Assembly (NCBI GenBank): GCA_016194455.1
Contig: JACQBN010000022.1
Coordinates: forward strand, 1-51,154
DNA length: 51,154 nucleotides
Source of the DNA: Candidatus Kaiserbacteria bacterium
GTDB taxonomy: Bacteria > Patescibacteriota > Minisyncoccia > Phycocordibacterales > Phycocordibacteraceae
Direction of reading: 5' to 3'
A program made the translations under genes and the position numbers. This document shows positions 1 through 51,154 of the stretch, in pieces (the stretch's first letter is position 1; every line of letters begins with the position of its first letter). The notes beneath the pieces were generated by a model. It made no database searches. It saw nothing but the letters and a program-made list of their open reading frames with translations, and was not told the origin of the DNA.

Positions 1-261
1 ATCCCCAAACCGCTCGCGCGTCCAGGCGCCTTCAAACGTGTCGATGCCGATGATGCGCGCCGAATTCACGAGGCGTGTGAAGTGATCGGCCAGCCGGAAG
101 GCCGCCAAGCCGTCCTGCGTAACGCACACAGGGAAAACGCTGTAGACACTGAGCCCATAGAGCACCGCCGAACTCGTGATGTTCACCGTCGCCTCCTTCA
201 GCGGCACTACCTTCGTATCGAAAAAAGCAGCGGTATACACCGTGGCCATAGGGGCTTGCAT
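1..261 (-). CDS. Partial branched-chain amino acid aminotransferase-like (PLP fold type IV), N-terminal part, runs off left edge
   Basis: Reverse-strand reading from CAT 259-261: MQAPMATVYTAAFFDTKVVPLKEATVNITSSAVLYGLSVYSVFPV..., IlvE-like N-terminus. Confidence 0.7.
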   Translation of the reverse strand, partial: MQAPMATVYTAAFFDTKVVPLKEATVNITSSAVLYGLSVYSVFPVCVTQDGLAAFRLADHFTRLVNSARIIGIDTFEGAWTRERFGD

Positions 262-282
262 TGTAGCACTCACAATTTATTG

Positions 283-355
283 TGCGCCCACCAGGGCTCG
301 AACCTGGGACCCACTGCTTAAGAGGCAGTTGCTCTACCAACTGAGCTATGGGCGC
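283..355 (-). tRNA. tRNA-Lys (CTT)
   Basis: Cloverleaf GCGCCCATAGCTCAGTTGGTAGAGC...ACTGC CTCTTAA GCAGT...GGTTCGAGCC...TGGGCGCA; no encoded CCA. Confidence 0.95.
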
Positions 356-395
356 AGAGCGAAAATATAACAGAAATGGTGTACGCTTTCCATGC

Positions 396-477
396 GCTGG
401 AGTGGCGGAACTGGTATACGCGCATGGCTTAGGACCATGTCCCTCACGGGTTGAGAGTTCGAGTCTCTCCTCCAGCA
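396..477 (+). tRNA. tRNA-Leu (TAG)
   Basis: GCTGGAGTGGCGGAACTGGTATACGCGCATGGCTTAGGACCATG...GAGTTCGAGTCTCTCCTCCAGCA; class II tRNA. Confidence 0.95.
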
Positions 478-484
478 CCCAGGC

Positions 485-754
485 TTAGGGAGAAATTTTG
501 TGGATGGTCGGGATGTTGAAGGTCGCGAGCGCGATGTTGATGATTCCGTACGCGCCAAAGATGATCACAAGCCCGACGAGGCCCCAGAAAATCGCGCTCC
601 GCCCCTCGCTGCGCTTCGCCTCGTCGCCGGCGTTCTTGATGAACTCAAACACGCCCCAGAGGAATACGACGAACGCCCCTGCGGCAAGAAGCAGGATCAG
701 CGGATTCACTACTTGCACGACCACTCTGCCGAGGAAAGCGTTAAAGACGGACAT
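485..754 (-). CDS. VirB2/TrbC-like small membrane protein (pilin-like), paralog 1
   Basis: Two hydrophobic segments, FLWGVFEFIKNAGDEAKRSEGRSAIFWGLVGLVIIFGAYGIINI; aligns with the five downstream paralogs. Confidence 0.7.
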   Translation of the reverse strand: MSVFNAFLGRVVVQVVNPLILLLAAGAFVVFLWGVFEFIKNAGDEAKRSEGRSAIFWGLVGLVIIFGAYGIINIALATFNIPTIHKISP

Positions 755-778
755 TTATGGTGAGCCCCGTCGAAACGA

Positions 779-1156
779 TTAGCCGCCAACCTGGACGCCC
801 GCCTTTGGCGTGCCGCCCGTGGGCCCCGAGCTATTGCCAAACGAGATGGTGCCCGTGAGGATGTTGACGAGGCCCCAGATAGAGACCATCACGAAGAAAC
901 CGATCAAGCCCCAGAGCATGAGGTTCTTGCCGTGCTCTTTCACCTCATCGCTATTGGCGCCGTAAATGAAGGTCTGGAAGGCGCCCCAGAGGAAGACGAT
1001 GAACGCGACCGCGAAGAGCACCGGCACGAGAATGTTATTGATGGTGTTGATAATGAAGGAGCCGGCGTCCGCGACGTTGTTGATGGCGGCGAAGGCCGCA
1101 AGCGGCACGGCGAGAGCGAAGAGCGTCCCGGAGCTAAGAAGAAGGGCTTTTTTCAT
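779..1156 (-). CDS. VirB2/TrbC-like small membrane protein, paralog 2, with signal peptide
   Basis: MKKALLLSSGTLFALAVPLAAFA signal; VPVLFAVAFIVFLWGAFQTFIYGANSDEVKEHGKNLMLWGLIGFFVMVSIWGLVNIL. Confidence 0.75.
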   Translation of the reverse strand: MKKALLLSSGTLFALAVPLAAFAAINNVADAGSFIINTINNILVPVLFAVAFIVFLWGAFQTFIYGANSDEVKEHGKNLMLWGLIGFFVMVSIWGLVNILTGTISFGNSSGPTGGTPKAGVQVGG

Positions 1157-1182
1157 AAGAGAGATAATTGGGTAACGAGATG

Positions 1183-1210
1183 ATTATACCGCCCCGTTCC
1201 CGCCGGTCAA
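1183..1210 (-). promoter_or_regulatory. Sigma70-like promoter upstream of paralog 2
   Basis: Minus strand TTGACC-16 nt-TATAAT, about 26 nt before ATG 1156. Confidence 0.6.
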
Positions 1211-1239
1211 TGCGGCTTGCGGAGGCGTGTGGATAGCGC

Positions 1240-1812
1240 TTAGAGCTTGGGGAGCGCGGGCGCCGAGCCGCCGGGCGAGAGATTGAGGGTTTGCCCCACG
1301 ATCGCGACCAGGCCCCAGACCGCGATGATGATGACGAAGCCGATGATGCCCCAGAGCACGAACTGCGCACCTGCCTTGCGCTCTTCGGGATTTGCTGCGC
1401 CGAGGATGAAGTACTTATAGACGCCGAAGAGAAAGGTGATGAAGGCAATTGCGATCAAGACCGGCACGAAGAGATTATTGATGATACCGATGATGCTGTT
1501 TGAATAGCCCTGGAGATACGCTGTGTTGATCCCACCGGCGCCCGAACCATTGCTCGGAGCACTTGGGTTATTCGTGAGGCCGTTGCCATTCGCGTTCCCA
1601 CCGGGGAGGTTGCTACCCGCGTTGTTGTTCGCAGAACCTTGGGTGCAGGTGTCAGTGGAGGTATCACAGGTGTACCCGGCAGCAGAGTTGCAGTCGGAGG
1701 GGCCGAAGCATGAACCGTCGCTATACGGGCTATCCGGAGCATTCGCCTGTGCTGCAGCGAACGCAGGAACTGAAAGTGCGAGAGCGAGGATGAGGGGCGC
1801 GAGCTTTTTCAT
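1240..1812 (-). CDS. VirB2/TrbC-like membrane protein, paralog 3, with signal peptide and Cys/Asn-rich spacer
   Basis: Start corrected to MKKLAPLILALALSVPAFAAAQA; VPVLIAIAFITFLFGVYKYFILGAANPEERKAGAQFVLWGIIGFVIIIAVWGLVAI. Confidence 0.72.
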   Translation of the reverse strand: MKKLAPLILALALSVPAFAAAQANAPDSPYSDGSCFGPSDCNSAAGYTCDTSTDTCTQGSANNNAGSNLPGGNANGNGLTNNPSAPSNGSGAGGINTAYLQGYSNSIIGIINNLFVPVLIAIAFITFLFGVYKYFILGAANPEERKAGAQFVLWGIIGFVIIIAVWGLVAIVGQTLNLSPGGSAPALPKL

Positions 1813-1816
1813 GTCT

Positions 1817-2254
1817 CTAATAGGAGCGCGGGAGCGGCGGAGCGGAATAGCCCGCGAGCCCAAAGGTGGCGGCCACAACATTCACCAAGCCCCAGAGCGA
1901 GATCATTACCGCGAAGCCGATGATGCCCCAGAGGATGAGGCTGTGGCCCACCTTCACTTTCTCCGGATCGCCTCTTGAGAAGATGTAAGCCTGTGCGATG
2001 CCGTAGAGGAAGACGATGAACGCGACCGCGAAGAGAACTGGTACGGCGACGAAGTTGATCAGGTAGAGAATGGTGTTCGCGACGCTACAGATAGCACTGA
2101 AGCAGCCCGCGCCGCCACCGCCGCCCCAGGAGAAACCGAGGAAGCCGCCGCCATTGCTCGAGACGCCGCCCACTACTGTCGTCTCCGCAAAGGTGAGCGC
2201 GGGGGCGAGAAACGCGGCGAATACTGCAGCAGCGCGGGCAAGAGATGTAGTCAT
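1817..2254 (-). CDS. VirB2/TrbC-like membrane protein, paralog 4, with signal peptide
   Basis: Start corrected to MTTSLARAAAVFAAFLAPALTFAET; VPVLFAVAFIVFLYGIAQAYIFSRGDPEKVKVGHSLILWGIIGFAVMISLWGLVNV. Confidence 0.72.
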   Translation of the reverse strand: MTTSLARAAAVFAAFLAPALTFAETTVVGGVSSNGGGFLGFSWGGGGGAGCFSAICSVANTILYLINFVAVPVLFAVAFIVFLYGIAQAYIFSRGDPEKVKVGHSLILWGIIGFAVMISLWGLVNVVAATFGLAGYSAPPLPRSY

Positions 2255-2270
2255 AGAACAAGTATACACA

Positions 2271-2528
2271 TCAGGCGCCGGGCGCGATGCCGAGCGTGGA
2301 TAACAGGATGTTGACGATCCCCCAGACCGAGACGAGCACAACCATGCCGAGAACGCCCCAAACGACGAACTGACGCCCCTCGGAGCGTTTCGCCTCATCG
2401 CCGCCATGCAGGAAGAAGTACTTGAGGACGCCCCAGAGGAAGACGACGAACGCGAGCGCGAAGATGAGGGGCACCACGACCGTGTTGAGCGCCCCGACGA
2501 TGCCATTGGCCCAGGTTGCAAACGTCAT
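2271..2528 (-). CDS. VirB2/TrbC-like small membrane protein, paralog 5
   Basis: VPLIFALAFVVFLWGVLKYFFLHGGDEAKRSEGRQFVVWGVLGMVVLVSVWGIVNILLSTLGI. Confidence 0.72.
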   Translation of the reverse strand: MTFATWANGIVGALNTVVVPLIFALAFVVFLWGVLKYFFLHGGDEAKRSEGRQFVVWGVLGMVVLVSVWGIVNILLSTLGIAPGA

Positions 2529-2529
2529 G

Positions 2530-2943
2530 CTAGCTGCCGGTGGAGAGCGCGCCGACGGTCGCCTGGATGCCCTGCGCGATCGCCTCCGCGCCTAAGAGAA
2601 TAAGCGCGCCGACGATGGTCCAGAGCAGCATCTGTCGCGCCTCGGTGATCTTCCCCGGTTCGCCGCGCGCAGCGACGAACTTGAAGCCGACATAGACCAG
2701 CATCAGGATGACGACGATGGAGCCAATCTCTACGACCAACTGAAGGATACTTGTGAGAAGCGAGGGGAGCGACGCCCCTGAGCCAAGCGGGTTCAGCAGC
2801 GTGACGCCGTTACTGGTCGCGGGTTGTCCTGTTGAGGCGTTGGTTTCGTTCCCGCTTGACTTAGCGGCAGTGGCGACGAGCGGAAGGAAAGAGATTGCGA
2901 GCGGCAGAAAAAGCGATCGCACAAAACTGAGTAAAGAACTCAT
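2530..2943 (-). CDS. Divergent pilin-like membrane protein, paralog 6
   Basis: Signal peptide plus IGSIVVILMLVYVGFKFVAARGEPGKITEARQMLLWTIVGALILLGAEAIAQGI. Confidence 0.65.
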   Translation of the reverse strand: MSSLLSFVRSLFLPLAISFLPLVATAAKSSGNETNASTGQPATSNGVTLLNPLGSGASLPSLLTSILQLVVEIGSIVVILMLVYVGFKFVAARGEPGKITEARQMLLWTIVGALILLGAEAIAQGIQATVGALSTGS

Positions 2944-4247
2944 GGCTGGAGAAGCGACGCGAGCGAGCGCTCGGCCAAAGTGAGCGCTGCGTCAAGCGTG
3001 AGGCGGCCGCTGATCACATCGGTAATCATACCCGAGAAAACGCGGTCAGTCTCGGCGGGCGCTGGGGACAGCCAGCCTCTCGCGTAGAGCGCTTCGGCGT
3101 AGGCAACTGCGGCGATGGGATCATTCGCGGGTGCGCTTGCGAGTTCTCCCACCACCGCGGGGGCAAGCCCGGTCGCTGAGGCTGCGGCGCTCTGCTCGGC
3201 AGAGTTAGTGAGAAGAGCCGCGGCGCTGTAGGCACCGCTCGGGTTTTTTGCCCCGCGCGAGATCATCAGAGCATAGATGAGGCCGTACGCCCTCTTCACG
3301 CTCGCGGTCGCAGGCTGGGGCAAGCGTGCGACGTCGAAGTCTAAGTTCGGATTCGCCTCTCTAAGATACCGCGCCTCGGACGCGTAGCCGAGGTAGAGCG
3401 CGAGGTCACCCGCGAGGAATGCTGTCTGAGAATCCTTGAGCGAGGCGTTCCAGGTGTAGGAGACTTTAGAGGGATCGGCGAATTGGGTGTAGAAGCGCAG
3501 GACCGCCTGCCCGGGCGGCACCCCGCCTCCCGAGCTCTCGCCCAAGTTTGCGCTCATGACTCCGCTCCCCGAGCGCGTCGAGATAGGCACGCCCGTCTGG
3601 AGGAAAAGCGCGGAGAGGATGCCGCGCGCGTTGTGGACATTGCTGTAGGTGCCCATGCCTATAAGGCTGCGGGTAATCTGGCGCGCGGGGGTCAGCGTCG
3701 TGACACCCGGCACGAGCCCGGTCACCGCTTCCCAAGTCGCCGGGGGTGCAGCAACACCGCTCGAGGAGAGGATGGTGCGATTATAGAAGAGTGCGAGCGG
3801 ATCAATAAGGAGCGGGATGCCATAGTAGCCCGCATCGGCGGGCGCGGCGAAGATCTGCGCACCCCCCGCAAAGGTGGAGGCGAAAGTGCGCGCAGAGAGA
3901 GTGGCAAGCGGTGTGGGAGTAATGAACTTCGCGAGCGAGGCCAGATCCTCTTGGGAGGCGAGCACCAAATCTGGAGAAGCGCCGGTTGCGATCGCGGAGG
4001 CGAGGTTGCTGGCGAGCGTCGCCTCATCCATTTGCACATACGAGACGCTCTTGAGTCCCGGCTCGGTCTTCGCGGCAGTCGCGAGTGCGGCGTTGATTCC
4101 CTCCTTCGGTAACGTGCCCCAGATGACGACATTCCCCACCGTGGCGTTGCCGCCGGTCGAAGTGTAGGTCGCGAAGACGAAGAGTCCGATCAAAGCCGCG
4201 AGGCCGAAGACGCCGAGTATGATGCCCTGGAAGAGTGAAATTTTCAT
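2940..4247 (-). CDS. ABC transporter extracellular solute-binding protein (family 1, sugar-binding-like)
   Basis: N-terminal TM anchor; VVIWGTLPKEGINAAL...; overlaps paralog 6 by 4 nt (ATGA type). Confidence 0.75.
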   Translation of the reverse strand: MKISLFQGIILGVFGLAALIGLFVFATYTSTGGNATVGNVVIWGTLPKEGINAALATAAKTEPGLKSVSYVQMDEATLASNLASAIATGASPDLVLASQEDLASLAKFITPTPLATLSARTFASTFAGGAQIFAAPADAGYYGIPLLIDPLALFYNRTILSSSGVAAPPATWEAVTGLVPGVTTLTPARQITRSLIGMGTYSNVHNARGILSALFLQTGVPISTRSGSGVMSANLGESSGGGVPPGQAVLRFYTQFADPSKVSYTWNASLKDSQTAFLAGDLALYLGYASEARYLREANPNLDFDVARLPQPATASVKRAYGLIYALMISRGAKNPSGAYSAAALLTNSAEQSAAASATGLAPAVVGELASAPANDPIAAVAYAEALYARGWLSPAPAETDRVFSGMITDVISGRLTLDAALTLAERSLASLLQP

Positions 4248-4290
4248 AGTTCGATAATACTCACTATGACCCTGAATGAAATTGAATGGG

Positions 4291-4869
4291 TCATGGAGCA
4301 GTGAAAATGATGCCGTAATGGTGCGGCCCCGCGCGGAAGTCCTTGACCTTATGGAATCCGCCGTTGATAAAAAATTCCTCGGCCTTCCGCTCGCTCACAA
4401 CGCGCTCGGGCGCGGGGCCCATGCCGCCGTAGGAGCCGGCCCAGTCGACGAGGAGGAGCTTGCCGGAGGGCTTCATGACGCGCTTCACCTCCGCGAGGAG
4501 CCCGTCGCGGTTCTCAATCTGGAAGAAGACATTCGCGAGGATGACGGCGTCGAGCAAGTGATCGCGCAGCTTCGTTCCGCCCTGTCTCTCGATGTCGCCC
4601 CAGATCGTCTCCACGATGGAGTGATGGCGCTCGTGCACATTGCTCTTCGCGTGCTTCAGCACATCCTCCTGGATATCTACCGCGTAGACCTTGCCGGAAT
4701 GGCCCACGATCGCCGCGGCCGCGCGCGCGTAGTGGCCGCTTCCAGCGCCGAGGTCGCCGACTTTCATTCCCTCGCGCAAGCCCAATTGGAGTACGTTCTC
4801 CCGCGGGTCGCTAAAGTGCGCGCTCATAGTCCTGAGCAGGTCGAAGGGCTCATACCTATAAAATAACAC
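4291..4869 (-). CDS. Class I SAM-dependent methyltransferase (start may be ATG 4827)
   Basis: VGDLGAGSGHYARAAAAIVGHSGKVYAVDIQEDVLKHAK SAM-binding motif. Confidence 0.8.
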   Translation of the reverse strand: MLFYRYEPFDLLRTMSAHFSDPRENVLQLGLREGMKVGDLGAGSGHYARAAAAIVGHSGKVYAVDIQEDVLKHAKSNVHERHHSIVETIWGDIERQGGTKLRDHLLDAVILANVFFQIENRDGLLAEVKRVMKPSGKLLLVDWAGSYGGMGPAPERVVSERKAEEFFINGGFHKVKDFRAGPHHYGIIFTAP

Positions 4870-4892
4870 GGGCTGCCAGGAGGCAGCCCGTG
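4867..4892 (-). terminator. Intrinsic terminator
   Basis: Perfect stem CACGGGCTGCC/GGCAGCCCGTG followed on the minus strand by TTATTTTATA. Confidence 0.75.
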
Positions 4893-4912
4893 AATCAACA
4901 AGCCCATAAGAT

Positions 4913-5482
4913 TTAGAATTCCCCCTTCAGGAAGTTGCGCCGAGTTATCGTGGGTCCCTTATCCTCCGATTTCTTCGGCGTAAGCTCCGCCATCGTGGGT
5001 CCGCGAGGGCGGAATGCGATGCCACCGCGGCCGAGGAAGGCGTTTGACTGCACCAAGAGGAATGTTCCCTTCGGGAATTCGGGCAGAGGTTCTACGATCC
5101 GGGCACTGAAGCCGAGCTTGAAGAGCTTACCTGCGAGATTGACCGCTGCTGTTTCGCGGACGATCGGGTCTTGTACCACCAAGGCCCTCACGTTGAGCGG
5201 CAGGTCCGGGTGCTGCGCGAGGAATGCGGGATCAAACGTTCCGAAGACCGTTGTCATGTCCGACAGGACCACTTGGTGTGTCGGGCCGGCATCAATCGTC
5301 ATGAAAGTCCCGAGGCCGGTGTATTCTTTCACCACCTCAAGCAGGACTTTCTGCACTGCGGGGCTCGCGACTGCGAAGAATGCGTGCCCCTTGTCACCGA
5401 AGGTTCCGCGCCAGATGTGGCTTCCGATAATCCCGGCCATAATTCCAACGAAGAAAATGAGCGCTGCGATAGGGAACCCCAT
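4913..5482 (-). CDS. Hypothetical protein with N-terminal TM anchor
   Basis: ORF MGFPIAALIFFVGIMAGIIGSHIW...; terminator directly downstream. Confidence 0.65.
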   Translation of the reverse strand: MGFPIAALIFFVGIMAGIIGSHIWRGTFGDKGHAFFAVASPAVQKVLLEVVKEYTGLGTFMTIDAGPTHQVVLSDMTTVFGTFDPAFLAQHPDLPLNVRALVVQDPIVRETAAVNLAGKLFKLGFSARIVEPLPEFPKGTFLLVQSNAFLGRGGIAFRPRGPTMAELTPKKSEDKGPTITRRNFLKGEF

Positions 5483-5565
5483 CTCTAACCTTTCCGGCCC
5501 ATAGGCCTTTTCTTGTGTCCGGAATCATCATACTACGTTCTTGCGCACTACGCAAGGCCGCGCCC

Positions 5566-5931
5566 CTAGCGCTCGGGCTTGAGTGGTTTGACTTCGCCAA
5601 TCTCGATGTGGCGGTTGCGATAGATCTTCACTTCAAACTCCCTCCCCTTGGTGACATTGAAGATCAGACTCTCGGCGTCGCCCTGCTCTGTCATCGGCCC
5701 CACGCGCATCTCGTTCGCGTCCTCTGGCTCCGAGGCCCGGCTCTCAGCGAAATCCGCAATCAGCGCGCGGAATTCTTCCTCGGAAAGGCTCGGGTCCGTG
5801 AGCGCGTGCACCAACTCGAACGCCTCGGGATCGAAGCGCAGCTGCTCGAGCATCTCCTCCGACGGCTCGTGCCGCTCCTCCGGGCGCGCCGTCGCCTTGG
5901 TTCCTTCGCGGTCTCCGCCAAAGCCAAACAT
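5566..5931 (-). CDS. Small acidic hypothetical protein (tandem paralog B)
   Basis: TACAGT -10 seven nt before ATG; similar layout to 5937-6326. Confidence 0.6.
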   Translation of the reverse strand: MFGFGGDREGTKATARPEERHEPSEEMLEQLRFDPEAFELVHALTDPSLSEEEFRALIADFAESRASEPEDANEMRVGPMTEQGDAESLIFNVTKGREFEVKIYRNRHIEIGEVKPLKPER

Positions 5932-5936
5932 TGGAG

Positions 5937-6326
5937 CTACTGTACCACGCCCGTGAGCTCGACGCGGCCGTTGTCAAATATCCGCACGATGACGCTGCGC
6001 CCCGATCCCGCAGCAAGCGTAAATTCCTCTTTGAACTTCTCTCCGATCCGCTCCTCAACAGGGATTGCCGATTCGTGTGTCGCGTTATGCGTAGCGATTT
6101 TCTGCAGGAAAGCGTCGTTTGTGAGAGGCTCGTTCTGCTGCAACACTCCCACAAGCTTGGCCGCCTCCGGCGAAAATTGGTGGAGCTTCAACATATGCGC
6201 GGTCTCTGGCCCGCGCTCCAAGTCATCTCGTTCTTCCTCCCGCTCTGCCGCCGTATCGAGCTCCTCCTGCGAAACGATCGAGTGCGGCGCTCGCGCCACT
6301 CTCCCCTGACCAAGAAATTCCAACAT
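5937..6326 (-). CDS. Small acidic hypothetical protein (tandem paralog A)
   Basis: TAGAAT -10 six nt before ATG; shared FxPEAxxLV...L...F...IA and C-terminal V-I-hydrophobic-x-N-x-R/H-h-E pattern. Confidence 0.6.
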   Translation of the reverse strand: MLEFLGQGRVARAPHSIVSQEELDTAAEREEERDDLERGPETAHMLKLHQFSPEAAKLVGVLQQNEPLTNDAFLQKIATHNATHESAIPVEERIGEKFKEEFTLAAGSGRSVIVRIFDNGRVELTGVVQ

Positions 6327-6364
6327 GCCGAGATTCTACCACGCCCGTAGGCAGAAAGAAAAAG

Positions 6365-6380
6365 GCCGCCCGAGGGCGGC
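6365..6380 (-). terminator. Intrinsic terminator
   Basis: GCCGCCctcGGGCGGC-type stem followed on the minus strand by CTTTTTCTTTCT. Confidence 0.7.
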
Positions 6381-6397
6381 TTGGGAATCAGCTAGCA

Positions 6398-6712
6398 TTA
6401 CTTGAAGAGGCGCGGATCCCCATATGAACACGTCAAGGCACCTGGTTTTTTCACATTTGTCCGTGCATTGATGATTTTGCGAAGAACGTACCGAACTATT
6501 TCCAGCGCGTCTCCTTTTGTCCGATTCCGCGAATGGTAGTTCTCGTATTCTTTCAAAAAGCCAACGAGAAGAACGCAGACCGTTTCGGCCCTGACATTTC
6601 CTTTCCCATGGCCGGCAAGGGCTTCTACTAAGCGCTTTTGTACCGCATCAACTCTCAGGTCACGCTTGTTCTCTTCTTTAAGGTAGGGGTAGCCGGGGCT
6701 AAACTTCGACAT
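6398..6712 (-). CDS. Hypothetical protein
   Basis: 104-aa ORF ending just before a terminator. Confidence 0.55.
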   Translation of the reverse strand: MSKFSPGYPYLKEENKRDLRVDAVQKRLVEALAGHGKGNVRAETVCVLLVGFLKEYENYHSRNRTKGDALEIVRYVLRKIINARTNVKKPGALTCSYGDPRLFK

Positions 6713-6723
6713 TGGGATCTCCG

Positions 6724-6752
6724 TTGCGTGATTCCGTCGGTGAGCATACTAT
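6724..6752 (+). promoter_or_regulatory. Promoter of Cys-rich small protein gene
   Basis: TTGCGT-17 nt-TACTAT. Confidence 0.45.
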
Positions 6753-6786
6753 AGAGGCGGAGACGTGGCAATACGAAAGGCGTGTC

Positions 6787-7110
6787 ATGAACAACGAGAA
6801 ATCCTGCGGTTGCGCGGAGTCCTGCGGCTGTAATTGCGGCGAGAAGTTCGAGGCGGAGCTTAAGCGTCTGCTCGAGCAGATTGCGCGGGAGATCGGCCGC
6901 CCTACCATCGACTATCTGGAGACAAAGATCTTCCGCGTGTGGGTGCAGACAAAACACTATCACGACGCGCACGGATACGGCAGCTTCGCCTTCGAGGCTC
7001 CGACGCTGCTTGCGGCCGCGAAGAAATGTCTCGCGCATGCCCGCCAGGCATGCCCGAACGCGGGCTGCAGTCGCCACTGCCCCGAGTACGACAACACCGA
7101 TTTTTTCTAA
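6787..7110 (+). CDS. Small Cys-rich hypothetical protein
   Basis: Start corrected to MNNEKSCGCAESCGCNCGEKFE...; terminator immediately downstream. Confidence 0.65.
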   Translation: MNNEKSCGCAESCGCNCGEKFEAELKRLLEQIAREIGRPTIDYLETKIFRVWVQTKHYHDAHGYGSFAFEAPTLLAAAKKCLAHARQACPNAGCSRHCPEYDNTDFF

Positions 7111-7118
7111 AATAAACG

Positions 7119-7146
7119 CGGGCCGCCCTCGGGCGGCCCGTTTTCC
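7119..7146 (+). terminator. Intrinsic terminator
   Basis: CGGGCCGCC-CTCG-GGCGGCCCG then TTTTCC. Confidence 0.8.
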
Positions 7147-7186
7147 TTCTTTCAACTGCGCATCGTAGTGATGCCCGAGAAAGCAA

Positions 7187-7209
7187 AAGAGCCCGCGCCA
7201 CGGGCTCTT
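7187..7209 (-). terminator. Intrinsic terminator
   Basis: AAGAGCCCG-loop-CGGGCTCTT then TTGCTTTC on the minus strand. Confidence 0.65.
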
Positions 7210-7219
7210 CATTTTTTGA

Positions 7220-7444
7220 TCACGCTTTTCTTCTGCGCTTTCTCGATCGATACGGCATTCGTCGCGCCCCGAAGACCTTCGCGCGGGAGATGTGTCCGCT
7301 ACCTCGCAGATACTGGTGGGTGTGGAGCAGAATCGCGTCGCCAGTGGCGTTGATGACGTCTTCTTGCGTGCTTCCGCCATAGACGACGCCGAGGTCGACG
7401 CGCAGGCGCAACGTCTCTACAACAAGCGGCTTCTTTTTCGGCAT
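7220..7444 (-). CDS. Small basic hypothetical protein
   Basis: 74-aa ORF with terminator downstream. Confidence 0.5.
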   Translation of the reverse strand: MPKKKPLVVETLRLRVDLGVVYGGSTQEDVINATGDAILLHTHQYLRGSGHISRAKVFGARRMPYRSRKRRRKA

Positions 7445-7531
7445 GTGAGGAGTTCCCTTCCTATATCTCCGCCCAAGATGGTACTCCTAAAATCTATATT
7501 GGCTAGCTCGGCACCATGACGACAATATTTT

Positions 7532-8068
7532 TCATACCTCGAACTTATGAGCTGAAGCATTTTCAACTCCGGCTATATGCTGCTCCTTCAGCAATTTATG
7601 AGCGAGTCGAAAGATACCGTTATGAGTAACAGCAACTGCTGTTTCGTATTTAGAAGCTCTCAGCTCGTTCAAAAATTTCTCGAGGCGCGCGGTGGCGTCT
7701 TGGACTGATTCACCGCCATACGGTCGATAGTCATATGCCAATGCTTTATCAAGAGATTGTAACTCTCGACCACTTGGTATCTCGTCCCATGTTTTGCCAG
7801 CAAGAGATCCGAAATCTCTCTCCCTTAATTCTTCGCGAATAACGAGAGGTTTATTGAAGTGACTGCTGATAATTTTTGCACTTGAGAGAGATCTCTCTAA
7901 ATCCGAAGAAAATACGACTTCAATATCGCGTGGGAGATTGCGTAGACAGTCTTGTATCTCTTTGACCCCTTGCTCGTTGAGAGATTCGTTGAACTTAGTG
8001 CCCTGCAACCGATGCGTCTTATTGAAATCCGTCTGCCCATGACGCACGAGATACAAAATCTTTTTCAT
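7532..8068 (-). CDS. Histidine phosphatase (phosphoglycerate mutase-like) family protein
   Basis: MKKILYLVRHGQTDFNKTHRLQG: RHG motif. Confidence 0.88.
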   Translation of the reverse strand: MKKILYLVRHGQTDFNKTHRLQGTKFNESLNEQGVKEIQDCLRNLPRDIEVVFSSDLERSLSSAKIISSHFNKPLVIREELRERDFGSLAGKTWDEIPSGRELQSLDKALAYDYRPYGGESVQDATARLEKFLNELRASKYETAVAVTHNGIFRLAHKLLKEQHIAGVENASAHKFEV

Positions 8069-8069
8069 A

Positions 8070-8609
8070 TCAAGCAATAGCTCGACCTTTGATGTAGCGA
8101 TTTTCTATATTGTCTACGATTTTAGCGTACTCGGTAGCCTTGAGAATTCCGAAGGCTTTTTCCTCAAAGGGCCTGAAGCTCTCGGGCAATATATTGATGA
8201 GGCGCGCCGCCGATTCGCTCTCTGGAAAGTCCGTGTGGTTGAGCTTCCCCAATCGAAGTAAATACCACGCGGCGATAAAGAGCGAACAAGCATACTTTTT
8301 CGTTTGTATGTAAGTCACCAGCTCCTCTTTTAGATCGCGGTCCTTGACCAACTCTAGCGTTTGATCGCAAAGTGGAATAAGCTGAGACTCACGGAACACG
8401 ACATTCGGCGAGTGCCCCCGCTTTGACAGCCATGCTGTGAACGAATCGTAATTAAAGGTTGGGTCAGGAAATGAATAATCGTCTACGAGCACCACGAGCG
8501 ACTCGCTCGACTGTCTTACTTCCTCAAGAATCTCGAGCGACAACTGGTGTTCTTCATTAATTTTCGAGTTCGTATAGATATGCGCGTATTCGATGGATAC
8601 ATCTTTCAT
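8070..8609 (-). CDS. Hypothetical protein, coupled to the phosphatase
   Basis: 179-aa ORF in a visibly AT-richer segment. Confidence 0.65.
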   Translation of the reverse strand: MKDVSIEYAHIYTNSKINEEHQLSLEILEEVRQSSESLVVLVDDYSFPDPTFNYDSFTAWLSKRGHSPNVVFRESQLIPLCDQTLELVKDRDLKEELVTYIQTKKYACSLFIAAWYLLRLGKLNHTDFPESESAARLINILPESFRPFEEKAFGILKATEYAKIVDNIENRYIKGRAIA

Positions 8610-8611
8610 GT

Positions 8612-11092
8612 CTAGAGTGCGACCACGGAGGCGATGGAGTCGCCGTCGCGGAGCTTCATGACGCGCACGCCCTGGGTCGCGCGGCCAAGTGCCGGGATTT
8701 CCGCGAGCGTGCAGCGGATGACCTGGCCTTTTTTAGAAATGACCACGAGCTCCTCTTCTTTCAAATCGCCGGAGACGACTTTCGCGCCGATGATCTCGCC
8801 GGTCTTCGCGGTTACCGCCGCAGTCTTGATGCCGGAGCCGCCGCGGCCCTGGATCTTATATTCATCAATCTCGGTCCGTTTGCCGTAACCCTTGCTCATG
8901 ATGACGAGGAGCGAGGTGCTCTTCTCTCCGGCAGAAATAATTTCCGCGGAAACTACCTCGTCACCTTTCTTCACACGAATACCGCGGACTCCGCCCGCGG
9001 TGCGGCCCATCTGCCGCACGTCGCTCTCGTCGAAGCGGATGGACTGCCCCTTCTTGGAGACAATCGAGACCGAGTCGCCCTCGGCGGCCGTCTGCGCCGC
9101 CACCAGCTTGTCCTCACCCCTGAGGTTGATGGCGATGATGCCCGAGGGGCGCACATCGGCGAAGGATTTCGCCGCGACCCGCTTCACCACGCCCTCTTTG
9201 GTAACAAAGACGATAGAGAGCGCTTCCCAGGCGGCGCCCTTGGTGACGGGCAGGATGCTCGTCACCTTCTCCTCGGCGGCCAAGGGGAGGAAGTTCATAA
9301 TGCTCTTGCCCTTGGTCGCACGCTTCCCTTCTGGCAGGTCGTACATCTTAAGTTGATACGCCTTGCCGAAGTCGGTGAAGAATAGCAGATCCGCGTGCGC
9401 TGACGCCCCGACGAGGTGCGTGACGACGTCCTCCTCCTTGGTAGCGATATCCACGACGCCGATGCCGCCGCGCTTCTGGCGGCGATACTCGCTCGGGTTC
9501 GTGCGCTTGACGTAGCCGCCCGCGGTCAAGACGAGCACGCTCTCTTCGTCCGGCACCAAGTCCTCGGCCGACATATTCTTGACACCGCCCTTGACTATCG
9601 TGGTGCGACGATCGTCGCCGTACTTCTCACCGATCTGTTCCAGCTCGCTCCGCACCACCGCGAGAATCTTCTTAGCCGAGGAGAGGATGTCCTTCAGCTT
9701 TTTTATCAATACCTGCACTTCTGCGAGCTCGTTCTCTATCTTTTTGCGCTCTAAGCCCGCGAGCTTCGCGAGCCGCATCTCGAGAATCGCGGCGGCCTGG
9801 AGCTCCGAGAAGCCGAACTTCTTCTGGAGTGCCCCGGAGGCGGCCGGTACATCCACCGCTTTCTTGATAAGCGCGATGACTTCGTCAATGTGATCGAGCG
9901 CTTTCGAGAGACCGAAGAGAATATGCTCGCGCGCCTCCGCCTGCGTGAGGTCAAACTCGGTTCGGCGCTTCACCACCTCTCGGCGATGTTCGATAAAGTG
10001 CTCGAGCATCGCTTTGAGCGACAGTGTCTGGGGCACCCCGTCTACGAGAGCGAGCATGTTGTAGTGGAAGGTGCTCTCGAGCTCGGTGTGCTTATAGAGA
10101 TTATTCAAAACGGCTTGCGGGTGCGCCGTGTTCTTCAATTCAACGACGATGCGGATGTCGCCGGCGGCGGATTCGTCGCGCAGGTCGCGGATGCCCTCAA
10201 GTTTCTTGGCTTGCACTAGTTCCGCGATGCGGATGATAAGCTCCGCTTTATTTACCCGATACGGGATGGAGGTGATGACGATCCGCGTGTCCTTTTTGCC
10301 ATCATCAATAATCTCCGCTTCGCCGCGCACCACGACTGGCCCCTTACCGGAGCCGTACACGTGCTTGATATCGCTCTGATTGAAGGCGACCGCGCCCAAG
10401 GGGAAATCAGGACCCTTCACGAACTCCAAGAGGTCATCGGTGGTCGCCTCCGGGTTTTCTATCAGATGGATGGTCGCGGCCGCGACTTCGCGCAGATTGT
10501 GCGGGGGGATGTTGGTCGCCATCCCGACCGCGATGCCAAGCGTACCATTAAGGAGGAGATTCGGGACGGCGGAAGGGAGCACGGTGGGCTCCTCCTTGGT
10601 CGCGTCGTAGTTGGGCGCCATTTTCACCGTCTCCTTCTCGAGATCGCGCAGCATCTCCTCGGCGACTCGCGACATCTTGGCTTCGGTATAGCGGTAGGCC
10701 GCGGCGCCGTCGCCGTCGATAGAACCGAAATTTCCCTGCCCGAGCACGAGCGGATAGCGGGTGGAGAAGTCCTGCGCCATCTTCACCAAAGAATCGTAGA
10801 CGGCAACCTCGCCGTGCGGGTGATACTTCGCGATGACGTCGCCCACGACGGCTGCGGACTTCTTAAATTTTGCAGTCGGGGTGAGGCCGTTCTCGCGCAT
10901 CGAGAAAAGCACGCGCCGGTGGACCGGCTTCAAGCCGTCGCGCACATCCGGCAAGGCGCGCGCGGTGATCACGCTCATCGCGTAATCGAGATAGGAGGAG
11001 CGCATCTCAGCGACGATGGGCTGGTCAATCACGTTCGCGGCGACTCCGGGAGCCGCCGCGCCTTCTGCTTTTTCTGCCTTGCCGCGCGCCAT
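8612..11092 (-). CDS. gyrA: DNA gyrase subunit A
   Basis: [45 protein letters not shown] GyrA-box-like motif. Confidence 0.95.
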
Positions 11093-11107
11093 GATGGGTG
11101 GTGAGGA

Positions 11108-11455
11108 TTAGAACGGAATAAGCGTCTGTTCCGCCTTCGGCGTCAGAGTTGAGGAGGCCGCGTCTACGATCTGAATCGTGGCCGGCGCACCGGCGGCAGG
11201 AATTGCGGCGGCAGCGCCCGCAACGCCGTAGTCGCTCGCCCCGGTCGCCGCTGCGGCGACCGGGGCGCCCTCTGCCCCCGTGCTCTCGGCAAAGTTCGCC
11301 CCCTGGATCGCGAATGCCCCGCCCGCGAAGGCGCCGAAGAACCAGATGAGCCCGACGATCGCCGCGCCCGCGGCCGCGATGCCAAACGCGACCTGCTTGC
11401 GGATGTGGTGCGGCTGTGCTTTGATGCGATCGATGTGGTCAGCAAGAGTCTTCAT
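11108..11455 (-). CDS. Single-TM Ala-rich hypothetical protein
   Basis: ORF MKTLADHIDRIKAQPHHIRKQVAFGIAAAGAAIVGLIWFFGAF; overlaps upstream gene by 4 nt; TGCTATACT upstream. Confidence 0.65.
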   Translation of the reverse strand: MKTLADHIDRIKAQPHHIRKQVAFGIAAAGAAIVGLIWFFGAFAGGAFAIQGANFAESTGAEGAPVAAAATGASDYGVAGAAAAIPAAGAPATIQIVDAASSTLTPKAEQTLIPF

Positions 11456-12081
11456 GGCTTTATGACTAGTATAGCACCGTCGCGGGTCGCAACGTCTTTC
11501 TTCTTTAATGTCAACTTGTCGGTGGTCTCGGGCGTCTCGCCCTCCTGCTTGAGGAATGCCGCGAGCGACTTGGGGTCGTAGTGCATCGGGATGATGACTT
11601 TCGGTTCGAGTGCAAGCGTGAGCGCGTGCGCGTCGCCCACGGAGAGGACTCCCTCACCCCCAACCGGCACGAAGAGAATGTCTATCTCGCCCATGCCCTC
11701 GCGCGCCTCCTTGGAGAGCTCCTTATCGGAGAGCGCGCCGAAATGAACAAGCGTCATGTCCTCAAGGTTTACCGAGTAGATTGTATTAACTGCACTCTCC
11801 TCTCCCTTCGCGAGCCCGTATTTAGAACTGGAAAGGAAGCCCTGGATCGTGACGCCGCCGTGCTCATACTCGCCCGGGCCCGTAATCGCGAAGGGCTTTT
11901 TGTCGCCATACGTTACCTCGTCAACGCCGTTGAAGTCGGGATGATTGCGCGAAACGAGCGCGATATCGGCACCGAAGCGCACGGCGGGCAGGCTGCTTGC
12001 CTTGCTCACGGGGTCGAAGACGAGCGTCAGATCCCCGAACGTCACCTTGAAGCACTGGCCGCCGTGGTAGGTGATAACCAT
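11452..12081 (-). CDS. MBL-fold metallohydrolase
   Basis: MVITYHGGQCFKVTFGDLTLVFDP; conserved C-terminal VIIPMHY. Confidence 0.8.
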   Translation of the reverse strand: MVITYHGGQCFKVTFGDLTLVFDPVSKASSLPAVRFGADIALVSRNHPDFNGVDEVTYGDKKPFAITGPGEYEHGGVTIQGFLSSSKYGLAKGEESAVNTIYSVNLEDMTLVHFGALSDKELSKEAREGMGEIDILFVPVGGEGVLSVGDAHALTLALEPKVIIPMHYDPKSLAAFLKQEGETPETTDKLTLKKKDVATRDGAILVIKP

Positions 12082-12114
12082 TGTGGATAGTGTACCAAAT
12101 TTCCGCCTATTATG

Positions 12115-12276
12115 CTAGCGTTAAGGGGTACTCATAAGCTAAAAACTATGGAAGAAAGAAGTTAGCTTGGTGACAGCGAAACAGTTCTTCGAAAGCCCGA
12201 GGGGGTTGTTCGGAGCGAATTAGAGATTTAGATTCAACGAGGCAACACCCCGCGCGGCTCCGCCGCGCGGGGTTGT
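12115..12276 (+). ncRNA. Candidate structured ncRNA of unknown family (boundaries approximate)
   Basis: No ORF; TGCTAGCGT promoter-like motif at the start; AAGCTAA...TTAGCTT stem; ends in strong GC hairpin. Confidence 0.4.
12248..12276 (+). terminator. Terminator-like GC-rich hairpin
   Basis: CCCCGCGCGGC-TCC-GCCGCGCGGGG then TTGTT. Confidence 0.6.
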
Positions 12277-12286
12277 TCGTGCACGC

Positions 12287-12316
12287 TTGACAAGAAAGGG
12301 CAGGGTATGATAGGCT
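12287..12316 (+). promoter_or_regulatory. Promoter of 33-codon ORF
   Basis: TTGACA-18 nt-TAGGCT (TATGAT overlaps as an alternative -10). Confidence 0.55.
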
Positions 12317-12378
12317 CTCCCGTGGACCGAGGGGTACGCATTGTGCTTATTCTGGTGTCCTTTATGGAAGGAAGCCAC

Positions 12379-12480
12379 ATGAAGAAATCGAACCTTTTGC
12401 TTAGGAATGACCCTCATCCGGTTCCAACTTCGATCGACACCGCCGCTACCAACTACAACGCCGGCGGCGCCGCGGTCTGA
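12379..12480 (+). CDS. Candidate 33-aa small protein, not in the ORF track
   Basis: MKKSNLLLRNDPHPVPTSIDTAATNYNAGGAAV*; GGAAGGAAG SD-like sequence upstream; promoter and terminator flank it. Confidence 0.55.
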   Translation: MKKSNLLLRNDPHPVPTSIDTAATNYNAGGAAV

Positions 12481-12510
12481 CAGCCGATCGGCAGCTTCAA
12501 CCCCTAACCC

Positions 12511-12540
12511 GGCCCTCCCATCGCGGAGGGCCTTTTCATT
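12511..12540 (+). terminator. Intrinsic terminator
   Basis: GGCCCTCC-CATCGC-GGAGGGCC then TTTTCATTTT. Confidence 0.85.
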
Positions 12541-12656
12541 TTCCTTCCCTTGTGCTAGAGTCGGCGAGTCAGCGTGTGGGAGAAGTAGGAAGGCGCTAAC
12601 CCTTGAACCGAAAGGCTCAAGTACCCTTCGCGAAAATCCGCACGGCTTTTATATTC

Positions 12657-13778
12657 ATGAGTGAAGAAGTGAAGGAAAAGAAGGTACCGCTGCCGGCCAT
12701 CGTGCTTGACCCGAACCACTCGATGGCTGCGCTCGTGGCGGGCATCCCGACGCCACCCAAGACCGGTGATTTGCTTGAGGGCACCATCATCGCGATCAAT
12801 CGCGGGCGCGTCTATATTGACCTGCCGCCTTTTGGCACCGGGCTCATCTACGGCCGCGAGTACCTCAACGCCGCGGACGTGCTCCGCAAGGCGAACCCCG
12901 GCGATTCCATCAGCGCGAAGGTCGTGGACCCCGCCGGCCGCGAGGGCTACATCGAGCTGTCGCTTAAGGAGGCGCGCCAGGCGGCCATCTGGGGCGAGGC
13001 CGAACAGGCGATTGTTGCGCAGACCTCGTACACTCTCATTGTCGAGGAGGCGAACAAGGGCGGGCTTATCCTCTCGTGGCAGGGCATCCCTGGCTTTCTC
13101 CCAGCCTCGCAGCTCGCGAAGGAGCATTACCCGCGCGTCGCCGACGGCGATAAGGAAAAGATCCTCGGCGAACTCATGAAGCTTGTGGGCCACCCGCTCA
13201 CGGTCCGGATCATCACCGCGGACGCGAAAGAGGGCAAGCTTATTTTCTCGGAGAGGAGCGGCAATGAGGAAGAGGAGAAGACGGCGCTCATTGATAAGTA
13301 CCAGGTGGGTGACGTGCTTGAGGGTGAAGTTACCGGCATCGTAGACTTTGGCGTCTTCGTGCGGGTCGAGCCCGGGCTCGAGGGGCTAGTGCATATCAGC
13401 GAGCTCGATTGGGGCCTCGTGGAGGATCCGCACGCGCTCTTCGTTGTGGGCGATACGGTGAAAGTCAAGGTGATTGAGGTCAAAGACGACAAGATCTCCC
13501 TCTCCGTCAAAGCGCTCCAGGAGAATCCCTGGCACACGGCCGGGGAGCGCTACGCCAAAGACCAAGAAGTGCCGGGCGTCATCATCAAGTACAACAAGCA
13601 CGGCGCGCTTGCGTCCATCGAAGAGGGTGTAGCGGGCCTCGTGCACGTCTCCGAGTTCGCCTCGCCGCAAGAGCTCCGCGATACCCTCGAGCTCGGTAAA
13701 ACCTACCCCTTTAAGATTACGCTCTTCGAACCGAAAGAGCAGCGCATGACGCTGTCCTACGTTGGCAAGAGGAAATAA
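12657..13778 (+). CDS. rpsA: 30S ribosomal protein S1-like, multiple S1 domains
   Basis: Start corrected to MSEEVKEKK; repeated S1 motifs such as GDVLEGEVTGIVDFGVFVRVEPGLEGLVHISEL. Confidence 0.88.
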   Translation: MSEEVKEKKVPLPAIVLDPNHSMAALVAGIPTPPKTGDLLEGTIIAINRGRVYIDLPPFGTGLIYGREYLNAADVLRKANPGDSISAKVVDPAGREGYIELSLKEARQAAIWGEAEQAIVAQTSYTLIVEEANKGGLILSWQGIPGFLPASQLAKEHYPRVADGDKEKILGELMKLVGHPLTVRIITADAKEGKLIFSERSGNEEEEKTALIDKYQVGDVLEGEVTGIVDFGVFVRVEPGLEGLVHISELDWGLVEDPHALFVVGDTVKVKVIEVKDDKISLSVKALQENPWHTAGERYAKDQEVPGVIIKYNKHGALASIEEGVAGLVHVSEFASPQELRDTLELGKTYPFKITLFEPKEQRMTLSYVGKRK

Positions 13779-13780
13779 AG

Positions 13781-14377
13781 TCAGCGGGTGTTCGCGAACT
13801 GCGTGGCAGCGTCGAGGCCGAGCGTGGCAAAAAGTTTCGCGGCCTCTGCGGCTTTTTTGAAAACTTTCTTCGCGGCCGCCTCCTCGCTTGGCTTCCACTT
13901 GCCGATCACGTGGTTGAGGACTTTCTCATCGCCCGAAACTTTCTTCGCCTGATGGCGCTTCCCGGCTCCGCTAATCCCGATCTTGAGTTGCGCGAACGCG
14001 TCGGTCTTGAGGGCGCGCATAACGCTCTCCACGCCCTTGTGCCCGCCCGAGCCGCGCGCGAAGGTCATCTTGAGCGCCCCAAGCGGGAGATCAAGGTCGT
14101 CACGAATGATAAGTAAATCCCTCGCGGCCCTTACACTTTTGACAAGCGCAGATGCGGCCCTGCCTGAATTATTCATCATCGTCTCGGGGAGCGCGAGCAT
14201 TGCCTTCGCCTTCCCAATCTTCCCCTCCAGGATGAGCGCGTTCGCTTTTTTATTGAAAACGAAATCAGGGAAACCTTCTTGTGTTGCGAGGAGCGCGACT
14301 GCGGTGCGGCCCGCGTTGTGTCGCGTCTTCTCATATTCCTTCCCAGGATTCCCGAGCCCCATGATGACGATTGACAT
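13781..14377 (-). CDS. pth: Peptidyl-tRNA hydrolase
   Basis: Start corrected to MSIVIMGLGNPGKEYEKTRHNAG; RDDLDLPLG and GSGGHKGVESV motifs. Confidence 0.92.
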   Translation of the reverse strand: MSIVIMGLGNPGKEYEKTRHNAGRTAVALLATQEGFPDFVFNKKANALILEGKIGKAKAMLALPETMMNNSGRAASALVKSVRAARDLLIIRDDLDLPLGALKMTFARGSGGHKGVESVMRALKTDAFAQLKIGISGAGKRHQAKKVSGDEKVLNHVIGKWKPSEEAAAKKVFKKAAEAAKLFATLGLDAATQFANTR

Positions 14378-14383
14378 GCGCGG

Positions 14384-14389
14384 ATGATA
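14384..14389 (-). promoter_or_regulatory. Extended -10 box of pth, 6 nt before ATG
   Basis: Minus strand TGCTATCAT ccgcgc ATG. Confidence 0.55.
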
Positions 14390-14426
14390 GCATGCCCCCT
14401 GAAGTTGCATTGCAGAGCGAGGCGCG

Positions 14427-14432
14427 TACAAT
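14427..14432 (+). promoter_or_regulatory. -10 box of lepB, 8 nt before ATG
   Basis: TTGCAT-16 nt-TACAAT gcctccac ATG. Confidence 0.6.
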
Positions 14433-14440
14433 GCCTCCAC

Positions 14441-14995
14441 ATGCAACGTGTTGGTAGCGAATTGCTCAAGGATCTTTTCACCCTCGCGCTCCTCATTGTG
14501 CTTATCGTGCTGCCCCTGCGCGCATTCGTGGTCTCGCCGTTTGTCGTGGATGGGGAATCTATGCATCCGACATTTGAGAACTTAGACTACCTGCTCATTG
14601 ACGAGATCAGTTACGACTTCTCCGCGCCCGCGCGCGATCAGGTCATCGTTTTTCGCTATCCCAATGACCCCTCGGTCTTCTATATCAAACGCATCATTGG
14701 CTTGCCGAACGAGACGATAGAGATCAGCCGCGGCGTCGTCTCCATCAAGAAGGCGGATGGCACCACCATCACTCTCACCGAGCCCTACATCGCCGCCGAG
14801 GACGCGACCTACACCGAGAATTTCACGCTCGGTCCCGGAGAATATTTCGTCATGGGCGACAATCGCCCCAACAGCTCGGATTCAAGGGTCTGGGGTGCCC
14901 TGCCCCGGAGCGACATCATCGGACATGTGTTCCTGCGGCTCTTGCCGATCGCGCGCGCAGGATTCCTGCCTGGCGCGTTCCACCCCTCGCCATGA
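14441..14995 (+). CDS. lepB: Signal peptidase I
   Basis: VDGESMHPTFENLDYLLID catalytic Ser motif, YIKRIIGLPNE Lys box, GDNRPNSSDSR. Confidence 0.93.
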   Translation: MQRVGSELLKDLFTLALLIVLIVLPLRAFVVSPFVVDGESMHPTFENLDYLLIDEISYDFSAPARDQVIVFRYPNDPSVFYIKRIIGLPNETIEISRGVVSIKKADGTTITLTEPYIAAEDATYTENFTLGPGEYFVMGDNRPNSSDSRVWGALPRSDIIGHVFLRLLPIARAGFLPGAFHPSP

Positions 14996-16131
14996 CCCGG
15001 GATACGCTCCGCGCTGAAGACATTCTCCGCCGCGCACATGCGGTCGGGCAGTACTACGGCTTCACGCCGCTCACTGCGCTCGCGGCGACTGCGCGCGGAC
15101 AGAATAAAAAGGCGGAGTATCCCGAGACGATGGCGGGGGTCGTGCTCGATCCCCTGGCCGAGCTCGTCGCCGGTTTCCTCAAGCACTGCCGAGCGCTCGT
15201 GCCCTCCGCCCGCACGCCGCTCTTCCTCTGGCACAGCAACATCGCGCCCGGGCGCCCCGCGCCGCGCAAGGTGAACGTGCAGTTTCATGCTCTGGGGAGC
15301 GACCGGCCACTCGCTGACGCGCTCGTGATCCGCGCGCTCGTGGCGCTCACCCGCGATCTCACCGGGCGTGAACCGGTGGTGCGCATCAACTCTATGGGTG
15401 ACAAGGAGACCCGCGCGCGCTATGCGCGCGAACTCGGAAATTTTTTCAAGAAGCGCGCGCAGACACTGCCCGAGGAATGCGTCAACTCTGCCAAGCATGA
15501 CGTCTTCGCGGCCGCCGAGCTCGCGGTGGCGAAGATGTGCGCCGAGGATTTGCCCTCGCCCACCGACCACCTGAGCGATCAGAGCCGCAAGCGCTTTGAG
15601 GAACTGTTGGAATATCTGGAGCGGACCAAAACGCCCTACGAGCTCTCGCACACGTTGATCAGCCGCGGACCATCCTGGAGCGAAACGTGTTTTGAAATCA
15701 GCGCTGCAGGGGAACGTGTCGCGTGGGGTTCGCGCTACGGTGACCTCGCGCGGCATTTCTTCAAGACTCTCCCGACCCCGGCGGTCGGCGCCGTGCTCCA
15801 CGTCGCTGCTCTAAGGGGCGCGGTGGCAAAAGCGAAGAAGCCCCCGCGGCTGCGGTTCGCTTTCGTCCATATCGGGGACGAAGCGAAGCAGCTCTCGCTT
15901 GGGCTCGCCGAGGAATTCAAGAAGGCGCGCCTTGCGCTCTCGCAGGACATTGGGCTCGAGTCGCTTGCCGAGCAAATGCATCTCGTGGAGCGCCGTAATC
16001 CCTCCTATCTCCTCATCATGGGCCGCAAGGAGGCGCTCGAGCATTCCGCGATACTCCGCAACCGCCTGACGCAAGAGGAGTGGGTCCTCCCGCTCGCCAA
16101 ACTCACCGACCGTTTACGCTCCATCGGCTGA
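14992..16131 (+). CDS. Divergent histidyl-tRNA synthetase-like protein
   Basis: QFHALGSDRPLADALVI...VRINSMGDKETRARYARELGNFF resembles HisRS core; motif 2 and RGLDYY positions degenerate; 4-nt overlap with lepB. Confidence 0.65.
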   Translation: MTRDTLRAEDILRRAHAVGQYYGFTPLTALAATARGQNKKAEYPETMAGVVLDPLAELVAGFLKHCRALVPSARTPLFLWHSNIAPGRPAPRKVNVQFHALGSDRPLADALVIRALVALTRDLTGREPVVRINSMGDKETRARYARELGNFFKKRAQTLPEECVNSAKHDVFAAAELAVAKMCAEDLPSPTDHLSDQSRKRFEELLEYLERTKTPYELSHTLISRGPSWSETCFEISAAGERVAWGSRYGDLARHFFKTLPTPAVGAVLHVAALRGAVAKAKKPPRLRFAFVHIGDEAKQLSLGLAEEFKKARLALSQDIGLESLAEQMHLVERRNPSYLLIMGRKEALEHSAILRNRLTQEEWVLPLAKLTDRLRSIG

Positions 16132-16152
16132 CTCGCCCGGGCTCTTTGGTGC

Positions 16153-16158
16153 TACGCT
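16153..16158 (+). promoter_or_regulatory. Extended -10 (TGCTACGCT) upstream of 34-codon ORF
   Basis: TGCTACGCT, about 33 nt before ATG 16192. Confidence 0.4.
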
Positions 16159-16191
16159 CTGTAGCGGAGCCGGGGCAGAAGGGAGAACGGC

Positions 16192-16296
16192 ATGTGCACA
16201 AACGCGCTCGTCTATATCGGGCTGCTCGCGTTCCTCTGCGCCATTGCGTATCTCGCGCGCGCCGAAATCGACTACCCTGACTGCGGCGGCTTCTAG
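16192..16296 (+). CDS. Candidate 34-aa single-TM small protein, not in the ORF track
   Basis: MCTNALVYIGLLAFLCAIAYLARAEIDYPDCGGF*; GAAGGGAGA SD; stop codon lies in the terminator loop. Confidence 0.6.
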   Translation: MCTNALVYIGLLAFLCAIAYLARAEIDYPDCGGF

Positions 16297-16310
16297 CCGC
16301 CGCGTTTTCT
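16283..16310 (+). terminator. Intrinsic terminator overlapping the 34-aa ORF stop
   Basis: GCGGCGGC-TTCTA-GCCGCCGC then GTTTTCTTG. Confidence 0.8.
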
Positions 16311-16347
16311 TGCTCCCCCGCCAGGGGCGTGCTAGAGTCTTCTCCAC

Positions 16348-16620
16348 ATGACTGGGAGCACGCGAGTCGAAGTCCGACGCGGGAAGAACGAGAGTTCCTC
16401 CGCGCTCATTCGTCGTTTCTCCCGCCGGGCGCAAGGGCTTGGCCTTGTGCGCGAGATGCGCGAGCGTCGCTATCACGAGCGCTCGCGTTCTAAAAATGTA
16501 GACCACAAGCGCGCGATGATCTCCAAGCTCCGCCGCGAGAAGTACAACGAACTCGTGAAGTTGGGTAAGATCGACCCCGCCGCGCGCCGCACGAAAGGTC
16601 CGAAGGGGAAGAAAAAGTAG
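16348..16620 (+). CDS. rpsU: 30S ribosomal protein S21 with extended basic C-terminus
   Basis: VEVRRGKNESSSALIRRFSRRAQGLGLVREMRERRYHERSRSKNVDHKRA. Confidence 0.82.
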   Translation: MTGSTRVEVRRGKNESSSALIRRFSRRAQGLGLVREMRERRYHERSRSKNVDHKRAMISKLRREKYNELVKLGKIDPAARRTKGPKGKKK

Positions 16621-16640
16621 TTCGATTACGCGCTTACCGC

Positions 16641-17075
16641 ATGCGTCGCCCAGATTTCCCCTACTCCGAAATCGCGGCTTCTGTGCTTCCAGGGTGGGAG
16701 ATCTCACTCGCGTTCGTCACGCCAAAAGTTGCGAAAGCTTTGAATAAAAAACTGCGCGGTAAGAACTACACTCCAAATGTGCTCTCGTATCAGGCGGGCG
16801 AGAAGAGTGGTGAGGTGATCATCTGCCTTAGGGAAGCGGGGCGACAGGCTCCGGAGTACGGGATGAGCCCGAGGCACTTTGTGCTCTGCCTGTTTATTCA
16901 CGCACTTCTCCATTTGGCGGGGAGGCGCCATGGCTCTACAATGGAGAAACGCGAACGGACGCTCTGTAAGAAGTGGAGTGTCTTCCCGCGCCCTTATGTC
17001 TCGACGCATCGCCACCGGCATCGATATCGGCACCTACCAGGTCAAGCTGGTGGTCGTCGAGGAGATCGTCGATAA
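16641..17075 (+). CDS. ybeY: rRNA maturation RNase YbeY; 3' end overlaps ftsA
   Basis: HALLHLAGRRHGSTM matches HxxxHxxxxxH. Confidence 0.8.
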   Translation: MRRPDFPYSEIAASVLPGWEISLAFVTPKVAKALNKKLRGKNYTPNVLSYQAGEKSGEVIICLREAGRQAPEYGMSPRHFVLCLFIHALLHLAGRRHGSTMEKRERTLCKKWSVFPRPYVSTHRHRHRYRHLPGQAGGRRGDRR

Positions 17076-18153
17076 GCGCTCCGGCCGGACGCTGCGCATC
17101 ATCGGCACCGGGCTTGCGGAGTCCAAAGGACTCCGGAACGGCTACATCGTCAACAAAGAGGAAGTGACCGAGAGCGTGGAGGAGGCCAAGCGCCAGGCGC
17201 AGGCAACCGCGCAGGTCCCCATCAAGAGCGGCTTCCTCGCGATTGGCGGCATTTCGCTTGACGAGGCGCGTGCCTCGGGTGAGGCGATCGTCAGCCGCGC
17301 TGATCAGGAGATAACGGGGCTCGATCTCGAGAAGGCCGCACTCTCTGCGCGCGAGAGCGCCTCGCCCGCCTTCCTCAACCACCGCGTGCTTCACGACATC
17401 CCGACCGAGTACCGCATCGATGGGGTTCGCGTCCTCGGCAGCCCCGTGGGGGTGAAGGGCGTGCGACTCGAGGCCGATCACCTCTTTGTCACCTGCCTCT
17501 CGCAGCACGCTGATGCTCTCGTGCGCGCGGTGGAGGACGCGGAGATTGAGGTCGTCGATCAGCTTGCCTCGCCCTTGGCGGGCGCGAACGTGCTTCTCTC
17601 TAAGGAACAGCAGCGTAAGGGCTGCGTACTCGCGAACATCGGCGCAGAGACGGTCTCCATCGTCATCTACGATGAGGGCATTCCCGTCTCGGTCAAGGTC
17701 TTCCCGACCGGGAGCTCGCATATCACCGACGACATTGCTTTAGGGCTGCGGATCTCGCTCGAGGAGGCCGAGCGGGTGAAGGTGGGCAGACTCGCGGGCG
17801 CGATGTATCCGCGCAAAAAGGTGGACGACTTCATCGCTGCGCGGGTTGAGACGATGTTCACGCTTATTGATAAGCACTTGAAGTCGCTCGGGCGGCGCGG
17901 CCCTCTGCCCGCCGGAGTCATCATCTCGGGCGGGGGCGCCGGAATCGGCGCGGTGAGCGATATTGCGAAAGGGACGTTGAAGCTCCCGGCGCGCGTCGCG
18001 GAGTTCCGTCTCTCCTCTGACACGAAGATTCGGGACGCGACCTGGGCGGTCGCCTACGGGCTCGCGCTCTGGGGCCTCACGGGCGATACGGATGCCTCAC
18101 GGCGTGGCATCGGCTCCTCTTTTTCAAGATTTTTGCGCCAGTTCTTGCCTTAA
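16996..18153 (+). CDS. ftsA: Cell division protein FtsA
   Basis: Start corrected to MSRRIATGIDIGTYQVKLVVVEE; VIISGGGAGIGAVSDIAKGTLKLPAR. Confidence 0.9.
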   Translation: MSRRIATGIDIGTYQVKLVVVEEIVDKRSGRTLRIIGTGLAESKGLRNGYIVNKEEVTESVEEAKRQAQATAQVPIKSGFLAIGGISLDEARASGEAIVSRADQEITGLDLEKAALSARESASPAFLNHRVLHDIPTEYRIDGVRVLGSPVGVKGVRLEADHLFVTCLSQHADALVRAVEDAEIEVVDQLASPLAGANVLLSKEQQRKGCVLANIGAETVSIVIYDEGIPVSVKVFPTGSSHITDDIALGLRISLEEAERVKVGRLAGAMYPRKKVDDFIAARVETMFTLIDKHLKSLGRRGPLPAGVIISGGGAGIGAVSDIAKGTLKLPARVAEFRLSSDTKIRDATWAVAYGLALWGLTGDTDASRRGIGSSFSRFLRQFLP

Positions 18154-18205
18154 TGTCAATATTTGCATACCTGCGCAGGGTGCTATGATGGGCCGAATCG
18201 CACGT

Positions 18206-19435
18206 ATGGCTAAACGCGTCCATTCCCCCATTGAAAGTTTCGCGCGCATTCGCGTCATTGGGGTCGGCGGCTCGGGCGGCAACGCCATCAATCACATGAT
18301 CAACTCCAAAGTGCGCGGAGTGGAGTTCATCGCCATCAACTCCGACGCGCAGGATCTGCACCGCTCGCTCGGAAGGAAGAAGGTTCACATCGGCAAGAGC
18401 CTGACCCGCGGGCTCGGGACCGGCATGAATCCAGAACTTGGGAAGCGCGCCGCGGAAGAGACGCGCCAACAGATCCAGGAGGCGCTCCAGGGCTCGGATA
18501 TGGTCTTCATCACCTGCGGTATGGGCGGCGGCACCGGCACCGGCGCCTCGGCCGTCATCGCGAAGATCGCGAAGGAGCTCGGCGCGCTCACCATCGCGAT
18601 CGTCACGCGGCCCTTCAGCTTCGAGGGCGCGCAGCGCAAGGACATCGCCGAGCGCGGCCTCGCAGAGCTCAAGAAGGAGGTGGACGCCTACATCGTCATC
18701 TCTAACGACCGCCTGCTGAGCGTCGCGGATCAGACGCTCTCACTGAAGGATGCGTTCGCGCTCTGCGACGAGGTGCTCCGCGAGGCGGTGGAGGGCGTTT
18801 CCGACATTATCCGCACCCCGGGCGATATCAATACGGACTTCAACGACATCAAGGCGATCATGGAGGGTGCGGGGCCAGCACTCATGGGCATCGGCATCTC
18901 AGAGGGCGAGAAGCGCTCGGCCGAGGCCGCGCAGCGGGCGGTCAGCTCGCCCTTGCTCGATATCTCTATCTCGGGCGCGAAAGGAGTGCTCTGGGTTGTC
19001 GCGCACTCGGACGATCTGGGCATCCAAGAGGTCCACGAAGCCTCGAAGATCATCAGCGACTCGGTGGACAAGAGCGCGAAGATTATCTGGGGAGTGATGA
19101 AGGACAACAAACTCAAGAAGGGCCAGGTCCGCATCATCGTGATCGCGACCGGTTTCCCCGAGGCGCCGTCCCACTTCGCGCGCGGCGAGCGTTCCCTCTT
19201 CTCGCTGCCGCTCGAGCGCAAAGAGGAGGAGCGGGGAAAGATGTATCACGAACCGAAGCGGGAGGAGCCGAAGGTCAAGGAGCCTGAGCCGCCCGCAAAG
19301 GAGGAACGTGAGGAGCCGATCGTCACCGCCGCGCCCCGCAAGAGCGAGAGTGTAGCGCCTGCGCCGCCTATTGTTGAAGAGGAGGACGGCACCTGGGGTG
19401 CAATCCCGAGCTTCCTCCGGCGCCACAAGAAATAG
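18206..19435 (+). CDS. ftsZ: Cell division protein FtsZ (start could be 18185/18188)
   Basis: GGTGTGASAV tubulin signature; C-terminal IPSFLRRHKK; TGCTATGAT -10 at 18184-18189. Confidence 0.97.
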   Translation: MAKRVHSPIESFARIRVIGVGGSGGNAINHMINSKVRGVEFIAINSDAQDLHRSLGRKKVHIGKSLTRGLGTGMNPELGKRAAEETRQQIQEALQGSDMVFITCGMGGGTGTGASAVIAKIAKELGALTIAIVTRPFSFEGAQRKDIAERGLAELKKEVDAYIVISNDRLLSVADQTLSLKDAFALCDEVLREAVEGVSDIIRTPGDINTDFNDIKAIMEGAGPALMGIGISEGEKRSAEAAQRAVSSPLLDISISGAKGVLWVVAHSDDLGIQEVHEASKIISDSVDKSAKIIWGVMKDNKLKKGQVRIIVIATGFPEAPSHFARGERSLFSLPLERKEEERGKMYHEPKREEPKVKEPEPPAKEEREEPIVTAAPRKSESVAPAPPIVEEEDGTWGAIPSFLRRHKK

Positions 19436-19452
19436 TTTTGATACGAAAAGAA

Positions 19453-19479
19453 ATGGGCGCGCCCCCTGGACGCGCCCAT
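19453..19479 (-). terminator. Intrinsic terminator
   Basis: ATGGGCGCG-loop-CGCGCCCAT followed on the minus strand by TTCTTTTCG. Confidence 0.65.
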
Positions 19480-19484
19480 GCTCA

Positions 19485-19997
19485 TTAGCTCCTTTGAGTA
19501 AAGCCGAGACGTTCTGACTCTTGAACACGACGACGAGCATCTTGCTGCTGCCGTGCCTGCTTCTCGGCGGCCAGCTTTGCTCGCCTTGCGAGGCGCGCTC
19601 GCTGCACTTTGAAGCTGCGCACTGCATCCGTCTTGTTCTGCATCAGTTTCCGAAGAGCGCGCTGCCACTTGAGTGTTGGGTCGAAGTGGTTAACCTTGTA
19701 CTCGCGATCCCTCCACCAGTCGACGCTGAACACCCTAACAGTGCGTTGCATCGCGCAACCGGGGTGGTACCAGATTTTGAGGCCTTCCCCGCCGAACATG
19801 CTGTATCCATACTCGTGGATAAAAGAGAAACCATGAAAACCCTCAAGCACCGTCTTTCCGGAGGTATGGGAGTCATGCACGACGTAATCGTTCTGCGTTC
19901 CAAGCTCTCGAGCGAGCGGGACCGCAAACGCTTCAATGGCCTCAAGAAACTTTTGGCGATCGACAAGCTGCCGATTGGTAACGGTTATTGTGATCAC
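19485..19997 (-). CDS. Hypothetical protein with basic C-terminal tail
   Basis: 170-aa ORF between ftsZ terminator and trxB. Confidence 0.6.
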   Translation of the reverse strand: MITITVTNRQLVDRQKFLEAIEAFAVPLARELGTQNDYVVHDSHTSGKTVLEGFHGFSFIHEYGYSMFGGEGLKIWYHPGCAMQRTVRVFSVDWWRDREYKVNHFDPTLKWQRALRKLMQNKTDAVRSFKVQRARLARRAKLAAEKQARQQQDARRRVQESERLGFTQRS

Positions 19998-20068
19998 GCG
20001 TTCTCTCCATCAAAGAGTGTCTGCGGACATCCTACTCTTTGTGCCGGACGCAGTCAAGACACATCTGA

Positions 20069-20074
20069 TATACT
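20069..20074 (+). promoter_or_regulatory. -10 box of trxB, 7 nt before ATG
   Basis: TATACT cgtaaat ATG. Confidence 0.6.
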
Positions 20075-20081
20075 CGTAAAT

Positions 20082-21002
20082 ATGAAAGACTTGCTCATTA
20101 TCGGCGGGGGGCCGGCGGGAGTCGCGGCGGGAGTCTACGCCGCGCGCAAGTTTTTACAAACGACGTTGATTGCCGAAGAGATCGGCGGGCAGTCCATCGT
20201 TTCAGAAGGGATTGAGAATTGGGTCGGCACGCCCAAATTGACCGGGGTTGAGCTCGCGAAGAATCTGAAGGCACATCTCGCCGCGGTGGCAGAGGGGCGC
20301 GTGGAGATGGTGAGCGACCGCGTCGTTTCGCTCGAAAAAGCTGGCGATGCGTTCGTCGCGAAGACAAAAAGCGGCAAAGAATTCTCCGCGCGCGCTGTCT
20401 TGATCACCTCCGGCGCCAGCCGCCGCAAGCTTGATGTGCCCGGGGCGGATAAGTTTGAGAATAAGGGCGTGACCTACTGCGCCTCCTGCGACGGCCCCCT
20501 CTTCGCCGGTCAGGATGTCGCGGTCGTGGGCGGGGGGAACGCCGGCTTCGAGACCGCGCTTCAACTGCTTGCGTATTGCAAGAGCGTCATCTTGTTGCAT
20601 CGCCACAAGGAGTTCAAGGCCGATCCGATCAGCATCGAGAAGGCGCGCGCGCACCCGAACATGCGCATCCTCCCCAACGCCGAGCCGGTGGAGGTGCTCG
20701 GCGAGCAGTTTGTAAGTGGATTGAAATATAAAGACAAAGATTCGGGGGAAATTAAAGAACTTGCGGTTTCCGGTATCTTCGTCGAGGCGGGCGTGATGCC
20801 GAACACAGACTTCGCGAAGAATCTGCTGACGCTCGACACCGTCGGACGCATCATCGTGAACCCGAAGAATCAGCGCACCTCGGTCGCGGGGGTGTGGGCT
20901 GCGGGCGATGCCACCGACGAGCTTTATCATCAGAACAATATCGCCGCGGGCGACGGCGTGAAGGCGCTCGAAGACATCTACCTCTGGCTCAAGATGCGCT
21001 AG
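20082..21002 (+). CDS. trxB: Thioredoxin reductase-like FAD/NAD(P) oxidoreductase
   Basis: Start corrected to MKDLLIIGGGPAGVAAGVYAAR; CASCDGPLFAGQDVAVVGGGNAGFE. Confidence 0.92.
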   Translation: MKDLLIIGGGPAGVAAGVYAARKFLQTTLIAEEIGGQSIVSEGIENWVGTPKLTGVELAKNLKAHLAAVAEGRVEMVSDRVVSLEKAGDAFVAKTKSGKEFSARAVLITSGASRRKLDVPGADKFENKGVTYCASCDGPLFAGQDVAVVGGGNAGFETALQLLAYCKSVILLHRHKEFKADPISIEKARAHPNMRILPNAEPVEVLGEQFVSGLKYKDKDSGEIKELAVSGIFVEAGVMPNTDFAKNLLTLDTVGRIIVNPKNQRTSVAGVWAAGDATDELYHQNNIAAGDGVKALEDIYLWLKMR

Positions 21003-21029
21003 AGAGAATGATGGTCGTGGCAATAAAAT

Positions 21030-21051
21030 GGCCCCGGATTCATCCGGGGCC
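21030..21051. terminator. Bidirectional intrinsic terminator
   Basis: GGCCCCGGAT-TC-ATCCGGGGCC; ATTTTATT on the minus side. Confidence 0.75.
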
Positions 21052-21077
21052 GTCTGTATTTTGAGTGCGAGGGGCAA

Positions 21078-21464
21078 CTAGTCTTGCGGAGTCCTGCGTT
21101 CACGGCTCGCCATGATCGAGAGCGTTTGCATCATATTGCTCATCATCGTCTGCCAGAAGCCGCGCCGACGCGCTTCCTTGAGTGCCGCACCTAGGGCCTC
21201 GTGCAGCGCCTCTGCGGCTTCGCGGGTCGTGCGGAACGAGGTGATGCGCTTGCCGCCGCGCGAGCTTACAGTCTCGAGCGATGCGGGAAGGAGCTTCCCG
21301 CCCTGGATGTCGCCCGGGACGATCTTCCGCTGGAGGCTCACGATGAGTGATTTGTCGAGATCTTCTGGCACAATGACGGAGACGCAGCGCCCCTGGCCGA
21401 GTCGTTTCGAGAAGTGCTTGGCGCGTCTGTCAAGATATTGATCAAGCGGTGTGTCGAGCAACAT
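21078..21464 (-). CDS. Hypothetical protein
   Basis: Start corrected to MLLDTPLDQYLDRRAKHFSKRLGQG; SD AAGGAGAG upstream. Confidence 0.65.
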   Translation of the reverse strand: MLLDTPLDQYLDRRAKHFSKRLGQGRCVSVIVPEDLDKSLIVSLQRKIVPGDIQGGKLLPASLETVSSRGGKRITSFRTTREAAEALHEALGAALKEARRRGFWQTMMSNMMQTLSIMASRERRTPQD

Positions 21465-21500
21465 GTTTTTCTCTCCTTCTGGGGCCTGAACTCCGAACGC

Positions 21501-21529
21501 AATATATATCAGGATTCCACCCGCGTCAA
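21501..21529 (-). promoter_or_regulatory. Sigma70-like promoter
   Basis: Minus strand TTGACG-17 nt-TATATT. Confidence 0.65.
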
Positions 21530-21535
21530 GAAGCG

Positions 21536-22111
21536 CTAGTTGAGTGTGAGCGAGGCGCGGATGGCGTCGAATTGTTTGAGAAGCGCTGACTCGTCGAACT
21601 CCCGCACTGCGCCCGGAGGATAATTTTCTAAAACGCCGTAGTGGATGAAATAACGTAGGGCGAGACAAGGGTTGGTCTCGGGGAGCGCATAAACAATTTC
21701 CTCATAGCGATTCCCCGCTGCTGCGCCGGTGCTCGAGGCGAACGAATAGATTCTGCCGTTTTCGCTGATCATCCGCCGAATGGCGCCGGGGTCGTCAAGA
21801 AAGGGAGTTGCGCTGCAGCTTGCGACCTTCGGCAATGCCTCGACGCTTGCATAACTATCGCTCCCGAGATTCGTCCCGGCCGCGAGCGTGGCAGGGATAG
21901 TAAACTTCACTCCCCCGATCTCCTTGCCGGGCCCAAACTCCTGATACTGATACGCCGCATCCGGCGTGTAGCCTGCGGGGTATCGGATCGAGAAACCGAG
22001 TGTGCGGTCGGCATAGCTTTGGGGTAAGTTCGGCGATTGCGACCGCACAAGGAAATATTCTCCAACCGCAACGAGCGTAAGAACGAGAATGGTAATGAGT
22101 ATGGTGCGCAT
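21536..22111 (-). CDS. TM-anchored hypothetical protein, directly downstream of tRNA-Ser
   Basis: Start corrected to MRTILITILVLTLVAVGEYFLV. Confidence 0.65.
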   Translation of the reverse strand: MRTILITILVLTLVAVGEYFLVRSQSPNLPQSYADRTLGFSIRYPAGYTPDAAYQYQEFGPGKEIGGVKFTIPATLAAGTNLGSDSYASVEALPKVASCSATPFLDDPGAIRRMISENGRIYSFASSTGAAAGNRYEEIVYALPETNPCLALRYFIHYGVLENYPPGAVREFDESALLKQFDAIRASLTLN

Positions 22112-22119
22112 AACGAAAG

Positions 22120-22206
22120 CGGAGAGGGTGGGATTTGAACCCACGAGGAGCTTTCGCCCCTGCCGGTTTTCGAAACCGGTGCATTCGACCACTCTGCCAC
22201 CTCTCC
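22120..22206 (-). tRNA. tRNA-Ser (CGA)
   Basis: Class II tRNA; anticodon loop TTCGAAA; GGAGAGG/CCTCTCC acceptor; no CCA. Confidence 0.95.
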
Positions 22207-22227
22207 AGTCATTGCACCCTAGCATTT

Positions 22228-22255
22228 TTGAAATCCGAGCGAAAGATGCTAGATT
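22228..22255 (+). promoter_or_regulatory. tRNA-Glu promoter
   Basis: TTGAAA-16 nt-TAGATT (TGCTAGATT), 8 nt before mature 5' end. Confidence 0.6.
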
Positions 22256-22263
22256 TTCGTTAC

Positions 22264-22335
22264 GGCCCTATCGTCTAATGGTTAGGACACCGGCTTTTCA
22301 AGCCGACAATACGGGTTCGATTCCCGTTAGGGCTA
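22264..22335 (+). tRNA. tRNA-Glu (TTC)
   Basis: GGCCCTATCGTCTAATGGTTAGGACACCGGCTTTTCAAGCCGACAATACGGGTTCGATTCCCGTTAGGGCTA. Confidence 0.96.
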
Positions 22336-22373
22336 CTTGAGCGGGCGAGAGAAAAAAGGTATTCTGCGCACGC

Positions 22374-22446
22374 GCGCGGTTAGCTCAGTTGGTAGAGCAC
22401 TTCCTTGACGTGGATGGGGTCGGGGGTTCAAGTCCCTCACCGCGCA
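22374..22446 (+). tRNA. tRNA-Val (GAC)
   Basis: GCGCGGTTAGCTCAGTTGGTAGAGCACTTCCTTGACGTGGATG...GGTTCAAGTCCCTCACCGCGCA; one T-T mismatch in the anticodon stem. Confidence 0.92.
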
Positions 22447-22449
22447 CCG

Positions 22450-23214
22450 ATGCACCCGAAAGACAAAAAGAAAGAAAAAATCTACATCTACGGGCGGCAT
22501 GCTTTGATGGAGGCTGTTTTGCATGCGCCCCACGTCATTAAAAAAGTTTACCTTGCGCCAGATAGCCGCGACAAAGAGCTGCGCGACCTGCTCGCGAAAT
22601 ATAAGATACCGGCCGCAGAGTTGAAGCAGGGGCAGGGCTCGGAGATGGTGGGGAGAGACGCCGCGCATCAGGGGGTTGTCGCGCTCATGGATCCGGCGCC
22701 CCTCTTGCAAAACTTTGATGCGTTCCTCAAAACATTGCAGAGCTCACCTCAAACCGCAATCGCGGTTTTGGGTGAGATCCAAGATCCGCACAACGTCGGC
22801 GCGATCATTCGCAGCGCCGCGGCCTTCGGGCTCTCCGGCGTACTTATCCCCGAGCATCGCCAGGCGGGGATCACGGGCGCGGTGGTGAAGGCATCGGCGG
22901 GCATGGCCTTCCGCATCCCGCTCGTCTCCATCGGGAATGTGAACCAGGCGCTCGGCGTGTTGAAGCAGAAGGGCTTCTGGATCTACGGGCTTGCGGGGAA
23001 CGGCAAGACGACGCTCGCCGCCGAGAAATTTGATGCGCCCGCGGCCTTTGTAGTGGGCAATGAGGGCGCCGGTATTCGGGAGAAGACGCTTGCGGCCTGC
23101 GACATCACGCTCGCGATCCCGATGCACGAGCGCGTGGAGTCGTTGAACGCCGCGGTCTCGGCGGCAGTCGTTTTTTATGAATGGTCTAAGCGGCATCCCG
23201 AATCTCTTATATGA
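22450..23214 (+). CDS. rlmB: 23S rRNA (guanosine-2'-O-)-methyltransferase, SpoU/TrmH family
   Basis: Start corrected to MHPKDKKKEKIYIYGRHALMEAVL; QDPHNVGAIIRSAAAFG, NEGAGI, IPMHERVESLNAAVSAAV motifs. Confidence 0.9.
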   Translation: MHPKDKKKEKIYIYGRHALMEAVLHAPHVIKKVYLAPDSRDKELRDLLAKYKIPAAELKQGQGSEMVGRDAAHQGVVALMDPAPLLQNFDAFLKTLQSSPQTAIAVLGEIQDPHNVGAIIRSAAAFGLSGVLIPEHRQAGITGAVVKASAGMAFRIPLVSIGNVNQALGVLKQKGFWIYGLAGNGKTTLAAEKFDAPAAFVVGNEGAGIREKTLAACDITLAIPMHERVESLNAAVSAAVVFYEWSKRHPESLI

Positions 23215-24074
23215 AGTACGACCAGCATTTGACCACGAGAGGCTGGGGCGACTACGAACTGCTTGATTCCGGCGAGAACATGAAGCTGGAGCGCTTCGGC
23301 AGCGTTGTGCTTGCGCGCCCGGAGACAGAGGCGCTTTGGGCGAAGCGGCAGCTCGAGTTGTGGGAGAAGGCGCATGCGGAATTCAAGTTTGAAAAAGGTA
23401 AGGGCAAATGGCATTTGAAAAAAGAAGTTCCGGAATCATGGGAACTAACACGCGGGCCATTGCATTTTCTCGCACGGCTTACGAGCTTCAAGCACACCGG
23501 CATTTTCCCCGAGCAAGAGCCGAACTGGGTCTGGATTAAAGACCGCGTCAAACAACTTGGCAAACCGAACGTGCTGAATCTTTTCGGCTATACCGGGATC
23601 GCCTCGCTCTCCGCTGCGCACCCGGGTGCCTTCGTGACGCATGTGGACGCCTCAAAACAATCACTCGACTGGGCCCACGAGAACGCCCGGCTCTCCGGTA
23701 TTGGTGAGAACGCCATCCGTTGGATCCTGGACGATGCGTTTGCCTTCGCGAAGCGCGAAGTGCGGCGCAGCGCAAAATATGAAGGCATCGTTCTTGATCC
23801 GCCCGCGTTTGGCCGCGGCGCCAAGGGCGAGGTCTGGCATATTGAGGAGCATTTACCGAAGTTGCTCGCTGCGCTTCGCGAACTCCTCAGTGACACTCCC
23901 GGTTCTTTCTTTCTAGTAAGCGGCTACGCGGCCGGCTACGCCTCGCTCTCGTTTGTCCAGGCAGTTGAAAGTACCTTTGGGAAAATTGATGGCGAATCGG
24001 GGGAACTGCGTATTGCCGAAGCAAACTCCGACCGAGCTATCCCCGCCGGCGTCTACGTCCGGTTCATAAGGTAG
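23211..24074 (+). CDS. Class I SAM-dependent (rRNA) methyltransferase, RlmI-like
   Basis: VLNLFGYTGIASLSAAHPGAFVTHVDASKQSLDWAHENARL; VLDPPAFGRG. Confidence 0.82.
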   Translation: MKYDQHLTTRGWGDYELLDSGENMKLERFGSVVLARPETEALWAKRQLELWEKAHAEFKFEKGKGKWHLKKEVPESWELTRGPLHFLARLTSFKHTGIFPEQEPNWVWIKDRVKQLGKPNVLNLFGYTGIASLSAAHPGAFVTHVDASKQSLDWAHENARLSGIGENAIRWILDDAFAFAKREVRRSAKYEGIVLDPPAFGRGAKGEVWHIEEHLPKLLAALRELLSDTPGSFFLVSGYAAGYASLSFVQAVESTFGKIDGESGELRIAEANSDRAIPAGVYVRFIR

Positions 24075-24083
24075 AATCAGCGC

Positions 24084-24959
24084 ATGAGCCATCACCGCCT
24101 CCTTATTTTTTATCACGCAGAGTGCCTGGACGGCTTCGGTGGCGCATATGCCGCCTGGAAGAAGCTTGGCGAGAGCGCCGAGTATATCCCCGTCAAGTAC
24201 GGACACCCGCCGCCGGAGGCAGAAATCGCCGGTAGAGAGATCATTTTTATTGATTTTTGTTATCCGAAGGAGGAAATGAACGAGATCGCCCAGAAGGCGA
24301 AGTCGCTGGTCGTGCTTGATCACCATGAGGGGCTACGGGAGGTGGTAGAGAGTATCCCGCAGCACGTTTTCGATGTGAATCGTTCGGGAGCAACCATCGC
24401 CTGGGACTATTTCCACCCCAACGAGAAGATGCCGGAGCTCTTGAAGCACATTGAGGACGAAGATTTGTACCGCTTCGCGATGCCCGAGACACGTCTACTC
24501 GGCGTATTCCTCTCTGCGTACGATTTCAGCTTCCCCTTTTGGGACGAGGTCGCCACAGATTTGGAGAATCCGGAAAAACGGAAGTTGCTGCTCGACCGAG
24601 CGAATCTGTATCTCAACTATTTTAACTACCTCGTGAAGCTCTCCGTGGAGAATGCACACCCCGTTATATTTGAAGGGCATACCGTGCTTCTCGCCAATGC
24701 CTCGCCGATGCGCACGCTGAAGTCTGCGATTGGCAACGCGCTCGCGAAGAAGATGCCGCCCTTCGGGTTGGTGACTTCGGTCCACCCGAACGGCATCGGC
24801 GTCTCGATACGAGGCGACAGCAGCATCGATGTCTCAGCAATAGCCCGGAAATATGGCGGTAACGGGCATCCTTCTGCTTCGGGCTTCCGAATCCCTTGGC
24901 AAACTCCTATGCCCTTCGTCTCCGCAGAGGAACACCCGCATGAGGATGCTAGCAATTGA
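24084..24959 (+). CDS. DHH-family phosphoesterase-like protein
   Basis: IFYHAECLDGFGGAYAAW; SLVVLDHHEGL; GGNGHPSASGF. Confidence 0.82.
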   Translation: MSHHRLLIFYHAECLDGFGGAYAAWKKLGESAEYIPVKYGHPPPEAEIAGREIIFIDFCYPKEEMNEIAQKAKSLVVLDHHEGLREVVESIPQHVFDVNRSGATIAWDYFHPNEKMPELLKHIEDEDLYRFAMPETRLLGVFLSAYDFSFPFWDEVATDLENPEKRKLLLDRANLYLNYFNYLVKLSVENAHPVIFEGHTVLLANASPMRTLKSAIGNALAKKMPPFGLVTSVHPNGIGVSIRGDSSIDVSAIARKYGGNGHPSASGFRIPWQTPMPFVSAEEHPHEDASN

Positions 24960-26067
24960 AACCTCTTGCGATGAGACCGCGGTCGCGATTTTAGATTGTG
25001 CCGGAGACGAGAAGCGCGCGACGTTTGAGATACGGGGCGACGCTCTCCTCTCGCAGGCGAAGATCCATCAGGAATATGGCGGGGTCGTGCCGATGCTCGC
25101 GAAGCGCGAGCATCAGAAGAATCTCCCGCACATCCTCAAAACGGCGCTCACACAAGCGGAGATTTCTGAAGAGGGGGTGGAGGTAATCGCGGTCACTGCT
25201 GGCCCGGGGCTTGAGCCCGCGCTCTGGGTGGGAATCAACTTCGCCAAGGCGCTCGCACTCGCCTGGGGTAAGCCTCTGGTTGCGGTGAATCATATGGAAG
25301 GGCATATCCTCGCGGCGCTCGCGCGCTGCGAGGGCAAGCTGCTAGAGATTCAAGGCGTCAGGCTCCCCGTGGTCGCGCTCCTTATTTCAGGCGGGCATAC
25401 CGAGCTCGTGCTGATGCGCGAGTGGCTGAAGTACGAACTCGTCGGGCAGACGCGCGACGATGCGGTGGGAGAGGCCTTTGATAAGGTGGCGCGGATGCTC
25501 GGGCTGCCCTATCCGGGCGGCCCTGAAATTTCTAAACTTGCAGAGCGACATCGCTCTGCCCGCAGCCGACTGGGGACTGGGTCCGAAGGAAGCGGGGAGC
25601 AGAGCGGTGTTGCGATCAAACTCCCGCGGCCGATGTTGGACTCAAACACGTGCGACTTCTCCTTCGCGGGGCTTAAGACCGCAGTGCTCTATCTACTCAA
25701 AGAGCTGCCGGAGCTTACTGAAGAAAAAAAGCGGCATATCGCGCACGAATTCGAGAATGCCGCTGCCGATGTGCTGTGGGCGAAGACGAAACGCGCCCTT
25801 GCACAAACAGGGGCAAAGACACTCGTCATCGGCGGAGGCGTCTCGGCCAATACGCATATCCGCCGAGTTTTTACAGAAAATAGTGCGAGAGAATTTCCAG
25901 AAGTATTGCTCTCTATCCCGCATGCCTCGCTCACGGGCGACAACGCCGTGATGATTGGCATCGCGGGCTACTACCACGCGCTCAACAAAGAATTCGCCGA
26001 CTTCGAGACGCTCGCTGCAAATGGGAATCTCTCACTCGCTCAGTCGTCGACTAAGCCGAGGCGGTAG
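24940..26067 (+). CDS. tsaD: tRNA N6-adenosine threonylcarbamoyltransferase TsaD
   Basis: MRMLAIETSCDETAVAILD; NHMEGHILAAL; LISGGHTELV; start overlaps the upstream gene. Confidence 0.94.
   Translation: MRMLAIETSCDETAVAILDCAGDEKRATFEIRGDALLSQAKIHQEYGGVVPMLAKREHQKNLPHILKTALTQAEISEEGVEVIAVTAGPGLEPALWVGINFAKALALAWGKPLVAVNHMEGHILAALARCEGKLLEIQGVRLPVVALLISGGHTELVLMREWLKYELVGQTRDDAVGEAFDKVARMLGLPYPGGPEISKLAERHRSARSRLGTGSEGSGEQSGVAIKLPRPMLDSNTCDFSFAGLKTAVLYLLKELPELTEEKKRHIAHEFENAAADVLWAKTKRALAQTGAKTLVIGGGVSANTHIRRVFTENSAREFPEVLLSIPHASLTGDNAVMIGIAGYYHALNKEFADFETLAANGNLSLAQSSTKPRR
25540..25559. repeat. Inverted repeat inside an apparent in-frame tsaD insertion
   Basis: GCAGAGCGA-CA-TCGCTCTGC within sequence encoding RHRSARSRLGTGSEGSGEQSG. 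Confidence 0.5.
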
Positions 26068-26858
26068 ATGTCGAAGGAGTTCTCGCCCTCAAACATGTCG
26101 GAGGGGTTCGGCAGATAGACGCGTGGACGCGAGATCTCTGCGGTCGCGTCCTTGATGAGCCGATGGAAGACCGCGAACTCTTGCTCGCAGTCGCGGTAGT
26201 CAATCACATAGCGGCGGAGCTGCCCTCGCCCGCTCGCGTTCCTGGACTTCTTACACTCATAGACGATGAAGCGGCGCACTGGCTTGCCGAAGAGTTCGCG
26301 CACCGTGTAGTAGTTGAAGATCGCTTGGATAACGAAAAGCGTTTTGCCCTCGCCCTTCGGGCTGAAGGAGCCGACGAACTTATGATCCACGATATCGACC
26401 GCGCCCTTCTCCACCCTTGAGACCACGACCAAATCGGAGACGGCCTTGAGGGGGAGCGGGAGGCCCGCGACCTCCACCACACCCTTCACCTCCACGCCGA
26501 GCACCCGGTGGCGCGGCGGCTTCGCAAGATAGAAGGTAATCGCGCGCAGATATTCCGCTTCCATCCCGACCCGCTTCGCGCGCCGGGACGCTTTCGTTTT
26601 TGCTTTGCCAAAATCGATTTCGGCATCGGCGACGCCGCGCAGATATTCAAGCCCGAGCGCAATCGCTGCCTCTTTGTCTATGCCGGAATAAAAGTGCTGG
26701 AGTGCCACATGCCCCGCGCGCCCGACGACCGAGGAGGGCGTCGTGGGCGTGTCGTAGATTTCCTCCACATAGCGCTTGTACCACGCGAGCGGATTCCGGA
26801 GGAAGGCCATCAGAGACGAATGGCTCCAGTGCTTGATCGGGAGTTTGCGCATCGCCAT
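26040..26858 (-). CDS. PD-(D/E)XK nuclease superfamily (RecB-like) protein
   Basis: HWSHSSLMAFLRNPLAWYKRYV; AVDIVDHKFVGSF; TACAAT 6 nt before ATG. Confidence 0.72.
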   Translation of the reverse strand: MAMRKLPIKHWSHSSLMAFLRNPLAWYKRYVEEIYDTPTTPSSVVGRAGHVALQHFYSGIDKEAAIALGLEYLRGVADAEIDFGKAKTKASRRAKRVGMEAEYLRAITFYLAKPPRHRVLGVEVKGVVEVAGLPLPLKAVSDLVVVSRVEKGAVDIVDHKFVGSFSPKGEGKTLFVIQAIFNYYTVRELFGKPVRRFIVYECKKSRNASGRGQLRRYVIDYRDCEQEFAVFHRLIKDATAEISRPRVYLPNPSDMFEGENSFDIYRLGLVDD

Positions 26859-26934
26859 GTGTTTATTGTACCTGAATTGCGTTCCTCTTTCTTTTCTGGT
26901 AAAATATTTTCGGACCTGTAAGGGAGAATGAAAA

Positions 26935-27966
26935 ATGAGAACGGATTTGCAATATACGCACGACGTGGCGCGGAGGACTGAACATCTCTATGCCAAAGTA
27001 GCGAACGTCATACCGGAGGTTGAATGGCCGACGCATGCGGTCTACGTGGACGCAATAAATCAGCTGAAGCCGCAGATGGGCGCGGTTATTCTCGCGCACA
27101 ACTACATGACGCCCGAGATATTCAACTGCGTCGCGGACTTCCGCGGCGATTCGCTCCAACTCGCACGCGAGGCGGCGAAGACGAAGGCAGGGGTCATCGT
27201 GCAGGCGGGTGTCCACTTCATGGCGGAGACATCCAAGATCCTCTGCCCCGGCAAGATCGTGCTCATCCCCGACCCGCTCGCGGGCTGCTCCTTGGCCGCC
27301 TCGATCACGGGCGCCGATGTGCAGCTGCTGCGAGAGAAATACCCGGGGTTGCCCATCGTCACCTATGTCAACACCTCTGCAGAGGTCAAGGCTGAGAGCG
27401 ATGTCTGTTGCACTTCCTCAAACGCGGTGGCGGTGGTGGAGACTATGGCGCGGGAGTATGGCACCGACCGGGTGATCATGATTCCGGATGAATTCCTCGC
27501 CAACTGGGTGCAGGGACAAACGCAGCTTAAGATCATCACCTGGAAGGGCCACTGCGAAGTGCACGAACGCTTCACAGCCCAGGACATCCGAGACTTCCGA
27601 GCCGCGAATCCGGGCGTCGTGGTCTTGGCACACCCCGAGTGTCCGCCGGAGGTGTTGGCCGAAGCGGACTTCACCGGCTCGACCTCCGCGCTCATCGGCT
27701 ACGTGGGCACGAAGCGCCCGAAGCGGGTCGTGCTCGTTACCGAGTGCTCGATGAGCGACAACGTCGCAATCGAGTATCCGGAGATAGACTTCATTCGCCC
27801 GTGCAACCTCTGCCCGCACATGAAGCGGATCACGTTGCCGAAGATCCTACGCTCGTTGGAAACACTGACGCATCGGGTCGAGGTTGATCCGGCGATCGGG
27901 ATCCGCGCCAAAGCCTCGATCGAGCGTATGCTCGCTGTCGGCAAGCCAGTGCGGAGTTATCAGTAA
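26935..27966 (+). CDS. nadA: Quinolinate synthase A
   Basis: [79 protein letters not shown]. Confidence 0.93.
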
Positions 27967-27975
27967 ATCTATATT

Positions 27976-28003
27976 CGCGCGGGCCTTCGGCCCGCGCGTT
28001 TTT
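27976..28003 (+). terminator. Intrinsic terminator
   Basis: CGCGCGGGCC-TTC-GGCCCGCGCG then TTTTTATTT. Confidence 0.85.
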
Positions 28004-28005
28004 AT

Positions 28006-29223
28006 TTAATACGACTTGAGATGGCGGGCGCGGTCGTGGACGCGGATCTTTTCCAGTGACTTCGCTTCGATCTGCCGGATGCGTTCGCGGGTGACGCCAA
28101 ACTCACGACCCACCTCCTCGAGCGTGTGGTAGATGCCGTCGAGGAGGCCGTGCCGCATTTCCAAAATCTTGCGTTCCTTGGGCGAGAGATCGCCGAGGAT
28201 GCCGCGCACTTGCTCCGCGAGAATGCGCTCCGAGGATTCTTGCACTGGGCTCGGGATCTTGTCGTCGGCGATGAAGTCGCCGAGCGTGCTTTTTTCATCG
28301 TCTTCCGAGCCCACTGGGTTCTCCAGCGAGAGCGTGTCCTGGTTAATCTTTTCTATTTGGTAAATCTTCTCCGGCTCCACCCCCATCTCGACCGCGATCT
28401 CCTCGGGCTGCGGATCGCGCCCGAGCACTTGCGCGAGACGCCGCGAGACTTGCTTATATTTAGCGATCGTCTCCACCATGTGGACAGGGATGCGTATGGT
28501 GCGCGACTGGTCGGCGAGCGCTCGCGTGATGGCCTGGCGGATCCACCAGGTCGCATAGGTTGAAAACTTATAGCCCTTCTTCCAATCGAACTTATCCACC
28601 GCGCGGAAGAGACCGAGATTTCCTTCTTGAATCAAATCAAGGAGCGTGAGGTCAGGGCTGCGGCCGACATATTTCTTCGCAATAGAGACGACGAGGCGCA
28701 GGTTGGAGCGAGCGAGGATGTTACGCGCCTCGGCGTCCCCTTTTTCTATCCGCTTCGCGAGCTCGCGCTCCTCGGCGGCGACGAGGAGCGGATACTGCCC
28801 GATCTCGCGGAGATAGATCTGGATGGAGTCATAGCCGGTTGATTGGCGGCTCTTGATATTGCGGGTCGCGAGATACTCGTCCGCATGATCCTCGAGCATG
28901 CCGCCCTCAAGCACATCCACCCCCGCGGTCGCAAAGCGCTCGTAGAGCGACTCGAGGAAGTCCACATCATCTTCCACATGTGGGAAGGATTTGAGAATTT
29001 CGTTGTAGGTGATATAGCCGCGCTCCTTGCCGCGCGCGATGAGCTGATCCGCCGAGAGTGCGCGAGAGGCCGCGGCCTTGGCGCGCGCGCCCTTCGCCGC
29101 GATGCGGACTATCTGTTTCATCTTCGCCCGGCGCCCGCGCTTGCCGAGCGCACGCTTATGCGCCGACTTTTTTATCGGCTTCTTTGCGCGGAGTTTTGCT
29201 TTCGGTAAGTGTCGTGTCGCCAT
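28006..29223 (-). CDS. rpoD: RNA polymerase primary sigma factor (sigma70 family)
   Basis: [49 protein letters not shown]; region 4 [19 protein letters not shown]. Confidence 0.95.
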
Positions 29224-29237
29224 TGGTAAAAATAAAA

Positions 29238-30911
29238 TTAAAGGGCTGCGAGACGTTTTGAGAGCGCGGCACATGCCGCCTCGGCACGCCGAAGCGCGGC
29301 CGCATCTGCCGCAGTCTCGGCTCTCCGGAGATCGCCCACCGCTTCCTGATACGCCTCGCGGATAACCGCTACTTCAAAGGCGTGGAGAAGCTCCTCCGCC
29401 GCATCCTCTCCCGGGTCTTCGCCGAAGGCTTTCTCGGCGGCGAAGAGCGCTGATTCGGGAGCGCCTGGAGCGAGCGGGGCTTCAGTAATACGAGCATACT
29501 CTGCCGCGACCCGCGCGGCAAGTGCGGTACGGGGATACGCTGCGGCAACTGCTCGCAGCTGGAGCTCGCGGGAGGCGCGCTCGCTCTGCACATCCTTCTT
29601 TACAACTGCCGCCTCCTCGCCCGCTTCGGTGGGCTCGCGCGGTGCCCGCCTAAGCGCCTCCCGCACCGCGCCCTCGGAGAGACTCAAGGCGCGCGCGGCG
29701 TTCTTGACGAAGTGTTCGCGTTCCATCGGGCTCTTGATCGCGGCGATTAGGGGGAGCACGATGCGCTCGGCGAGCGTCACGAGGCGGTGAGGGTCCCGCT
29801 CCCGCTCGGCCAGAGCTGCGAGAAAGAAGTCAGCGACCGGCTTCGCCTCCTTGATGCACGCCGTAAAAGCTTGCGAATCCTCACTGATGAGATCGGCCGG
29901 GTCCTTCCCCGAGGGGAGGCGCGCAGCTTTGACCCGCAGTCCGTTTGCGAGCGCGAGCTCTGCGCTCTTGGCGCTCGCGGCGAGCCCGGCGGCGTCGGCG
30001 TCAAGACAAAGCAGCAGATTCTCACTGTAACGCTTCATGAGCGCGAGATGCTTCGCGGTGAGCGCGGTGCCCGAGAGCGCGACCGCGTTCGCGAAGCCCA
30101 CCTGGTGCGCCAAAAGAGCGTCCATTTGCCCCTCCACCAAGAGCGTGAAGCCGCGCTGGCGTATCGCATCTTTCGCCTTATCCATACCGAAGAGAATCTC
30201 GGACTTATGGTAGAGCTCGGTCTCGGGAGAGTTCAGATATTTTGCCGGCTCGTCCGTACTCAAAGCGCGACCGGTGAAGGCGACGACCCGACCCGCGCCG
30301 TCTCTGATCGGAAACATCAACCGATTGCGGAAGCGGTCGTAGAAAGTGCCGGGCTTCCCGTCTGCCTCCTTGATAAGCCCCGCGGCGGTGAGCTCGGGGA
30401 GAGTAAAACTCTCCGCACTCAAGGTTTCAAGCAGCGTTCGCCAGGTCTCCGGCGCATAGCCGAGCTGCCAGGCGGAAATGGTTTCCGCGGTAAGCCCGCG
30501 CTGCTTCGCGTACGCGAGGGCCTGCGTGCCGGGGAGCTGCCCCGCGTAGAACTGGGCCGCGCGCGCGAGCGCCTCGCGAAGACGCTCGGTACGCGAGGAT
30601 GCCTCGCGGCCAACCTTGCCGCCAACATATTTGATCTCCACTCCCGCCTTCTCCGCTAAAATTTTTAACGCGCCCTTGAAGTCAACGCCCTCCGCCTTCT
30701 CAATGAAAGAGAAAATGTCGCCGCCCTCGCCGCAGCCGAAGCAATGATAGCTCCCGCGCTCGAGGCTGACATGGAAGGAGGGCGTCTTCTCCTTATGGAA
30801 CGGGCAGAGGCCCACAAGCGACTTTCCCGCCCGTTTCAACTTCACATACGGCGCCACCACGTCCTGGATGGTTAGCCGTTCTTTGATCTGTTCCACCGTA
30901 TCCCCCGCCAT
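29238..30911 (-). CDS. dnaG: DNA primase
   Basis: Start corrected to [29 protein letters not shown]; zinc finger [13 protein letters not shown]...[30 protein letters not shown]. Confidence 0.94.
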
Positions 30912-30918
30912 TGCTCCG

Positions 30919-30924
30919 ATTCTA
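30919..30924 (-). promoter_or_regulatory. -10 box of dnaG, 7 nt before ATG
   Basis: Minus strand TAGAAT cggagca ATG. Confidence 0.6.
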
Positions 30925-30941
30925 GCGCGTTTGCCGGAATC

Positions 30942-30969
30942 TTGACAGAAGCCGCGGCTGCGATATACT
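30942..30969 (+). promoter_or_regulatory. Sigma70-like promoter
   Basis: TTGACA-16 nt-TATACT. Confidence 0.75.
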
Positions 30970-31019
30970 GCCCCCAGAACCTGCGCGCGCACGTGCGAAG
31001 GAAAAACGGGAGATGAAAA

Positions 31020-31289
31020 ATGGCTGCCAGGACTGGAATCGTCATCGTTGCTCTTATGCTTATCGGGCTCTTTTTCTTTTTGTTGACCAAGGCTCCCCCG
31101 TCCGCATCGCCGGCGCCGCGGCAGACGTCCGCAGAACAGCTCGCTATGTACCGGATGGTTTATGTGCAGGATAAGTACACTGGCCTGTGTTTCGGAGTCA
31201 TCTCCAGCAATTCCTCTGGTGGCTACCCAATCTACAGCGCGACTAATGTGCCCTGCGAGGCGGTCAAGGACCAGCTCGAGCCGCAGTAA
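31020..31289 (+). CDS. Small TM-anchored hypothetical protein with two Cys
   Basis: SD CGGGAGA; MAARTGIVIVALMLIGLFFFLLTK...; own promoter and terminator. Confidence 0.72.
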   Translation: MAARTGIVIVALMLIGLFFFLLTKAPPSASPAPRQTSAEQLAMYRMVYVQDKYTGLCFGVISSNSSGGYPIYSATNVPCEAVKDQLEPQ

Positions 31290-31305
31290 GAGCGGCATAA
31301 CGCAA

Positions 31306-31336
31306 CGGCGCGGTAACCCGCGCCGTTTTTTCTTTG
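31306..31336 (+). terminator. Intrinsic terminator
   Basis: CGGCGCGG-TAAC-CCGCGCCG then TTTTTTCTTTG. Confidence 0.85.
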
Positions 31337-31339
31337 CCT

Positions 31340-35068
<3,729 letters not shown>

Positions 35069-35094
35069 GGTGATGAGGAAAGATTAATAAAAGC

Positions 35095-38000
35095 TCACTC
35101 CGCTTCTGGTGGGAGATTCAGCGGCTCGACCTCAAGCGCAAGGCCACGGATCTGGTTAGTCAGCACGCCGAAGGAGGCGGGCGTCCCGGTGTGCGCGATG
35201 GGCTCATTCTTCACGATCGCGTCGAAAGCGGCGGATCGGCCCGTGATGTCATCCGATTTTATCGTGAGCACCTCGCGGAGCGTGTAGGCGGCGCCGTAGC
35301 CAAGGAGCGCCCACACCTCCATCTCGCCGAAGCGCTGGCCGCCGTTCTGCGCCTTGCCGCCAAGCGGCTGCTGCGTGATGAGAGAATAGGGGCCGATGGA
35401 GCGCATGTGGATCTTGTCCTCGACCATGTGATGAAGCTTGAGGATGTACATGTAGCCCACCGCGATCTCCTGCGCGAAAGCCTCGCCCGTGCGGCCGTCA
35501 TAGAGCTTCATCTTCCCGTTCCTCGCAAAGCCGGCCTTCTCGAGTTCGGCGCGGATCTCGTCCGCGGACGCGCCGGCGAAGGGCGGCACAATCGCCTGAT
35601 AGCGAAGCGTGTGGGCCGCGAGCCCGAGGTGAAGTTCCAAAATTTGACCCAAGTTCATACGGCTCGGGACGCCAAGCGGTGTGAGTATGATGTCGACCGG
35701 ATTTCCGTTCGCGTCATAAGGCATATCCGCCACCGGAAGCACGCGGCTGATCACACCCTTGGTGCCGTGGCGGCCCGCAAGCTTGTCGCCCACCGAGACG
35801 TTGCGCACTTGCGCGACGGTGACGACGATCTTCTTGATGACGCCGGTTTCGAGTTGGTCACCACGCTCACGCGAGAAGATGCGCACCCCGATGACGCGGC
35901 CCTTCTTGCCGCCCTCCATCCGCAAGCTCGTATCCTTCACGTCCTTGGCCTTGTCGCCGAAGATGGAACGCAAAAGGCGCTCTTCGGGCGTAAGCTGCGT
36001 CTCCCCTTTGGGGGTCACTTTGCCGACCAGGATATCGCCCGGGCGGACCTCCGCGCCGATGCGGATGACCCCTTCTTCGTCCAGATTCTTGAGGCGCATC
36101 TCGCCCACATTGGGGATGTCGTGAGTCGTGACCTCGGGGCCGAGCTTGGTATCGCGGACGACACAATCGAAATCTTCGATATGCACGGTCGTAAATTTCG
36201 CTTCCTCGACGAGACGCTCGGAGATGATGATGGCATCCTCGTAGTTGGCGCCGCTCCAGCTCATGAAGGCGATGCGTACGTTCTGCCCGAGCGCCATCTG
36301 GCCACCCTCGGTGGAAGAGTTGTCGGCAAGTACCTGCCCCCTCTTCACCTTCTCCCCGAGCCGCACCGAGGGCCGTTGCATGAAGGCCGAGTTCTGGTTG
36401 GTCTGAGTCAGGCCCTGGAGCTGATAGTTTTTCTTTTTAGTATCTTTATTGGTGACAACGATGCGGCGTGCGTCCACATACGTCACCTCACCCGCCTCTT
36501 CCGCGAGCACCAGGCGGCCGGTGTTCTTGGCGGCGTGCGCCTCGATGCCGGTTGCGACCAGCGGGACTTCGGGTATAAGCATCGGGGTCGCCTGCTTCTG
36601 CATGTTGCTACCCATGAGCGCACGATTCGCGTCGTCGTGGTCCACGAAGGGGATCATGTTCGTCGCGATGGAGAACATCTGGTAAGTCGAGGTATCGATA
36701 AGGGTCACCTCCTCCCGCGGCACGATGACGGGTTCGCCGGCGTGGCGCGCCTCAACCATCTCCTCCTTGATGCGGCCGTGCTCGTCAAGGGCGGTGGCAG
36801 CGTGCGCAATGGTCTCCGGCTCTTCGTCAAGTGCATTGAGGTACACAACTTCCTCGGTTGACTTCGCGTTCTTCACGCGGACGTAAGGCGTCTCAACGAC
36901 GCCGAAGTCATTCGTGCGCGCGTGGACTGCCATATGGAGAATAAGCCCAATGTTCTGTCCCTCGGGCGTATGGATCGGGCAAAGGCGCCCATAGTGAGAG
37001 GGGTGCACGTCGCGCACCTCGAAGCCTGCGCGCTCGCGGGTCAAGCCGCCGGGGCCCAGGGCCGAGAAGAGTCGCATGTGTTCGAGCTCGGCGAGAATAT
37101 TCTGCTGATCCATAAACTGCGAGAGCTGATTGGCAGTGAAGAATTCGCGCACGGAGGCCTGAAAGGGGCGCGGATTGACGAGCGCCATCGGGAGCGTGGT
37201 CTCGCTCTCGATAGTGCTCATACGGTCCTGAATGTTGCGCTTCATGCGCGACATACCGACGCGCATCCGGGCCTGGAGGAGCTCGCCGACGAAGCGGACG
37301 CGGCGGAAGCCGAGATGGTCGATGTCGTCGGGGCGGGCGTTGGGGTCTTCGTTGAGGCGCGTGATCTCGCTTATGATGCGGACGAAATCCGGGAGCGCGA
37401 GTACCCGCTTCTCGAGCGCCCTCTCCCCAAGTAAAGCGCCGAAACGCGCGTTAAGGCGGTGGCGCCCGACCTTGGAGAGATCGTAGCGTTCGGGCAGGAA
37501 GAGCGATTGCACGAAGTTCTTCGCGTTCTCGGGGGTCGCGAGGTCGCCGTCGCGCATACGCCGATGGATCTCGACATACGCTTCCTCCACCGACTTCGCC
37601 TCGTCGTGCGCAAGCGTCGCCTTAATGGCGGCGAGCGCGGGCGGGTCCTTCGCGAAGTGTTTCGCGATCGCCTCGCCAACCCCGGCGCCGAAGACCGTGA
37701 GGAGGTTGGTGATCGGGAACTTGCGCTTGCGATCAATTTTCACAAAAATGGCGCCGTCCGCTTCAGAATCTATCTCTATCCAGACACCGCGCGCGGGCAG
37801 GATCTTCGCACCGAAGTACGCCTTACCGCGGATAAGCTCCGAGGCGAAAAAGACGCCGAAGGAGCGAGCAATCTGGGGCACGATGGCGCGCTCGACGCCT
37901 GAAACGATGAAGGAACCGTGGGGCGTCATGATGGGCACGTCGGCAAGGAAAAGCTCTTGCCGCTTCTCGCTGCCGAAGGTCTTGTTGACGAGCTTGAGGG

Positions 38001-38268
38001 TCACCTTGAGCGGCGCCTCGTAGGTGCGCATGTTCTCGCGCGCGAACTGCTCATCGTACTTTGTCTCTCCTATTTCAAAATCTTCAAATCGCAGCTCAAA
38101 CTTCTTCCCTGAATAGTCCGAGATAGGCGAGAATTCCTTGAGAAGCTCGGCGACTCCCTCCTTAAGAAGCCAGGTAAAGGATTCGCGCTGGTGCGAAACC
38201 AGGTCCGGGAAGGGCACGGAGGGGGCACGAAATGCACCGAATGTCTTCTGCTCGAGCTTGGTATGCAT
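35095..38268 (-). CDS. rpoB: DNA-directed RNA polymerase subunit beta
   Basis: GRLCPIHTPEGQNIGLI; GRHGTKGVISRVLP; GGQRFGEMEVWALLGYGAA. Confidence 0.98.
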   Translation of the reverse strand: MHTKLEQKTFGAFRAPSVPFPDLVSHQRESFTWLLKEGVAELLKEFSPISDYSGKKFELRFEDFEIGETKYDEQFARENMRTYEAPLKVTLKLVNKTFGSEKRQELFLADVPIMTPHGSFIVSGVERAIVPQIARSFGVFFASELIRGKAYFGAKILPARGVWIEIDSEADGAIFVKIDRKRKFPITNLLTVFGAGVGEAIAKHFAKDPPALAAIKATLAHDEAKSVEEAYVEIHRRMRDGDLATPENAKNFVQSLFLPERYDLSKVGRHRLNARFGALLGERALEKRVLALPDFVRIISEITRLNEDPNARPDDIDHLGFRRVRFVGELLQARMRVGMSRMKRNIQDRMSTIESETTLPMALVNPRPFQASVREFFTANQLSQFMDQQNILAELEHMRLFSALGPGGLTRERAGFEVRDVHPSHYGRLCPIHTPEGQNIGLILHMAVHARTNDFGVVETPYVRVKNAKSTEEVVYLNALDEEPETIAHAATALDEHGRIKEEMVEARHAGEPVIVPREEVTLIDTSTYQMFSIATNMIPFVDHDDANRALMGSNMQKQATPMLIPEVPLVATGIEAHAAKNTGRLVLAEEAGEVTYVDARRIVVTNKDTKKKNYQLQGLTQTNQNSAFMQRPSVRLGEKVKRGQVLADNSSTEGGQMALGQNVRIAFMSWSGANYEDAIIISERLVEEAKFTTVHIEDFDCVVRDTKLGPEVTTHDIPNVGEMRLKNLDEEGVIRIGAEVRPGDILVGKVTPKGETQLTPEERLLRSIFGDKAKDVKDTSLRMEGGKKGRVIGVRIFSRERGDQLETGVIKKIVVTVAQVRNVSVGDKLAGRHGTKGVISRVLPVADMPYDANGNPVDIILTPLGVPSRMNLGQILELHLGLAAHTLRYQAIVPPFAGASADEIRAELEKAGFARNGKMKLYDGRTGEAFAQEIAVGYMYILKLHHMVEDKIHMRSIGPYSLITQQPLGGKAQNGGQRFGEMEVWALLGYGAAYTLREVLTIKSDDITGRSAAFDAIVKNEPIAHTGTPASFGVLTNQIRGLALEVEPLNLPPEAE

Positions 38269-38411
38269 GTGCGGCGGCAGTAAAGTAATAAATCGGGAAT
38301 ATACAAATACGAACGCACGGACAGAAATCCGCTATCGCTTCGCGCTTCTCAATCGCCCGTATGTGTGCTGTCGCCCCGCCCTCCATGACTCACTCGTATC
38401 TTGTCTTCGTT

Positions 38412-38440
38412 AGACTACTCCTGAGCCGATTCCGCGTCAA
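38412..38440 (-). promoter_or_regulatory. Putative rpoBC promoter with about 135-nt leader
   Basis: Minus strand TTGACG-17 nt-TAGTCT. Confidence 0.5.
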
Positions 38441-38462
38441 GGGGGTTGTGGGGATAAAGAAA

Positions 38463-38492
38463 AGCCCGTCCGCCAGCTGGCGGACGGGCTTG
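38463..38492 (-). terminator. Intrinsic terminator built on a 30-nt perfect palindrome
   Basis: AAGCCCGTCCGCCAGCTGGCGGACGGGCTT followed on the minus strand by TTCTTT. Confidence 0.75.
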
Positions 38493-38511
38493 TGGCGCGG
38501 CGTTGTCCGCC

Positions 38512-38916
38512 CTACGCATGCACAGGCCGCGGGGCGTGGGCTCTGCCGGCTGTTTTTTGCGCCTGTCGATCATAGGCTTCGGCTCGCGTTCTCCAGTAGC
38601 GCCCGCGGGGCGTAAGCGCGTATTCCGGGACTTGGAACCGCCACCAGAGGCAGCGCGTAAACTGGCCAGGGCGAGTCCGGAACTCGAGGCTCCCGGTGCG
38701 ATAGAGGAAATCCAGGTACCTTCCTGTCCAGTAGAGACTCGGCTGGAAGAAGTAATCGGCGCCTTTCGGGAAGTTATCCGCGAACCACGAAGGTCGCTCC
38801 GCCGTCGTACGCTCGAGATAAAGCTCTTTGAGCTTTGTAAGAATCTCGGTCGGGGAGAGCCAGCTTTCTCTCTCGAGAACGGTAAGGATATCCAAGATGT
38901 AGTTCACCCGTGCCAT
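38512..38916 (-). CDS. Hypothetical protein, possibly winged-helix-like
   Basis: SD AGGAGGT upstream of MARVNYILDILTVLERESWLSPTEILTKL; terminator downstream. Confidence 0.65.
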   Translation of the reverse strand: MARVNYILDILTVLERESWLSPTEILTKLKELYLERTTAERPSWFADNFPKGADYFFQPSLYWTGRYLDFLYRTGSLEFRTRPGQFTRCLWWRFQVPEYALTPRGRYWRTRAEAYDRQAQKTAGRAHAPRPVHA

Positions 38917-38976
38917 CGGCACCTCCTAAGAACATTCAACGCCATGTTACTCCGTCCTCGACATTTTGTCTAGCTT

Positions 38977-39624
38977 TCACTTCCCCTTGCGCCAGGCGGT
39001 TATTTTTGCCTGGTGGCCGGTGCGTAGCACGCGAGGCACGCGGTACTTCTTTTTTTTATACAAAATAGTTTCGGGGCGAGTGTAGACCTTATGCGAGGCG
39101 ACCCGACGCTCTTCGATAGAAGCGTCCTTGCCGAGCACTCCGGGCAATCGACGCGTGACAGCGTCCACGATCGCGAGTGCCGGGAGCTCGCCGCCCGTGT
39201 AGACCGCCTGCCCCACAGCAAATGTCTTCACGGGGCCGAGCGTCTTGAGGATCGCCTTGGCGCGTTCGTCGACTCCCTCGTAGCGGCCGCAGACAAGGAT
39301 GATATCGCTATACTTTTTTGCGAGCGCATCGGCGTCTTTATTAGTAAATTGCTTCGCCGCGGGCGAGAACCAGATGATCGTGGGGTTTTTAGTGCCTCGC
39401 AGAGCTCGGGACGTCGCCCGTATGACGGGCTCCGCGCCCATCACCATCCCGGGTCCGCCGCCATAGGGGCGTTCATCTGCCTTACCCCATTTGTTGGCGA
39501 CGAAATCACGCGGATTCTGGTATGCGACCTTGATCTTTTTCTGCCGCCGCGCGCGGCCGATGATGGACGCGCTCAAATATGCTTCGCAAGCTTCGGGAAA
39601 CAACGTAATCAAGTGAAATTTCAT
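38977..39624 (-). CDS. trmD: tRNA (guanine-N1)-methyltransferase
   Basis: Start corrected to MKFHLITLFPEACEAYLSASIIGRARR; ERPYGGGPGMVM; CGRYEGVDER. Confidence 0.93.
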   Translation of the reverse strand: MKFHLITLFPEACEAYLSASIIGRARRQKKIKVAYQNPRDFVANKWGKADERPYGGGPGMVMGAEPVIRATSRALRGTKNPTIIWFSPAAKQFTNKDADALAKKYSDIILVCGRYEGVDERAKAILKTLGPVKTFAVGQAVYTGGELPALAIVDAVTRRLPGVLGKDASIEERRVASHKVYTRPETILYKKKKYRVPRVLRTGHQAKITAWRKGK

Positions 39625-39640
39625 ATATAAAGTGAGTGAG

Positions 39641-39705
39641 GATTCCCGAAATTCAGACAGTGAAGCCAAGTGCAGTCCGCGGAACGCTGTCTGAATTTTG
39701 GGATC
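39641..39705. repeat. Long inverted repeat between khpA and trmD
   Basis: GATTCCCGAAATTCAGACAG ... CTGTCTGAATTTTGGGATC, 26-nt loop. Confidence 0.75.
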
Positions 39706-39712
39706 CGAACGA

Positions 39713-40015
39713 TTACGGAAGCTCGTCGACGGCTTGGTCGACGGTTTTAAATTCGGCTTCACGCTTGCCGCCCACCGGCTCGTTTATTTTGAGGTTCACG
39801 CGCGCATTGCCCTTCATCCCAACGACCCGGAGCAGAATCCGAAGCGCCTCCGCAGTCTTGCCGCTCTTACCGATAATCTTGCCCATGTCGTCCGGATGGA
39901 CGGTGAGCGTGAGCAAGACTCCCATCTGGTCGATGACGCGCGTGGCGACCACCGCCTCGGGGTGCTCCACCAGGCGCTTCACGACATATTCAAGAAATTC
40001 CTGATCCGGTTCCAT
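39713..40015 (-). CDS. khpA: KH-domain RNA-binding protein (KhpA-like)
   Basis: VHPDDMGKIIGKSGKTAEALRILL KH GxxG motif. Confidence 0.85.
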   Translation of the reverse strand: MEPDQEFLEYVVKRLVEHPEAVVATRVIDQMGVLLTLTVHPDDMGKIIGKSGKTAEALRILLRVVGMKGNARVNLKINEPVGGKREAEFKTVDQAVDELP

Positions 40016-40038
40016 AGGGCGATTCTAACACCCGCAGC

Positions 40039-40389
40039 CTAAACGGCTGTGGGTGCCGCTTCGGCGATGACTTCTTCCTTTCCGCCGGAAGCGGACCCGC
40101 CTTCGGCAGGTTTGGGCGGTGTCTTCTTGGGCAGCACGTTTATCTTCTTCCCCTCTATAATTCCCTTGCTGATAAGAAGGTTGTGGATGGAGGCGGTCGG
40201 TTGCGCGCCCACCCCGATCCAGTATTTGACCCGCTCGGCATCGAGCGAGAGCGCTTTGCTTTTCGGGTTATAGGTGCCGAGCTGCTCGGTGATCCTGCCG
40301 GACTTCGCGGCGCGCTCCTTCTCAAGAAGCACAATGCGAAACGCCGGATCATTCGTCCGGCCGATGCGCTGGTAGCGAATCATCAACAT
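40039..40389 (-). CDS. rpsP: 30S ribosomal protein S16
   Basis: MLMIRYQRIGRTNDPAFRIVLLEKERAAKSGRITEQLGTYNP. Confidence 0.92.
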   Translation of the reverse strand: MLMIRYQRIGRTNDPAFRIVLLEKERAAKSGRITEQLGTYNPKSKALSLDAERVKYWIGVGAQPTASIHNLLISKGIIEGKKINVLPKKTPPKPAEGGSASGGKEEVIAEAAPTAV

Positions 40390-40438
40390 GTGCCGGCGAC
40401 TATAGCAGAAGCCGCTCAATTTTGCTAGAGTGGAGGAA

Positions 40439-42379
40439 ATGGGAGCCGAAAAGGTGTACGAGGGCCCGATCACGATGACCAGGAGGGGCGTCGGCTTTTT
40501 TGCTATTGAAGGCACGGAGGAGGACTTGCTTATCCCAGCGGAGTGGAACGGCCACGCGCTCCATGGCGACATCGTGAAGGTTGCGCAAGCTGGAATGTAC
40601 CGCGACCCCGCTGGCCGCATGCCGCCACGCACTTCAGGCAAGGTGGTTGCTATCGTCTCGCGCTCACGCGAGACCTTCGTCGGGACCTTGGTTGAAGAAG
40701 GAGGGCAGGTGTTGCTCACCCCCGACTACAAGAAGATGTGGGTGCCGCTGGTGATTACAGAGCGGGGCAATGCGCCACTCGGATACAAAGTGCTGGTGCG
40801 GATGACGGGGTGGGCAGCGGACGCGCCCTACCCCGAGGGCGTACTAGAAGAGGTCATCGGCAAGGCTGGGCTCCATGAGACGGAGATGCGCGCCTTGGCG
40901 CTCGGGCAAGGATTCTCACCGGACTTCCCTCCCGCGGTGCTCGCCGCGGCAGAGGAGTTGAAGAGGAACGGCCGCGCCCTGCTTGAGGCGGGCGCGGCCG
41001 GCCGGCGGGACTTCCGCACCACGCCAACCCTTACCATCGACCCAGTGGACGCGAAGGACTTCGACGATGCCCTCTCGGTGCGCACACTGGAAGACGGAAA
41101 AACAGAGGTGGGCATCCACATCGCTGACGTCTCGTACTTCGTGAAGCCAAAGGACGCAATCGATGACGAGGCGCGCGAACGCGCGACCTCAGTCTATCTC
41201 GTGGATCGCACGATCCCGATGCTCCCTGAGGTGCTCTCCAACGACCTCTGCTCGCTCGTGGCGAACGAGGACCGGCTCTCCGTCTCTGCCGTCTTCACGC
41301 TTGATCAAGAAGGAAAGATCCTTGACCGATGGTTCGGCGAGACGATCGTCCGTTCCGGAAAGCGCTTCACGTACGAAGAGGCGCAGGGAGTGCTTAATGG
41401 CGGCAACGGGCCGATGCATGCGGAGCTCGCGCTCTTGCTCACCCTTTCAAAAAAAATTCGTGCGCGCCGGCAGGCCAAGGGCACAATAGAATTTGATACG
41501 GCGGAGGTGAAAGTGGACCTCGATCCAGAGGGTAGGCCCACCGCGATCCGACTCAAGGAGCGCCAGGACACGAATCTCCTGATTGAAGACTTTATGCTCA
41601 TAGCGAACGAGGCGGTCGCCGAGCACCTCTCAAAGCTCACCGACAAAAGCGGACCGACATTCGCCTCGCTCTATCGCATCCACGATACGCCGGACGCCGA
41701 CAGAATCGAGAATCTTGCGCAATTTCTCCGCGTCCTGGGCTACGATTTGAAGTCAACTGCTGGGCGCGTCACGGGCGCCGAACTCAATCGTCTCTTAGAG
41801 AAGGTGAAGGGCACCCCCGAGGAATATCTTATCAAGACCGCGACGCTGCGCTCAATGTCGAAGGCGATTTACGCTACCAAGAACATCGGGCATTTCGGGC
41901 TCGCGTTTGAGTTCTATACCCACTTCACTTCCCCGATCCGGCGCTATCCCGATCTCATCATCCATCGTTTGATCAAAGCGCATGCTGGTGGCCAGAAAGT
42001 CTCACTAAAGGAGATGAGTGACTTCGACGCGCTCGCGATCCACTGCTCCGAGCGCGAGGTAGGTGCCACGGATGCGGAACGTGACAGCATCAAGATGAAA
42101 CAAGTGGAGTTCCTCGCCGGGCGGATTGGGCAAGAATTCGATGCCGTCATCTCGGGCGTCACTGATCGTGGTTTATATATAGAAGAAAAAGAAACGCATG
42201 CCGACGGCATGATCGCTATCCGCACTGTCGGAGAGGATTACTTCGACTACGACGAAAAGCACTACCGACTCGTCGGCCGCCGCACCAAAAAAGTATTTCA
42301 GCTCGGCGACCCCATCCACGTGAAGCTCATCGCCGCCCGCATCCCGGAGCGAGAACTCGATTTTGAACCAGCAACATAA
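40439..42379 (+). CDS. rnr: Ribonuclease R (RNase II/R family)
   Basis: TIDPVDAKDFDDALSV; VGIHIADVSYFV; FYTHFTSPIRRYPDLIIHRL. Confidence 0.94.
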   Translation: MGAEKVYEGPITMTRRGVGFFAIEGTEEDLLIPAEWNGHALHGDIVKVAQAGMYRDPAGRMPPRTSGKVVAIVSRSRETFVGTLVEEGGQVLLTPDYKKMWVPLVITERGNAPLGYKVLVRMTGWAADAPYPEGVLEEVIGKAGLHETEMRALALGQGFSPDFPPAVLAAAEELKRNGRALLEAGAAGRRDFRTTPTLTIDPVDAKDFDDALSVRTLEDGKTEVGIHIADVSYFVKPKDAIDDEARERATSVYLVDRTIPMLPEVLSNDLCSLVANEDRLSVSAVFTLDQEGKILDRWFGETIVRSGKRFTYEEAQGVLNGGNGPMHAELALLLTLSKKIRARRQAKGTIEFDTAEVKVDLDPEGRPTAIRLKERQDTNLLIEDFMLIANEAVAEHLSKLTDKSGPTFASLYRIHDTPDADRIENLAQFLRVLGYDLKSTAGRVTGAELNRLLEKVKGTPEEYLIKTATLRSMSKAIYATKNIGHFGLAFEFYTHFTSPIRRYPDLIIHRLIKAHAGGQKVSLKEMSDFDALAIHCSEREVGATDAERDSIKMKQVEFLAGRIGQEFDAVISGVTDRGLYIEEKETHADGMIAIRTVGEDYFDYDEKHYRLVGRRTKKVFQLGDPIHVKLIAARIPERELDFEPAT

Positions 42380-42427
42380 ACCCCCGTGCAGCCGTCAGCG
42401 TTTCGAAGAACTTTGGTGCGGTAAGAA

Positions 42428-43600
42428 CTACCTTGATTGACTCAATATTTTCTTCCAACGATAATGCGTGGGGTCGGGATCGTTCTTTGATTCCGGAGCG
42501 AACTCATATATATTGGTTTCCGATTGTTTTACCGCCCGCGCTGGACTATAGAGTGCATATTTTGTATCGCGCAGTTCAGGGGAGTGAAGGTACGTCATCA
42601 TCGGATCGGCATGAGATGCGCCGTATATAAAAAGGATTGGTCCGTCGAAACGTCTCGCGCGAGTCAACTTGTCTATCCCGCGCGCAACCGAGACGTTTCG
42701 ATAATCAAGGAAATCGAAGGGGATCGTATACGGCGAGGACGACCCTGATGCAGAACTCAAGACCGAAGGAGCAAGCGGCGCGGTCGCTGCGAGCCCAGCT
42801 ACACCGGCAAGAAATTGTCTGCGGCTCGGCTTGGGAACTAATTCCGGATTCTTCTCTACGAAATCTGGTTGGTGTTTTTCAAAGCGGCGGCGTTCATCAG
42901 TCTTTAATTGATTCCACGCGAGAGTTCCAGCGCTCGCTCCCACTGCAGTTGCCCACACGCCGAGCAGACCGATATCAAAGGCGCCCAGATCCTCCGAGAG
43001 CCGGTCATGGCCCCCCGCCCACTCGAGAATAAGTTCTCGGTCTTTATCGGCTCCCGAGTGGGGGTCGATCGTTATCACCAGCTTCTGATGTTTTTTCGCT
43101 AACTGTTCCATCTCTCGAAAAAAAACAATTGGTGGATTATCGAGAATAGATTTATGAACCCATCCCTCGGCTTCTCCTTCCGTAGAACCCGCGGTGTGCA
43201 GTCGATCTTTTACTTTTTGGAGAAATTCCAAGTCATACACTCCAGCGATTTCAGGCGCGCCTTCGAGAACAACCGCGCCGGCAGAAGCAATTGCCTCTTC
43301 GATACGCTTTCTCTGGAAGAGAAGCGTTTCGGGAGTATGAACGACGCCAAGGAAATGAATTGGTTGGTCGTTGATTTCGCCTGTGCGTTCCTTCAGTGGG
43401 AAACTCTCCTGTCCCCATGCTTTGAGCTCGAGATCGTGAGGTGAGACTCCGGCGCTGTTTTGCATCTGACCGTATTGAACTGCCGTGTCAGCATCGAGGC
43501 GTGCTGACTCTTCATCGACCTGGCGGGCGATCGCTACTAAAGGGGATTCGGCATTCTGCTCGAATTTCGAAACATGCCAATTTCGTTGTCTTTCCATCAT
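42428..43600 (-). CDS. TraB/TIKI-like protein with internal Tat-like hydrophobic segment
   Basis: HFLGVVHTPETLLFQRKRIEEAIASAGAVVLEGAPE and IYGASHADPMMTYL (two GxxH); internal SRRQFLAGVAGLAATAPLAPSVL. Confidence 0.55.
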   Translation of the reverse strand: MMERQRNWHVSKFEQNAESPLVAIARQVDEESARLDADTAVQYGQMQNSAGVSPHDLELKAWGQESFPLKERTGEINDQPIHFLGVVHTPETLLFQRKRIEEAIASAGAVVLEGAPEIAGVYDLEFLQKVKDRLHTAGSTEGEAEGWVHKSILDNPPIVFFREMEQLAKKHQKLVITIDPHSGADKDRELILEWAGGHDRLSEDLGAFDIGLLGVWATAVGASAGTLAWNQLKTDERRRFEKHQPDFVEKNPELVPKPSRRQFLAGVAGLAATAPLAPSVLSSASGSSSPYTIPFDFLDYRNVSVARGIDKLTRARRFDGPILFIYGASHADPMMTYLHSPELRDTKYALYSPARAVKQSETNIYEFAPESKNDPDPTHYRWKKILSQSR

Positions 43601-43601
43601 A

Positions 43602-45824
43602 TTACTTCGCGACCTGTACCGCTTCGTCGAACTTGACGGAGAGGAGCTTGCTGATGCCGTCGCCGCCCATGGTGATGCCGTAGAGGATGCCGGCGCGGCT
43701 CATCGTCTCGCGGTTGTGCGTGATCACGATGAGCTGGGATTTCTTGGCGAGCCCCTCGAGCATATCGCCGTAGCGGCGGCTGTTCGCCTCGTCAAGCGCG
43801 GCGTCGGTTTCATCCAATATCAAAAACGGTGGTGGGTTCACTTGCGACATCGCAAAAATGAGTGCGATCGAGGTCAAGGCCCGCTCGCCGCCCGAGAGCT
43901 GCATTATGGATTGCACTTTCTTCCTCGGCAGGTGGACCGAGATCTCGATGCCCGGGCGTTGCTTCTCTTTTGGTAGTTCGTCGTTAGACTCTTCAGCATC
44001 TCCGAGGTCGTCGACCTCGTCGACTTCGGGCTCTTCGAGCGTGAGACGGGCGCCGCCCCCGCCAAACATCAAGGCAAAATATTCGCCGAAAGAGGCGTTC
44101 ACCTTCGCGAGGCCGTCCGCGAAGTTCTTCGCGAGTTCGGCATCAAGATCCTCAACAAGGGAGCGCAGCCCCGCCGCGGACTTCGCGAGGTCGTCGAGCT
44201 CGCGGGAAAGAAATTCTTCGCGTTTCGCGACCTCCTCATGCTCGCGGCGGATGTCGTCCCCCGCGCCGCCCGCCTCCTCGAGTCGGATCTTGAGCCGTTC
44301 CTGCTGGCGCTTCCTATCCTCTTGCATCTTCCGCTCCTCCGCAGGCGGCGAAGAAAGTGGCAGATACGAGAGGGCTTCGCGGCCTGCTGCGCTAAGCGCC
44401 TCGGCCTTATCGCGCTCTAGCTCCTCGGCGAGGAGTGTGAGTTCGCGGCCGCGCGTCTCAAACGCCGTGATCTCGTTCTCCGCCTTCGCTTTGCCTTGTG
44501 CAAAATCCAGAATGCGGCGGCGCAGCTCCCTGCCTGCTTCATCATGCGCGGTCAGTGCCTCCCGCGAGCGCATGAGAGAGCTCTTCGCCTTTTCCTCCTG
44601 TTTCGCGAGCTCCGCGTCCTTGGAGAGGAAGTCCGTGCGTTCGTTCTCGAGTGCGTAGACTGCGCGCTCCTCGTCTGCGAGGAGATCATCGCCGGGGGCG
44701 GCGAAGCGTTCGACGAAAGCGCGAACGGCGCTTCGGACCGCGGCGAGTGCCGCGGCGATTCCGTCTGGCGTGGTCGCACTCCTCGACTGCTTCTCCACTT
44801 CATCGCGCAGCGTCGCGAGGTCCTCGCGCGGCACTTTGGCATACGGCTCGCGCGCGACCTCCGCGCTCCGGCGCTTCGCAGCCGCGAGGCCGCCCTCTAC
44901 TCTCCCCAGCTCGCGCGCGAGCTTCGCGCGCTCGGTCGCGGCGTGTTCGATCTCGCTCTCGAGAGTCCGCACCACAGCAAGGCGCTTGCCGCCCTCGGCG
45001 TCGGTGGTCGCCCGCTCCTCGATGCCCGCGAGTTCGCGCGAGACCGCAGCGAGACGCTCCGCCGCTGTCGCCTTCGCGCTTGCGGCTTTTTCTTTCTCAC
45101 GCGCAAGGTACGCATCTTCTATCGCAAAGTAGGTCTGGCAGATTGCGATGAGATTTTTCCGGAGCTCGTCTGCGCGCTCGAGCTTGGCCACCTGAGTCGC
45201 GAGGAATTTAAGATGAGGCGCGAGCTCGCGCCGGAGTGAATTGACCTGACCGATATTCTCTTCGGTCTTATCCAGCTTCCGCAGCGCTTCCTGCTTTTTG
45301 AACTCGTAGAGGGTTAGCCCGAGCGCGTTCTCGAGCATCTCGCGGCGCTCGCGTGGATTCGCAATCAATATGCGATCGGCTTCGCCCTGGGAAATGATGT
45401 GGTGGCCCGTCTCGCCGATGTTGCCGCCCGAGAGGAGCTCCTCGACATCGCGAAGCCGCACGCGCGAGCCATTGATGGAATAATCGCTCGCCCCGTCGCG
45501 GAAGACTTCGCGTGCGATGGATATCTCATCAAAATCTATTTTGAAAGCGCGGTGTCCGCCAGCTGGCGGATTATCGAAGACGACCGCGACCGCCGCGCGA
45601 TTCGCCCGCGGCAGCGTGTGCGTACCGGAGAATATGAGGTCCTCCGCGCGCTTGCCGCGCATCGACTTCATCGACTGCTCGCCGAGCGCAAAGCGGAACG
45701 CCTCGGCGACGTTACTCTTACCCGATCCATTCGGCCCCACGATCGCGGTCACTGCGGAGGAGAAGTCCAAGACTGTTTTCTTGGCGAAAGATTTGAACCC
45801 AGCGATTTCAAGCCGCTTCAGCAT
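43602..45824 (-). CDS. smc: SMC-family chromosome segregation ATPase, short form
   Basis: MLKRLEIAGFKSFAKKTVLDFSSAVTAIVGPNGSGKSNVAEA; LSGGERALTSIALIFAMSQVNPPPFLILDETDAALDEAN. Confidence 0.9.
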   Translation of the reverse strand: MLKRLEIAGFKSFAKKTVLDFSSAVTAIVGPNGSGKSNVAEAFRFALGEQSMKSMRGKRAEDLIFSGTHTLPRANRAAVAVVFDNPPAGGHRAFKIDFDEISIAREVFRDGASDYSINGSRVRLRDVEELLSGGNIGETGHHIISQGEADRILIANPRERREMLENALGLTLYEFKKQEALRKLDKTEENIGQVNSLRRELAPHLKFLATQVAKLERADELRKNLIAICQTYFAIEDAYLAREKEKAASAKATAAERLAAVSRELAGIEERATTDAEGGKRLAVVRTLESEIEHAATERAKLARELGRVEGGLAAAKRRSAEVAREPYAKVPREDLATLRDEVEKQSRSATTPDGIAAALAAVRSAVRAFVERFAAPGDDLLADEERAVYALENERTDFLSKDAELAKQEEKAKSSLMRSREALTAHDEAGRELRRRILDFAQGKAKAENEITAFETRGRELTLLAEELERDKAEALSAAGREALSYLPLSSPPAEERKMQEDRKRQQERLKIRLEEAGGAGDDIRREHEEVAKREEFLSRELDDLAKSAAGLRSLVEDLDAELAKNFADGLAKVNASFGEYFALMFGGGGARLTLEEPEVDEVDDLGDAEESNDELPKEKQRPGIEISVHLPRKKVQSIMQLSGGERALTSIALIFAMSQVNPPPFLILDETDAALDEANSRRYGDMLEGLAKKSQLIVITHNRETMSRAGILYGITMGGDGISKLLSVKFDEAVQVAK
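45555..45570. repeat. 16-nt perfect palindrome in smc, identical to the core of the 38463-38492 terminator
   Basis: TCCGCCAGCTGGCGGA at both loci. Confidence 0.8.
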
Positions 45825-45830
45825 ACCTAG

Positions 45831-45836
45831 AGTATA
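45831..45836 (-). promoter_or_regulatory. -10 box of smc, 6 nt before ATG
   Basis: Minus strand TATACT ctaggt ATG in an 18-nt intergenic gap. Confidence 0.6.
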
Positions 45837-45842
45837 CCGTGC

Positions 45843-46574
45843 CTACGACGTCTGGCTTGCAGTCGTAAGAAATATTTTTTCGAGCTCGAAGCCCTTCGCG
45901 AGCTCCGCGGCACCTTTTGTCAAGGCGATCTCGCCCTGCTGGAGCACGTACGCGCGGTCCGCGATCCCGAGTACCGATTTAATACTGTGCTCGACCACCA
46001 GAATCGCGATGTGCCGGAGGGTGTTGATTTCCTTAATGAGCGCGAATACCTCCTTGACGATCTTGGGCGAGAGGCCGAGTGAGGGCTCGTCAAGGAGAAG
46101 CACGCGCGGGTCGGCGACGAGCCCTCGCGCGATCGTGAGCATCTGTTGTTGGCCGCCCGAGAGCAATCCCGCTTTCGCCAAGAGCTTCTCGCGGAGCGCG
46201 GGGAATATCTTGAGCACCTCTTCGATATTCTTCGAGGCATCGGCGCGATTGGGGAGCGCGTAGCCGCCAAGCTCGAGGTTCTCGAGCACGGTGAGGTGCT
46301 TGAAAACTTGGCGACCCTGCGGGACGTACGCGATGCCGCGCCGGACCATCTCGTAGGGCACGGGAGCAATGCGCTCTTCGTGGAAATGCACGGAGCCGTG
46401 CGCAAGCGGCACAAGGCCGAAGAGTGCCTTCAGTATCGTCGACTTCCCCGCCCCGTTGGGGCCCATCAAGGCGACGATCTCGCCCTCGTCAATCTCTACC
46501 GATGCGTTCTTCAGCGCTTGCACGCCGCCGTAGAAGACGTTTGCATCGTTGAGTTTAAGCAGCGTTTCTTTCAT
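45843..46574 (-). CDS. livF: Branched-chain amino acid ABC transporter ATP-binding protein LivF-like
   Basis: ALMGPNGAGKSTILKALFGL; LLSGGQQQMLTIARGLVADPRVLLLDEPSLGLSP. Confidence 0.9.
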   Translation of the reverse strand: MKETLLKLNDANVFYGGVQALKNASVEIDEGEIVALMGPNGAGKSTILKALFGLVPLAHGSVHFHEERIAPVPYEMVRRGIAYVPQGRQVFKHLTVLENLELGGYALPNRADASKNIEEVLKIFPALREKLLAKAGLLSGGQQQMLTIARGLVADPRVLLLDEPSLGLSPKIVKEVFALIKEINTLRHIAILVVEHSIKSVLGIADRAYVLQQGEIALTKGAAELAKGFELEKIFLTTASQTS

Positions 46575-46614
46575 TACAAGAAATTATAGCAACTCGAGAA
46601 ACTCCTCGATATGG

Positions 46615-46869
46615 CTATACGAGAACGCTATGGAAGCTGGTCTCTTGCGGATCAAGTGCGCGGATAATTGCTCGACTCTTTCCCTCCTCAAGGCACAACG
46701 CAATAACCTCGCGGGCGTTTGCGAGAGCTTGGTCAAGCGTCTTGCCCTGGGTAACACAGCCGGGGAGGAGCGGGCACTGCACGATATAGAAATTATCCTC
46801 CCCTTTCGTGACAAGGGCCGGGTATTGCTGCGCTTTATGCCTCATACTTTTTCGGGTCGCCTTTTTCAT
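46615..46869 (-). CDS. HicB-like antitoxin domain protein (orphan)
   Basis: YPALVTKGEDNFYIVQCPLLPGCVTQGKTLDQALANAREVIALCLEE. Confidence 0.8.
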   Translation of the reverse strand: MKKATRKSMRHKAQQYPALVTKGEDNFYIVQCPLLPGCVTQGKTLDQALANAREVIALCLEEGKSRAIIRALDPQETSFHSVLV

Positions 46870-46900
46870 GTGTTCCAGTATACCATGTCTGTTTTGCGCT

Positions 46901-47635
46901 TTATTTCCCCAGATACGCCTCGATGACGGCGTGTTCTGCGAGCACCTTCTCCGGCGTCCCCTCTGCAATCACTTTCCCGCTATCGAGGACATAGACCGTG
47001 TCCGCAAGCTCGCGGATGATCGCCATGTCGTGCTCGACCAGGATCACCGCCGCGCCGGTATTCTTAAGGTCCATAAGGACGTGGGAGATGGTCTTGCGCA
47101 TCTCGCTAAAGAGCCCGGCGAAGGGCTCGTCGAAGAAATATATCTTCGCTTGCATCGAGACCGCACGCGCGATCTCGAGGAGCTTCCTCTGGCCGTAGGA
47201 GAGCTTCTCGGCGTTTTCATGCCGCTTCTCGAAGAGGCCGACCTTTTTTAAAATGTCTTCGGCGGCGTCGAGATGGAGCTTGCCGTGCCGCTCGAAGAGG
47301 GCGCCCCAGACGTTGCGCTCGGTCAAGACGAGCAAGATATTGTCGAGCACGCTTACCTGCTCAATCAAGCGCACGCTCTGGAAGGTGCGCGTGATCCCGT
47401 AGGTCGCGATCTCGGAGGCGCGAATCTTTCTCAACTCCACCGAGTCGCTCACCACGAGCGCGCCGCCGTCAACAGGCAGCAAGCCGGTGACGGTATTGAT
47501 GAGGGTCGTCTTGCCCGATCCGTTCGGGCCCACGAGGGCCGTAATCTTCCCCGCCTCAAAGGCGAGGTTGAGGTGATCGACAGCCGCCACTCCGCCGAAC
47601 TTCTTCACCAAGTTTTTTGTTTGTAGTAATGGCAT
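46901..47635 (-). CDS. livG: Branched-chain amino acid ABC transporter ATP-binding protein LivG-like
   Basis: MPLLQTKNLVKKFGGVAAVDHLNLAFEAGKITALVGPNGSGKTTLINTVTG. Confidence 0.9.
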   Translation of the reverse strand: MPLLQTKNLVKKFGGVAAVDHLNLAFEAGKITALVGPNGSGKTTLINTVTGLLPVDGGALVVSDSVELRKIRASEIATYGITRTFQSVRLIEQVSVLDNILLVLTERNVWGALFERHGKLHLDAAEDILKKVGLFEKRHENAEKLSYGQRKLLEIARAVSMQAKIYFFDEPFAGLFSEMRKTISHVLMDLKNTGAAVILVEHDMAIIRELADTVYVLDSGKVIAEGTPEKVLAEHAVIEAYLGK

Positions 47636-47636
47636 G

Positions 47637-48749
47637 TTACTCAACAACAACATACGAGGAACTGGAAACTTGCCGCAATTCAACAGCTTGCGTAACAACG
47701 TGATTGGTTTCGTCAAAACTGATCACGCCCGAGTAACCAGAATATTTTTTTATGGCTTTAAGATACGCGATAACTTGCTCTGATGTCTGGGCTCCAGACT
47801 TGATGGCCTGCAATACAAGTGTCGTCGCGTCGTACGTCGTTGCGCCGGTGATTGCCGCAGGCTCAACGCCAAAACGCTTCTTATACTTCTGATTAAACTC
47901 GGCTGTGCGGGAGTAATCCTGCCACGAGGGATAAAATATCCCATTTAAATTGGTGCGCGCTGCGGTATCGGCGCTTATCGACGTCACCGCGCTGGTGGGC
48001 ATGAAAAGAGGTGCTTTGCTTGCAAGTTGTTTGTACTGATTAACGAATGCTTCACCTGTCTGACTCGTAGCCATGAGCGCATAGATCGCGTCCACGCCGA
48101 GTGTCTTTATCTTAAGAAGGTCGGTACGATAATCGGTGGAATCTTGGGGTGGGTTTGATTCAAATACAATAGTTACTGATGGATAGTCGTGGGTGATTTC
48201 GTCCTTGATTATTGCTTCAAGACCAATAGACCACGCATTGTTGGAGGAAATCAGGGCTATTTTATTAAGACTGTGTTTTACCATGTAGGCGAGAACTGCT
48301 CGTACTTGTCCACGCTCACTTGGAGTCATACTGAAATAGTAAGGCGACTGGAAGGACTCGCCTTCTCCGGTCATCCACGGCGAAATGAAGACGGTGTGGT
48401 CAGTTGTGGCGATCGGCACGACTACTTGGGAAAATTCAGCCCATTCTGGACCGAGAACAACCTTGACTCCGTCAATCTCTGAAAGTTTTTTTGCTGCAGA
48501 GGCAGTAGTTGTCAGGTCCGAGTGGAAGTCTTCAATGGGATACTGGCTGGGATTAAGACCAGCATCCTCAAGCGCCATAATAAACCCGTTGCGGGACGTC
48601 TCTCCGGCAAAGGCCGCGTAGCTTGAAAGGGCGAAAAGTCCACCGATCTTGATCGGCTCACCAGTTACCTCTTTGGGCTTTTGTCCTAGAACGAAATAAC
48701 CAGCAACGATGACCACGAGAATGACGAGACCGATCCAGAGGTTTTTCAT
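47637..48749 (-). CDS. TM-anchored ABC substrate-binding protein (Leu/Ile/Val-binding type), copy 1
   Basis: MKNLWIGLVILVVIVAGYFVLGQKPKEVTGEPIKIGGLFALSSYAAFAGETSRNG. Confidence 0.85.
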   Translation of the reverse strand: MKNLWIGLVILVVIVAGYFVLGQKPKEVTGEPIKIGGLFALSSYAAFAGETSRNGFIMALEDAGLNPSQYPIEDFHSDLTTTASAAKKLSEIDGVKVVLGPEWAEFSQVVVPIATTDHTVFISPWMTGEGESFQSPYYFSMTPSERGQVRAVLAYMVKHSLNKIALISSNNAWSIGLEAIIKDEITHDYPSVTIVFESNPPQDSTDYRTDLLKIKTLGVDAIYALMATSQTGEAFVNQYKQLASKAPLFMPTSAVTSISADTAARTNLNGIFYPSWQDYSRTAEFNQKYKKRFGVEPAAITGATTYDATTLVLQAIKSGAQTSEQVIAYLKAIKKYSGYSGVISFDETNHVVTQAVELRQVSSSSYVVVE

Positions 48750-49870
48750 AGGTTTACCGGTACGAATCCCGAACCGCCAAAGATTTTGAGGAGCGGTTGC
48801 TTGTTTGCCGGATAGTTGTTTTGGCTAAAGTCGATGTGGCCCGAGGCGCCGTTATAGTCGTTGATCTTATGGAGCCCCGCGACTATTGAAGCGCTGTCTG
48901 TCTTGCCGCCGCTGTTTTCTATCGCTTGCTTAAGCACATAGACCGCATCGTACGCCGTATCCGCATAAGTTCCTGGCTGCCGTCTGTACGTCCCAACGTA
49001 TGTGTCGATAAACGCCTGTGTCGGATCGGAGAACACGAACACCGTCACGCCCGTCAATAGCTCCTTTGGAATATTCCCTTGCTGATAGCCGTCGATGTAG
49101 TGGTAGTCGCCGAGCACCTTGGCATCGATGCCGAGCGCCGCCTTTTTCTTCAAGAATGCAACTGAATCACCGAAATTGAGAGCGGTGATGATACTGTCGG
49201 CCTTCGCGGCTTTGATTGTCGCGAGGTCGGTCTGGAGATCGTTGTTATCAAACTGCGGCACTATCACTTCCTTGACGAGCGTCTTGCCGCTCGCGGCAAT
49301 CGATTTCTTGAACGTGTTGAGATGAGCTTGGCCCCAGAGATTATTCACTGACATGATCGCGACTTTGCTACCCGGTGTCTTTTTGAGGAACGCGGTAATC
49401 GCGCGCTCATTGATCGCGACCGGCGAGTGCGTCACGAAGAGATACGGGCTCGTTTTCTCAAGCGTGTCAGGCAACGTTGAGGGCGTGACTAAGACGACGC
49501 CGTCTTTGTCGACTACGGGCTCCACCGCGTTCGCGAGGAAATCCCAAGTACCGCCAATAAGAGCGGTAGCCTTATCTACAGAGATTAACTTCTCCACCGC
49601 GCTCACGCTCTGCGTTGCATCGGTGTGGTCGTCCTCAATGATCAGCGCAAGAGGCCTACCGGCAATGCCACCCGATTTATTGATCTCCCCAGCCGCAAGC
49701 TCGATACCACTCTTCTCGTTCTCGCCGGCAATAGCTGCAATACCGGTGAGCGGTATCGCGACACCAATCTTGATCGGCTCACCAGTTACTTCTTTAGGCT
49801 TTTGTCCGAGGACGAAGTAGCCGACGATGACGACCGCGACAACAATGAGGGCAATCCAGAGGTTTTTCAT
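48746..49870 (-). CDS. TM-anchored ABC substrate-binding protein, copy 2
   Basis: MKNLWIALIVVAVVIVGYFVLGQKPKEVTGEPIKIGVAIPLTGIAAIAGENEKSGIELA. Confidence 0.88.
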   Translation of the reverse strand: MKNLWIALIVVAVVIVGYFVLGQKPKEVTGEPIKIGVAIPLTGIAAIAGENEKSGIELAAGEINKSGGIAGRPLALIIEDDHTDATQSVSAVEKLISVDKATALIGGTWDFLANAVEPVVDKDGVVLVTPSTLPDTLEKTSPYLFVTHSPVAINERAITAFLKKTPGSKVAIMSVNNLWGQAHLNTFKKSIAASGKTLVKEVIVPQFDNNDLQTDLATIKAAKADSIITALNFGDSVAFLKKKAALGIDAKVLGDYHYIDGYQQGNIPKELLTGVTVFVFSDPTQAFIDTYVGTYRRQPGTYADTAYDAVYVLKQAIENSGGKTDSASIVAGLHKINDYNGASGHIDFSQNNYPANKQPLLKIFGGSGFVPVNL

Positions 49871-49910
49871 AGCAAGTTAATCAGTATCGCCAATTATACC
49901 GTAAATATTC

Positions 49911-50996
49911 CTAATTCGCAAGAACTACTTGCCCATTCTTGAGTTTGCCAAAGTAGATATTGGGGACGCGCAGGCCGACACCATCAAAGCTCACATCGCC
50001 ATCAGCCCCAGTGAAGTGCACGGTTTTCATATTTTGCACCCATTTTGTTTGACTTCGGTCGTAGGTCAAAGCCAGCAGCATGAACGAGTTATAGCCCATA
50101 TCAGATCCAAATGGAGCGGCGTTCTTATACTTCGCTTGGTACGCCTGCCTGAATGCATCAGTAAAATCGTTTTTCGAGAGCGCGATAATCGTCCCGTTGA
50201 GCTGTTGGAGCGAGTTACCAAAGACTTGCTGATAGTCGGCGATGCCGGACTCGATACTTTGGTCAAAGGCCAGCTGGGGTAAATGTCCACTGAAGTCTTT
50301 GATGATCTCACGAGTTGTCAGTGCGCCGCTCGGCGGGTCGGCGTAGAATACGATGACATCAGGGTTGTCCGCCTTCACTTTCAGGGCGACCGAGCGGAAG
50401 GCGACCGGATCCGACGCGAGATCTTCCTTCAGGACGCCGATGCCGAAACCATCCACAAAACCGGCATAGAAGTTCTGATACACCGACGTATTATTGCTCA
50501 CGACAACCACGGGTCTTTTATAGCCAAGCTCCTTGAGATACTGGCCGAGCGCTTTTTGGATCGGCCGTGCGGCCGGTAATACTTGCACGATGTTGTCGTC
50601 CTCAGCGGGGATGCTTTGTTCAAAACCGAGCGCGACCGGCTTGCCTTCTTTTCGTAAATCATTCGCGATCGCGTCGATGGTGAAGGAAGAAAGTACGGCG
50701 TATGCGTCGACCTTATCGACACTTTTCAGTTTCGCATATGCAGCAACACCCTTCTGCGCGTTGAATCCATCGTCTTCTGTGATGTCGGCGAATTGCAGCT
50801 GGTGGCTCTTGTTCCACTCTCCACGCGCGAGCTCGAAGCCGTTGACGTATCCCTCTCCCGCGGCGGCGTAATCGCCAGTGGTGCCGGCAATCACGCCGAG
50901 CGTGACCGTGCCGGCATTATGCGCAGGGTTTTTTAATACGAAGTAGCCGATGCCGACTGCCGCAACGATTATAATGACGAACCAGAAAGACTTCAT
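49911..50996 (-). CDS. TM-anchored ABC substrate-binding protein, copy 3
   Basis: MKSFWFVIIIVAAVGIGYFVLKNPAHNAGTVTLGVIAGTTGDYAAAGEGYVNGFELA. Confidence 0.82.
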   Translation of the reverse strand: MKSFWFVIIIVAAVGIGYFVLKNPAHNAGTVTLGVIAGTTGDYAAAGEGYVNGFELARGEWNKSHQLQFADITEDDGFNAQKGVAAYAKLKSVDKVDAYAVLSSFTIDAIANDLRKEGKPVALGFEQSIPAEDDNIVQVLPAARPIQKALGQYLKELGYKRPVVVVSNNTSVYQNFYAGFVDGFGIGVLKEDLASDPVAFRSVALKVKADNPDVIVFYADPPSGALTTREIIKDFSGHLPQLAFDQSIESGIADYQQVFGNSLQQLNGTIIALSKNDFTDAFRQAYQAKYKNAAPFGSDMGYNSFMLLALTYDRSQTKWVQNMKTVHFTGADGDVSFDGVGLRVPNIYFGKLKNGQVVLAN

Positions 50997-50998
50997 GC

Positions 50999-51154
50999 TC
51001 ACTTGCCCATCTCGACGGATTGACCGTTCACGATATGGAACACACGTTCGACGCGTTCGGAGAACTGAGAGCCGTTCATGTTTACCGAAGTCCCGAAGCT
51101 GGTGATTTGTACGTGAGTAAGTGCATCGCGGAGGGGGATTCCCTGGCGCGCCGC
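50999..51154 (-). CDS. C-terminal fragment of a probable fourth substrate-binding protein, runs off right edge
   Basis: ...AARQGIPLRDALTHVQITSFGTSVNMNGSQFSERVERVFHIVNGQSVEMGK*; resembles the C-terminus of copy 3. Confidence 0.5.
   Translation of the reverse strand, partial: AARQGIPLRDALTHVQITSFGTSVNMNGSQFSERVERVFHIVNGQSVEMGK

Follow-up and report, generated by a model that had tools for sequence, protein, structure and literature searches.

Probable start-codon promoters point to leaderless mRNAs and coupling, without Shine-Dalgarno pairing, as the basis of translation initiation in a Kaiserbacteria-like family of Patescibacteria

Shine-Dalgarno (SD) pairing is the textbook way in which bacteria begin proteins, with leaderless translation commonly regarded as a side route. 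Which of the two serves the genes of the window studied here, a 51,154-nt stretch of DNA from the genome of a Candidatus Kaiserbacteria bacterium, an ultra-small and uncultured organism? A preliminary description of the window had proposed pervasive leaderless-type promoters, in the form of TANNNT boxes, often TGnTANNNT, placed 6-9 nt before start codons. All 18 boxes that it listed (18/18) were found with exactly the hexamer and gap given, the gap being the number of nucleotides between box and start codon. They are collected in Table 1 with the boxes before tRNA genes and two relevant protein genes.

Table 1. Putative promoter boxes and selected protein genes in the window
Feature	Sequence	Positions (strand)	Gap and downstream gene, or remark
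-10 box	TATACT	2261..2266 (-)	gap 6 to ATG 2254
-10 box	TATTAT	4254..4259 (-)	gap 6 to ATG 4247; under the weight-matrix threshold and outside the automated box set
extended -10	TGGTACAGT	5939..5944 (-)	gap 7 to ATG 5931
extended -10	TGGTAGAAT	6333..6338 (-)	gap 6 to ATG 6326
extended -10	TGGTACACT	12089..12094 (-)	gap 7 to ATG 12081
extended -10	TGCTATCAT	14384..14389 (-)	gap 6 to pth ATG 14377; pth divergent from lepB
-10 box	TACAAT	14427..14432 (+)	gap 8 to lepB ATG 14441; lepB is a Peptidase_S26 match
extended -10	TGCTAGAGT	16333..16338 (+)	gap 9 to rpsU (bS21) ATG 16348; Ribosomal_S21 match 23.7 bits, under the 27-bit cut-off
extended -10	TGATATACT	20069..20074 (+)	gap 7 to ATG 20082 (named trxB in the preliminary description)
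-10 box	TAGAAT	24072..24077 (+)	gap 6 to ATG 24084
-10 box	TACAAT	26865..26870 (-)	gap 6 to ATG 26858
-10 box	TAGAAT	30919..30924 (-)	gap 7 to dnaG ATG 30911
extended -10	TGTTAGAAT	40022..40027 (-)	gap 6 to khpA ATG 40015
extended -10	TGCTATAGT	40399..40404 (-)	gap 9 to rpsP ATG 40389
extended -10	TGCTAGAGT	40426..40431 (+)	gap 7 to rnr ATG 40439
-10 box	TATACT	45831..45836 (-)	gap 6 to SMC-like ATG 45824
extended -10	TGCTATAAT	46583..46588 (-)	gap 8 to ABC ATPase ATG 46574
-10 box	TATACT	46877..46882 (-)	gap 7 to HicB-like ATG 46869
extended -10	TGTTATATT	364..369 (-)	8 nt before tRNA-Lys mature 5' end
extended -10	TGCTAGGGT	22216..22221 (-)	9 nt before tRNA-Ser mature 5' end
extended -10	TGCTAGATT	22250..22255 (+)	8 nt before tRNA-Glu mature 5' end
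-10 box	TATTCT	22360..22365 (+)	8 nt before tRNA-Val mature 5' end
bS1-like protein		12759..13757 (+)	matches rpsA model positions 17-341
primary sigma factor		28006..29274 (-)	regions 1.1, 1.2, 2, 3, 4; expected reader of TGnTATAAT boxes

The preliminary description had corrected start codons before searching for boxes, and the pattern could in principle be due to chance or to that selective correction. We therefore note that our starts were picked by coding potential alone, blind to upstream sequence, with a simple gene finder whose start calls are imperfect. The sample comprised the window and 14 other stretches, 252 kb of the 604 kb (42%) in this incomplete, 83%-complete MAG. Within it, TANNNT stood at gaps 6-9 before 60/181 start ATGs (33%) versus 2.5% of other ATGs, and 200 dinucleotide-preserving shuffles gave 9.0 +/- 2.9 boxes with a maximum of 17. 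The extended form was seen 29 times at these gaps, compared to 0.41 expected from shuffles (maximum 3). A chance or selection effect is refuted by the blind starts together with the orthologues described below, and we give it practically no credence.

The -10 peak that the preliminary description predicted before start codons is sharp and lies at gap 6, where TANNNT occurs at 17.7% of start ATGs versus 0.6% of other ATGs. Counted against internal in-frame ATGs in the 252-kb sample, it stands at gap 6 before 32/182 start ATGs versus 4/789. In the same test, E. coli gave 0% at gap 6 and a Deinococcus deserti plasmid 20%. Over gaps 5-9 the box precedes 33% of start ATGs versus 2.4% of internal in-frame ATGs, and TGnTANNNT precedes 16% versus 0.13%. 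The boxes also respect the reading frame: 75/214 genes have one at an in-frame ATG candidate near the gene start, versus 4/214 in the +1 frame and 2/214 in the +2 frame. Box-bearing starts are almost all ATG (75 ATG, 4 GTG), with TTG at decoy level. Near box-bearing genes, 37 of the 43 extended boxes within 150 nt sit at the start codon; these genes were chosen with a similar matrix, and what the count usefully shows is the difference from sites further upstream.

Box frequency depends on gene context. Boxes precede 68% of divergent genes and 60% of co-directional genes spaced by 6-40 nt, but only 17% of genes that overlap the upstream gene or follow it within 5 nt, as expected if leaderless promoters lie mainly at genes needing their own promoter. 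(These values replace a table made with cruder starts, in which the operon contrast was weaker.) One divergent pair is rnr and rpsP, whose start codons are 49 nt apart. The box is kept in 28/28 rnr orthologues (61/61 orthologue starts in a second, automated set), in 26/29 rpsP orthologues and in 40/40 orthologue sequences of the SMC-like gene, and an SD was found in 0/97 orthologue starts of these three genes. The khpA box is present in just 29/59 orthologue starts, which counts against the leaderless reading. Together, enrichment, frames, orthologues and shuffles strongly support the proposal that putative leaderless-type promoters are pervasive here.

Could the box instead be a translation signal, such as an AT-rich ribosome-binding or low-structure element of the Bacteroidetes kind? 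A short AT-rich element before starts would also be detectable by position in this 58% GC genome, and a bS1-like protein is present. The gap, however, is sharply confined to 6-9 nt, and the box is rare before overlapping operon genes, though these need translation too. Moreover, the positions not used in selecting boxes spell a promoter: TG, T (0.48) and A (0.68) emerge, giving TGnTATAAT, and the aligned boxes carry a faint TTG at 17-nt spacing upstream, which is the -35 position. The same box also precedes tRNA genes, which are not translated; here it peaks 8-9 nt before the mature 5' end, and 10/16 tRNA genes of this genome have it at gap 6-10, compared to 11.5% of random sites within 25 nt. 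A translation signal is thus a very unlikely explanation. Loss of RNase P as the cause of tRNA promoters at the mature end was rejected, as RNase P RNA and RnpA are both present.

We regard the boxes as probable sigma-A promoters, from which the +1 would fall on the A of the ATG or 1-3 nt before it. The window encodes a primary sigma factor in which regions 2, 3 and 4 are intact, and the consensus agrees with sigma-70/sigma-A recognition. The earlier statement that most boxes lack a convincing -35 is correct for the extended form (z 0.6) and almost correct for the remaining boxes (z 1.9), although a weak TTG at 17 nt does show once the boxes are aligned. With a -10 placed about 6-9 nt ahead of the start codon and a start that is almost only AUG, these genes have the sequence features of leaderless mRNAs; a -10 box right at the gene start means that the mRNA would have no leader. 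If the +1 distance is fixed, gaps of 7-9 leave 1-3 leader bases, a point against strict leaderlessness.

The statement that most of the boxed genes lack an SD proved correct. SD core 5-mers were found at 3.3% of starts versus 4.6% of background ATGs in this genome, and at 2.9% versus 3.9% in relatives, so that neither shows enrichment. A likely reason lies in the ribosome: the 3' end of the 16S rRNA gene reads GGAACATATCC rather than GGATCACCTCC, which removes the anti-SD and keeps helix 45. The CCUCC core was absent from the 16S rRNA of 29/29 family members examined (this genome and 28 further genes), and the anti-SD is also missing in a wider clade beyond the family. Neither CCUCC nor SD enrichment, the two marks of SD-led initiation, is thus found in this genome.

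The preliminary description had cited genes 21464, 31020 and 38916 as carrying ordinary SDs and suggested that two initiation modes may coexist, leaderless and SD-led, a mixture known from Deinococcus and mycobacteria. These three genes do carry SD-like strings, and anti-SD-bearing relatives show both signals. The second mode did not survive comparison with background, where such motifs occur just as often, and the 16S rRNA lacks the CCUCC to pair with them. SD motifs are also rarer at starts in the anti-SD-less clade (19/696) than in anti-SD-bearing members of the class (20/260; p 0.0014) or in a phylum sample (39/385; p 7e-7). Coexistence is therefore unlikely. An altered anti-SD matched by a new SD sequence was also considered, since the changed tail, GGA(A/T)CA(TA/AT)TCC, is itself conserved within the family. 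Upstream of starts, no core 4- or 5-mer complementary to this tail is in excess; the core set occurs at 0.044 of all starts, 0.018 of box-less starts and 0.048 of background. The sole raised 5-mer, GTTCC (x3.2), is complementary to the helix-45-proximal GGAAC and concerns only three genes. We reject a new SD matching the new tail as most improbable.

Fewer than half of the genes bear a recognisable box, a point against the leaderless reading. Boxes are scarce where a gene overlaps or abuts the one upstream (17% versus 60-68%), which makes coupling more likely than SD as the second mode, although coupling can account for only part of the box-less genes. We consider it highly probable that sigma-A -10 boxes at start codons give leaderless mRNAs, that coupling operates in operons and that there is no general SD pairing. 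Sigma-A would need little contribution from a -35 to recognise the box, and transcripts would begin with the A of the start codon or 1-3 nt earlier. The 5'-terminal AUG would then be recognised by ribosomes together with initiator tRNA, the route described for leaderless mRNAs elsewhere, and box-less operon genes would depend for translation on coupling to the gene upstream. No general role would remain for SD:anti-SD pairing. As judged from genome sequence, our best reading is that this Kaiserbacteria-like family of Patescibacteria starts translation on leaderless mRNAs and by coupling, without SD pairing.

Some translation factors deserve mention. Protein bS1 is normally required by leadered mRNAs and not by leaderless ones. 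Loss of bS1 was considered and rejected, given the bS1-like gene in the window; its retention is a point against the leaderless reading. IF3_C has no match in this 83%-complete genome but has one in 36/40 family genomes, and in this genus the matches mostly cover just the first 45-63 of 86 positions.

With moderate confidence, we extend the proposal to the sister families in the class: SD pairing may have been abandoned altogether, leaderless promoters having spread first through the phylum before the anti-SD was lost. Recognition of a 5'-AUG and coupling would be the only general routes, and tRNA transcription would also begin at the mature end or directly beside it. A strict rule that loss of the anti-SD equals leaderlessness was rejected for the class, since anti-SD-bearing genomes also show the leaderless signal and three anti-SD-less genomes outside the main clade (G227, G251 and G250) show little of it. 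Another genome, G204, is SD-enriched although its 16S gene, which sits on a very small contig, lacks the anti-SD; this is possibly a case of mis-binning.

In this large uncultured group the supposed side route appears to be the principal one, the ribosome has lost its partner sequence for SD pairing, and bacteria seem able to give up textbook initiation. This poses a testable question: are 5'-AUG recognition and coupling enough to sustain a bacterial ribosome? There is also a practical side: in such genomes, start codons would be wrongly placed by gene finders trained on SD sites and put right by a model that expects a -10 box at the start codon.

The separate parts of this arrangement are known elsewhere; their combination was not found in the literature compared. 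Nanoarchaeum equitans has leaderless tRNAs, whose promoters likewise place the start of transcription at the mature 5' end or close to it, but the present family has RNase P RNA (99/105 genomes) and RnpA (85/105). TGnTATAAT, sigma region 3 and a weak -35 are shared with ordinary extended -10 promoters of sigma-70/sigma-A, and only the placement at start codons and tRNA 5' ends is unusual here. Leaderless mRNAs are known in Deinococcus deserti and mycobacteria (de Groot 2014, Cortes 2013, as cited in PMC9581028; Shell 2015, PMC4633059), where the -10 box likewise ends about 6 nt before the ATG; the D. deserti plasmid shows the same gap-6 peak. That plasmid keeps an SD signal (15% versus 3% background, 20 starts), whereas here SD signal and anti-SD are both gone and, with SD at background, the genome is not of the mixed Deinococcus/actinobacterial type. 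Flavobacteriia and other Bacteroidetes also have mRNAs without SD; as described in the accessible text of PMC6847099, mRNA structure and a Kozak-like context tune initiation there and ribosomes keep the anti-SD, in contrast to the start-codon promoters and lost anti-SD of the present family. SD-scarce CPR genomes share the 16S tail without CCUCC and the small number of SD genes, and our genome falls into class iv of PMC10783764 (no CCUCC, few SD genes), though by a different, non-thermodynamic method. As far as its accessible text goes, that study lists 1-2 genomes per CPR group and does not treat promoters or leaderless starts, whereas the present analysis covers a whole family and a wider clade, with promoter evidence.

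The window is contig C26 of a 31-contig, 604-kb genome (completeness 83%), and its SMC-like protein shares at most 74% identity with proteins of Candidatus Kaiserbacteria and other Paceibacteria/Parcubacteria (Patescibacteria, CPR). We analyzed start codons in 252 kb, comprising the window and 14 further stretches (42% of the genome), in which a purpose-written codon-usage gene finder called 256 genes. Starts were set at the ATG lying furthest 5' near the limit of coding potential, blind to upstream sequence; this avoids the start correction used in the preliminary description. The loci analyzed come from metagenome-assembled genomes. All 18 leaderless-type -10 boxes (TANNNT) listed there, with gaps of 6-9 nt to the start codon, were found in place and at the gap reported. 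In the 252-kb sample, TANNNT was most frequent at gap 6 (17.6% of start ATGs vs 0.5% of internal ATGs), with a shoulder out to gap 9 and about background levels at gaps 12 to 26. The proposed comparison with shuffled controls also bore out the claim: 60 boxes were observed vs 9.0 ± 2.9 in 200 dinucleotide-preserving shuffles, and 29 extended boxes (TGnTANNNT) vs 0.41. GC content is 55-62%, and therefore AT-rich boxes are unexpected by chance. In-frame candidate ATGs carried a box in 75 of 214 genes vs 4 and 2 for decoys in the other two frames. The same test gave no signal at gap 6 in E. coli and 20% at gap 6 in a Deinococcus deserti plasmid.

Alignment of boxes picked by TANNNT alone revealed T (0.48) and A (0.68) at free positions, TG upstream (0.55 and 0.68), together with a faint T-T-G at 17-nt spacing. 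By sequence, the box is a predicted promoter of the form TTG-N17-TATAAT in which the -10 is extended. Near box-bearing genes (within 150 nt), 43 extended boxes were counted, of which 37 lie at the start codon. The window also encodes a primary sigma factor with regions 1.1 to 4, including the conserved segments RIPVHMVET and RERIRQIE; in sigma-70, such regions recognize both the extended -10 and the -35.

The box is conserved in relatives. All 40 SMC-like sequences have one at gap 5-9 and none has a Shine-Dalgarno (SD) motif, while the remaining upstream sequence is mostly divergent. The divergent rnr/rpsP pair fits both boxes into the 49 nt separating the start codons; the rnr box is present in 28/28 relatives and the rpsP box in 26/29, with no SD. 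Domain matches begin at residues 1-16 in SMC, dnaG, khpA, rpsP, rpsU, lepB and HicB, and this N-terminal homology independently supports several starts. With a relaxed weight matrix (threshold passed by 5% of decoys), 40% of genes carry a box: 28/41 divergent genes, 26/43 co-directional genes at 6-40 nt spacing, 22/55 at >40 nt, and 8/48 that overlap or lie ≤5 nt from the upstream neighbor. Such a distribution would be expected if genes had promoters of their own and were otherwise coupled inside operons.

The promoter reading also draws on tRNA genes, where box frequency is maximal 8-9 nt 5' of the mature end, in the window and at other tRNA genes of this genome (10/16 first or single tRNAs; 9/22 in family loci). 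At that distance the precursor leader would be 1-2 nt, requiring little RNase P trimming. Many genomes of the family have an RNase P RNA that fits the bacterial class A model badly, and our genome's copy (G000:C31:5457-5850) reaches 90.6 bits, below the 100-bit cut-off, which suggests a divergent or insert-bearing RNA.

tRNA genes of the window with a -10 box 8-9 nt 5' of the mature end
Gene	Position	Strand
tRNA-Lys	282-355	-
tRNA-Ser	22119-22206	-
tRNA-Glu	22264-22336	+
tRNA-Val	22374-22448	+

Core SD 5-mers are not enriched at starts in this genome (3.3% vs 4.6% of other ATGs) or in 41 related contigs (2.9% vs 3.9%). The SD-like strings of genes 21464, 31020 and 38916, previously called ordinary SDs, are therefore within chance. 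The corresponding values are 10.1% vs 2.6% in the phylum sample and 7.7% vs 3.2% in anti-SD-bearing class members, the class comparison resting on small samples per genome. A short bS1-like protein (12600-13778, + strand; rpsA model positions 17-341 of 516) is retained although the SD signal is absent. IF3 normally acts against leaderless mRNAs. In our genus its C-terminal domain matches the 86-position profile only over about positions 1 to 45-63, and no match was found in our incomplete genome (83% complete).

The absent SD signal is probably explained by the 16S rRNA gene, which ends in ...GGGGAACCTGCTCGTGGAACATATCCGAAATGG (E. coli counterpart, ...GGTTGGATCACCTCCTTA) and lacks the anti-SD. 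Helix 45 is retained, its stem letters altered yet paired. CCUCC is absent from all 29 family 16S genes counted, ours included; outside this count, the 16S of locus L134 (genome G131, a family bin) carries CCUCC. That bin holds two 16S genes, one with an intact anti-SD and a model score far above any family member, and the CCUCC-bearing gene is probably contamination. Canonical CACCUCC is missing in 11/30 class 16S genes, and CCUCC is kept in 26/28 from the phylum sample. On the 16S tree, at least six changes of anti-SD state are required; the family and five sister genomes form a clade (16 rows) in which the anti-SD is missing throughout. In genome G204 (locus L169), an anti-SD-less 16S lies on a very small contig, yet starts are SD-enriched; mis-binning is possible. 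The family tail after helix 45 is conserved as GGA(A/T)CA(TA/AT)TCC (L060/L050:6786-6830 and 28 family loci). A short complementary GGA(A) frequently comes next and might allow a small hairpin to form. A new SD matching this tail was considered and rejected, as core-complementary motifs are not enriched upstream of starts.

The leaderless signal is present across the phylum, anti-SD-bearing genomes included, and leaderless promoters therefore probably came first; the anti-SD would have been lost later, in a lineage no longer needing SD pairing. The fit is imperfect, with three anti-SD-less genomes outside the main clade showing little leaderless signal (few genes sampled). We found no literature joining leaderless starts with anti-SD loss in Patescibacteria/CPR/Parcubacteria; subscription papers and preprints fell outside the search, and priority is unproven. 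A GeneMarkS-2 prediction cited in PMC9581028 is that 21.6% of bacterial species have leaderless transcription, and PMC10783764 lists genomes of Campbellbacteria, Wolfebacteria, Absconditabacteria and Peregrinibacteria in which CCUCC loss goes with SD scarcity.
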